From positions 447,001-511,000 of the forward strand of contig JAQGDQ010000062.1 in NCBI GenBank assembly GCA_030141605.1: a DNA stretch of 64,000 nucleotides. The letters are read 5' to 3'. The translations under genes and the position numbers were made by a program. The DNA is from Tubiluchus corallicola (lineage: Eukaryota > Priapulida > Priapulimorpha > Priapulimorphida > Tubiluchidae). The notes beneath the pieces are model-generated. The model worked only from the letters and a program-made list of their open reading frames with translations. It was not told where the DNA came from and ran no database searches. Below, piece by piece: positions 1-64,000 of this stretch (its first letter is position 1; each line of letters begins with the position of its first letter).

Positions 1-503
1 GCAGCTATTCACTGAATTCAGTCAATTTCGTCTTAGAAACTGAGGTAGACAAGAGATTCTCTTTTTCCATGCATTCCGTCTACACATTGGGCAAAATCCC
101 ATCACCATTCGTTCTGTTCAGTCGTTCATTGAGCAAAGTTGCACATATAATTCTAGCTGAACGCGGCTAAGACACATTGATTATCCTTGACAATAATCCA
201 ATGTTCTAGCGCTGACACAAGCACCTGCATAAGCAGTATTTGCTGATAATTGGGTACCGTTGTACCGTTATATTATCAACTTCTTGCAATATTCCGGAAT
301 GTACGAAATAAAACATCAACCAAACAACTGATTAGTTAGAATTTAATAATTGCAGTTGTCGCTAAACGGCAACGAAAATGAGTATTCCATATAGACCTAA
401 GTTGTTACAGATGCAGATTGTATGTTCTTTCGTTTGCAATGAAGTTACTCATTCCAATGTAGGTGTAATTTTCTATTCTTCGGCTTTGCTAATTCTTTTA
501 TAG
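1..503. other. Left edge: upstream intron or flank of the GXYLT-like gene
   Basis: I see no supportable exon here. The first recognisable GXYLT codons begin at 504-505 behind an AG acceptor, so this stretch should be intron sequence (or an unrecognised 5' exon) of that gene. The N-terminal cytoplasmic tail, membrane anchor and stem expected for the family are not visible and probably lie left of the window. Confidence 0.5.
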
Positions 504-3500
504 GTTTCCAGAAAGCGGTTCTAAAAAAGCCATTCATATCGTCACAGCCATTTGTGGTGATGATCCAAGAATTCACTTAAATGCGCTGACAATGATGAAA
601 TCCCTCCTTGCTTTTACGACAACCCCCGTGCACGTGCATGTATTTGTTGATGAACAGTCGTCCAGAGACTTAATTTTTGAACAAGTAAGCATTTTCTGTT
701 ACATGTATGTCTAAAGTATATAATACGTAATATTTACTAAAGTATGTAAGCTTACTTGATTTGGCCTAAATTCTAAGTTCTAATTTCGCGGGCTACGTGT
801 AACTAGACCTAAAAAATTGACAGCAATTTAATAAGATTGTCATTATCATCATCAGCGTCGTCGTCGTTCGTCGTTCGTCGTAGTGTTGGCAATAAATTTT
901 ATGTGCTATATTGGTGGTACAGCAAAAGAATGTATTTTACAAGAGTAGACAGTTCTGTAATACATTACGTAGTCATTTAAAACACAATTAGTATTGTAAA
1001 TTATAGAAGTAAATTAATTAACATTGTGTAACACAGTGTAATTTGAAACTAAATGTAGACAACCATCAGCTGCAGCATATTAAACTAGAAAATCCTGAAA
1101 AGGTTATTTTACTACGCTGAATCCGGAGAAACTGTTGCCAGCTCGGAGAATAGCGGAAAAGCTCAAAACGAAAAAAAACAAAACGGCCGCCAAGTTTTTG
1201 CACGAATTACATGATTATGTCAAAAGAAATTTAAAGAAAATTAATATTAAAAACAACTATGATATGTACTTCAGGGTAATTAGACCTAAGTAATCCATTT
1301 CTGTTACTTTAATTCAAAATTGGCCACATAACCATTTTGGCAGCTATCTTGAAATCCTAAATTAGGTGCTCTCGTGTGTATTTTTAAACATCGCACGCGG
1401 ATTCCTTGTCCTTGAGAACATATAATTAGACACTAAAAATCTGCTCTAACAATTAAGGTACAGCTTTTAAAAAATATTGGCATCAGCCATATTGTCGGCC
1501 ATCTTGAAAATAGTGGCCATTTTGGATGATTGTTTATTACCCTCATAGATTAGGTAACCTTACATCCAAAGTTAATCATTTTGAGGGTTCTAGCACTGCG
1601 CAAAGTTTTATAATTTTCAGGCGAAATGAACAAGTTTTCACCATTCTGATAAAGACTACGATATGCCCTGACTATTCTGTTTTTGCTTATAGTTATAGGA
1701 CTATTTAAGCCACTTGCATCCTTTCTGGGGTCTAGCAGCAGATTTTTACGAAGGCAAATTAATAAAAGTACTTTGCTTTCCGTTTTCGTAATAAATTATT
1801 AAGTGAAACAGTTAATATAACTGCATGATCAGCATATGTTTTGTGTGGCAGCCACTTTTGAAATACAAGTTACAAAAATGAATTTCTTAGATCCAACTGC
1901 CCTGGAATGGTTGTCATAGTCGTCTTTTAATGTCAATTTTTGGGAGTTTCCTTTAATTTACATTGCTTGGGACATTTCGTTTTTTTTTGCGTTTTTGACC
2001 CTTTTCCGCTAATTTTTCAAGCTGGCAACAGTTTTCTCGGATTCGGCATAGTCAAGTTGATAAGGTTGGCTAGTGGCTATGTTGTCCAGTTTTAGAAAAA
2101 AAACGCCTCCGGAATTTCACTTTTCTGAAAATTCGTGTACAGTTCGTTTAGGACATAATCCAAGGATAATACCTTAAGTAACTCAATACTTATTTCCAAG
2201 ATTGTAACGATTATTATTATCAGCATTTTACTTCGATAAATCCACGTGCATGGTCAAAGAACAGAGGAGTACCATTTTTTAAGTCTTTGGCATGGCGCGA
2301 CCTAAACGGTGGGAAACGAAACAGGCTAACCTAGTCTATATTTCGAAATAGGTATTAGCTTTTTTGCACAAGAAGTGATTTTGCACCTGATTCTTGCATA
2401 AGAAGTGATTAGCAAACGCTAAAAGGCTAAATAAAAAAATTATTATCACGCATTATCAGACATAAACGTCTAATCGCAATATAAATTCAAATACCATTTC
2501 TTTTCAAACAAATTTCACTCAAAGCTTCCACAGCATGAAAGGAACGCCATTTTTAATGTAGGAAAGCTGTCGACATGTTCAAAATCACCTAATTTAAATT
2601 TTCTTTTAAATTTTTTCCGTTTTGTTTTAGTAAAATCTTGCAACACAAAATGTTTGATGCTTGATTAAAATGATTAAAGTTGGTAGAGCCGTTTATTTAA
2701 AGGACTTACCAGCAAGTCATTCTCATTCTCCATCTTTAAATACAACAAGATCTGCATGATGTAAAATCATTTAACTTGGTTTCAAGCATACAGAACGGAA
2801 CGAGAACTGCATATACTTTAGATGATTTTGCTTATCACCTAAAACATTTTCATTGTCCGTGGGTTCCAATGGAAATGGTAACAAACTAAAGCTTTCTATT
2901 AACGATTTTTCTACTTTAATGATTTTAGTTGCGGCAGTGGAGAAAAGCGAAAAAATCTTTTACGTTTAGTATGCGAGAGGCTTTCTTCCCCGTCCCACAC
3001 GCTGAAGAGTGGAAAAATATGTATAAAAAATGTTCGTCGCTCCGTCTGTTTTTACCTGTAAGTACATAATAAAAAAATATTACGGCTAAAGTTGCCCTCC
3101 CAAACTTGCAATGCTTTCGGATGCGGTGCATCTAGTCATGGCATCACAGAATCTTTACATTGAATCTGCTGTGCTTGTCTTGCTCTTTTATCAAATTGAT
3201 TTTATTTGTTGAAGATTTTTATACACTACGTAACAGTTCTCCAAACGGTTACTTACTAAAAACTGATTTTTCTTTTTCTTTTCTTTTAATCGGTTAAAAA
3301 TTTAGTAAATTGTAACTGCAGTCATTAAAAGTTTCCTCGAGTGGCAAGTAGCTGAAGGAGAGCTAAATCAAACAGAAACATTTAAAAAACAATAAAAAAA
3401 TCGTAGAACGAAAATGACATCTATAATTCTGATGGCAGTAACATTTAAATTGTAGGTTTTGCTTAGTGAGATTGATTCGTGCTTGTATATCGACGCAGAT

Positions 3501-4203
3501 AGCTTAGTGTTGACTAAGGTCGATGAAATATGGGCTTATCTGCACAAAATGAACTCTTCCCAAGTTGTAGCTCTGGCCAAAGACAGCGAAAAAGCTGGGT
3601 GGTATGCGAAGAACGCTGTTCACCCTTTTTACGGAGAAGCTGGTAATTATGGAGAAACAAGTTTGATTCTTTTTGTTCGAATGTAGGTGCGTAAATGAGC
3701 GAATGTAGGTGATCAAAGTAAATTGCGCGTAAAAACTTCAGTTTCTTTAAAATCAATACCAAATCAAATAAAGTGCAAGTTCAGTTTGCTATAATAACTA
3801 ATGAACCGGAGCCTAGTTTTGCAGTAGCAGATGTTAAATTGGCAATACAAACGTTCTTCGTATGACGTATTTAAGCAAAATAGGTCAATAAGAGCTTTTT
3901 TGCTGACTTCTTTTGATCTTATTAGGTTTAAATGGCGGGGTACTACTTATGAATTTAACGCGATTTCGCCGGCTTGACTGGGTGGATGAGATCAAACAAA
4001 TATTCATCAAGTACAATACAACTCTGATCAGGGCCGACCAATGCGTGCTAAATATTTATTTTGCCTCAAATACAGGTTCGTAAAAAATGTCAATGTTTTT
4101 TTGTATTTTGTTGAAAAAATGCTGCATCGTAATTACCTAGTCAATGTCGTAGCATAATTTTACAGTGACATATTATATATTAGGTGTCCTAGTTCTTCTC
4201 CAG

Positions 4204-4258
<55 letters not shown>

Positions 4259-5084
4259 TTCTATTACTACTCAGCTAATTTTTCACCCTATAAACTTGTA
4301 AGTTTTGGTTGGTAGCAAAGTGTGTCACTGCTTTGTTCATTTTAATTCCGGCAAGGTTTTCGGTTTAGATAACTGTATTTGCACACTGACTTGATTTCGT
4401 TTTCATCTGTTTAACAGAAGTGCTTCACCGATGTTTAAAAAACAGCACAACGTTACAATGTCATTAACTAAATACCACGAGTAATCAACAAATTGTTTTT
4501 TTTATAACTTCATGTGAATTTACTGAATTTCTCACCGCAAAGCCATGTTTTAGAAAAAGTTCTGCTGCTTCCCTGTGACTGGAATTTTTCCATACAATTC
4601 TGTCAGCCCCATGGAGAATGTATGTCAGCAAAACAACGTGGAGTATCTCTCTTACATGGGTACGCAAGTCACTTCATTATGGCTGAAAAACATTCCGTTT
4701 TCAAGACTTTATTCAACGTCTTCGCACGGGTACGTATGACTTATAGCCGTTTGTACAGTTTTCCATTCTCAAAATGTTTTTGTTAAAATTATGGACACCG
4801 TTTTGCAGCCTCTACTTTTAAGTAAGGCTTACATTTATCAACTTGAGAGCACAATTATGTACGTACTGTTACATTTGGCTAAAATATTCGCATTATTCTT
4901 TTTTTTTTATTTTCAGTACCATTTAGCAGACGACATATATAACGGTCTGCTGAAACCTCTACAAAGGAACATAATCCAGTATACCGACACACCCAGATAC
5001 TGTTCGCTTGAGACGAAAGCACTTTTAATGAAAATAGAGAAAAATTGCAACATAACAAAAATAAGAACTGATAGTTATCTGTAG
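504..5084 (+). CDS. GXYLT: Glucoside xylosyltransferase (GXYLT1/2-like), 3' six exons
   Basis: Family GT8 enzyme that adds xylose to O-linked glucose on EGF repeats of Notch-type proteins in the secretory pathway. Exons I place: 504-684, 2929-3057, 3456-3642, 3926-4079, 4543-4729 and 4917-5084 (TAG). They give 334 in-frame codons plus the stop, and all junctions keep phase. The donor after exon 4 must be GTAAAA at 4080, not GTTCGT at 4076; only the former joins in frame to 4543. Visible hallmarks are the opening strand IHIVTAICGDD, the metal-binding DxD as YIDAD (DAD at 3492-3500), GWY...HPFYGEAG followed by LNGGVLLMN, ADQCVLN, PCDWN, and LLHG, whose His is a conserved metal ligand of GT8. 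The N-terminal anchor is missing from the window. The identification is firm; the GXYLT1 versus GXYLT2 choice is not meaningful outside vertebrates. Confidence 0.9.
685..2928. other. Long GXYLT intron with an internal inverted repeat
   Basis: No coding exon seen. Imperfect inverted arms lie at about 1111-1180 and 1989-2054. Both read (one in reverse complement) as a GAATCCG-GA-AAACTGTTGCCAGC-like block followed by AGCGGAAAA and an A-rich run. The roughly 0.94 kb between the outer ends looks like a decayed foldback or MITE-type element. A GTC/GTT-rich short repeat sits near 854-880. Confidence 0.5.
1111..2054. repeat. Inverted-repeat (foldback/MITE-like) element in GXYLT intron
   Basis: The left arm near 1111-1180 and the right arm near 1989-2054 are reverse complements with scattered mismatches, sharing the core CTGTTGCCAGC and then AGCGGAAAA. 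No clean target-site duplication was found, so the class is unresolved. The interior has no transposase-like reading frame. Confidence 0.5.
4204..4253. repeat. (CT)n microsatellite
   Basis: Uninterrupted CT dinucleotide run of about 25 units in the GXYLT intron between the exons ending at 4079 and starting at 4543. Confidence 0.95.
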
Positions 5085-5155
5085 CTTTGATTAACATAGA
5101 TAAAACTTTACATAAAGAATTTAAGGTCATTTAAATTCATTTTTTAATGTTGTAA

Positions 5156-5161
5156 AATAAA
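5156..5161 (+). promoter_or_regulatory. Poly(A) signal AATAAA of the GXYLT-like gene
   Basis: Canonical AATAAA hexamer 72 bases after the TAG at 5082-5084. It predicts a short 3' UTR. Confidence 0.6.
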
Positions 5162-5368
5162 GTGTACAATAGCTTATGTGTGTATTTAATCTAATAATTA
5201 AACAACCACACAATATACGCAAACATGAATAGCGTAAACAAAGTAATCCAAATTGCTTTATTAATGTAAACAAACAGCATAAGCGAGACAAGCAATTGAA
5301 TCTCATTCTAAAGGCTTTGCGTCTTATTAATGGAGCTTCTTTGTTCTTGATTTAACAATAACAAATAC

Positions 5369-5463
<95 letters not shown>
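5369..5463. repeat. (ACTT)n tetranucleotide microsatellite
   Basis: About 24 perfect CTTA/ACTT units in a row downstream of the GXYLT gene. Confidence 0.95.
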
Positions 5464-5795
5464 CATCATCAACCCTTGTCATCAACCTGTTTTGAACAAC
5501 CGGTATTTTCAACGCTGTAATCGTGTATAAGCACCTGCTCGTCCTATACAAGAATTGCAAACTTGCTACATAGGAACATGTACTAATGCGTATAAATTTT
5601 CCTCAAATACCAGTAAAATCCACACTAAGTTTCGTTTATTAATAATCAGTATACAAATCAGTAATAACAGTATACAAACATGTTTAATATTAGCCTATAT
5701 CGATTCGATTTTTTTAAATTTTTCAAGAACGAAGGTGAACGACTTAAAAAAGGACAAAAATTCGGATTTCCGTGATAAGTAATCTAGCTTGTCGC

Positions 5796-6027
5796 CTATG
5801 ACTCACAAATATACGGAAATTTTGCTGTATCACACGAGAAGTCATTCCACGTGTTCCCATTTGCCCCGCAGGATGGCGCAGCTTTCGCCATTGCCGTAAT
5901 TATCCGGTTGCCCATCTGCTACGTCCCAAGAAGTAAAAAGAGCAGGTCGGCCTGTTGCAAACCACCTCCAGTCACCCTCCTCGTGTATGTCGCTTAAACC
6001 AATCCAAAAATGCTCACCAGCTTTATT
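5796..6027 (-). pseudogene. C-type lectin domain fragment, frameshifted
   Basis: On the minus strand this encodes the C-terminal half of a C-type lectin fold. Visible are a WIGLSD strand, EGDW.W, the QPD sugar-specificity motif (in GQPDNYG), an ESCAIL cysteine strand, then the WND calcium-site motif and the final FPYICES strand ending in TAG at 5796-5798. In the family, QPD points to galactose-type binding, with WND supplying Ca2+ ligands. The two halves lie in different frames. The switch coincides with a CCCC run at 5864-5867 (GGGG on the coding strand), so a one-base gain there is the simplest cause. The right side ends abruptly at a TTATTATTA tract at 6024 and no N-terminal half was found. 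It could be a pseudogene, a live 3' exon with an assembly indel, or an exon cut by a retroelement tail. Confidence 0.7.
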
Positions 6028-6221
6028 ATTATCATTATGAGTTTATTTCGTGTAAAAATATACAGTTTACAAAGATAAAGATGTAGTAAAACAGGTAATA
6101 CGATGTTAGTAAAGTAACATATCTACAGACATTCAACTTTATAATAACCACACATTGTAGTTCTCTTGTAATTACATTACAGTATACAGTGTTGTAAGGA
6201 GCTATAATAGATATCTTAAAA

Positions 6222-6653
6222 CAGGGGTGTGCAAAGTACAGAAAGTACAGGCCTACTAACGATTTTTTTGCATCCGACCTGTGTACATCATTACTACTAC
6301 ACTCAATAAACTATTTTAGAAGTTATTAAAATTTATATTACAAGCCATATATTTCTACTTTCAGAACTAAGATAGTGGTAATTTCATTACAATGCATATT
6401 AGTAATGTGTATCACACAGTCCGTGTAGTTCAGTGACATTAAGCTACAACCGTCTTGTAAGGGTTAATGGCATCCGATCTAGTAGAAAAAACTAACCGGA
6501 CTATCTTTGGGATCGTGGCACGGACTTCAGCTGGATACACTCAATCAATCGCCCGGGCCGCACTTTCATTACGTTGAAAAATCTCTTTGCGGGCTGCACA
6601 AATTCTCTCGGCGGGCTGCGAGTGGTCCGCGGGCCGTAATTTGCACACCCCTG
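6222..6653. mobile_element. hAT-type MITE, family A (CAGGGGTGTGCAAA ends)
   Basis: Terminal inverted repeats open with CAGGGGTGTGCAAA and close with TTTGCACACCCCTG. The 8-bp target-site duplication TCTTAAAA is perfect on both sides (6214-6221 and 6654-6661). The 432-bp body has GC-rich subterminal blocks (GGGCCGC types) and no transposase. It is a shorter relative of the copies at 36712 and 45268, lacking about 50 bp just inside the left end. Confidence 0.9.
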
Positions 6654-7009
6654 TCTTAAAACATATTCTTTAAATGAGTTCTTAAATAAACTGTATGTAA
6701 ATAATTATTAATTAAATAATTAAAACTGTAATAAACAGTGGCAACACAACTTATACGTATTAGAAAGCTCAAATAACGAAATAGGTAACACTGTACAAAG
6801 AGCGATTTGTGAAGGTGTCAATCCTGCTTCAATAGCTGGTAAAGAGTTGGCCAAACTGGCAAAAACATTGACCCTTAATGACGTTGTGTGAACAAAGGAT
6901 ATTGTTTGGCGTAACACTGCACGAACGGTACAGAAATATTTGCATTAGAAATAGTACTAATTTGTTTGCAACACCGTCAATTAATGGGTACATAAATTTC
7001 TCGTTTCTC

Positions 7010-7356
7010 TTCCCTTTTCTTCCTTTCTCTTTCGTTTTCTTCTCTTGTCTGTTCTTCTCTTCTCGCATCCTCTCGTCTCGTCTCGTCTCGTCTCTTCCCT
7101 TCTCTTCTGTTCCCGTCCCTTCCATTCTCCTTTCTTCTCTTCCCTTCCCTTCAATTCTCTTCTCTTCCCATTCCTTCTCTTCTCTTCTCTTCTCCACTTC
7201 TCTTCTCTTCTGTCCTCTTCTCTTGTCTTGTCTTCTCTTCTCTTCCCATCCCTTTTCTTCTCTTTTCTTCTCTTCCCATCCCTTCTCTTCTCTTCTCTTT
7301 TCACTCCTCTTCTCTCCTTTTCTCCCATTTTCCTCCCCTCTCTCTCACTCTCTCTC
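7010..7356. repeat. Pyrimidine-rich TCTTC/CTTCC tract
   Basis: About 350 bases of almost pure C/T on the plus strand, built from TCTTC, CCTTC and TCTCG variants. Long open frames on both strands come from the biased composition (Ser/Phe/Leu one way, Arg/Glu/Lys the other) and are not genes. Mirror-repeat stretches could form triplex DNA. Confidence 0.9.
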
Positions 7357-7547
7357 TCCCTGGTCCATCCAAATTTGCGGCCACTGTTCGCAGGCAATTT
7401 AAATATGTGCTGCCATCTAACGCCAAGTGAAAGAAACATTCAAGCCAACCAGTTGCACTTGATGTTATGACAAGTTTTTTTGCCAAACACAAGAACAGTT
7501 GGCTTGATGAAATGCACAAAGGTTTTATTTTCGACGATTTTCGCTTA

Positions 7548-7785
7548 GAAAACTGCTGACGCATGCCATTGTTGTGACGTCATCCTTTGGACTCTGTCTA
7601 TAATCTTATGACTTTAATTCAGCAAAAAGCTGCTACGCTGCTGTAATTCAGTAACAGCTGCTACAGGCTTTGCGTTATACATGAGGACTGTGTAGGATGT
7701 TCGCGTGTTATTGATTATACGTGGTTTTTTTTACGCAAAATCTTTTGCGGGGCCTTTGCTAGTTATTATTATTATTATTATTAAC
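7548..7785 (+). repeat. Interspersed repeat, copy 1 of 2, with ATT tail
   Basis: Shares an ordered series of blocks with 55998-56190: AAAACTGCTGACGCA, CATTGTTGTGA, TCATCC, TATAATCTTAT, ATGAGGACT, GTAGGATGTTCGCGT, TATTGATTATA and GGCCTTTGCTAGTT. This copy ends in an ATT trinucleotide run, like the 3' tail of a retroposon. I see no tRNA-like head, so SINE status is only a guess. Confidence 0.7.
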
Positions 7786-8339
7786 GTTACTGCTAAACAA
7801 CAACTATTTTCTTTATTTTCGCAATTTTTCTCACCAGTTATTAAAAAGTGGGGTGATTAGGCGTAGGCTATAGACCTATTCGACCTATTGGTGTGTGCAT
7901 ACAGCATGCAAGGTCCTACGTATGCCCAGGGTCTAATATAATTATTTTGGCCTATGCACTGCAGTACTCCAACACTGCCCATTGTGCCCGTATTGTTGTT
8001 CAGTTCAGTCAGTTTATTGTTTAAAATTTGTTTAGTATTGTTTAAAAAAACATACATAAAAATAATTATGCCTATTAATTAATGACGTCTATTACAGGCA
8101 TTTAGCAGACTGAATTCTAAAGAAAATCTGCCCTCGAGATGCAATGTAAATAAAACAATTAATGCAGTAAAAAAAACTAGACACTGCTGTAAACACGGCA
8201 GTTAATCCAGCAAAAACTAGGTAACGGTGCTAGCGTATACCAGTGGCTTGTCACTTAGCAGTCTCAGCGCCATGTCCGAAAATAAAATTCAATAAAATTT
8301 TAATGTGCGACGAGGAGAAAAATTAAAGGTCACCGCTAA

Positions 8340-8990
8340 GATTTCTCATATTGGTTACGTCAAGCACTCCCATATTGCTTTTAAACTAAACTTTGGCATT
8401 TTGATGTTATCTTCACTGGAATATCATCAGGTAGTCTAAGCATATGTCCATTCCATCTTAAATGGCGTCCTTTTTATTTTTCTTGTCCAAGGTTCTTCTT
8501 TTATTTTTTCATATAGATCTTTGTTTGAAATTTTCTTTGGCGATCTAATACCCAAAATGTTTCTGTAATTTCGCCTTTGAAACGCATCAATTTCAGCCTT
8601 ATGATTTGCTTTTAATGGCCAGAGCTCAGAGTTATACAGAAATACAGTTTAAGCTAAGGCTGAGAATATTCTAATTTTTGTTTCCAAAGAAATCTACCTA
8701 TTCTCAAAAACTTGTGAGTTTTGAGTAAGCTGATAGTGATAATGCCATTATCTTCCGTCTTGATATGTCATGTTCTGTTGCCAGCAGACTACCGAGATAC
8801 TTGCATCTTTACCATGATTCATTGCCATGGCGTGTTGTGTGAAACTCTTCAGTTTTTTTTTGTTTACAACGAGATCTATTCTGTTCAGTTTCTCCTCTAT
8901 TGAGTTTTTATTTCATCTATTTCTTCTTTGTTTCTTGTAATCCATGCCACGTCATCAGCATACTGCATAGATATAGTAGTTGACTTACTT
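8340..8990 (-). mobile_element. Non-LTR retrotransposon (LINE) fragment with RT YADD motif
   Basis: Minus-strand translation, broken by stops and shifts, shows the reverse-transcriptase catalytic box MQYADDVAWITRNKEEI (codons for YADD at 8951-8962). About 550 bases downstream it shows GRHLRWNGHMLRLPDD, the typical 'RLRWLGHVLRMPDD' block near the end of endonuclease/RT-type LINE proteins. The element is 5'-truncated and dead. Its last ~120 bases recur at 39240-39362. The LINE clade is not determined. Confidence 0.75.
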
Positions 8991-9000
8991 TATCTTTAAG

Positions 9001-9377
9001 CCATAGAACCAGCTAAAAAACTTGCAGGAGGACAAATGTTAACATATTTAGATGTTGCACAGAAAGATTTAAACACTGCAGCATTGATCCTTAGAAATAA
9101 ATGCACTTGGGGCATTGCAGCAAGCAGAGAGTCCTGGCATTGGGAGGTGAGCAGAATCATGTCCCTGGACGTATGATTCATTGGATGATGATATGTTTTG
9201 ATGTTAAACTAATTGGAGAAAATATATGTTCAATGTCTATATGGCATAGCTTATCTCTCTCAATCCCAGAACGAAACACCTGTTCTTCATAAAAAATTTA
9301 AAACTAATTTGCTATTTCGCTCTCATCTTTATGTGAAAATAAGAATCCCAAGGCTTAATGAACATCTTCGTCCTTGA
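9001..9377 (+). CDS. Unrecognised gene, two terminal coding exons
   Basis: Not recognised. Exon A (9001-9146) sits between an acceptor TATCTTTAAG and a donor GAG/GTGAGC. Exon B (9270-9377) follows TCTCTCTCAATCCCAG and ends in TGA at 9375-9377. AATAAA at 9483-9488 would serve as the poly(A) signal. Exon A enters in phase 1 and then reads 48 open codons. Exon B adds 35 codons in the matching phase. The product contains GGQMLTYLDVAQKDLNTAAL, then CTWGIAASRESWHW, then PVLHKKF..., and ends RIPRLNEHLRP: a soluble, mixed-charge C-terminus with no membrane segment. Upstream exons were not found between 5165 and 9000. Consistent phase, splice sites and poly(A) argue for a real gene; an old transposon or retrocopy tail is the alternative. 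Confidence 0.5.
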
Positions 9378-9482
9378 ATTTATATAAGTTTTAATGAATC
9401 TGAAGAACAAGTGAATTAATGATTAGTTTCTTTTACCATCAAAAGTAATAATTGTTGACTTGTAATTCGTATTTTTAACCTA

Positions 9483-9488
9483 AATAAA
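9483..9488 (+). promoter_or_regulatory. Poly(A) signal AATAAA after the unrecognised gene
   Basis: AATAAA hexamer 106 bases after the TGA at 9375-9377. It supports the reading that 9001-9377 is the 3' end of a transcript. Confidence 0.45.
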
Positions 9489-10215
9489 CCCTTAAATTCG
9501 TTCTTGGTTTTGTTGTTTGAATTCAAAGAAGTATCGGACAATTTTCGTTCTGGTTTTGGTTCTTGCTTAAGATAAGTAATATTCAAATCAGTGCCTTAGG
9601 ATGTGATGTGTGCGAAATGTGTGTTACCTTAATAATTTTATGCTAATTATACAGAGTACTTGAAATTACAAGCCTCTTGAAATCAAACGTTTCATTTTAG
9701 ATTTGAAAATGGGTTTTAAAATTTTTCATTGGTTTATATGTTTTCATTATTATTTACTGAAATACGATACTTCAAAAGCGCCTAATCTGAGCTACAAATT
9801 GCATAAAAAATTATTTTTTACTCATGTGCAGACACAAGGTAAACAGGGTAATAGATAATGGAATAATTTCATGCTAATGACGTGGGTTCTTTTTTAAATT
9901 GCTCAAATTTAATTTTAATGCTTTTTGTAAATTTAACAAAAATACATATCGATATAATTGATGTTACTGTAAGCTCAAGCCTCATAGCTTCCCCAGGTTC
10001 CCTTAACATTAAGAAATTACATTAACTTTTTTACGAACTTATTTATGTAAATTGTGCAAATGTACAAATGCATTTTTGAGTTGAACAAATAACGTAATAT
10101 AACATAACATTTGAATATGTACTACTTGTTCAGGTAACAGGGTGTATCTTAACTATGGTGTAGCACAGAGGTAAAAGGTGGATTGCTCATACATTTTGCT
10201 CCCATGTAAGACACA
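9489..10215. other. Intergenic AT-rich spacer before CCDC124
   Basis: No exon or repeat family seen. It should contain the promoter and 5' UTR of CCDC124, but no clear core-promoter motif stands out in the AT-rich background. Confidence 0.5.
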
Positions 10216-13200
10216 ATGCCGAAAAAGTTTCAAGGGGAAAACACAAAAGCTCAATCTGCACGAGCCAGAAAAGCAGCACAGCAAAATGAGAAAGAAGAAA
10301 TGAGAAGAAAAGCAGAGGAAGATGCTTACTGGGCCGATGATGACAAACATGTTAAGAGAAAAGAACAAAGAAAGGTGAGCCTAAAAATGCAGCTGCAGAG
10401 AAGGCAACTTTCTAGTTTGTCTCTAGTTGTGAGTGTACGGTCCCGAAACAATTTTACAGAAATGCTAAACAAGGATGTGTCGATCTGATAAATAATCGAT
10501 AATCAGCAAGCAAATTTGCATATAGGAACAGACCAGAGCTCGGGCCAATACACTTTAATATCAGTAATGGTAATGTGGGGTAATGATATACAGTAAAATG
10601 AAAATAAATCATAATTCTGCTTAATTTATGTGACACTTAAATGGTATAGAAGAGTAACAAATCTGCTAAAAGCCAGCAATCTTTTTTCATTCTTTCTAAC
10701 ACATTTAATAATGGCATGCTCACCCCCTAAAGACTCGTGAATTGCTCCGTTATCGCAGAAGTAAACAAATTACGTGTGATAACTCACATCAGCAGCCAAG
10801 CAAAATAACCTTGAGCAATGAGCATACAATATCCATACATAAACCACTACATGTATAAATGTGCCTAAACCACTCCGTCCACAATATCCATGCATAAACC
10901 ACTGCATGTATAAATGTGCCTAAACCACTCCGTCCACAATATCCATACATAAACCACTACATGTATAAATGTGCCTAAACCACTCCGTCCACAATATCCA
11001 TGCATAAACCACTGCATGTATAAATGTGCCTAAACCACTCCGTCCACAATATCCATACATAAACCACTGCATGTATAAACGTGCCTAAACCACTCCGTCC
11101 ACAATATCCATACATAAACCACTGCATGTATAAACGTGCATAAACCACTCCGTCCACAATATCCATACATAAACCACTGCATGTATAAACGTGCCTAAAC
11201 CACTCCGTCCACAATATCCATACATAAACCACTGCATGTATAAATGTGCCTAAACCACTCCGTCCACAATATCCATACGTAAACCACTGCATGTATAAAT
11301 GTGCCTAAACCACTCCGTCCACAATATCCATACATAAACCACTGCATGTATAAACGTGCATAAACCACTCCGTCCACAATATCCATACGTAAACCACTGC
11401 ATGTATAAACGTGCCTAAACCACTCCGTCCACAATATCCATACGTAAACCACTGCATGTATAAATGTGCCTAAACCACTCCGTCCACAATATCCATACGT
11501 AAACCACTGCATGTATAAATGTGCCTAAACCACTCCGTCCACAATATCCATACGTAAACCACTGCATGTATAAATGTGCCTAAACCACTCCGTCCACAAT
11601 ATCCATACGTAAACCACTGCATGTATAAACGTGCATAAACCACTCCGTCCACAATATCCATGCATAAACCACTGCATGTATAAACGTGCATAAACCACTC
11701 CGTCCACAATATCCATGCATAAACCACTGCATGTATAAATGTGCATAAACCACTCCGTCCACAATATCCATACGTAAACCACTGCATGTATAAACGTGCA
11801 TAAACCACTCCGTCCACAATATCCATACGTAAACCACTGCATGTATAAATGTGCCTAAACCACTCGGTGAAACACTCTCGTAACATAACTTGCTAAACCA
11901 GGTCAGATTGTGTGATTCATATCTTCGGGAAATCAATATTATCTTTAGACGTTACAAAGAATTGATTTTGCCAACTACTATTGGATTAACTACTGTTATA
12001 AAAAGTAAAAAAGTTTAATTTTTTTGTAATTTAAGACACCAATTAAAGCAATTAAATAGTTATGTTATTAACTTATATACTTACACTATCAGCCAAATAC
12101 TAAACCTAATTTGTAAGGTAATTTACATACACTTGGGCTACTTTCAACTTTGTTTGTGGTTGCCCATTAGACAGTTAATTCCGTTAACGACCTTAAATAT
12201 TGTGGAAGGCATTAAAATTACTAATTCTCTTGTTAAATTTTGATCTTTCCACATGAAATAAGTTTTCGTTCCAAATACATTTGCAATAAACTTCAATTAA
12301 TCCTTTTGTGACGATATTTGTATCCAATGAATAGTTCGAAATAGACACTTAATCGTTATTAATCCCTCAAAAATTCTTTTGGAATTCAATTTTGACTTCA
12401 GTCACAGCCTTAAATTCACCACTTGTGGCAGCAATTGTAATGCCATCATATCGGCTTGGGTCTGATATCGGATCGGATCGGCCAACAGCAATAGGTAAGA
12501 CAATCGGTATCGGATCTGGACACAAAAGTTCCCATATCGGGACATCCGTGGTGTTAAACACCTCCCATAATTTCTTTGTCAGTGTATTTGTTTCTAGTTG
12601 AAAATTCAAGTAAAAGAGATTATTTTGGAAATGGAATTCTTGAACGGAAGTAAATGCTTTACAATACGATAAGACTTTTTCATATTTGAACTTGATTACT
12701 GTCTAGCCTGATAAGTGTAATAACTATCAGAATAAAAGTGTTATGCTTCGGAATTTAACTTTTCTAAAAAATGGTTCTTTCTAAACATTTTCATCTCTTA
12801 TTACAATGTTTATTCTACAAGTCAGCATTCCTATTTTCCTATGATCATTCATGTATGTATTGGACGTATTGTTTATTTTGGAAAGTATGTGATAAAAAAT
12901 CGGTCTTCTGGTAGTTACAGAATATTGCACGATTACAGGATGAAAAGGAAAAGAAAAAACAAGACATTTTGGAAAAGAAACATGCAACTAAAGCACTTCT
13001 ACAGGCTGAAGAGGAAGAACTACATAAACAAGTAAAACCACAACAGCAAACTGTCAAGCTGACTCGGGCCCAGATACAGGCTCATGTTGAAAAACAACAA
13101 GAAAAAGGTATATTACGTATTTATTTGCCTTTATGCAGTGTAGATATGGTATTAATTTGGCAAGATGCACATTGTGATTAGTAATTAACTATCTGATAAG

Positions 13201-16200
13201 TAATTAATTTTTAAAAAGTTAGAGTTGCAAAGTTTGTTAAAAATAGAATCTTCAGTATGCACAAATTTTGCATAGTTTGATTAGAAAATCAATTCCCATC
13301 ATTGTAAGTGTAAGTTCAGTGTAAGTCTGATTAGTAAGCTGAATCACAATAAACTTACTTGTTTTCCATCACTTTGAGCACATTAAATGTTACAGTTCAC
13401 CCCAATCCCCAGACTTTTTGGGTTGTTTGCTTGTGATGTAATCTAATAAGTAAGCTGCCCAATGTTTCATTTTCCAGACTAGTTTACATGGCTTACTGTA
13501 ATTTGCAAAACAAACTGAATACTGCAAAATGAAACAAACGAACTAAAAAATGTGAAATGTAGAGACAGGATAGAGGCAGGAAGAGAGAAAGAGAGGGAGC
13601 AATGGAGAGAAAGAGTGTATATGTGCATTTGTGTGAGAGAGAGAGAGAGAGAAGAAGTGAAAAAGTGAGGAAGATCTAGGGAGTATGAGAGAGAGAGAGA
13701 TTGTAAGCTTTGATTAGCTGAACAGCTCTCTCTCTCACACACACGCACACACACACGGCGAGGAAGATCTAGGGAGTATGAGAGAGAGATTGTAAAAGCT
13801 TTGATTAGCTGAACAGCTCTCTCACACACACACGCACACACACACAGCGAGGAAGATCTAGGGAGCATGAGAGAGAGATTGTAAAAGCTTTGATTAGCTG
13901 AACAGCTATCGCTCTCTCTCTCTCACACGCACACACATACACATTCTTTCTCTCCATCTCTCCCTCTCTTTCCCTCTTCCTGCCTCTATCCTGTCTCTAC
14001 ATTACACAGTTTCCTGTTTGCAGTTTATAGAAAGTGTTAGACTATTTTACTGGATTTGCCTTACAGTGATTATACTTGTCAAATAAATTTAATTACATGT
14101 GTAAGTACATGACATTGTCAGTATTGATTACTTTTACAATCCCTCTCACTCTCTTGCATTGAGTCAGTCGCTTCCTCACTCTCTGTCTCTCCCTCCCTGC
14201 TCCCTCTCATCCTCTCCGTCGCTCCTTCACTCTCTCCGTGTTTACTCTTTTTCTCTCGCTCCCCCTCTCTCTCTTGCCTCTGTCTTGTCCTCTTTCTCTC
14301 TCTTTCTCTCTCTCTCTCCCTCCCTCCTCCCTCTCTCTGTCTCTCTCCCTCCCTCTTTCTCTCCCCTCTCTCTTGCTCGCTTGCGCCTTTGCTTTTAATT
14401 AGGCACAGCTTACAATGTCTTTCTCCCCTTCCCACTCTCTCACTTTCCTCTGCTCCCTCTGACTTTTTTGCCTCTATCCTGTCTCTCTTTGTACATTTTG
14501 CAAATTCCTGTTCATTGCATTCGATTTCGTTTCGCAGTTTTCAGTTTATTTCATTTTGCAATTGCCTTTTCGTTTCACATATTACATTAAGATTTAAAGT
14601 TTGTTTAGTTTTGTTTTGCAATTTCCAGTTTGTTTCGTTTCGTTTCGTTTTGCAGTTTGCATTTCATTTCGCAAAGTACAGTAAGCCATTTATACAACCT
14701 CACAAAATGAATATTATAGCCAATTTAAGTTTTCAATTACAAGTAAACTTTGGTTGCAAATAAATTGTTTTGTCTTTTAACAAATCAGTACTGTTTGTGA
14801 GTACAAACAGCAAAACAAAATTAAATTGAATATAGTTATTTTGATGCTGACTTTTAAAATTAATGTGGAGGTTTTATGACCAATACATATATTTCATTAT
14901 TGCTGTCTCCTAAGTTCTTTGTCCCATGCTGTTTCATCTAGTGACAAAACATTCAACTACTACTTATTCGCATTTTGACCAAGTTTTGCATTTTAGTTGA
15001 CTAATTGGGTTTCCTTTAATTACCATATTACAGGTAATCCAGTTATAAAATCTGATTGTTAAGGTGTGAAAGTTTCTTCGTTAATATGGAGCTTTTTAGG
15101 AAATTTTTGTATCTGTTTTAGTCATCTGTGTACTTACTTTTCTGAAATAGCTTGTAACCAGCAATTTTCAGGAAAAACGTACATAGGAAAAAACATGCAG
15201 TTTACCACGTTATGACTTAGCACCATGTTGGGAAATTTTCCGCGTTCATAAAATATGTGGAGACTATTCTCCCTGTTCATTATAGGGAAACTGTTTTAGT
15301 GTTGATTCGTATTTTGCTTTGTTTTTTTTATGTAGAAAGAACTGCAGAAAAGAAAACAGAAGCAAAAACAGTTCATGATGAGCCATTGGTAGAGAATGTG
15401 AATCGATTAGTAATAGAAGGCGAGGAAGCCAGGACAGTAGAAGAGGCTCTTTCTGTCTTATCGTAAGCTTTTAAGCTTTTGTAGATGTCTAAATATGATT
15501 TATTTATTACTGCTTGTAAACTTAGTGTCTCCTGGCTGCTAATATTTATTTTCTTATGCTTGTTTGTACAGATCAAAAGAGCCTGAATTGGACAGACATC
15601 CTGAAAGAAGAATGAAAAGTGCTTACCTAGCATATGAAGAAGCCAATATGCCAAGGTCTGTTGTATGTTTAACAAAATACGTTGTGTATGTATGTGTGAG
15701 TGAGTGCATGTGTCTGAGAAAACACCAGGGAATGTGGAATGTTTTCCTAAGGAATTTGTTGAGCTAATTAAGTCTTAGGTGTGCCTACTTGTTATGGCAT
15801 GTTCTTTAAATACGTTAAGTGCATTAATGGTCCCGAATCAAAGCTGACCATACTTAACATAGTCAGCTGGCTTTCTTAGTAGCATCAGCTGTATTTCACC
15901 AATTAGCTTCTTAGTTTGTGCATTCACAATAACGAAATAACATCTGTCCACACAACTATTAAGCTAGTTTTTTCATCAAATTACAATCAAATCTCCTTAT
16001 ACCACCTATTTTGGGAGAGCAAAAAAAGTTAGCATTAAGCGAGTTTGGCATTATAATGAGATGCATTAATACATGTGTTTATGCAAACATAGATATTTTG
16101 TTTTCAAACTTTTGGTGTTAAGTGATGCAGGCATTTAAGATGGAGGCCGTATAATGAGGTTCGACTGTAGTTGACGTAAATTACGTATATAATTTGTACA

Positions 16201-16385
16201 TTGCGTAATTAGTATGTAAAATTGCTTTTAATCCTATTTCGTTAATGTTTTTAATTTTTAGGTTAAAAGCAGAAAATCCTGGTATGAGATTGTCTCAGTT
16301 ACGTAACATGTTAAAGAAAGATTGGCAGAAATCACCTGATAATCCTCTTAATCAGCAACATCGGACATACAATGCTAAATCCTAG
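10216..16385 (+). CDS. CCDC124: Coiled-coil domain-containing protein 124
   Basis: Small basic coiled-coil protein. In other eukaryotes this family (including yeast Lso2) binds ribosomes in the resting state, and the human protein is also reported at the midbody. Exons: 10216-10374, 12921-13107, 15336-15462, 15572-15655 and 16262-16385 (TAG). The total is 681 bases, 226 aa, close to the human length, and all phases join. The start is fixed by the family N-terminus MPKKFQGENTKAQSARARKA. Further marks are DAYWADDDKHVKRKEQRK, a Lys/Glu coiled coil in exon 2 ending in KLTRAQIQAH, a PLVENVNR segment, DRHPERRMKSAYLAYEEA, and the C-terminal block NPGMRLSQLRNMLKKDWQKS.PDNP. It is convergent with the MAP1 gene. 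Confidence 0.95.
10825..11865. repeat. 55-bp tandem satellite, about 19 copies
   Basis: Lies in CCDC124 intron 1. The unit, about 55 bp, holds CCACTCCGTCCACAATATCC, then CATA.ATAAACCACTGCATG, then TATAAA.GTGC.TAA. Copies differ at only a few sites (ACATA/ACGTA/GCATA, AATG/AACG, CCTA/CATA, CTGC/CTAC), so the array is young or homogenised. Since 55 is not a multiple of 3 and the minus strand lacks stops in all three frames, it yields several long overlapping minus-strand open frames with a 55-residue period. These are a composition effect, not genes. Confidence 0.97.
12390..12580. mobile_element. Possible hAT-like transposon end (GATCCGATA-rich)
   Basis: Repeated ATATCGGATCGG, ATCGGTATCGGATC and CCATATCGGGACATCC motifs resemble the subterminal repeats of hAT elements that begin with a GGGATGTCCCGAT-like end. 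Only one end-like sequence is clear, and no target-site duplication was found. A low-confidence fragment in CCDC124 intron 1. Confidence 0.3.
13484..14690. repeat. Long imperfect inverted repeat with GA/CT-rich core
   Basis: The ends are inverted: ATGGCTTACTGTA.TTTGC at 13488-13506 and its complement near 14672-14692. Inside each end come a TTTGCA/TTTCG-rich block and then GAGACAGGATAGAGGCA (or complement) near 13562, 13985 and 14472. The core is CT/GA and CA microsatellite sequence. It also carries three tandem units of about 90 bp, each starting AGGAAGATCTAGGGAG (13668, 13761, 13850). It lies in CCDC124 intron 2. Open frames here are Ser/Leu or Arg/Glu artefacts. Confidence 0.7.
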
Positions 16386-16565
16386 CTGAGCTACTATGTT
16401 TGACTATTTATTGTTTGTAGAAAAATTACATTATGCAAATGGCAGTGTTTTTTATTTTCTTTTTTTTTTGCTTCACACATCCTACTTTCCGCAGACATTT
16501 GAATTTGGCAGAAATTTATAACTTTGGTTCCTGCATCAATATATTTTTAAATTTTTTTGTTTTAT

Positions 16566-16571
16566 AATAAA
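16566..16571 (+). promoter_or_regulatory. Poly(A) signal AATAAA of CCDC124
   Basis: AATAAA about 180 bases after the CCDC124 stop codon at 16383-16385. Confidence 0.6.
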
Positions 16572-19500
16572 TTTTCTGTTTGAAGCAGTTTGTGTAACAT
16601 ATTGTCATCAGATCTTACACATAACAGCTTATTAGCATTGTGTGCCAAGGAAATAACTCTTATAGATAATCCATTAATTTCCTTTTCTGAAACTGATGTC
16701 GCAATAGCAGTTACTAAAATGCTTTTTTGGATTCCGGTTTTGTGATTTAATCAGATGTAAAGTTTAACTGATGCTACCATAGCACAATATGTAAGTGTAC
16801 AAAATTAAGTCAAATGATGTAAAATTGTAACCACTATAATTAATTGCGACATTTTATTTGTCGTTATTCCTGTTGCTCTGTATTTCTTGTGATCCTGTTT
16901 GAGGATCAATATGATACCAGTACAAAATTATACAGTGATATAAAGTACTGGCAATACTAATCAGTTTTGATTTTAAACGGTTACTGATATTACAACTATC
17001 ACATATATTGTTTTAGTGTGTGGCACTTATCGTTCACAACTAAAACTTGTGAAGTCCAAAAGTTTCTTAAAACATTTATTTTGCTTTTACACTAGGTGCT
17101 GTAAAGGTGCATGTATAATATGACACAAAATTACAATGTAAAGCGGTTATTCTTACTACAATGACAAGCCGCATCCTACGCAAAAACCTAGGCCTATAAC
17201 ATACAATGCAAATGTTAAATACTGTACTATATGTTGAAAACTAAACAGTGTAAAAAGATAAAAAAACATTATAAATAATTACAATAAAAGCTAGAAACTG
17301 CTAATATAATTAACACACTGGTTCATCACAGTAAAATTACTTGGTATATCTTATTCAACCATTAATATGCTACCAAAAATGACAAATAATAAACGCACTT
17401 GTGCACATGATTGTAGTTTAAAAATCGGTGCTGAATTTAGACATAAATAAGTTAAAGTTTATGGCCTCACAGTCCGAAGGCTCCATACAATTTCAGACTT
17501 TACACGTATTTGTATATGGAAGATTTCTCTGGGACTAAGAACTTTGTGAATAACATCCAAATTTGCTGCATGTATAAAGCAAAGTCAAGTTTTCTGTGGG
17601 ACTACTGCTGAATAATAAAGACAGAGGACACTGTTCAAATATGTAATTAAAGCATAAGTTACAGGTGTTCCCTTTTACAGATTCCCTCTGGTAGAAAAAT
17701 TTACGTGGATTGTGGGAGGGTTACTTATCCTTGTGGTGTCTAAATCCAGCACTGGAACAAAACTGATCACGGCCTTGTTAAACATGATTGCAAAAAAAAT
17801 ACAATTTACTTTCGTGCTGTGAAATTTACGTGGTAAACTGATCTATCAGTAATCTAATCTGCTACCAATAATTTTATTTGTCAGAGTGCAACAGTATAAA
17901 GTTTATCTAGCAAAGAAAATATTTTACAGATTACAACGCAGATTATGATTACAATACAGATTTCATTGCAGTGAAAATTCTTCCTATACAAGTCGTCGGG
18001 ACTATTTAGCACATTAGATGCAGACATAAAAGTGAAGACAGCTGTTGATGTGTAAATTTTTAGTGTAACTTAAATGATATTGTGCCCAAACTTTATTGCA
18101 TATGTAGCAAATATAAATAATTATTCAAATACCGTAATTATGTTAACATAATTATATATGTTATATATAAATCACGTAATTCTCATGAAACTAAACAAAA
18201 GATATCTACTTACACGCAAGGACTAGACAAACAGAACGGGCTAGAGGTAGTATTCTTAGTGTTGTATTCTTACTGGTGTAACAAACAGGAGTGCAACAGA
18301 ATGAGCACTTTTGCAAGGCAAAACCCAGTCACCTAGCTAATTATCAAGTATAATGTACGGCACTCTAACATGACATACTAGGTCAATGTTGTCCAGTGTT
18401 GCAAAGCACTCAACTTCACTAATCAGCAGTTCCTCTCATCGCTTGTTGCACATCGTTTGTCGTAGCGGCAAGAAAAAAGTGTATAATACACACTTTTGTC
18501 AGAAATGGTTTAAAATTTTACATAATGCCACATTACGAAGGGAAGAATTCGATTTTAAGTGAAATTGCATTCTGATTATTTTCCAGCCCAAGAACTTCAA
18601 TAAATAACTAAAATATTTATCTACAATCAATTTGTAGGCCACAGAAATAATAAAGTGATCACAGTCATGAGACATTCAACTTGCATGGGATGTATTAAAC
18701 AGAAACAAGGATGCCAATATACATGACTCTCTACAAGGTCTGCAAATGCATAAAAGATGGCAGATAAAGATGCAGATGTAATATGTCTACATACGAGATA
18801 TTACATCTTAATATGATAATCAGTAAGCACTTTGATTAAATGCAATCTCAATATTGCAGAGACAAACTCAGCTATACCATAATTAAACAGATGGCGTGGT
18901 ATTCCACACATCGGCAATATACCTCACACAAACTTCTTCCTCATCTAGTATCACCTCAAAATTAATTAGCAACAACCTTTGGATCAGTTCTCTTTATCTT
19001 ACTAACAAAGCTGCAAAATACATGTATTTCATTTAAAATACTTGTTTGATATCGAGAAATTTAGATGGTATGCTAATATGAGTCAAGTCACAATGCATTT
19101 GCTACAACACTACAGTAAATAGCCTAGAGCTTCAATAAGCAAAAAATCCTCTATCAATGTTGCTTCTATTGACACTAAGCCGACATGTACAAGTAGATAC
19201 AACATTAAGCAACTACAGTTTTCACTTATGCCCAAGAATGCTTCCAGTAAGTTGACTTCTTGCAAAATCTACACTCTTAATGCCTAAAAATACCTACATG
19301 ACCACCCAATGTGTATTTTCCAAATCAATAATTTGTGTTGAATAATCTTCATGTCTGGATACTAATCTCTCGTCTCTTGGTCAAATACGGAAATGGACCC
19401 TGAAGATGCGCAGACACGCAAATCAACTTTCAAGTCTGTTGCTTATCTCAAGAACTTGCAAACTTGAGCAACCAGAATATTTTGCATTGCACTTTCAGGA

Positions 19501-19602
19501 TTGCAGTAACAAACAAGCGTTATCTATTCCTTATGAAGCAACTATTCAGACTACCGTAATCGTCTCAACAGGAATAGTATTACAGTATATTTAATTTGTA
19601 AT
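16572..19602. other. Convergent 3' region between CCDC124 and MAP1
   Basis: No coding exon found. Minus-strand AATAAA candidates (TTTATT on the plus strand) occur at 16853-16858, 17075-17080, 17873-17878 and 18092-18097. MAP1 may therefore have a long 3' UTR of 1.5-2.7 kb filling much of this space. I see no repeat family here, which fits transcribed UTR rather than transposon fill. Confidence 0.45.
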
Positions 19603-22600
19603 TTAAAACTCTAAGCGGAAAGCTGAACAAGCAGTCTCGTGATCTTGAAGATTAACTGTACACCTAGCAGCTGCAGGTGCAAAGTCAACATGCAATTGAG
19701 ATAGTAGCTCTTTATTTAGACCTAACCAATACCCCAGAGAATCCAGATCATCATAGGTAGGAATGATAGTAGCTGGTAAGCTATTGTCCTCCCATGTTGC
19801 CTTACCCTCCAAAAGAGTACTAAGAATCTGTAATGAAGGATTTAGTGCGCTTAAAACATAATAGCGGGGGCGCACACGACAGAAAAAATCTAGTCCAACA
19901 TGCGACAACTTTCCATGAGCTGGAATGTAGACTAAATCAACATACACTGGTGTGACAGGTTTTGAGCTAGCTTTGCCGCGAGGTACGGGTGATGCTGATT
20001 TAGTCAGTGACGTGGGTCGCTTTGCAGGCATGCTCGCTTTTGGTTGGGGTTGCTTTCTTAATGCCTTAGTATCAGGAGAACCAGCAGTTTTGCTAGACCT
20101 ACTTTTAGGGGGACTGTTAGGCCGATTTGCAGATGAGCGTGGAGTAGAAGACCTTGATTTAGCTTTTTCAGGGCTAGAGGGTCGGTTGGAACCCAGTCTT
20201 TTAGTAGGAGATTTTGTTTCACTAGTTTTGTCCGAGGATGAAAAACCATCGGATGCCAGTGTTTGCTCTGACGTGTCATTTGCTTTGCACTGTTGATCAC
20301 CTGCAGCATTTATCTGACTTGACGCGTCTGAATGTACCCCTGAAGTTTGATCATCGGCTGTCTTTGAAGGACTTTCTGTGGAAGGCATTTCGTTCCGTGC
20401 ATCCTTCAGGGGGGACTCTTTTTTTGGAGATGTTGGAGAAGATTTTTTAGAAGGAGATGATGGTGATGCTCTAGATGATGGCGAAGCTCTAGATGATTGT
20501 GAAGTCCGAGACAAAGGGCGATCTTTGCCTGCAGCTGGAGACTTCTTTACAGAAGCATCCTTTGAAGGAGCTTTTTTTCTGCCGGAAGCCATACTAGCTC
20601 CTCTTTTACTAAGTTTCATGGAAACCTCGGTACACTCCGGATACTGCAAAAATTCTAAATTTTTTAATCTGTCAAGTCCTTCTACTAGCTTTTCTTGAGG
20701 ACAGTTTCCGGGATACAAGATCCTGGTAATAAAATCCTGAGGATCTGTAGGCAGCCATACAATCAAGACTGCAGTAGACACCATATCTGGAAGAGGAACA
20801 CCACCACTACCCTTAAATTGTCTGACATTCTTATCCCATTGCTGAAAAAAATCTTTCATTTCTCGACTATCCTTGACAGGATTTAATACGTACATCTGCA
20901 ATGTGCCGTGTCCAACCTTATGATATAATCGAATTGGTTCGACAGCTTGACTACGCACACAAGCATACGGATTTGGTAGATTCAACATTCTGCAGGATTC
21001 AAATAATTTGTTGCCTTCAGAAATTGCATTTACAAGCAAGCTGGCTTCACCAGTATGCTGGGGTGGCTTCTTCTCAGAATTGTTGGCGAAAATGCAGCCT
21101 ATTTGCGGATAGCCATCTGTCTGCAATCGCTGAATCAGCAAAGAACTTAAACCAAACAAGGTGTCCGAACCACAGTGAGACAAAAGAATGGCATCAATCC
21201 TATCTAAATGCTTAACAAACTGCCAGAAACAAGACTTTCTACTAAAACCGCCATTGATTAACATTGTAAACCCAGAGATGCCAAACAGTGCACAATCGCC
21301 TTCACCGGATGGAAAAACATACATGCTAGGTCTGCTAAATCGAATATTTCCTACTACATCAGACGCAGGAAGCAATTTTTCCAATGGTTCTAACTGCACA
21401 CAATTAGAAACATATGAAGCAAAATCAGCATAATCAGCAGCAGGTGCATGACTAGTAGTGTTTACTAACAAATTAAGCTTTTTGGTAAGGCCTGCTTTGA
21501 CAGCATATGTGTTTGTCCATTCACCCTCAGCAATACTGTTGATGCTAACCAAGATATTGCGATTCAGATCAAGCGCACGTCCAACTTCGCTATCTTGCAA
21601 AACAATAGAAAAATCTTCGATGGTGAAAGTGCCATCAGTGAGAATCCACGCTCCGTTCCCTTGAAATATGCAGCCAGAATAAACAATGTATTTGTATGTG
21701 GTGTCTGCCAAAAGAATGTCTTTTATTGCAAGGCTCACTGATCTACAATTAGTTGACAGGATCACATCTACCTGGAAGTTACCACTTGAATGACAAAGGT
21801 GAAGTCCTAAAATATAAGAAAACAATGGCTTAAAAAAAGTAATAAAGTGCTGAAAAAATATACACATGAATGTTTAATAAGCAACACAGATTTTATTCCA
21901 TTAAGGCAATGGGTATTTAATAGGAAACGTTAAAGTGCATGGTTCGCTGAACAACTATAAAAAACCAGATATAGCAGATTTTACATATATGTTTTCTGTT
22001 TTCTGATATTACCTAAGTGTATATATCTCTTAAAGCAGTGCTGAAGATGAACGACAGGTAAATGTCAAATAAAACTGCACAACTAATAAAATTGACTTGG
22101 GTAACCATTCTACAATTTGAAATCATAAAAACTTTCTACCAAAGGAATTAGAAGTTGAACAATTGAAATTCAGCAACATGCATATATTTCAACCTCAGCT
22201 TGCAACCTACCTATTGACAGGACAGTAAAAACCTGCATGAGTTTATTATAACATTTAGCTCAATGGATATGTTAATCCATCACGATATAACAAATGAGAA
22301 AGCTAAGTCAGCTAATGGTTAATTACATATCTAATATTCACTTTTTTTGACAGCAAAAATCTCTAATAGTCAAATGATATTATGACAAATGTTATCACAT
22401 TTATTGAGAAAGGTCTGAGGTAATGGGTAACAGATATATAGGCAGATGTTAAGCTGATCTGATCATGAAAAATATACAGTGACTATCAGTCTACAAGTTG
22501 TATGCTGCCTCAAAATGAATGTCGTGATAAATGACTGATAATATATAATATATATTATATATGTATATATTAACATTTGTTTGCTGAATAATCAGCAAAT

Positions 22601-23918
22601 AATTACAAGTACCATATAAACCTGACAAGCCCAAAAAGACTTTTTACTAAGAAAAGTTTAGCTCAACTTGCTATTGTTCATCTAAGCATCTACGTTGAAA
22701 GACTAATGAAATCAGACTTCTCAGATAGTAACGTGTACAAGTTATTAAAAAAAAACAACATTTACACTTACGATATTTTAACATATAAATCATTTTGAAA
22801 TAAATATTAAAACTAGATATTATTTTCTTTCTGGAACATTAGCAGCACTTACTCAGAATTTAAGTCATGAAAGGCTACTACTTACCCTGTTCTTTGTCAT
22901 TAGTCTGTGTGGATTGACTAGAAAAATCATTTAGTTCTTTAATAAGATCAACTCCAGCAGCATCTGCATTCCATCCAGCTAAACCTATAAATCAAATTAA
23001 AACTAGTCAGTAAGCTACTTAGAGGGTAAGCAACAGAAACCTACTATTGCATTTTTGGCAGCAATTTATCGCTAAAATAATTTTGGGGCTGAATACTCAG
23101 TATGGCATTACTAATAACACACAACTCACAACATCTAACACCCTACAAACTCTCATCTGTTGCAAGTCCTTTTTCCAACTAAGTGGTTGATAATAGTCAC
23201 CAATTAATAAATTCTTAATAGCATTACTTAATACACTGGCTTATTTTTCTCACTACTCTGCTAATTCAGCTTCTTTAAAAAGGGGAAAAGTAATGTAGTG
23301 TAGGCTATTGTTTGCATCCAAAGCCATAAGAAAAGTAAAACATATGAATACTTCAGGTTTAAAAGTTGCTTATGCATTTTTTGGTTCACTTTTAATTGCA
23401 AACAATGTAAGAAGCCCACTACATATTAAACACCTTGCATTTTTCAACCACTTTGGCTGCTAGCAGTGCCTGTGTCTAGTCAACTCCTGTCCACTACAAT
23501 AATTGCAAGGTATCTAAAGTACTCTCCACAGCTGCACCTTTAAACACTTCAAATTGTTTTTATCAGGATAAGAACAAACGTGTCCTAATTTGATAAATAT
23601 CATTGACTTAGATTATCACGATACGGGTGCACTTTGGTGATACGCAGATCGTAATGAAAAATATCACGATGCATCAATACAGCAATGTATAATTACAGTC
23701 CTAATTACTATCATAGAACAACATTAGTAAATAACTGAACCCTGAAGTAACATCTGCATTGATAAGTTTAAGTGCCAACAATAACAGCTCATTCCTTTCG
23801 AAATTCAAAAGTTGTTTCTAAAAGCCTGTTCATGCTTACCTTTTTCGATCTGTTCTATAATAAGATGTCTATTATCTTCATAGAAAAGTTCACCAATGAT
23901 AACTAGTAATGATGCCAT
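19603..23918 (-). CDS. MAP1: Microtubule-associated protein 1 (MAP1S/futsch-type), complete short form
   Basis: Binds and stabilises microtubules; family members are cut into heavy and light chains that reassemble. Exons in coding order: 23918-23840 (ATG at 23918-23916), 22984-22886 and 21806-19603. The total is 2382 bases, 793 aa, in phase throughout. The N-terminal half is the MAP1 metallo-beta-lactamase-like domain, with KSCFWQFVKHLDRIDAILLS (about residues 250-270) after FTMLINGGFSR. Residues about 465-680 are a Lys/Ser/Pro-rich basic linker (KKSSPTSPKKESP type), the expected microtubule-binding region. The C-terminus (about 677-793) is the light-chain domain: VDLVYIPAHGK, FFCRVRPRYYVLSA, LLEGKATW, ATIIPTYDDLDSL, ending NLQDHETACSAFRLEF. 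The very long heavy-chain repeats of MAP1A/B are absent, so the layout is like MAP1S. Confidence 0.93.
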
Positions 23919-25329
23919 CTTCACAAAATTTGCAGATCAGAGTCAGAAAGTAATCTCAGACATAGAGATACAGGATAATCACACTAAATGGATGTTAGCT
24001 TGCTCTATTGTAGACTACTGTATATCAAAGCACCTGCAACTATTTTCATCAGAATTGTTCTGAAAAAATAAACAGAAAAAAGTCAGTTTAAAATGAGCTT
24101 TATGATATATTATCAGTTATTATCAAGTTTATCATGTAGAACGGCTGACTGGTATGCTGCCTCTACTGCTCTGCATATCCATGTAGCTTATTAATTTAAA
24201 CACGTATGTACTGCTCTGCACTTTGAAATGGATTTTGACTAATGTATTTATAAAGGTCCATGAAAACGAATGGAAGGAAAGGAAAACGAGAAAAAATGCT
24301 TTAACTAAACTAAGATTTGTGAAACAGTGACCTTGAAAAAGCAAAGCTAAATTTAATAATGGGTAGTTGCATAGCGTGTTAAAATTATTTATGTGCAGCA
24401 AGGACTACTAAGTACCCATTCAGGGTCATGAATCTTGGCAAGATGCGTAAAAAAGAACATTTCGCGTGTCATATAATACACTGACAATTACAGGTTAATA
24501 ACATATTAATAGCAACATTATGTTACTATTAATTATGTAATTGTTAGTGTGGGCAGAGCTACAAAGCACAGCTTTACACAAAAAGTGACATTGATGGTAG
24601 GAAGGCAAAACAGGCATGTCATTAATCTCAATGAAGTGGGCAACTACAGGCTTATGGTTCTGTCTGTCCACGCACTTTTTCTCGGCCCTGGAGTATTGGC
24701 CAGATGAAGTGGGCAATTATAGACTTGTCTGTTCCATCTCTGTCTGTCCACCTGTCACCACCTTTTCTCAGTCCTGGAGTAGTTGATACCTGGCAAAAAG
24801 GTAGGGTGTCATTCAGGTTTGCTTTTTTTAAGGTTTTAAACCCGCGCGCAATGTAACTCCAACACGTTCAAAATTTTTTCCATTAAAATGTAACCTTCTA
24901 GTTCTGTCTGTATTGAATTGCAACTTCGGCTAACTGGATGCTCTATATGACGGTAGCATTAAGTGTCGATGCAGAAAATACAACTGTGCGGTTTTCAACG
25001 CGATGAACTATGTTGATCTCGTTGTGTCACTTAAGACAACTATGTCCCATCTCCTGAGGGCTCTCTAATTTTTATTAGTGTGTGCCGTTTATATAGAACA
25101 TAATGGGACAAAATGTCTGTTAACATGCACAGAAGTGTGCACCTACTTTACATTAACTAGTTCCTCACAATTATTATACTTAATGCTACTGTAAAGTTTT
25201 GATACTTACATTGGGTTATAATATACAAATACATGGATACACGCCCAGTGATGAGCGGACCACGATCCTGCAGACCGTATCAGGCTAAGATCCACAAATT
25301 TTTTATGAATCGGATTTACTATTGAAGAT

Positions 25330-25664
25330 AAGGAACTATGCGGACCAGATATGGATCTTTGAAGAGAAGCGATTTGATCCTGATGTTTCGTATCAAGAAC
25401 AATCTGACTAAACTACAGCCTGGTGGTTATTTTGCTAATAATCTACGAGGTACTGGATATAAAGTTATAAAGCCAGGTTGCAGAAACAGAAATAGGCTTA
25501 CATTCAGGACTGTCCTCAATGATTGGAATTCGTTAAATTCTAAGGTAAAGTGTAGCACTGATGCTTCACACTTTAAGTCACGACTGGATCAGTATTGGAA
25601 AAACCACCCTGAAACGTATCACGACCCATTTCAACCTGAATGGACCCTATTGGCAGAGAATTAA
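25330..25664 (+). mobile_element. LINE C-terminal fragment (CR1/jockey-like)
   Basis: One open frame with the typical tail of CR1/L2/jockey-type polyproteins: a RSDLILMFRIKNNL segment, then GYKVIKPGCRNRNRLTFRT, then the block LNDWNSL, and ASHFKSRLDQYW near the end. Only the extreme C-terminus remains; the RT core is absent. It is about 1.4 kb upstream of the MAP1 start, on the opposite strand. Confidence 0.7.
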
Positions 25665-27389
25665 AGACTTCCACCTGACTATGATATAGTATTAACTCTT
25701 ACAGTGCTAACCGGATCCACAATATTATTGGTACAATTAAGTATTGCAACCACGGGCAAACAGCTATTAGCTTTGCCCCGATCACCGAAGGTAATCAAAA
25801 AAAGTAGATTTTAATTTTCATTAATGTTAATCGGGATACATAACAATGTGCGTATTACGGGATGAAAATGACAGACTGACACTCAGCACAAGCTACTACT
25901 AAGTACTAGGTCAAATAACAATGAAATGAAAATAATAATTAGCTTGATTAATCATTAAACGAATGTACTACTGTACGAGTAATAGTAGCAGCAGCAGTAG
26001 CAATAAAAGTTTCTGCGTGTGTAGAAACATAATTTTATCGATACAATGTTGACAATAAAGAAATTTTAAACAACAGTTATTGTACTGAATTTCAATCACA
26101 CGAGTCACCTTAGGTTATCAAATAATTTTGTCTATTGTAATCAGCAACACAACATTTTCAATAACAGCTACCGCATGTACTGAATTTAAAGAATTTCCAT
26201 CACTTAGTCGAAAATCACTGACCCGTTAGAATAATTCTTTTTAGCAAACAAGTCAATGCTCGAACACACTGTTAGTATTACACGCCTGTTGTCCTGTACA
26301 TGGTGACGGAGCAAGGTTTCGTAGTTGACTGGTTGAATCATATAAACTTCGTCATCATTACTCACTTCTTCGAAAGAACACACATCCATGAGTATCTGTC
26401 TTTGGGGTTCGAATGTTCGAATTCGATTCTTACTTATTTACGATTTTACATTTACTTATGTTAGTATCGGGATCGTTGTTTACAACAATGCAAGAAACGC
26501 ACGCTGGCAACCACTTCTTCGATCATCAGGGAAGAAGAAAACAGTAGGCCTATTGCTACAGCAGAATTCTGTCCTTCAAAAATAAAGCGTTCATGATTAA
26601 ATTTTGCATTTGTGAGACAGTAGTGGAAAGTACAAATCGAAACGGCACCGATAATGTTAAGATAAAAATGACACAAATAGTTTGAAACTGGCCATATTCT
26701 AATTAGTGCAAAACTACCTTGGCGAAGCTTTAATAAATCTAGCAAGTTTGTTTAAAAGTTTGGAGTTTCTTCCTCGTGAATGGCTTAACATGGTCCCAAT
26801 GAAAAAAATCATTGAAACTGAGTACGATGTTGCCATGATTGATGCAATAGCCAAAATTTAAGAATGATTTTTGTCCATGAACTTCTTCCTTTCAATTATG
26901 TTGTGTGGAGTTGTTGCAATTATTGGGCATATAAGTATGATGTTTTTATACCTGCAAAAGCTGCAACCCCACATGTGAATCTTCTCTGTACAATGTCTTA
27001 ATCATATGATATAGTTCCAAACTAGACTTGCGTACTGAAATATAGGATTCTTACACATGAAAAACAGCCAAAGTCTGAGGTCTCCATCTTGACTACAACA
27101 TTGATTACTCTCAGTTAGTCAAACTTTCGCTTTCTTGGCAATACTATTACAATGAATCGCAAAGTTTAAATTTCCTGCTATGTAATCACTCCCAAATCAT
27201 GTTCACAGTCTAAGGAATTCAGCTGTACATAGTTAACATGGTAAGGACAAATACTATTACAATGAATCGTAAAGTTTAAATTTCATGCTATGATCACCTC
27301 CAAATCACATTCACAATCACTTACACGTTAACATGGCAAGTACAGTTGAGAATATTGAATTCAATGTGAATGACTACTTTTGTCCATGT

Positions 27390-27545
27390 TGAGGGTTAAC
27401 TGTCAGTCTGAACACCTTAGGTGTGATGATGAAAGATCTGCAGCCTGTAATATTGGTCAGCGTCATCTGTTGTTGTGATTCCCTAAGCACTTCGACATCA
27501 TCAGCATACATGTAGAAACTACTATGTGCTACACCATTAGCAGAT
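27390..27545 (-). mobile_element. LINE reverse transcriptase fragment (YADD box)
   Basis: Minus-strand reading gives ANGVAHSSFYMYADDVEVLRE, the RT active-site box, with the YADD codons at 27497-27508. Only about 50 residues are recognisable. It does not look like the same family as the 58826-59457 copy. Confidence 0.6.
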
Positions 27546-27738
27546 CGAGTCATTGATGTGTCCCAAGATCGTGTCTTTGGGGGACTTTGCTCACTATCCC
27601 AGCCCAGATAGGTGGGTAAACTATGCAATTCAAAGCAACTCAAAGAACTACGATACCTTCTGTTTGTTAAAAACCCAGACACCCACTGAAGAAACTGGTG
27701 TCAAAATCAAGGTGAAACAACTTAATAGATTAACTGAA

Positions 27739-27740
<2 letters not shown>

Positions 27741-27797
<57 letters not shown>

Positions 27798-27835
27798 CCC
27801 CCTCTCCCTCTCTCTCTTCTCTCTCTTCCCTGTTG
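27741..27835. repeat. (CT)n microsatellite
   Basis: CT dinucleotides with small TTCT/CCC interruptions. Arg/Glu-rich minus-strand frames here are artefacts. Confidence 0.95.
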
Positions 27836-28344
27836 AAAGATGAAACGACCTTCTATTTGTCCTTGGCAGATTGGTTGATTTTTTTCCTGGAATAGTAGCA
27901 GAACACTGCATAGATCAATAAGATAGTTTGTACAATCACACAAGTGTGCACCAAACTAAGCTACTCAATAGGCAAAGTTGGAGTGCCAGAAAAGGGAGTG
28001 TTTTTCTTAAGTTTATCGATTTAAATCACTTATAAATATTTAAATAAATAGCACAATTGGATAGCCGAGATACCGTTCTCCTGAATAGAACAGTGAGTAA
28101 TTCGTAATCATTTAGTTATGCCTGTGCTCATACTGTAGCAGAAAAGTCGTAGGTCTTATAAGACTATTATGAGTGGGACAGTCCTGAAAGAGTTAAAAGC
28201 CCACAATATCTTCTTGAGATAGAAATATAGCTGCAGACACATTTTTCAGATGTGCGGTTATAGTGGCCACGACACTCAGCCTCGGTTTGATTTCAATTCG
28301 CTTTCCGGTAGACAATGCTCGCAAGGTCTTCTACTGCTGACCAG

Positions 28345-28755
28345 TAGGGGTGACCATTCTCAACTAGAAAGCAAATTCGAATCGAACAGAATTTGTGACG
28401 TTCGAATTCGAATCGGACCTAATTTCAGTATTTCGAATCCGAATCGAATTCGTATTGAGTTTGAAAGATTTTCGAATAAGTTTTCGAAGCACCACCAGTG
28501 AAAGTGGTCTTACAAATTATCATGCACAATACTTGAACTTGTTCTGCGGTAAAACCACTATTACTTTTTTTAAAAATTTTGCACAGATACTGCTGCCAAA
28601 TTGTGCTAATTGCATGCTTTTTGAAACATTTTAATGATAAAGAACGTATGTGGCTGAAGTGCTGAATTATTTGAATTTATGATTTTAGGTTAGAAATAAA
28701 TTCGAAGTAAAAAAACTCGTTCGAATCGAATTCGAACGATCGATGCTCATCCCTA
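28345..28755. mobile_element. hAT-type MITE, family B (TAGGGGTGA ends)
   Basis: Starts TAGGGGTGACCAT and ends ATGCTCATCCCTA, flanked by 8-bp near-identical duplications CTGACCAG and GTGACCAG (7 of 8). Subterminal TTCGAATTCGAA-like repeats lie inside both ends, which is typical of hAT binding sites. Same family as 54321-54599. No transposase is present. Confidence 0.85.
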
Positions 28756-28978
28756 GTGACCAGTGCGTGACTACTACTTCAGGCAATTTTGTGTGCAGTA
28801 GAAGGCGTCGCGGCTGTAGCACAATGCCTTTAATGCGTTCTTCCTGTAGCATTAACGGGTTAACGCGTCTGCGCCGCGAAAATATTTAATTAGAATTGTT
28901 AAAATATTAGCAAAGAAATTAACAAAATAAGTAATCACATTTATCTTTAAGAGAGTTTTCATTTTGTTTTGTAATAAC

Positions 28979-31900
28979 ATGTATAGAGAACTTTTATTTG
29001 CTCTTAATGGTTACCCAGGTTCTGTATTTAAAAAAGAATGCGCTGATAACAAACATGTTGATCGCTCTGTTGTTTTGAAGCCTGTAAAGGTATAGTCAAT
29101 TATTGTTATTAGATATAATTTTGTAGTGGCTGCATCGAGCGGTCGTATGGTTTTCGCTCTACATCAAAATAAACATGATTGTGCAACTATGTGAACTGTA
29201 AACAGATTTCTATATATTTATTTATTCGCTATTAAGTATAAACCGCTTTACCTTTCCAATTTTTTCAGAATTATTAATATATATTCAAAATTATAATAGA
29301 CTGAATATTCTAGTATTCTAATGTTTATGATCGAAAATACTATAAACTTCAAATTAAAGTGCGCTAGAAACTTTTCGCAAGGATGCCTTGCGCAATAGTT
29401 TCACAACACAATTTACACTAATATAGTAATAGTAAAAGTGCTATATTCTCCTTACAGCAGCATATCGCTTTCGTTTGGTATTACAATATAATTTCATTAC
29501 AGTAAACTTGCTAGGAACCAGAAAAAAGTACTGTATAAACATGTAACCATGGTACTCTATAAGCACATGCCGCCTATAATATGTATACGTTTAAAACGCT
29601 TTTTTCACTTTTCAGGTCATTCAAGGTCTCCCATTTATTCATCCATGTGAAGAAGCCATTTTAAACAGGTTGCTGCAACTTGGAGGGTGGTATATGTACT
29701 TTCAGCAGTTCATAGCTCACTTCAGACATGGAGGCAGGCTGGAGAAAATTGATTGTAATGGTATTAAAAGAAAGTTTTACACTTAAGGGCCATTAGAAAC
29801 TCTGAGCCTAATTTTAGTACATTTCAACAAATATCTTCTCTATAATTGTTTGCTGAAAACATTCTTCGCTCAGCTCATAACATATAACATAAGTTTCATA
29901 GATGAGAATTTTCCGCGGATACACGGAATTCCGAGTTTTTGGAAGACTAGTAGTGCCATTTTTGTAAATCGCATAAATTCGTTGAGGAAATTTTTACAGA
30001 CCCAGTACATTATTTCACAAGCTGACCGCTAGTTGGCAGGCCGTCACTTTGTTTACATCACGTACATCAGTGTAACCACGTATATCTCTATGTATAAAAA
30101 TATATAATCAATTGTGCGGAGTTATTTGAGTCAATTGCAGACAGTTTTTATATACTTTTGCATAGGACCGACCAGTACTTAGGCATTTTTGAGACAATTA
30201 GGTATCATGTATCCTTGATAGTTGGGTATTTTAAATTATGCATGAAACAAGGTAATTGATATTTTAAGTCCACTTAGAGGCTCTTTATGGTCACAAAATT
30301 GCAATTTGTTGCTGGCTCCAAGGGGGCTTTCCCCCTCAACCCCATTGGGGGCCTAGGTGGCCCCCAAAACCCCCAGCCTGTTTCAGAGTTTTTTGCTATT
30401 TGTCATTCTCATCCCTGAAGTTTCTGTTTGCATGCGAAAGGAAAAACAAGCAGAGGCGGTGATGTAGGGAGACCTCGTACATGAAATTTTGAATCATACC
30501 AGGAAATTAAAGCCTTACTAAATATATACTAACTCCGTGCGAGGGATGTCTCAATAAAAAGCTTGTTTTTACAGGTTAGAAACTACAGGTTCATTAGCTA
30601 AACTGGAAACTAAAAACACAGCACAAAGTCTCTCTTAATTTCATATAGTATTACACATCAACATTTATTTATAGATGGCTTACAAGATGGTCGCTACTTG
30701 CGTGCATTGTGCGATGGTCTTGAAAGGGTTTTGCAGTCATACCAAACTGATTTGCTGAAATTAGAGAAGGATTTCATGGCTGACCCATATCTACCAGTTA
30801 CTCATATACAACAAGCTTTAGAGCATGTAAGTATGCCTTTTAGTTAGTCTAATTTATATCATTGCTTAAGCTGTTGCTAGCTTAACAGCTACCAGGTTTA
30901 CTTATATATTAATGGTGCTAGATAAAATTATATCACTTTTGAAATACAATTACCATATTGTAAGCTCCCTATTAGAAATATGATATTAATATGAATCCTT
31001 GTCAGTTTGGCATAGTTGTTTGAAATTAACGTACGTATGCCGGGTAATCTGTTAAATTGCAATAGTATCCGTTAAACTCAGCAATAGCAGTAAAGCAATA
31101 GTTTTTTGCACTTATTATTGCCTCGGGAATGCCGGGGGTTTTTTTAGATGGTTATTAAATGTATGTGAAATTGTCTTGTGAAATTTATCGTACGCCTAAA
31201 CTGGTTTATCACTTAAGAGAATTAGCAAAATCTCATGACTTGGTCTATTATTAGAGCTGTGATACTAGCCTTATTAAAATTCTTATTAAAAATCTAGCAT
31301 TAAGAAAGGGGGGGGGGTTGTTACGTCGAGTTTGATTTGAGACTTTATGCAATTTTTGAATTTTAGGCTGCAAATTAGGCACTAAACTGTTTTTTCTGAT
31401 TAGGCTTTGTTACCTGACAATTTGATAGTGGAAAGGAAGCAATTTTGTATGTCATTCCTGTTTATGATTTATAGAAAAAGGGAAAACAGTTAGGAAATGT
31501 TTGTAATTTTTTAAGATGCATTTGATTATCATGTAAAATGCATTAAAATATTCAATAAATTATTAAATTAATTTTTTTCTTTGTTAATTTTACTATTAAA
31601 AGGGACGCAGTGGTTATTGTGCTAAAATTTGCTATAAACTAAAATACTGCTTAATGAGAATGGCAGTTGAAGATACGATGTCATCCAGTTATCACTATTA
31701 AAACTTATATTTAATATGTTCTATATTTAAAGTTAAATCGTTTAATATTTGGTCTTTTAATGTGCAGTCAAGAAAATAAAGCCTTTTTTAAAAATGTTTT
31801 TTTAAAGTGAAAGTGTTAGTTACATATATAATCTCATTTATAAAAAGATATATTGCTAACCATTACAAATTTAATATCTTTTTTGATATTTTTCTCTAGT

Positions 31901-34900
31901 ATCAGCTTCTCTTTCCTGCATTGTATAATGTGATATCTGACATCACAACAAAGAAGGTATGAATAGAACATTTATTACACCAGTTTATAAGCCTTGGTAT
32001 AACTACCCCTTCACAAACAAGTGCTACAGTATGAATGCAGGAGAGCCGTTTCACTCTTGGACAAAGTTCTAATTCTGAATAGTTTTTCAATGGACAGTAT
32101 TTCTAACAGGTAAAAAATGTAACATGGCACTTCCAAGATGAAATAATGCAACTGTTTTCGGCTTTTTGCATATGTGCAAGTCACATATGTCTCCTAATGC
32201 GTGCTGTATGCTTGATATCCATAGCTAAACTTTGTCCTTTGGAGGCTAGTTGTATCTGGATGCTGAATGCTTTAATGTGTCATTAGCTTTAACCAGAAGT
32301 TAAATGGCCTTTGGTCTTACTTTTTCTCCTTTTAAATCGTGCTGTATCTCATAAAACAATGTATTTGTTACGATTTAGAGATATTATTTTTCTGATCATG
32401 TACAATAATCATTTTTGTTCAATTTTTTATTCCTGCTGCAACTTACTAACAAAATAAGTGCTCTTTAGTATGAAAAAAGATGCAAAGCATCTTAAGTTCA
32501 TATTACTTGGAACAAAGAGATAATGTATGGGTATAAATTTGCTTAGAACAACCAACTTGAAAGCACTGTGAAGCACGCTGAAAGTTTTCGGGTATTTTAT
32601 TTCTGCCATTTTACTTTAATCTGCAAAAAATCTAGTACATGTTTGTTGAACATGTATATCACTTGTCAAGATAACCTTATTTGATTATTTCTTATCCTGA
32701 GTACTATTATTAGATTTGAATGTTTCTACGCTTTTAGTACTTATTATTAGTCCTCTAAGAGTCATAGTTTATACTTCAAGAATTAGTATCTAATAGCTAT
32801 CTACTAAGATGGTTGATTAATCTGCATTTACAGGCACATGGCTGTTGCATCCTTGATGTATTACACAATCATTCTGTTAATGGTGTACAGCTTGTTGCCG
32901 ATAATATAAAAATGTAAGTAGTTTAAATATGCATTACAGTTGTGTAACTATGCAAGCTGTGAAATGCACCTTTCCCAAAATAATTGTCGAACGTTTTAAA
33001 GGGAGAAAATCTTGTAGTGAAATCTATTTAACTTAGCTTCTAATTGCCAAAAAAATGTGCAATGTATGGTTTTGAGAATTATTATAAAAATGTTTGCAGG
33101 AAGCTTAAAATTTACATATTCTTTGACCTAGCATTTCAGTAAAAGAGACATGTTATTTAAATGAAGTATCAAAATTTTATTAGTTATAATCTTAACTTCA
33201 AGATTATATTATGAATGATGGAATATGCCCACAGTTGTTGAATTTTGAAACCAAACTTGCTCCAAAGAAAGGAAAACTGAAAAAGTCAGGTTACAAACCT
33301 GGATTTGCTGCGACACGGCCCCAGTTTTTATTTTTCCTTTCTTTCGAGCAAGTTTGATTTCAAAATTCAACAACCGTGTGTTTATCCCATAGCAACATTA
33401 TTTGTTTATGTATTTTATAATATATTAGAAGTTTACTTTGCTATTAATTGTCTTAACTATCATGTTGTAGAGAACTGTTACTTACCTGTTAGTTCATTTT
33501 GAATTGCTTTACTGTATTTTGTTTTTGAGTTGATACAGACTTATAATTTCCTACTATAACAATTAATTTTAAATAATGTTAAGTCTCTACTAACTGTAAT
33601 TTTAGCATAATGAAGACATGCCATTATGCATTGTATAAACAACTCTATGCCTGGTTGCTGCATGGCTTACTGCTGGATGATCAAAATGAGTTTTTTATTA
33701 AGAAGAACACTGCTGCCATTAAAAAGGTACATGAAAAGGTACACTGGTTGACAGTATTAGAAGTAAAAATTTTGCATGTGATATATACAGGTTTACATTA
33801 TCTATCGGTGACTGTACATGGGTTACAAATAATACAATTTAATATTACAGTTTCAAAGAATGTGGTCACATCCACAATACTGCATGGTAATTGTTACTGT
33901 CTTTCATAGATGATAAACTACTAGAAAATTTGATAATTTGCATTGGAGTGATTACTAAAAGCTTATGGACGATTTTTTTAGGTTTTTTTATTAGTGTTAA
34001 AAAAATCCTTGTATTTAACAAAACTTGGTAAATTCGACTTGCAATATGTTAGCTATAAGGAATATGTGAAGACTTGTATAGCTAATTTTACATGGTGTGC
34101 AACCTAGTTTTAGTTACGTTTAATTGTTACAAGTAAAACTAGTTTGCCAAAGACCAGTTACGTGTGTCAATTTTCATTCAAAAAGAATTTTCCCTTTGAA
34201 ACAATACCTGAGCATACAAAATTGGATCGTATCTCAGGCAGAAAATTGCGGTGTCTTAAGCTAACTCCAGTATCATGACTATCCCAGTAACTTTAGTATC
34301 ATTTATGCAAGGTTTCATTAAAATCCATGCCGCGCATAAAGAGCAATTAGACAAATAAACTGGTAAACTTGTCTATGTTGTAAAGTTTGTGATTATGTCA
34401 TTGTGGTACTTTAGTCTTGTGCATACTTGTCATGGCTTTGTACAGCCTTGCTTGTCATAGCTCTGTACAGTCTTGCTTGTCATGGCTCTGTACGGTCTTG
34501 CTTGTCATAGCCCTGTACAGTCTTGCTTGTCATAGCTCTGTACGGTCTTGCTTGTCATAGCTCTGTACGGTCTTGCTTGTCATTGCTCTGTACGGTCTTG
34601 TTTGACATAGCCCTGTACAGTCTTGCTTGTCATAGCTCTGTACGGTCTTGCTTGTCATAGCCCTGTACAGTCTTGCTTGTCGTGGCTCTGTACAGTCTTG
34701 CTTGTCATGGCTCTTTTAATCATCGTAATGAATGTCTTAATTTTAACGTTTCTAGTCTTTGAATGCATCTGACGTACAGAAAGATGACTGTCACTTTTCA
34801 CCAGCTGGAGAGTGCATCCTGGATGCCGGCATGTTGCCTTCATATTTTACAATACGAGTAGCTGAACAAGTGCTTTTCATTGGAGAATCAGTGCAGTTAT

Positions 34901-37900
34901 TTAGTGATCAGAAACGAAAGCACAAAGGTATAAATCTGAAAATCTGAAACATTTTCCCCACACTAATATGATAAAATTGTGCTGCTTTCTATGTGTTAAG
35001 TTCTTTATAAAATTGAAGTAATGTTCTACTCTAGTATCGCAGTTCAACTAGTTTACTATGACATGTGTTCTGATTGAAAATGTATGCATGAGACAAGCTA
35101 AACATAATCTCGTACTTCAGATTAATTTTTGTCAATGCCGTTCTTTTTTCAGGATCACTGGACACCATATTTAAAGCACGTGAACGAGAGTTTGCAAGAG
35201 ATATACAAGAATTACAAGAAAGGGATGAATTTTCACTGTCAGAATTTGAGCAAATCATTGGGAAGATACGGAATTGTATAGCTGAGGTAATTTTCATTAC
35301 TCTGCATGCCACTGTGTAGGAAGAATTGAAATTAAATGTCATCTTATTGCAGGTAGCCTCAAATTGTTGCATACTTTGATGCTTATTTGACAAGATTTAG
35401 AAATGCACACCACAGTCTCGTCCTGCAGAATTATTTCTTAATTCAACAAACATCTTATAATAATAAGTAACGTGTCGTTTACTCATGATAAATTACATTG
35501 CTTAATGTACACAATACATGCTGTACCTAGTTAAGGAGTGGTGCTCCAAAAAAAACAATACACTAACAAAAAACCTGATCGTGAATCTTGAATCTCAATA
35601 TTAAACCATGCGCTATCTAATAAGTGTGTTCATTCCAAATTATATGCATTAGGAAAATTGGAATAATGATGTAAAAATGCATAAATCAAAAATACGAAAA
35701 AGTTCTGTCATCATGCTGTCATAATGTACAATTCCATTTCGTTTTGTCATTCTACCATACGGTTTCTTTTGGAAAACCATGTGCATCAGTGTGTACATGT
35801 CGTTAGAAAATTAATGAGGTTCAAACAATAAGGTATAATATAGGACTTCAAATGGGAAATTAATGGCATTTCTACTAACAAGAAAGCAAATAACATAATG
35901 GGTATCTCTTCATCGAGCTAAGAAATAATCTCAATTCTCTTTAGATGGATTATCTTAATGTACTTATCATATTAATAGATATTGTCTATTGCCGTGTTGA
36001 GATATGAAACGTAGGTGCTTAGTTGTATTAAGACAGTATGTACTAGAGTTAATGGGGTTTATATCACTTTTTGAAACTTGGAAATGGCAAATTTTCTTCT
36101 TGATTCGAGTCTTGATTAAACCGAAGTCTAATTTCAGTAATGTCACATTTTGGAATATTAAATACCTGCTCTTTGATGGCTAAGGTTGCAAATTTTTTAT
36201 TTTCATTTATTTTTTATGAATTTACTAACAACTTGTGATTGATGTTTTAATTAATTAAGCACATAAGTGAAAAGAACGTTATAACTACTGTATTGAAAGA
36301 ATTATTAGATTTAAAGCTTCTCGCTGTGCAGGAAAAACATTACTTTGAAAAAAGTATAGTCAAACAATGTTTTCTTTCAATCTTCTCACTTTTCACAAAT
36401 TGAGAATTCCTCAGTGCCATTTATTAATGTTATGTTAAGCTTGCCATTATCTTGCCTTGTCATAAGTTTGAATGATATAATAAAGAGGGATATTGGTTGG
36501 TTCCTTGGCACACAGTTATTAAATTCCTCACAATCATCATGGCTCTTATATACAATAATTATGCTTGTTTTTATAACTTTATATTACAATTTATCGTACT
36601 CTAAAGGTTGATGTGCACCACCAACACAGATGCGTCTGAAAAAACCCAGATGTCAGTGGTGTATGTCAATCTTTACAGATGTATTTGATGACTTATCTGT
36701 AAGGTGTAGACCAGGGGTGTGCAAATTATCTGACTAGCCGGGCCACATTAAACTTTCCCGCAATTCCTGCGGGCCACAGGCAGTTTGATCAAGGAGCCAA
36801 GTACAGAAAGGCCTAATAATGATTTTTTTGCATACGACCTGCGTACATCATTACTACTACGCTCAAGAAACTATTTTAGAAGTTATTAAAATTTATATTA
36901 CAAACCATATATTTCTACTTTCAGGACAGATAGTGGTAATTTCATTACAATGCATATTAGTAATGTGTATCACACAGTCTGTGTAGTACAGTGACATTAC
37001 GATACAACCGTCTTGTAAGGGTTAATGGCATCCGTTCTAGTAGAAAAAACTACCTGCAGTATCTTTGGGATCGTAGCACGGACTTCAGCTGGATACACTC
37101 AATTCATCGCCCGGGCCGCACTTTCATTAGGTTGATAAATCTCTTCGCGGGCCACACAAATCCTCTTGGCGGGCCGCAATTTGCACACCCCTGATGTAGT
37201 CTGTAGGCCATGCAATTAGTAATATATCAAACTGATTTATTTTTACGACAATAATATTGTTTGCTATTTTTTGCGCACCTTGGCGTGTTTGCTGTGTGTA
37301 AGTATTCAATTTTGCACTTATGCATTACTACAATAAAAAATACTTAATGTAAAGCATAGCTGTTGCTGAGCTACTTAGTAATTGTGTCTTCTTGTTCTTG
37401 TCTTTCTTCTGTTAGCAGGGCCGGATTAAGGTGTGTTGGTGCCCTAAGCACAACCAGCATCTGGTGCCCTGGCTCTCTTCACGGCACAAAGCTTGCCTGT
37501 TATGTGATACTAATTATGTAACCTATAAAACAAACTCCATTGCTCTGTATAGGATTTTTACCACTTAAATTCTTTATTTACCTAAAAATGAAATTTTAAT
37601 TAAATAACTCAGCGACAAAATAAGAAGGTATGATCTGAACGGCAAAAAGCCCAGAATGGTATTAATGAGGACATTAAAATGACCGTACTGCATGAGCCAT
37701 TGATGGTGATATTTCCTGCTGCAGGACCTTAGCTGTTGCAGATGTTGTGGTTACCTACTTGCCATGATAATAGGTGAAAACGTTGTGATAAAAGGTGAAG
37801 ATCCTTCTGTCATGCTATATAATGATATGAAAAACAACCCAGGCAAAGTTCCTCATTCTTCTGTAGCTCTCTTCTTCATATTTTAAACTGTGAAAGACTT

Positions 37901-40900
37901 TTATGGTCTTTAACATACTTTATTAAAATTTTATGTTTTCATTTTTTTGCCAATTTGTGTCCCCTGAGACTTGGTGCCTTAAGCACGTGTTTAATCTGCT
38001 TATGGGTTAATCCGGCCCTGTCTGTTGGGTTATCTTCATTGTAGTTTGTAGTTCGTCTTTCCCAATTACATTTCATTGGTATGGAGTTTGCTTTCCTGTT
38101 TTTCCTTGTGTGTTTATTTTCGATTTTTCCTTGCTTACTTTTTCAATATTTTGTTTCTGCTTGACTTTTATTGTCAATTTTGTGCACATTTTGCCTTTTG
38201 CTCTTTTTTTTTCTCCTACTTTCCCCATGCTTGTGTTCATTTTTTTAATATCTTATTAAATCTTTTCAACTGGAAATTTTTTTGAATAGGACAGGCTACA
38301 AAAGATAAAATATTAGGAGTATTTATTTTGTACTATTTAAAATACTTTGCAATTGCTTGTTTACGAGAGGTATTACACCTGATAATATTCAGAATTCATT
38401 GACATACACATAAATAGTTGTTTTTCATTCTTCAGCGGTTATGGCAGTTGGTTGTTGAAGAAGCCGAATTGATAACGCACCTAGAGCTTGTGAAGAACAT
38501 GTTCCTTCTTGGACGTGGGGAACTTTTTCTTGCATTTATTGACGCAGTGGATCACAAGCTATCAGCTGTACCGTCGTCGAATACAGAGCATGGTATGGTA
38601 TTCATTAGTTACTGTTGTTCTCGTTTATTTTTTAAAGATAATTAATTAATGATGAATCATGACCCTCAGAGCCAAACTTGGTTTTACCTGATTAGTGAGG
38701 AATAGTTAACTAACTTTAGTTAATAGAAATAGCTAAATGTCATCTGAGTTTACGTGTGCCACTTATTCATGGGGATTGTGTGCGCGTTAGTAACTCTCTT
38801 CTTTCTGATAAAGGCACAGTTTAACTTATTGTGTATATAAAATAACCTCAGTTTTAAAGGCAAGTGAGCTTGTGTACTGAATGGCATAATCTGTAATGAA
38901 CGAGTTGTTTTATGAGACAGTCCAGTCTGTTGTACAACAGCATGTTTTCTGTGGTGATATGTATTGCATTGATAGTACACCCTTTCTTATGATAAAGATC
39001 AGAGGTAGTGGTGGGACCAGTTAATCGTAATAATCAATTCGAGCATTAATTATAATCTATTCGGGCTTTTATTTTTGATCAACGATTATTTTTTCAGCTA
39101 CTCAATTACCAATGCTATTTGCACTTTTTTCAAAAAGTCACGCAATAAACATAGCTATCTTCGTCGTCCATTGTTAAATCGCCTGTGCAAAATCTAAACA
39201 TGTTAACTGGGATTCCGGCTGGCTTTATTGCTTGTTGAAGAGGTATCTTCACTGGATTATCATAGGTAGTCTAAGCATGTGCCCAATCCATCTTAAATGA
39301 CACCCTTTTATTTTTCTTGTCCAAGGTTCCTCTTATATTTTTTCATACAGATCATCATTTGAAATTTTTCGAATTTCTTTCATTTTTTAAATAACCAACG
39401 TTGCGGTGAAACCAAGCAGTATGGCACTCGTTTGCGAAGTAATTTATTGCCTTGTGATGCTGCTTATGCGTGACGGCTCGTAAGCACAAACACATGATTT
39501 TGTAAACAAAAATAAGTATATATAAGCACGTAAATAATGACATCAGTTTTGTTGGAGTATTGGATTCTTTACTTTATATTTTACTTCTACCAATATTGTA
39601 ATTAAAACAGCAATGGTTAAGATCGCAAACCTGTTACACTCAAAGTGTTATTTGTTTATAATTTCGAAATTACTAATTTTTTATGCCTAAAAACCAATTG
39701 TAATTGATTATGAAAATGAAACGGATGTCCCACCACTAATCAGAGGTGTTGCTATCTGAAAAATATTAATGTTTAATCTAATCGCTTTTTGATAAAATTT
39801 TCTAACATTTAAGGCAGTGGTTCCCAAACTTTCTCGGACCGTTACCCAAATCGGGAAACCCGGTCGTGTCCATTACCCCCCCCCCCACCTAGTACTACTT
39901 CAGCTCAAAAAGTAAACACACGTATATGCCACAAGCAAGCGAAATTATTTATGTTTGCTCGTGACATAAATAAATTTGCAGGTGTTGTTGTTGTATTTTT
40001 GCCAGTCTCTTCAAGAAGAAAACTACATAAAATGCATTCCGAGCGAAGTTTTAAAAATTTTCAGAGGGGTACCCGTTACCCCCCAAAAAAACATATTACC
40101 CCCGGGGGGTAATTTACCCTACTTTGGGAACCACTGATTTAAGGCAATGCCATTAATATTGCTATTTGTAAAAGGATTACCGTGCTATATTTTTCTGGTT
40201 TGTAAGTAAGTATAAGCTTAATAAGTGATACATTGCTAAATTGTATACAGAGCTAAATTGTACACTTCTTATTTGATTTTTCTTAATTTTCAGCTTTTTG
40301 CATTTTTAGATATAAATACAGCATTTCAACAAGTTACTCGTAACATTATTGAAGGTGATGATTGTTTGCTTGATCCATTCCATTTCACTCTGCCAGCAAA
40401 TGGTAAACCTTCCACAAAATAGTATATAATCATCTGCAAGTGCAGTATTAACTTTAACAATGTAATGTTTATATAAGTAATACAGGTGTATGCCTAGCAA
40501 TTGTAGCCAGCTAAAGCTACCACATGTTAAAAATTTACTCTTCTGTTTATTATTAGCCTTTCATGAGCAGATTTTGACTTAAATATTAAATTGTGCTTCA
40601 TTACTTAAACCAAAATTTTAGTGGAATCAATGATTTTAAGTATCACAATGCAGATGGAATTTGCTTACATCTCATCTGCTTACATGAAGCATGGGCTGAC
40701 GTAAGACTCATGAACAGCGATTTCAGTACCCACGCAAAATTTTTTATAGCAAGTATAACTGGAAAATAAACATTAAGTGAGTGCCGAGAAAATACTAACC
40801 AGACAAATTTGAGTTTCGTTTGAAGCACTGTTGGTGGCAGACAGAGAGAGCTTTAGATTTCTTGCTTTTGACTGCATAGCTTACAGGATAGCATCCCTGC

Positions 40901-43900
40901 TGTCTTAATGATGAAGAGTCAGTTCATTTGTTTTATGACTACAGCTGTAGCTTTTGAGAAGCTAAATAAACCAACAGGTTAACCTTTAATAACCTCCTTT
41001 TTAATCCAGTAATTTGGGAGTATTACTTTTAGACGAGAGTAAATTTAATAGGTTTTTTCTTGTTTCCTACGTAAAGACTGCTAACAATGACACATTGAGT
41101 GCATTACCTAGCTCAACAATAATCCTAGCCTAGGCTAAATTTAGTTTTCATGAAATTTGGCCAGAGAAGTTAATTATTACCTTTAATTTCTGTGCATGTA
41201 TTAAGCAAGAAAGTTGTGGCTAACAGCTGTGTTTATTACATATGAGCATGCATTGCTGAACGCACTATAGATACCAGTGATGTCTTGTGAAAACTAATAC
41301 AGCTTATTTTTGCTTGCGTAAAGCTTTTCGTCAGTTTTTAAATGTGTTATGGTTATCATTAATGTCTAGACTACATTTTGACAATCATATTTTGCCTTCT
41401 GTGCTACTTTAAATGCTGGTAAATAAGTAAACGGCTGCTACTTGCAACTCTGCAGTAAGGTGTGTGCATAATTACCTTTTGCATTTGATCTTCTTGGTAA
41501 ACTAAAATGAAATTTGCACACTGTTAGTTCTATCACGTGGAAAACAAAATTCTAATACCAATCTAAAAGAATTAATAAGTTTAGTATGGTATTTCACGGC
41601 ACAGACAATTTTGCTGGGAGTTTTTTTTTTATTAATTAAAACTGCCCGATCGTCCTGATTTTTCTGAAATTACTAATATTAATATTCTACCATTTTAGCT
41701 ACAAGTTCTGCTAATAGTGGTTGGAGTATGTTGCACCTTACTTACCAGGTTGAGTGGCCTTTGCATATTCTTTTTACTCAGAATGTGTTAGAACGGTAAG
41801 TCAACTTTTGCACCATACCACAAAAAGTATTTGTTTCCGATTAATCCATTATTGTCCATGTCCCGTTTAAATAAATATTGAACGATATCCGCTTGGTCAC
41901 TTTTAGTGTAGTATTACTGTCTTAGGGCCGAAATGTTAATTTATCGTATAATTTAAGACATTTTGTCTGAGCGAAAATGAAAAGCCAATTAAATATATAA
42001 TGTATAGTTGACAACCCGTGTATTTACAAACAATTTTGACATGCCCAATAAGTATCAGGATGATGTAGAAGGATATGATAGAGCTCAGAAAAACCAAATG
42101 TCATCACACGAGATTTGTAAGGGAAAATTAACCTGCATGTAGCAGTTTGGGTAGTCTTCTTCTGTCTAATATTGATAGTACTAGCAATAGTTGTAAAACA
42201 GATTCTGATAATCAAATATAATTATGTCAAGCAGTCATGCCCACAAAATCTAGCCGTCACTATAGCTTCTACTCTATATCTAATTGTTTTTTAATTGCAT
42301 CTGTTCTGTATCTAGTTTGTGGAAAATGTTGCAAATTGTTTGCTAGTAAAAGGAGACAACTTTTATCAGCAATGCTATACAAATTTTTTTTCCTTACCGT
42401 TGTTATTGTCGTGTAGTTTGTAACTAAATTATTACTGTAGACAAACATAAACAGGACAGCCAAATTTTGTATTTCTTGCTATACTGCCAGTTTCATTTGT
42501 CACTTGTCTGCCAAGTAAAGTGCTAATGTGAGAGTGTTGATGCAACTGTGAGAGTGTTGATACAAACAGTTGCAACATGTGATAGTGCAGTGCTCACAGC
42601 CTGATGCTCAAAAGACTGTAAGGTCAGGGGCCTAGAAAAGAAATATTGAATGAGTTAAGGTCAACAGGACGTTACCTTCACTTGTTAATTGTTTTTTTTT
42701 GTTCCAGATATAATTCCATATTTAAGTTTTTACTATCAGTATCCAGGGCTCAAGCTGCATTACACAACTGCTGGGCTGTGTTAATGCAACACAAACATCT
42801 CACAAGTTCTGTGACATCTGCTGTGTGGATGTTGCATAATCACTTAACATTCCTTATTAATAACTTGCAATATTACTTAATGGTAAGTTGACTTTTATGA
42901 TATGTGATAATTGTGCATAATGTTGCTTCTTAACGACTTGCTATAGTTTATGACCAATTGAGGTCAGTTTTCGCATGTCATATTGCACTTGATTTATTTG
43001 ATGAATTGGGTGCCAGAAAAAATAAATGCAAATCTAGTTTTGCTCTTGGCATCAAAGTCATTCGTGTGCAAAAGTACGAGACAGTACAAGAAAACAGCTA
43101 TGAAATGGATCTACAAGACACACAATGAACTGTTAATCATAATGTGCTTACATTGTGCTGAAACTTCAAATCAAATTGTCAATACATTTTTAAAACAGCA
43201 GCATAGAAATTTAACCTTTTCCTGATTTAATGTAGAAAAATAAGATAGTTCTACAGACTGATGAGCTGTATCTGTTGTATCATAAAAACTGCAATTGTTC
43301 TGTTCAATTTGCAGGTGGATGTACTCGAGTCGCAGTATGAAATTCTTTTGAATAAAATACGGACAACTAAAGACTTTGAAGCTATCATATTGGCTCATGA
43401 GACATTCCTTAATGTTATTCTAGCACAAACTTTCATTCTTTTGAAACCAGTAAGTTTACTCATGAAATAATGATTTCAAATTGCTGGGAAACAAAAGGTT
43501 ATTACTAATTTCACAAAAATTTACAAGTGTGTTCCTGATCTTCTAGTTCAACACAACCTTTTTAAAAAGTCCACTGTTTTCTATCGGCTTTGTTTAATTA
43601 TATTTCTTACAGTTAATTTAGTGAATTTGGTTAATGTAACTGAGTTAATATCATGTAGAAAAGAATACTAAGAATGTCACACTGGTAATAGTGTCCCACT
43701 TTTTGCAGTTTATTTTCTCTACCCCAAATGCTATACAGTCAAATCTCATTATAATGCCCCTTTTGGAATTCCAGCCTCACCACCTTTAACAAAACAGAAT
43801 GTATGTATTTGTGTAGTACTGTATCTATTAATTGCACCTCTTTATAATGCCAACACTTGCTTAGTGCCAATTTTATTTATGCAGTTCTGTAGACGATGCT

Positions 43901-46900
43901 ATAAAGAGGTTTGACAATCTACGGTGCTTTACTCGTTTCGTTTTCCTCCGTAAGCTAATGTCTTTTGCTGCACACATTTTTCCTTCCTGTTCTGTCAGCA
44001 TGTGAGCTTTTTGTTTGCTTTAGGTACTTAACATGCAACTTTGATTGATGCTTAAATATTTTCATCTGTAACGTGGTTTGTGATTTTCTTCTCACAAATT
44101 TCACTGTCTATACGATAAGTTTGCAGAAAAACAACTGATAGGTGCCATTTATCCCTAAAATGCGAGCATTCCTCCTCCAGAGCCTCTTGTTTTGCTACAT
44201 AGTAAATGAAAGGAACACTTAAATCTGTTTCAGGAGTTTTGAATTTTTCTAATACCTAAAAATTCAAAGTTGGTTTGAAAATTCAAAAGAATTTCTTAAC
44301 CGTCCATTGCAACTAATACACTGTCTATCTGTCAAAGCTTCCTAGCACCATAATGCCATTTAGGTTAGGAAGAATGTGCTTTTGCCTAGCATAAGCAGAA
44401 TATGTTATGCATAATTAGCAATAATTAGTTATTGTATGCTTAAATTTCTGTAAAAAGCAGATTCTGTGTAAATAGTTAGTCCACTTAGAAAATACATAAA
44501 AAATTGGAACAAATCTGGTTCAATGCATCTTTTGCACATTTTTCAGAAGAAAAAGTACGTTAAAGGCTGACCAAAGGCATTTGTGCAAAATCAAATACTG
44601 ATGAAATTTGATACACTTGCTGTCTTAATATTTTTTGTTTGTGGTTTGTTAGGCATCACAGTGTATTAGCGAAATTTTGTCACTTTGCCATACTTTCTGT
44701 AAATCTGTTGAAGGCAGCTTTGTTCCACATAACAAATTCAGCATTGAGGAATTCAGCAAAATCTCAAAGGTAAATATTCTTATAACAATAAACTAGAAAA
44801 TGTGTGGTACTTAGCTGAGCAGAACTTATGTAAATTCGAAGTGCTATAGTCACAACAGTGGCATGTTAAGATGTTCAAGCCCAACACTGCACACTTTACT
44901 CTAGTAGAAATTTACACTTATCTCGGCATAAAAAAATATGTCTGCCTATAATTATCATCAATATATGATTAGGTACTATAGTTCCAATTTCTTTATGAAA
45001 CTTTTGGTCCATGTAAATATAATTATAATTATAGGAGTACCTAATTGCATACTGATTATTATTTTTTAATTAATAGGCTAATAACAAAAATCTTGTACTG
45101 CTAGTTAAACTTCTTTAACTTTCTTACTAACTTACCAATTAAGAAAGTCAATATGAAGTGATATATACCTCAGGCAATGTTTTAATTTCATCATAAAATT
45201 TTGAACAATAAAATAATTATAATTATAGCATTCATCATAGTATTTTAATATACAGATAGATGTAAATCAGGGGTGTGCAAATTGCGGCCCGCCGAGAGAA
45301 TTTGTGCGGCCCGCGAAGAGATTGGTCAACCTAATGAAAGTGCAGCCCGGGCGATTAATTGACTGTATCCAGCTGAAGTCCACGCCACGATCCCAAAGAT
45401 AGTGTGGGTAGTTTTTTCTACTAGATCGGATGCCATTAACCCTTACAAGACGGTTGTAGCTTAATGTCACTGTACTACACAGACTGTGTGATACACATTA
45501 CTAATATGCATTGTAATGAAATTAGCACTATCTGTCCTGAAAGTAGAAATATATGGCTTGTAATATAAATTTTAATAACTTCTAAAATAGTTTCTTGAGT
45601 GTAGTAGTAACGATGTACGCAGTTCGGATGCAAAAAAATCGTTATTAGGCCTTTCTGTACTTGGCTTCTTGATCAAACTGCCTGTGGCCCGCAGGAATTG
45701 TGGTAAAGTTTAATGTGGCCCGGCTAGTCAGATAATTTGCACACCCCTGATGTAAATGTCTTCTCGCATAACAAATCTTAGAATTTTTGAGTGGTAGAGA
45801 TAGATGCATGGATGGAAATTCATAGCAATAAAACAGCAGTGTGTGGAACTTTCTTTTGTCAACAATTTTTTTTTTATTTTGTCTTCAATAAATCTCCATT
45901 GTCCAATATTTGGAAAAAGATTGTATTTCTGATTAACAAAAATGTAAAACACAATTTTGCTGTATAACAGTGATACAAGATGTCTATTACACAGTTCTTC
46001 TAAACAGCAATGTACAGGGTCAAACTAGTTAATTAGTTGATTGTATGACACTAAAATGAGATTCGTATTGATGTTTTCATGCTGAGGTATGACGGCTGTA
46101 GTGAATTTCTGTTATTTAAGCGTGCCTACAGAAATGTAACAGTAATCCAGGCATGCCATTGATCAAAATGTTTGGATACAGGAACATTTAGATGTTTGGA
46201 TTTTTACTCTTTTTGCCATTACAATTCATTTTTCATTATTAAAGTACGAATCTGATTGGATAATAACCCAGTAGCTGTGCATTTGTGATATACCGTATAT
46301 ACTCGCATATAAGCCTACATCGCATATAAGCCGACCCTCTAAAACTGCTTTAAAATGGCCAGTTTTTGCAAAAACCCGTATATAAGCCGACCATCAACTT
46401 GTCTAATTTTACTCCATACCCAATCAACAAAATTGATCCCTTTTTGTCACATTTTGTTAATTGGGTATTTTTGGTTCATAGAAATTTTTTACTATAAAGA
46501 TGTAAAATGCTTACTTTTATGTTACATACTAGAAGAAATAGAAGAAATTATACATTTTGATATGAATAAAGAAGAAAATATTTTGTTTTCTATTTATTCA
46601 CAAAAAATTATAACATTTCTGTTTATAATTTAACGTTCTTAAAAATAATTAGAAACCTTCAAAATCATTGTCACTACCACCCTCATCGTCTCTGTCTCAA
46701 ACTTATAGAGTGTCTGTTTTCTAAAAAAAAGTGGGTGGACGGCGATCCCCCACGATCCCCTCCAATACACCACTGGTGACACACAACCAAATAAAGAGTC
46801 AGATAGCGATGAAAATGTGTGGCTGGAAAATTGGCATTAGTGTCTGTTCTTGTGTCCATTTTGTTTCATGCGCATATAAGCCGACCCCCTGATTTCAGTA

Positions 46901-47980
46901 TTGTATTTTATAGTTCTAAATTCGGCTTATATGCGAGTATATACGGTACAAGTTTTGTGCCACTTTTGTTTACCCACGACTAGGCACATGTGGGACCACA
47001 TGTGGCATAAAACGTCTGTAAAACCCAGAGTCAGTCTACAAGTGATAGAGTATAAATTTAGTTAAAGTATAAATGGAATATTGTTTTGAGCTGGTTCTTT
47101 TTTAATTTTTTAAGAACATTTCGCATGCTAGGAAACATATCTAAACATACCAACAGGACACTGAATTCTCCTAATGATTTTGTTTTCAGAGTTTTTCTAG
47201 ACGTACTTCACTGCTGTTTAAAATTCTGTCTGGAGTTCGTTCTCATCAGTCCAGTCTACATCTAGCAAAGCTACTTAATCTCATTGATTTCAATAAATAC
47301 TTTTCAAACTCAGGATGTCAGCTTGGACCACTTATTAATGAGTAAGTAAAGCACAAAGTTTTAGTTACTACAGTTGTAGTTAAAAGAAAATAATTATATT
47401 TGTGCTTGAGTAAGTAAAACACAAAGTTTTAGTTACTACAGTTGTAGTTAAAAGAAGATAGTTATATTTGCGCTTGAGTAAGTAAAACACAAAGTTTTAG
47501 TTACTACAGCTGTAGTTAAAAGAAGATGGATACATTTGTGCTTTGGCTACTTCAAAAAGTAACTCTTAACACACATGCTTCTCAAACTGTAAGTGCAACT
47601 CTGGTGTATTTGAAGGCCACCGAAACCGAAGAAATATTTTCCGATTTGCACCCACGTGAAACATTCGGCCTTTTCTTACTATTGCCATATCTTTCCAACT
47701 TCTGTTAAACATGGCCTTAACAAATGTTAGTGTAAGCATTTTGAAATCAGTGTTGTAAAACACCCAGCAGTGGATGCACTGGAAACGCATTTTGGCTACC
47801 AGCAATGATTTAGCTTAACATTTTCATTATTCAACTTTATTAGGGTAGAGAAGTTTTTGAGATCCACACACAAAACAATTTTTGCAATGTTTTATACTAA
47901 ATAATATATTACTATATTAAAATAATTAGATCATGTTATTTTTTTGCAGCAAGTCAACAAAGAATGTTTCTAAGATATAG
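28979..47980 (+). CDS. TUBGCP4: Gamma-tubulin complex component 4
   Basis: GCP4 is a subunit of the gamma-tubulin ring complex that nucleates microtubules. Sixteen exons: 28979-29089, 29616-29760, 30675-30826, 31900-31956, 32834-32913, 33606-33726, 34756-34927, 35153-35286, 38436-38592, 40310-40402, 41699-41795, 42708-42882, 43315-43449, 44653-44769, 47190-47341 and 47950-47980 (TAG). The sum is 1929 bases, 642 aa, and every junction keeps phase. The start is supported by MYRELLFALNGYPGSVF, the family N-terminus. Other marks are YKQLYAWLLHGLLLDDQNEF, LPSYFTIRVAEQVLFIGESV, FLLGRGELFLAFID, VEWPLHILFT, INNLQYYLMVDVLESQ and LAQTFILLKP. The acidic loop before the PSYF segment seems about 40 residues shorter than in human GCP4, or an exon there was missed. 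Introns total about 17 kb and host many transposons. Confidence 0.95.
30300..30400. repeat. GC-rich interspersed repeat (GGGGGC/CCCCC hairpins)
   Basis: A sharply GC-rich patch in an AT-rich TUBGCP4 intron, with GGGGGCTTTCCCCCTCAACC, then CATTGGGGGCCTAGGTGG, then CCCCCAAAACCCCCAGCC. It can fold into short hairpins. It has the look of a fragment of a dispersed repeat, but no second copy is in the window. Confidence 0.4.
33231..33383. repeat. Short inverted-repeat element (about 150 bp)
   Basis: The left arm ACAGTTGTTGAATTTTGAAA followed by CCAAACTTGCTC, and the matching complement at about 33335-33383, form a hairpin with a loop of roughly 50 bases. No clean target-site duplication was found. 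Probably a tiny MITE in a TUBGCP4 intron. Confidence 0.6.
34426..34714. repeat. 25-bp tandem repeat, about 11-12 copies
   Basis: Unit CATAGCTCTGTACGGTCTTG plus CTTGT, with copies differing at a few sites (ATAG/ATGG, ACGG/ACAG). The array stops about 40 bases before the acceptor of the exon starting at 34756, so it occupies the region just upstream of the branch point and polypyrimidine tract. Confidence 0.95.
36712..37193. mobile_element. hAT-type MITE, family A (482 bp)
   Basis: Ends CAGGGGTGTGCAAA / TTTGCACACCCCTG. Flanks GTGTAGAC and ATGTAGTC match at 6 of 8 positions, a decayed 8-bp duplication. It has the same length (482 bp) as the inverted copy at 45268-45749 and is closely similar to it throughout. 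Confidence 0.88.
37416..38020. mobile_element. hAT-type element, family C (CAGGGCCGGATTAA ends)
   Basis: Begins CAGGGCCGGATTAAGG and ends TTAATCCGGCCCTG, with flanks TCTGTTAG and TCTGTTGG (7 of 8). Subterminal GGTGCCCTAAGCAC and its relative TGGTGCCTTAAGCAC face each other. The 605-bp body shows no transposase frame. It lies in a TUBGCP4 intron. Confidence 0.88.
39006..39738. mobile_element. hAT-type element, family D (TAGTGGTGGGAC ends), with nested LINE piece
   Basis: Ends TAGTGGTGGGAC / GTCCCACCACTA with a perfect 8-bp duplication ATCAGAGG at 38998-39005 and 39739-39746. TTAATCG/AATTGATTA motifs lie inside the ends. The interior 39240-39362 matches the 3' part of the LINE fragment at 8400-8520 (GTAGTCTAAGCAT, CCATCTTAAATG, TTTTTCTTGTCCAAGGTTC). 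The element has therefore captured, or been hit by, that LINE. Confidence 0.88.
39815..40136. mobile_element. hAT-type MITE, family E (CAGTGGTTCCCAAA ends)
   Basis: Ends CAGTGGTTCCCAAACTTT / AAAGT..GGGAACCACTG type with a perfect 8-bp duplication ATTTAAGG at 39807-39814 and 40137-40144. Inside each end are TACCC/GGGTA blocks. It is 322 bp and has no transposase. This end sequence is a well-known hAT (Charlie-like) signature in animals. Confidence 0.92.
45268..45749. mobile_element. hAT-type MITE, family A (482 bp, inverted copy)
   Basis: Perfect 8-bp duplication ATGTAAAT at 45260-45267 and 45750-45757. It is in reverse orientation to 36712-37193 and of equal length. It lies in the TUBGCP4 intron between the exons at 44653-44769 and 47190-47341. 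Confidence 0.93.
46293..46946. mobile_element. Tc1/mariner-pogo-like element (CCGTATATACTCGC ends, TA target)
   Basis: Long terminal inverted repeats CCGTATATACTCGCATATAA and TTATATGCGAGTATATACGG, flanked by TA on both sides (46291-46292, 46947-46948). Additional GCATATAAGCCGACC repeats lie inside each end. Near 46650-46690 the minus strand reads an acidic tail ending DNDFEGF-stop, like the last residues of pogo/Tigger-type transposases, but the rest of the gene is deleted. Class by ends and TA target is solid; the pogo assignment is inference. Confidence 0.8.
47341..47544 (+). repeat. 68-bp tandem triplication that includes the splice donor
   Basis: Three copies of a 68-bp unit start at 47341, 47409 and 47477. 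Each opens with AGTAAGTAAA, and the first of these is the donor of TUBGCP4 exon 15 (exon end 47341, GTAAGT from 47342). Later copies thus carry decoy GTAAGT donors. If splicing used them, the coding frame would hit TAA directly after the normal exon end. Confidence 0.9.
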
Positions 47981-48143
47981 GCTGGAAACCCATTTCCCAG
48001 TGATAAGACATGGGAGCAGCAAGATCTGGAGCACATTCAATATGATTTAATGTTTGTATTTTCTTGGGTAAATGAAAGTAGTGTGCAGGAGTTCATAAAT
48101 AAGGCATTACTTATTTTTTTTGTAAATTATGTTTATCAGGATA

Positions 48144-48156
48144 AATAAAATTTATT
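48144..48156. promoter_or_regulatory. Back-to-back poly(A) signals of TUBGCP4 (+) and HAX1 (-)
   Basis: AATAAA at 48144-48149 serves the plus strand and TTTATT at 48151-48156 is AATAAA for the minus strand, one base apart. The convergent stop codons are at 47980 and 48259, so the two 3' ends should overlap by a few tens of bases. Confidence 0.65.
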
Positions 48157-48258
48157 AACACCAAACTGAAAAAAGTTACAGACTGCATATATCAGAAAAA
48201 AGTATGCTTATTTGATCTAAAATTCAAACAAATTTGTAAATTATTTGGCTATTTAACA

Positions 48259-51200
48259 TCACCAATCTATTAACCATCTAAACCAAGACTTTCTGTTATC
48301 TTCTGCTTTTGCATCCTTTGAAAAATATTTATCAAACAATGATTTTGCTTCTTGATCTAACACAGGTGGTCGTTCTATTTGAGGCAACTGTTGTGGTGAC
48401 CAAAGTGGTACTTGACCTTTTCCGAACCAATTTCCATCGAATTTTGGCAACTCGTCTATTAGAAAACAGAGCAGTCAATTAGTATACAAACAGCAAAAGT
48501 GGACATTTACTTTCTATTTTCCATGATCATGTATTATACTTTAAAAATGATAACATAAATTATAAATTTATGTTAAAACAGGCTTAAAAATGTCTATTGA
48601 CCTATTACCTTTGTCCAAGTTGGTAAAATTTTCTATAGTTTCTTCAGTGCCTTCTGGTCCTTTGCGTGTTGTAATGCTATGTGATTGATCATGCATAGAG
48701 CGAGTAATAACAGTTTCTTCATGACCCTCTCCATCTCTTACAACTTTCTTTTCCTCTATTGCCTAGAAGAGTGATAGCTATTTCTTGGAAACAAACCTGT
48801 CTGAGACCTAATTATAGCCAATTTGTACATAAACACTTAGCCAAAACACTATACCAACAAAATACAGTGCAGTTTGATAGCTAAAGTATTAATTATGTAT
48901 TGACAATGAATGTGTACGCTTAATAGTTGACTAGAAAGTTTTGATTTTGGTTTTGCATTCTGCAATTGATGAAAACCAAAAATGCCAAAACATTATTTCC
49001 CTGGAGTTAAGGGCATGGTCCCCACGTGTACAATCAGTGCATCAGTAACAACACTGGAATTGATAACCACTAACTTGGCAACTAAAACGTGATCTCGGGC
49101 AGGACCCCTCTACTCGGCAAAAAAGTTAAAACGACCAAAGACGAAAAACTTTAGTCTGATCAGTAAACAGTAATCGATTACAAATACCGAAATACACAGA
49201 AATTTGTCCAAACACACAAATTGGCCCCAGAACAAGGTTGTGCGGACTTGCAGTTCCGTGGATACGGCTAGGTTTTATTCTTCAATAAACAAACGACTGA
49301 CTAATCAATAGCCACTTACACCATCAGGTCTTTTAACTTTCGTTACTTGAACACTACGAAATACAGATGTTGGTCTTCGCTGTTCATCTCTTTTTAGTAT
49401 GCTGTCCAGGCCACCTTTGGCAACTTTGTCATCTAAATCTATAAAATAAGCGAAATAAAAGAGCTGTTTATTCACACCCGCAAAAGCACTTGTGCTTAGT
49501 TAAAACTTTTTCACGAAGACACCCACTATAACGCAGCATAGACTATTAAATCTACCCGCCTATTATCAACAATGCACAAAGTAATTGCAAACATCCCTTG
49601 CAGGGTCTGGCTTGCATAGAAAACAATAGATATTGCAAAATGAGGGTCCAGGCTGAAGCCCTTAAATAGACATATTGTAAATTCTCATTGGGAATGAGTA
49701 AAAAGTTACTTTACTCACGTCACTATTCTTTTTATTGAGAATTGATCTGTGTTCTCCTTGAGAAACCGTGAAATTGGAATACTCATTCCTTTCAGTTATG
49801 TATATTACAATAAAGGCATTTTTAAGACTTTGAAACTTTCTTTTCACAGTTCTTTCTTGTTTAGGCAGTGTGCTTATTTTTATCTGAAATTAAAATTACC
49901 TCCAAAAATCTTTTTTCTGGAGGTTCTAGGGATACAGTTTTTTCATCGTTCTTTGTGTGAACTTTTACGAATTTCGAATGGTTATCTGCTGAAAAGCAAT
50001 CCTAGTGCAAAAATCCTGGGTCTTCCAGAAAACTAGATCATGTTCATGCCATTTCACAGATGCCCAAACCCTCATAAAAAACCAGACGCTGTCTATAAGA
50101 CTATAACATTGTCAGCAGAATGGTGTGAAACACTGAACATGCTTTAATTGTGTTAACTAACCTGTATCAAGTTTAATTGATGGCTGCTCCATTTGTGAGT
50201 ATGGGTTGCCCCAAAACCTTCCAAACTGTAAAATTTTTATAAAAAGAAACAAATATTACTATCTTCCAAAATAGCTATTTTAACCGGCTAATGGCAAATG
50301 ACTAACAAATAAAAGCCCTTAAAATGAATAATTACAGACAGCATCGTCAAAAGCTGAGTTAAGAGTAACATGATTTTTGTTTAACCTAGTTCTGAACATG
50401 ATGATATAGTGCACATGGGTGTCTGACCTGAGTTATAACTATTGTCAAGTTGCATCAGTTATATTATAAACTGCAGTTTCACACAGTGTGCCCTTCTAAA
50501 AACTGAAATTGTTCCCAATTTCCTAACTGCCAGCAAACAAGAATGCTATAACTACATGTACTTATACTAACAACAATTGTTGACAGTTGCATTTTTCAGG
50601 AATTTTTTTACTAAACACTCACACTATAACACTAGGTATCTCCAAATCTCCAAAGAAATAAGCTGAATTACTTCAAGTTCATTTAAGGATAGTTTAGTAG
50701 GCTAGTTGCAGTGCACTTGTGGTTTTGTTAAGGTTCTGCTACTGTAACGAACAAAAAATAAGAGACCACGTGTGTCCATGACACCATTACACTGCTCGTG
50801 ATTTGTGACCAATATTTTATTTTGAATATTCTGTATGGCAAGAATGGAATTATACGGGTGGTTTCGACAGAAGGTATGATACAACCTGGACAAGTACACT
50901 GGTGGATCACATACCATAGAGAGGACTTGGCAGAAAGCATAATTTTCTTAAACTTTGTATTAAATCAGGGTTAGGAAAATTTAGCATGATTGCAGAGATT
51001 CCCCAACAATGTCCTCCTCACTGGCAGATTCATCGTTTTGAACTTTCAGTTATAAGTCAAAAATGTAGGTTTTAGAAAACTAGATATTTTTAGAGTCCAT
51101 TTAAAATTTTGCCGACAATTCTTTTGAGTGACGGGGATTAATTCAAGAAATGCACAGCGCCGCTATAGCTGTGGTGTGAGTCATCACTTCACCTATAGAT

Positions 51201-51928
51201 GAAAAATAGACAGTAATTTGTATTGTCCAGAATCCTATTTGAGTATCTTCTTTCTTGTTAACTCTTCATTAGTAGCAGCTTGCTTAATTTTACAGTATTG
51301 ATTTCCAGATATAATTTAATATTCTAAAGAGTTTCTAGACACACTCTTCTACAAGTACATATGTGACTAAGCCACATCAGATTATAGAAAAAACAATATG
51401 TTAAATAATAATCGTGGAGGAAGTACATTGCACAGCATGGCTCACAACGAATAGATTGTTCACACACTTTAGGTTTGGGAAGCTTCTGATTCACTTTAAT
51501 TTTTACAGTGAGTAAGAGTCATTCCAAAAACCTCGGTTTCCCTTCGACAACAGTCTAGATGATTATATGGTGATTCAATGTGTTTTCTCACAATACGGTC
51601 CACTGTCTTTCGCATCAGAAAAACTCACCGAAAAGGGACTTCCTTGTCGATGGCTTGGTTCTTCAGGTTCTCGCAACATATGATCTCGTGGTGAATGGTT
51701 TCGGTTTTCGTCAGCATCTCCGACAATGTTTCGCTCGGGGACACCTTCAATTGTTGGAAATTCGATCATACCCAGATTTCGAAAGATTTCTTCGAAATGA
51801 CGAAATAAGTCATGCGATTCAGTAAACAGGGATGGTGCATGGAAAAAGTCATCCGGCCCATTCTTGCGGGGGCCTCGAAAAAATGGATTGAAATTCGAAA
51901 ACTGATCCTCGTCGCCGGGGTCATTCAT
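48259..51928 (-). CDS. HAX1: HCLS1-associated protein X-1 (HAX1)
   Basis: HAX1 proteins are mitochondrial anti-apoptotic scaffolds that also bind actin-regulating and chaperone partners. Exons in coding order: 51928-51629 (ATG at 51928-51926), 50225-50162, 49438-49320, 48762-48609 and 48455-48259 (TGA). The total is 834 bases, 277 aa, against 279 in human, with all phases correct. Recognition rests on the signature from exon 3 into exon 4: FRSVQVTKVKRPDG then AIEEKKVVRDGEGHEETVITR, matching the HAX1 'SVTKITKPDG-VEERRTV-D-G--ETTVTR' block. The N-terminal exon is Phe/Pro-rich with HDLFRHFEEIFRNLGM, like the family's FDDLVRDFNSIFSDMG. The C-terminus is divergent and Trp-rich (FRWLIDW). An in-frame TAG just upstream of the ATG, inside a possible acceptor, suggests that coding starts here, perhaps after a 5' UTR exon. 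Confidence 0.88.
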
Positions 51929-54900
51929 GATAACCTAAATGAGAAATGGGCAGATTTTAAAATACATTTAGTAGATATTTATTTTCTCTGGTTTTACTTT
52001 TAGGCACTAGCACTGTGGTAATTGTCACTGTCCAGAGCACTTGTTTCTATTTAAAATTTGAACTTCACATCTTACAATTTTCAAGCAATGCAACAAACTA
52101 GCTGCAGTGCCAGAATAACTAAAGATAGCTAACACAGTGGCCATCTCGTGATATTGCAGATACAGGAAAAAAACCTGGACCAGTCTCAAGGTACGAAAAG
52201 GGAGCCGATCACTATGCACTTTATAATAAATACAATTCTATTCTAATATCGCTATGTTAATACTGTAACTTTAATGTTGCGATGTGTAATTCTGTGTTCT
52301 TAATTGCGTAGTAAGTAAATTTTCATAATTTAGTGCCTTTTGTTTCATATTATACAGTTTCGTGAAATACGCTTTCCTACGTACTGCTGAACACTTAAAA
52401 GTATCGTATGAAAGTTTTTACGAGTGTGGAGGTGTAATTTAACAATGTGGGCGGAGCTGCAAAGCATAGTGAAATTTATATGGGCTGACATGACATGATC
52501 AACACCATGCACTTTGGAGTCGGTTATCAACGTAAGCCGCCATGGCAACAAAACTCCGAAAAAGTATTTGAGCAATGTGAAAAACCTTTGAGATCGACGC
52601 TATTACTGTTATCTATTGGGCAAAAAGCAAAACAAAAACCTGCAGTAATTGTGCCACTAGCTGAAGTTTTAGTCAGTGTTCAGTAATTTTGTTTACAATG
52701 TGTCTCGCTGAAAATCATTATTTATTATAATTGTATAAGAGGTAAATTATGTAATTTTTTCACTATTTTCGTGATATGATTATTAGTGGTCTGTATTGAT
52801 GGTGTGCAGTTACTGTATTCCTAAGTAGGAGGTGGTTATAAAATACCTTCTTCAGAGAACTCAATTAACACGTGATAACAGATTAATTAGGAAATGTGTA
52901 GCAGTACTGGAGCTTCATTGCAAAGCTCCCAAAATTAAAAAAAATATAATCAAGGCTTCAGGTTGTCACGTTTTTTGCGACACTATATGCAACATTCACT
53001 GGCGCTTACTCGATAGCCTCATCTACTGTACCATAGACTGCTTTACCTTGTACAGCGACATTGCCGTGGTACACAACAAGGTGGTAAGCGGCTCCACAGT
53101 ACACAGTCAGCAAGGCCATAAACAGGAATGTCGAGCAAGCATAGTGTTACTTTTGTAGTGTGAGTAGAGTTGTTAATATGCAATTATTATTAATATTAAT
53201 ATTAATGACAAATTAATTGATTACTTAATATACTAATTGATCCGATGAGCCAGCTGAATACCCAGACTTAAACCAATATTTTTCTAGCAATGTGGAAGAT
53301 CTTAAGTCAATGTAGTTGATACCAACAAATGATTTGTGTGAATATGCGTGCTCGGCCACAATTTACAAGCATGTTAAAAGTTTCATCAAGTGTATCAGTT
53401 TATTGGCTATCTAATGACAACTAATTAATAACCGATGATTGAACGAAAATTAATTTTACTTCGTTTTAAATAATTGTCAGAGGAAGAAGTTTGCCATTTT
53501 TCAAACAGTTTAAATACCCTAACCCTAATCTGCTTCACAAACTATTTTTTGTGTGCAGGGAATTGTAAACTTTAGACTTGTCAGTGCACATGTGTTACTC
53601 GGTTTAATTCGCAACCATCGGTTCGGCTCACAATTGACGTAATTCCCATAAGCCAGCTACCTATCAGCATGAAACTCAATACTTGGAAGTTATAACTTAA
53701 CAAGTCAGACTTCGATTTATTATCCAGAAATTTTTGAATGCTAAATGTGCGCTACGTGGGACAAACGCGCACGCTTAACATCCACGTGTATTTCCATGCC
53801 GTGTACCGCTTCAAGGCCCTCGGCTTGTATTGTGGTGCCATGTACAGCGGTGCAGTGTACCGCAAGGCGGTACAAGGTGAGGCAATATACGAGGATACCG
53901 AGCGAGTGTGAACGTCCCATATACTTTTGATGCGCACCGCCATGTTGTAGGACATGTAGATCGAAAATTTTTAATAATACTATAATTATAAATTATACTT
54001 ATAGTTTAATACTCAATAATAGATGTATAGTCGACTTTCTAGTAAAGACGACAACAGTTCACGAGAGTGGGTATTTAGCCATAACATACGACCATACTTA
54101 CAAGTGAGTTATTAATTGTCAAACATCCTTTTTTAAATTAATAATAATAATAACAGCTTATGCAAACAGCTCCTCAACTGCAAAATTTCATTTCAGACGA
54201 GTTTAACATGGGAAATCTTTTTTATAAGCAATTGTCAATGTCATCAGTCCATGGATTTAAATCTCCAATCTCACCCACGGCCACAGGTCCATCAATGACC
54301 ATCACCATGATTGTTGACACTAGAGGGTGAGCATCGAACGTTCGAGTTCGATACGAACCTAAAACTATAGATTCGAATAATTCAGCACATACATTTTTAT
54401 CCTTAAAATCATGCAATTAGCATAATTTAGCTGTGATTTATGTGAATTATTTTAAACAGATTATTAGTGGTTTTACTGCAGAACAAAATCGAGTAATATG
54501 CATGATCTTTGTAAGACTAACTTTTAGTGGTGGTTCGAAACTTATTCGAAAATCTTTCAATCTCAATTCGCCTTCTGGTATGGAGATTGCTCACCCCTAA
54601 TTGACACCTGTTGGAATGTTGGTAGTTAAAACTATTTATTCCAATGAAATGTACACTACTGAAGTACTACATAATAGATAATAATGATAATACTGTGTCA
54701 GTTCATTGAAAATTCAGTAAAAATAAATTGATAAATGCCAATTTGCCACGATCTTGCTAGTGTCCAATCATGATCACCTGTAAATGTTCTTCTTTACAAT
54801 GACATCAGGAGGTAGAGTTTAATTCCACTCATCAGCATAACTGCTTATTAAATATTTCCTGAATTCACAGATTCCACCAATAAAAGCCACATTATTCAAC

Positions 54901-55320
54901 ATCACATAACATAATTACTTACTAGTGTAAGAGTCCATAATATTAATCTTATTCCAGACACACATAGATCACCACACAAATTTGATACAATAGAGTCACT
55001 AACACCACAAGAATTTGATAAATGTCATCAGTATCAATAGTAACAGTTTTATTGAAGATACTAAAAACTAAAAATTTAATAAATATCATACAATGCACTA
55101 AACTCACCCAAAATATTGTATATCTTATTTAAAGTCATTGAAATAGTAACTCAAATAAGTAGTTACTATTAAAAATACATAGTTACTACTAAAGTTTAAA
55201 TTACACAGCAAAAGTAAAGCAATTCCTAGGAACTTTCAATTAATTTCCAATATCCAGAGTTGCTGTCTGCAGTATAAAGGCTGAGAAAGATTTACAAGTT
55301 TCACTTAGTTTACTCTTTCG
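51929..55320. other. Intergenic region between HAX1 start and CKS stop
   Basis: No supportable gene. It contains the HAX1 promoter side, a hAT MITE at 54321, and a GC-richer patch at 53745-53950 with repeated GTACCGC/GTACAGC words. A 20-base phrase like TGTGGGCGGAGCTGCAAAGC (about 52447) also occurs, mutated, near 24547. An open frame of 108 codons at 52832-53158 matches nothing I know and lacks supporting signals. Confidence 0.5.
54321..54599. mobile_element. hAT-type MITE, family B (second copy, 279 bp)
   Basis: Ends TAGAGGGTGAGCAT / GCTCACCCCTA, flanks GTTGACAC and ATTGACAC (7 of 8). It shares the TTCGAAT subterminal words and an inner segment around TGAATTATT and CATGCAATTAGCA-type sequence with 28345-28755. 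Shorter than the other copy. Confidence 0.82.
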
Positions 55321-58300
55321 TCATGATTGGCTCAAATCAGCACGCGGGCGTCGGAAAAGCAAAATATGAGGCTCTGAAAGAAAGACAACTTTCGTTTTTA
55401 AGAATGCATTAATGTGTTATCAACTATTTATTAAAATTATTGCAACCAAAATAGGAAACTGTATAACACAGTCTACAAACGAGAATTCTTGGGTTCACAG
55501 ATCTATATTTTGAGATCTTTTTAAATAATAATTAATTATTACACTATTGTAAAATCTTTGACATTTCACATGCATATATTGACTCTTCAATGATGATTTA
55601 CAAAATTTTATATAATTTGCAAAAACCATGCGCATTACTATTAATATAAAATTACGTTTTTGCAATGAACCATTGAAGGCACACACAAGGTGACTGTTAA
55701 ATGCAGGAAATAAGGTTTAAAATTACAATATGCTGCACCGTATATATTAATTTCGCTGGTATATATATACTGATATATATAGATCCGTATATATATATAC
55801 GGATGTATATATATGTATACGGATATAAAACCGACGAGGCACCATACAGCTCCGACGACGGCACCATTTTTAGCGATCTATACATCAAACGAAAGGCACA
55901 ATTCAATTCAAACGTGCATTTTATTTCAGACGGCACGGACCCACAGAGCTGTGACGAGTTGATTGGCGGTTCCATTTCGGGCGACTTTTGTTTGGAAAAC
56001 TGCTGACGCAAAGCCATTGTTGTGATGTCATCCATTATAGTGTGCTTATAATCTTATAATTTTAATTAAGTAAAAGCTGCTAATGGCTTTGCATCATAAA
56101 TGAGGACTATGTAGGATGTTCGCGTATTATTGATTATAAGTGTAATTAAAGGCAAAAATTTTTGCGGGGGGCCTTTGCTAGTTTTATTACTATAGCTAAG
56201 AAACTGCATTAGAAAGCGCTAGAATAAAATTATGAAACAAAAATAACAAATATAACAGCAAAAAATCACAAAAGGAGTAGCTAAACCTTTAGGCCCTTTC
56301 AATTGTAAACAGCTGCTGAGATCAGGTATGTAGGCAAAACCTTAGAAAACATTAGTGCCGGGTTAAATAAAACATTCGAATATATTTTATTTGACATAGG
56401 TTGCCAAAAAAAGAAAAACAAATGAACAAGTTGTTATAACACCTACCATAAATTAATATTTTTAGGAAATGTTCAATAACTGTCTTTTATTAATAAACTG
56501 TTTCACTTTCTAATATTGATAGATTTCACATACCAATGTTACAGAAATACTGCCCTTGTTACATATATTTAATTGCTTCAAAATATTATGAATGTCATAC
56601 GGGTCATTCTCCACAGAACGTACAATTCTTGTCCCAGGATAATTTTTTTTAATATACAGTTTGATAAGTGATTTACATACACTACATCAAGCAAGTTAAA
56701 GTGATATGTACAGCTAAAATTCTTACAAATAAATTCAAATTAAAATTGAAAGGATATAAGCATAGCCTAGTAAAATAAATGAAGAGCCTATAGAAATAAA
56801 TTGGCTCCTATCTGTAGAAATAAACTAAACAGGAATATAAGAAAAGTTATTACAAATATAACTTTGCGCTAGGCAAATATTTAATAGACCCATTAATGAA
56901 CCATATACATGATGAATTATTCAAAAAAACAAATTAATATGATTAAAGCGTCAAGTGCATTTACATCGTACCAGAAAGTAACCAACAAAAGCTTAATATT
57001 GGAAAAAACACGGCTTGTAGTTAGCAGATTTCTTTGTTAAAAGTTTCTACAAATATGACTTTTACTTTTATCTTGACAAAATTTGGAAGTATTTTAGTGC
57101 CCTAGATGAATTAAGTTGCTCCAGTCTGTCGTTTACCTTTGAAGTTGCTTCTTCCAGTCTCAGGTAGCTGCAAACCAAACTAATGTCCTCTTTTACCTCT
57201 GTTTATTCAGATAACTGAGAAACCACTTGCAACCACACAGACGTTTATACGCCATAGTGGCAATCATAAGCTGTGCTTGAACTATCTCACTTGATGAGTA
57301 TACGTATGTATTAATTTTTTATCAATTAGCAAAAACAAATCCAATGTAAGCAGACAATTATATATGACTAACAAACAGATATGATCACATAAGCACCAGC
57401 CCCAACTACAATTCTTTCAACTATTTACAATACACGTATGTTATCTATTGAGGCTACTTACCTGGTTTGTGCACCATGTAATGAATCCATCCTTGGCTTT
57501 GCTGAACTCCAATTCCTCTCCATTCTGATTCGGACATTAAATGCGTTTTTGGAACTAATTTCGCAATGTCTTTTGGTAAAAACACATGTCTGAAAGCAAA
57601 AGAAATTTAAGCAAACTTATCAGTAAACAGGAAATTTACAAAGAATTTATCTACTGTTAGTACAACTTACTTCCTATGGTATAACAGATGAAAACAGCAC
57701 AATTGCAGATTCCGTAGTGCACACACAGCAGATTTTTTAAAAAAAAGTTACCATCATATAAAGCATACGCTGACACAATTCCAACATTAATTGCATTCGT
57801 GAAAATCGGCTAACTGGTACATTGCTCAGTTGGTCAAAACACTCTTATCTCAATTAAGTGAGAACATTAAGAGGCACTTGGTGGAGTTGACAGCACTTGG
57901 TGCTTAAAATACAAATTTTTTATTACTATTTTGGCATTCGCTAATTCATTAAGTAATAAGTGGCTAATTTGTTGGTAACTTTGCATGAAAGCTGACCCTA
58001 AAAATAACAGAGAGCGATCTATGGAAACCACCTAAACTACAAACTAACAACCACGTTCGTCACTAATCCAAACTATAGACTATATATATATATATCACTT
58101 TTATTCGTACTCATGGTACAATCACATCAAATAAACAAACAGATCAACGAGCAAAATAACATTAATTAACAAGATTAGTAAACAATGTGAATATGTACAA
58201 TTAAGTGTGAGTAAGATATGTTAATATGGCATACAACTCATTCCTGTCAAAAAATCAAAACAATTCTAGAGACCGTTCTAGAGACCATATAACTTCTTTA

Positions 58301-59681
58301 ATGAAATTTACAGTCCGTATTTGTTCATCGCTAGCATTACCTCTTACATCTAATGTACGAAAAAACTTTAGAAAGAAAATTTTCATTTGTGTAAAAGTTT
58401 TGTACTCATTACAAATAGATAACAAATTATAATCCATTATAGAAGATGCGTGAAGTCGAGAATCATGTGCAAAGAAACTGGCTATGTGATTTTCACTATA
58501 TAAGCAACTATGATAAAATTTAACAAATCGTTTTTGTAGTTATATAAGTGGGGGAACAATATCACATGTAAAAGGAAGGCAGTATCTGTGTGATCTAAAC
58601 GGCAAATTCCAAAGTTTTCTTACTGCAACATTCCAAGCTGTACTTAATTTAGAAATTTTACTATCGAGTTTCCAGTAACTGTGACAGTAGCTAAGGAAGA
58701 CACATGATTTTAAATCTGTGTATAAGTAGGAAAAATTAGCAAAAACGTAATTAGCAAGGTATAAAAAATGACTGCGTCATCATCATCTTGTAAATCAAAA
58801 GTTAAAATGTGACACAAGCGAGTAGTTAACCTGACTGAAAAAAGGCAGGCCTGTTTTCAAGTAAAATTAGAGGGCTGCGTTGTTTTACTTTACAGTTACC
58901 ATTTCTAAAAATAATACATTTACTTTTTACCTTATTTTGCATACTAGAGAAATTTATATTGAAATGATTACCATAATTTTCACATATAGTTACCATATAT
59001 TGCGAAGATTTAGCATTAGGTGCGAGCAATGATACATCATCTGCATAGCCGAGGGCCCCAGTATAAAGGTTGCCAACCTTACATCCAATATCAGAATCAT
59101 GTAATTTAAACAAATGACCATCAATGTAGACACCAAATAAAACAGGAGATAATATTGTCCCTTGTCTTACCCTATAGAGAGGTGCACTTCTTTAGATCTA
59201 AAATTATTCCATTTAACGCAAGCACATTGCTGCATATTTAGCAAAACTCTTATTATACAATAGGGGATGTTTTTATCAATCAACAAATTAAACAGCCTAC
59301 AGTAATGAACCTTATCGAATGTTTTCGATGCATCAAGCATGGCATAATACACAGGACAACCGTTGTTTAAGATTATTGTACACATAGATGTAAATAATTT
59401 GGGTTTGAAGCCGAATTGTTGGTCTGAAGTACATATTAGTAGTGACATAACTGACATAGTAAAGTCACACAGACCTGTAAAAGTACAGAAAAAAGAAATA
59501 ACCAGGTTGGAACATTAAAATTGTAGTCTTCGGTCAAGTTAATATACTGAGAAAAAAATTCAACAAAATTACACCAAAAACAAAACCGGTGATAATTCAA
59601 TAATCAAAACACAATACTACACCTATATTCATATTTTTCATCTGTGTACTTGTCGGAGTAGTAAATGTGTTTCTCGGACAT
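55321..59681 (-). CDS. CKS1: Cyclin-dependent kinase regulatory subunit (CKS1/2)
   Basis: Binds CDKs and phosphorylated partners to promote cell-cycle transitions. Exons in coding order: 59681-59623, 57589-57462 and 55373-55321 (TGA at 55323-55321). The total is 240 bases, 79 aa, exactly the human CKS1B length. Visible features are [54 protein letters not shown] and [17 protein letters not shown]. The beta-hinge HxPEPH is at residues 60-65 with Glu63. The phosphate-pocket and CDK-contact residues appear intact. The tail after LFRR is PRADLSQS rather than the lysine-rich end of vertebrate CKS1B. Each exon is tiny and the introns are about 2 kb; intron 1 contains a LINE. A TTTATT at 55048-55053 is a possible poly(A) signal. 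Confidence 0.96.
55740..55830. repeat. AT-rich (TATA)n palindromic tract
   Basis: Alternating TATATA runs broken by GATCCG/CGGATG words that read as nested palindromes, in CKS intron 2. It can form cruciforms. No gene. Confidence 0.8.
55998..56190 (+). repeat. Interspersed repeat, copy 2 of 2
   Basis: Homologous to 7548-7785 over AAAACTGCTGACGCA through GGCCTTTGCTAGTT in the same order. This copy lies in CKS intron 2. Sequence upstream (55848-55997) may belong to the same element but is too diverged from the other copy to be sure. Confidence 0.7.
58081..59460 (-). mobile_element. 5'-truncated non-LTR retrotransposon in CKS intron 1
   Basis: The minus strand encodes a reverse transcriptase: [31 protein letters not shown] (motif A, LDASKTFD), a [18 protein letters not shown] block (59120-59180) after one frameshift, and [11 protein letters not shown] (YADD codons 59036-59047). 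A thumb and C-terminal region follow down to about 58255 with several stops. The 3' end at 58081-58092 is a (TA)n run, a common LINE tail. It is a dead CR1/jockey-like copy antisense to nothing: it shares the CKS transcription direction. Confidence 0.85.
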
Positions 59682-60160
59682 AGTTATGCGGTAAGAAAAT
59701 TAGAATTTCGTTGCGCAAGTATAAATCTGTTCAACAACTTTTTAGTTATGTCAAATAATGGGTTTCTAAGACTACGGAAAATACACTAAACAATTAACAT
59801 GTGGAAACTAACAGCAAACTATAAAGATTTTACTTTCTGTAAGTGAAAACAACAAAACGTGTTAGAAAACCCCACTATTTGCGTCACGTGTTTCAGAGCT
59901 AACTTTTGACTGGCTGATACCTTTTAGTCATTTTCAAAGTTTTCAGTATAGTGCATGAAAACACAGTAATTATTGTGCACGACTCATACAACATTGCAAC
60001 ACATATTAAATTGTAAAATTTAATTATTGCTACTTTTTTTGGTCCGCAAAACTGACAAAGCTTATTAACGTTATGGCTAACGTAATGACTTGGATAATAA
60101 AACTTAAATAAGAATCAAAACAATTTACTCGTGGCTGCTGAGTTAAGAGCAACTAAGAAA
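59682..60160. other. Upstream region of CKS
   Basis: Should contain the CKS promoter and 5' UTR. A GCGTCACGTGTTT word at about 59881-59893 combines a CACGTG E-box with a CRE-like half. I see no exon. Confidence 0.35.
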
Positions 60161-60164
60161 TTAC

Positions 60165-60680
60165 AAAGATATGTCATGGGTTAATGATCTGCACCTGATA
60201 GCTAGAAAATACGATATAGGTGTATCAATAGGAAATATAATAACTCAGAAAAAATCAGAATGGAACAAAATTATTAAAGATAGTATTATGAGATACATAA
60301 ACTTGAAGTGTCAGCTTAAAGAAGTAGACAGTACAAACTAAGTTTTTTGCACAGTTTGCACAAAACGGAATGGAAATGTAAAATCTATATTTAGCAGGGT
60401 AGCCATGGCCAGAAAATAGCAACATATCTACTGCATATAAGAATGAACATGATAGAAGTCAGATGTAATTACAGGAATGCCCAGTGTACAAACGAGAAAA
60501 TGACACAGCTGAGCACTTATTTGAATGCGAGGAAAACAAGCGAGGAATATCCGATGAGATTAAAGTGTCTGTAGATGATATATACATAAACTCCAAAGTG
60601 TGACAAAATATTTTGAAATATGTATGATGAAGCGCAAACAAATTGGAGAAGAAATGAATTAAAAAAGAAGTCGTCAGTAC
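60165..60680 (+). mobile_element. LINE C-terminal remnant, plus strand
   Basis: Broken translation shows WVNDLHLIARKYDIGVSIGN, a SEWNKIIKDSI segment and, after several stops, KRENDTAEHLFECEENKRGI, the CCHC-like tail also seen (as CPLCG...DTTEHLFKC) in the opposite-strand copy at 60870-61930. Both are diverged copies of one LINE family. Confidence 0.65.
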
Positions 60681-60869
60681 AATTCAAACATGAAAGCTTG
60701 ATGCCAAAATACAGTGAAATTTGATCTTGCAAACTAAGAGTTTGCTCATCTATCGATGAAGTGGATCTCGTGGTGTCCACTCTGTCTAGTTAGATAGGCA
60801 CAAATGAATATCACCGTGCAAGACACAAGTATCGTAATCAACCTTGATACCTTGTAAAGAGTTTATGAC

Positions 60870-61930
60870 TGTTGTTATTTTGGTAAAATTTCCAGCACGA
60901 CACCTCTTCTTTTTCTTGTTTCCATTGCTATTTCAAAAAATTCCAACAACTGCTTTACTATTTGTAGATCTTCTGACTCCATCGGATTTTGGAAATTTAC
61001 TACTGTAGTTGGTAGCACATTTCTTATCACCGTACATTTGAATAGATGCTCTGTCGTATCTTCTTCTGTACCACATAGTGGGCACCATAGATCTCCTTTA
61101 AACTTACTTCTATAATTACATTTTGGTGGTAGCATATTCAGCTTTTCCCCTAAAACCTTTTTGTCTGTTCTGGTGTTAACTCAGCTATATACTGCTTGGG
61201 TTTATCATTCTCATAAGTTAAGAACCTTAACTTAGTTTATGAGTATATATTGTAATGTGCACTAACTTTAATAAATTTTCTTTTACATGCTTCTTCCAGC
61301 CTGACTTTTTAAGAAACTTTATATGCCCAAACTGTACACTTATATCATGTTTCTCACTAAGACCTCTAACTTCTTCTGTCCAACTTCCTTCTAGTTCTTT
61401 GCTCCACATACTTTCCATCATCTTTCGTGCATTTCTGGACTCACTCGAATTTACTAGACTTATGTAAAAGCATCAGTCTCTTGTAATCTATTCATTGCTC
61501 ACACACCTATTTCTATCAGCATAACCCATAACTAGTTGACACCTTCTGTGATAATAATTTTTGTAACTTATCCTTTAAAAATTTTTCCATCCTGCCCATT
61601 TCTGCTTTTGTTACTCTACTCCATGTTTGTGTATTATGAATCACTCCAGGTACCATAGTTGACTCTAAGAGGTTCAGCCTTACCTGCATTGCAAATCTAC
61701 CAACTTTGTTTATATCACTCCAATTTAAGATATCCCCCACCATACATCCCACTTTTTCTTCTCTTTTAGAAATGTTTACATCTTTTTTCCCATTCTTTTG
61801 TATATAATCCCCTAGATATTTATACCATGTGGTTTCATCAATCTGTCCTTTTTCAACTCTTACCCCAGTATTATGTTGAGCAGTTTGGCTTCTTTTTTTG
61901 TTTCCTATTCTTAGTATCTGTGATTTTTTG
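60870..61930 (-). mobile_element. LINE C-terminal remnant, minus strand
   Basis: The reading frame, interrupted by a few shifts, runs from about 61930 (KYLGDYIQKNGKKDVNISKR) through QVRLNLLESTMVPGVIHNTQ and RGLSEKHDISVQFGHIKFLK. It ends with the zinc-binding-like tail WCPLCGTEEDTTEHLFKC. This is the post-RT region of a non-LTR element; the catalytic boxes are missing. The clade is uncertain. Confidence 0.75.
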
Positions 61931-63872
61931 TGCCAAAAGTCATTTTTTATTCTTTCAAAGTATAGGTAATAAAGCTTTTCGTTGAGGTTCCCCGACTGTT
62001 TGTTTATTACCTTAAAGCAATAGTAACTTATTATTAAATTTTGTTACTGTTCACCGACTGTGATGAAGCAGTTTTTAAATGGCAAAGTGTAAAGAGACTG
62101 GGAAAGAAACAGACACAGTTATCATGGAAAAGCCAAGCCGAAGACAAGCATATTGTGCCACACAGAATAACAAAATACCACGATTGCGGCTATCACATGT
62201 CAGTAAACATGTTTTTATGCCAAAAAATGCAAAAGAACTCATCTAACAGATTAGGCCTATAATGCCTAACAACTATTGAAATTAGGCTTTAATTGAATAT
62301 TTATTTTGAATATAGTCGCATACTTTACCATTTCAGCTTTTATTGTCAATAAATCACACTAAAATAAAGCATTAAAATAACTTTAACGGTTTAACATTTA
62401 GTGCAGTTTAATGCATGTTTCACAATGCTTCACCAAATCATTAATTTGCATTTTGGTAACAAAATGTTATAGCGCTATTGCTTAACTAAATCAAATAAAA
62501 AATTTGCCTTTTATAAGCTGGCAAAACTTTAATTTACCACAATAGTTTCAATGCTATCTCATTTGAGGTATTAGAACAAAAAAACTTTTGCATTTTATCA
62601 TCGGTAAAAAATTGCAAAGAATATTTACGACATACCTAAATTCGACAAGCAACATGATGCATGTAAAATAATAAATGTACCAGTACAACAGTTATAAGCA
62701 TTCCTATCAGTGTTCCATACAAAAAATACCAATAAATATATGATAGCAATAAATACAAAACTTTGCAAAATATACATACTGTATAAATATATAATAATTA
62801 TAGCTATAATAGTACTAAAACATGATCACATTAAAATACAGACCTAAGGTTATTATAAATGGACAATGCTTTTGCACAACATTAGAGTATAAAACATCAC
62901 AGTTAAGACAAAAACACACAAATACTTTGAATACTATTTCTATACCTACTAGCATCAGCAGTGATTCATGACATTTGCGTAGTATAAACCATACAAAAGA
63001 ACGACAGGCATAATAGCTAAAACCAGAGAAAACCTTGATGATTCTGTAACAAGTAATGAGTAACTTCAGATCCAATGTCAAGTATATATTAAGATACATG
63101 TTTGTATGACTATGCTAGTACGACTTTAATTTACGACATATATTACTTACAATATATATATATATATAATGTTGTATGACTATATAGATATACTGCATAC
63201 AAACTTTTATTATCATGCGATACACCTACGTGCGAATATTGATGTTGAACTAAAAACCCTTAAAACGTAATTCAAAATTATACACTTATTCAGGCACTGA
63301 TATGCGTACATGTAATTGAGATTTATTACAGATATTAAATGAAAGATTAAAATATTGTTCGTTTGCTAGATGTAGGTTTTCCAGAAACATTTGCAGCAGA
63401 TCTGTCATCAGAAATGTCTCCGCTATCCACAGCAACTGTAGAATTGCCTGTTAACAGAAACCAAAGCAGGGAGATAATTGCAGGCAGAACAACAGCAACA
63501 GCAACAGGCAACTGCAACCACAACAGTAACAATAACAACAGCAACAATTAAAACGATTTCTGAAGGTCTTGGTTCTGACTATTTTATCAGGAATGTTATA
63601 AGATTACCTTTTATTTCTACAACATTTTACAATTTACCCAAAAAAAAGATCTTTGCAATTTTTTGAGAAGCAGTAGAAAACTTGGTCCTAGTTAAATCAG
63701 AAAGCTTCTAAATATCGTAGTTTAGACGTTTGTGAAGAAAGTAACACAAGGGTGTGACTAACCAGTAATAGCGAACTAAATATCAAGTAATCATTAAAAT
63801 TTTGCTATTAATATACAAATAATTTTAATAGATTAAGCATCCATTATTGAAAATATCAATAAAACACAGATT
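61931..63872. other. AT-rich region without a supported gene
   Basis: I see AT-rich sequence, a short (TA)n run at about 63150-63168 and a CAA/CAG-rich microsatellite at 63478-63548. Open frames at 62041-62262 (+) and 63347-63547 (-) are short and unrecognised. The latter ends 20 bases before a minus-strand AATAAA (63322-63327), so a terminal exon there cannot be ruled out. Confidence 0.45.
63478..63548. repeat. CAA/CAG/CAN trinucleotide-rich microsatellite
   Basis: Imperfect AACAGCAACA units with ACA/ACC variants. They encode poly-Leu/Val-like runs on the minus strand and poly-Gln/Asn/Thr on the plus strand. Confidence 0.85.
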
Positions 63873-63977
63873 ATGGACGGATACATGGATGAATTAATGA
63901 AAAATCCTGCTTTTGTTTTAAAAGCAAAACAGATATTTGTATACAAAGACATACAAAGAGGCTACCATACTGACAGG
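63873..63977 (+). CDS. Possible first coding exon of an unrecognised gene
   Basis: ATG at 63873 opens 35 codons (MDGYMDELMKNPAFVL, then KAKQIFVYKDIQRGYHTDR) that end at AGG followed by GTAATT, a usable donor, in phase 0. The residue mix looks protein-like and the frame carries no stop before the donor. The window ends 23 bases later, so no second exon can be checked. I do not recognise the product. Confidence 0.3.
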
Positions 63978-64000
63978 GTAATTTAAGAGTGTTTTTGAAA

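Follow-up and report, generated by a model that had tools for sequence, protein, structure and literature searches.

The genes CCDC124, MAP1, TUBGCP4, HAX1 and CKS lie within 50 kb of each other on one contig of this animal genome, and we read their closeness as an unexceptional example of ancestral linkage conserved on a protostome chromosome, with a probability of roughly 0.77. Ancestral linkage of this kind is already well known: orthologues that share a chromosome tend to stay so across phyla, and vertebrates hold duplicated copies (Simakov et al. 2020, PMC7269912; Sacerdot et al. 2018, PMC6193309; Nakatani et al. 2021, PMC8302630). The ancestral linkage groups described for bilaterians and chordates are chromosome-scale statements, whereas the region studied here is 50 kb of a single contig, with five genes that carry no group label.

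Materials and methods

The window is the whole stretch of 64,000 nucleotides that was analysed, bases 447001-511000 of contig C1903 (749 kb), from an assembly of 343.5 Mb in 2344 contigs. Human query sequences were used for CCDC124, CKS1B, HAX1, the GCP4 C-terminus, GXYLT1 and the panel of flank genes. The flanking contig was covered over 240 kb, by eye and with a weak coding score, a procedure that may miss further flank genes.

Among the few Hox homeodomain sequences in the assembly, one has a UbdA-like tail together with Lox2/Lox4-like features, which suggests, on sequence grounds, a protostome (probably a lophotrochozoan) and thus a pre-duplication genome. A search of the assembly for mitochondrial COX1 gave no match. 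The contig pairs C767/C1979 and C205/C528 gave near-identical match patterns, suggesting uncollapsed haplotypes.

Results

The five genes

The first-pass annotation had named five genes between window positions 10216 and 59681, and the sequence bears out all of them, each where it had been placed:

10216-10374, 12936-13109, 15341-15463, 15591-15656 and 16260-16376, + strand: CCDC124, five exons; collinear tblastn matches with human CCDC124
19606-21873, - strand: MAP1 family gene, main coding exon; Pfam MBL_MAP1B (8.5e-78) and MAPB1_N (1.8e-17)
30614-47327 (~17 kb), + strand: TUBGCP4 (gamma-tubulin complex component 4), several exons; PDB, tblastn and Pfam
48262-51934, - strand: HAX1, at least four exons; collinear tblastn matches and shuffle test
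59681-59622, about 57603-57463 and 55374-55345, - strand: CKS, three exons; tblastn with human CKS1B, the end of the last exon not fully traced

The exons of CCDC124 were 43-68% identical to the human protein, the first of them matching with an E value of 1.3e-15 in tblastn. Its first intron holds a minisatellite (window 10826-11865) in which a 55-base unit recurs about 19 times, the copies being 97% alike.

The long MAP1 exon encodes the MAP1-type metallo-beta-lactamase-like (MBL-like) domain and a C-terminal light-chain-like end. The Pfam match to MAPB1_N starts at profile position 62, and the N-terminal ~60 residues must lie in a predicted upstream exon. The gene in the window is compact. 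Most of its approximately 750 residues are encoded by a single exon, and its size is nearer to that of MAP1S than to the giant MAP1A and MAP1B.

For one exon of TUBGCP4, all five PDB matches were GCP4 or unnumbered gamma-tubulin complex components, with GCP4 at 7.7e-19 to 2.7e-18, and the C-terminus of human GCP4 was collinear with the gene over 41719-47327. The Pfam match of the first exon to GCP_N_terminal was below the cut-off. The other GCP-like match in the assembly reached only 27% and lies on C2192.

HAX1 is the weakest of the five by identity. The assembled candidate scored 163 against human HAX1, while 1000 shuffles gave 41 +/- 7 with a maximum of 73. Compared with human CKS1B, the three CKS exons reached identities of 75, 73 and 100%, in exon order, and we take the gene as a single ancestor-like copy of CKS1B/CKS2. 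One locus each was detected in the assembly for CCDC124, MAP1, TUBGCP4 and CKS, although a missing match is not strict proof of absence. Remnants of LINE-type reverse transcriptases are found at window 58829-59514 and 60500-62043 (-) and at contig 586654-589626 (+), one of them in the first CKS intron.

Neighbouring genes

A sixth gene shares the window, and PGM3 and DAXX were placed to the left and right of it:

about 583-5081 of the window, + strand: GXYLT-like glycosyltransferase (GT8); tblastn with human GXYLT1, best match 39%, E 3e-16
C1903:407528-434351, - strand, left of the window: PGM3, complete-looking, nine collinear exons
C1903:530380-542895, roughly 20-30 kb beyond the right edge of the window, at the CKS end: DAXX; histone-binding domain 9.7e-23

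A PDB search with the GXYLT-like gene gave weak GT8 relatives only. The left flank also carries a GT31 galactosyltransferase gene and the right flank a DUF268 gene; exons at contig 355-360 kb that had been considered for an O-mannosyltransferase were ruled out by Pfam. We take human PGM3 to lie at 6q14.1, GXYLT1/2 at 12q12 and 3p13, and DAXX at 6p21.32 in the MHC region. The human homologues of PGM3 and GXYLT sit in other regions than those of the five genes, so the contig does not stem purely from a single linkage group.

TP53BP1, SHC1, PMVK, RPL18A, SERF2, RPS27, PFDN6, RPS18 and LSM4 gave no match within 304 kb around the window, in a search with partly incomplete human queries that can miss short exons.

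Several related cysteine-rich proteins that look secreted, with the motifs 'DFLP..L..WAY.P' and 'CD.NPCG.GGTC', are encoded in tandem at C1903:549055-620076 (-); one member was run against Pfam, without a match. Long open frames of protein repeats lie at C1903:338584-340335 and 543782-544696 ('TDELQQSTTLQASTETE' and 'TGAEQLGLQQTCQVSPNIDF').

Human counterpart regions

We take human CCDC124 and MAP1S to lie at 19p13.11, HAX1 and CKS1B at 1q21.3 with UBAP2L beside HAX1, and CKS2 at 9q22. The first-pass annotation had counted three human neighbour pairs among the five genes. One of these, MAP1A with TUBGCP4 at 15q15, is supported by a published gene list and by the gene order of the goat; the others are the pairs at 19p13.11 and 1q21.3. 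The list for 15q15 places TP53BP1, LCMT2, ZSCAN29, TUBGCP4, ADAL, CKMT1B, MAP1A, PPIP5K1 and ELL3 together, and the goat order runs TUBGCP4, TP53BP1, MAP1A, PPIP5K1.

Two published gene families link the bands concerned: MEF2A/B/C/D lie at 15q26.3, 19p13.11, 5q14.3 and 1q12-q23, and the lecticans at 15q26.1, 19p13.11, 5q14 and 1q23.1. It is plausible that 1q21-23, 15q and 19p13.11, and also 5q13-15, are copies of one ancestral region, which fits both quartets. Compared with this quartet of regions, known from MEF2, the lecticans and HAPLN, MAP1A/B/S, TUBGCP4, HAX1 and CCDC124 fall inside, whereas CKS2 and the flanking PGM3, GXYLT and DAXX fall outside.

The presence of DAXX and of a CKS1B/CKS2 relative had prompted the idea that the whole set is the MHC paralogon. 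In that comparison (chromosomes 1, 6, 9 and 19), DAXX on 6 and CKS1B/CKS2 on 1 and 9 fit, but MAP1A and TUBGCP4 on 15q15 do not. The MHC regions on these four chromosomes have been derived from one pre-duplication chromosome (Sacerdot et al. 2018, PMC6193309), but the broad proto-MHC chromosome was later described as a fusion artefact that splits into seven groups, Pvc5, 11, 13, 14, 15, 17 and 18 (Nakatani et al. 2021, PMC8302630). The idea was set aside on two counts: MAP1A/TUBGCP4 lie outside the quartet, and a wide proto-MHC chromosome is under dispute. According to Nakatani et al. 2021, fusions brought several proto-vertebrate chromosomes together in that putative chromosome, so that a common cytoband on 1q or 19p13 is by itself weak evidence.

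Linkage elsewhere in the genome

If there was a common ancestral chromosome, further genes that lie beside the five in human should also be linked to each other here, and this prediction was tested. PPIP5K was found at C1974:972517-980330 and UBAP2L at C1974:1105888-1105977, 126 kb apart on a contig of 1.30 Mb. The chance that two given genes lie this near is about 0.0008 before the handful of pairs tested is allowed for, and roughly half to one percent afterwards, which is still notable. This linkage supports descent of 15q15.3 and 1q21.3 from a common ancestral chromosome.

The SK-channel genes were located on C767 and C1979 and ELL on C2208, all of them contigs other than C1903. Their human copies sit in the same bands as the counterparts of the five genes. 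Because these contigs are only 125-311 kb long, the placement speaks neither for nor against a shared chromosome. A search for FCHO (muHD) had no match here and none in the controls, and so carries no weight either way.

How surprising is the clustering?

The proximity of the human counterparts was simulated with five families at their observed copy numbers. At least three pairs within 25 human genes occurred with P 0.00016 if the genes are random genome-wide, a value to be read in the light of genes and pairs picked post hoc and of pair distances that were assumed except for MAP1A-TUBGCP4. If the families share an ancestral group of 600-2500 human genes, P rises to 0.014-0.24. Under the same-group model, a single pair as close as MAP1A-TUBGCP4 (within two genes) had P 0.05-0.18, and one such pair together with three loose pairs had P 0.004-0.08. 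As the genome-wide null is rejected and the same-linkage-group null is not, unrelated genes are rejected as an explanation, whereas conservation of a block at the level of single genes is not demonstrated. In sum, three pairs this close are improbable across the whole genome, but unremarkable given a shared ancestral chromosome (P 0.01-0.24).

Discussion

The first-pass annotation saw in this region a possible pre-duplication segment that was later split among vertebrate paralogous regions. That much is supported by the single loci of the four genes tested, by the MEF2 and lectican quartets and by the PPIP5K-UBAP2L linkage; its further proposal of a compact, unsplit block is not. Against the short block stand the foreign genes in or near the window (PGM3, GXYLT, DAXX) and the human next-door genes, which gave no match within 304 kb (queries partly incomplete) or lie on other contigs.

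The history that we propose begins with a bilaterian ancestor in which the five genes would already have been on one chromosome; the shared linkage group is inferred here, as are the human positions for the most part. In the vertebrate line that chromosome would have been duplicated twice, its copies now being human 1q21-23, 5q13-15, 15q and 19p13.11. Loss of most copies would have left CCDC124, TUBGCP4 and HAX1 as single survivors and the small families MAP1A/B/S and CKS1B/CKS2 scattered over the pieces. That all five now lie within 50 kb of each other is most probably a chance result of local shuffling inside the linkage group. Only one pair, MAP1-TUBGCP4, hints at true microsynteny, and it may be a surviving pair of ancestral neighbours.

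Alternatively, the five genes may have stood side by side in the bilaterian ancestor and been kept so here, each vertebrate duplicate retaining a different subset. We consider this unlikely. MAP1A and TUBGCP4 are one gene apart in mammals, as the goat shows, and adjacent here, and five random genes would rarely yield three close human pairs; the closeness of the pairs is, however, unexceptional given shared macrosynteny. A retained block also sits poorly with the lack of matches to TP53BP1, SHC, PMVK, RPL18A, SERF2 and RPS27 in 304 kb (queries partly incomplete), with neighbours foreign to the set (PGM3 and GXYLT), and with the finding that PPIP5K and UBAP2L, which adjoin MAP1A and HAX1 in human, share a different contig, C1974. 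The survival in this lineage of a microsyntenic block CCDC124-MAP1-TUBGCP4-HAX1-CKS from the bilaterian ancestor is accordingly a doubtful proposition; if it were true, the block would show at near-gene resolution how genes were lost reciprocally once vertebrate genomes had been duplicated.

The genes could also come from two or more ancestral linkage groups, having been joined in this lineage by coincidence, the human bands seeming related only as 1q and 19p13 are mosaics. The dissolution of the proto-MHC chromosome into seven Pvc groups (PMC8302630) agrees with such an origin, as does the presence on one contig of PGM3, GXYLT and DAXX, which come from apparently different regions. We nevertheless give coincidence little chance, as a second, independent linkage of 15q15.3 with 1q21.3 was found on C1974 and the MEF2 and lectican quartets join exactly these four regions. 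A common function or regulation that keeps the genes together is barely credible: MAP1, TUBGCP4 and CKS share a loose microtubule and cell-cycle theme only, into which the ribosome-associated CCDC124 and the mitochondrial HAX1 do not fit, and the genes lie on mixed strands with long introns and repeats between them.

Our preferred reading remains conserved linkage on a chromosome that would later have been duplicated in vertebrates. In the literature searched, no direct report of CCDC124-MAP1-TUBGCP4-HAX1-CKS linkage was found. The finding leaves the accepted picture unchanged. Should other invertebrates show the linkage too, it would provide one more clean example of an ancestral gene neighbourhood that duplication and loss parcelled out among vertebrate chromosomes, and would make MAP1-TUBGCP4 a candidate neighbour pair from before the split of protostomes and deuterostomes.
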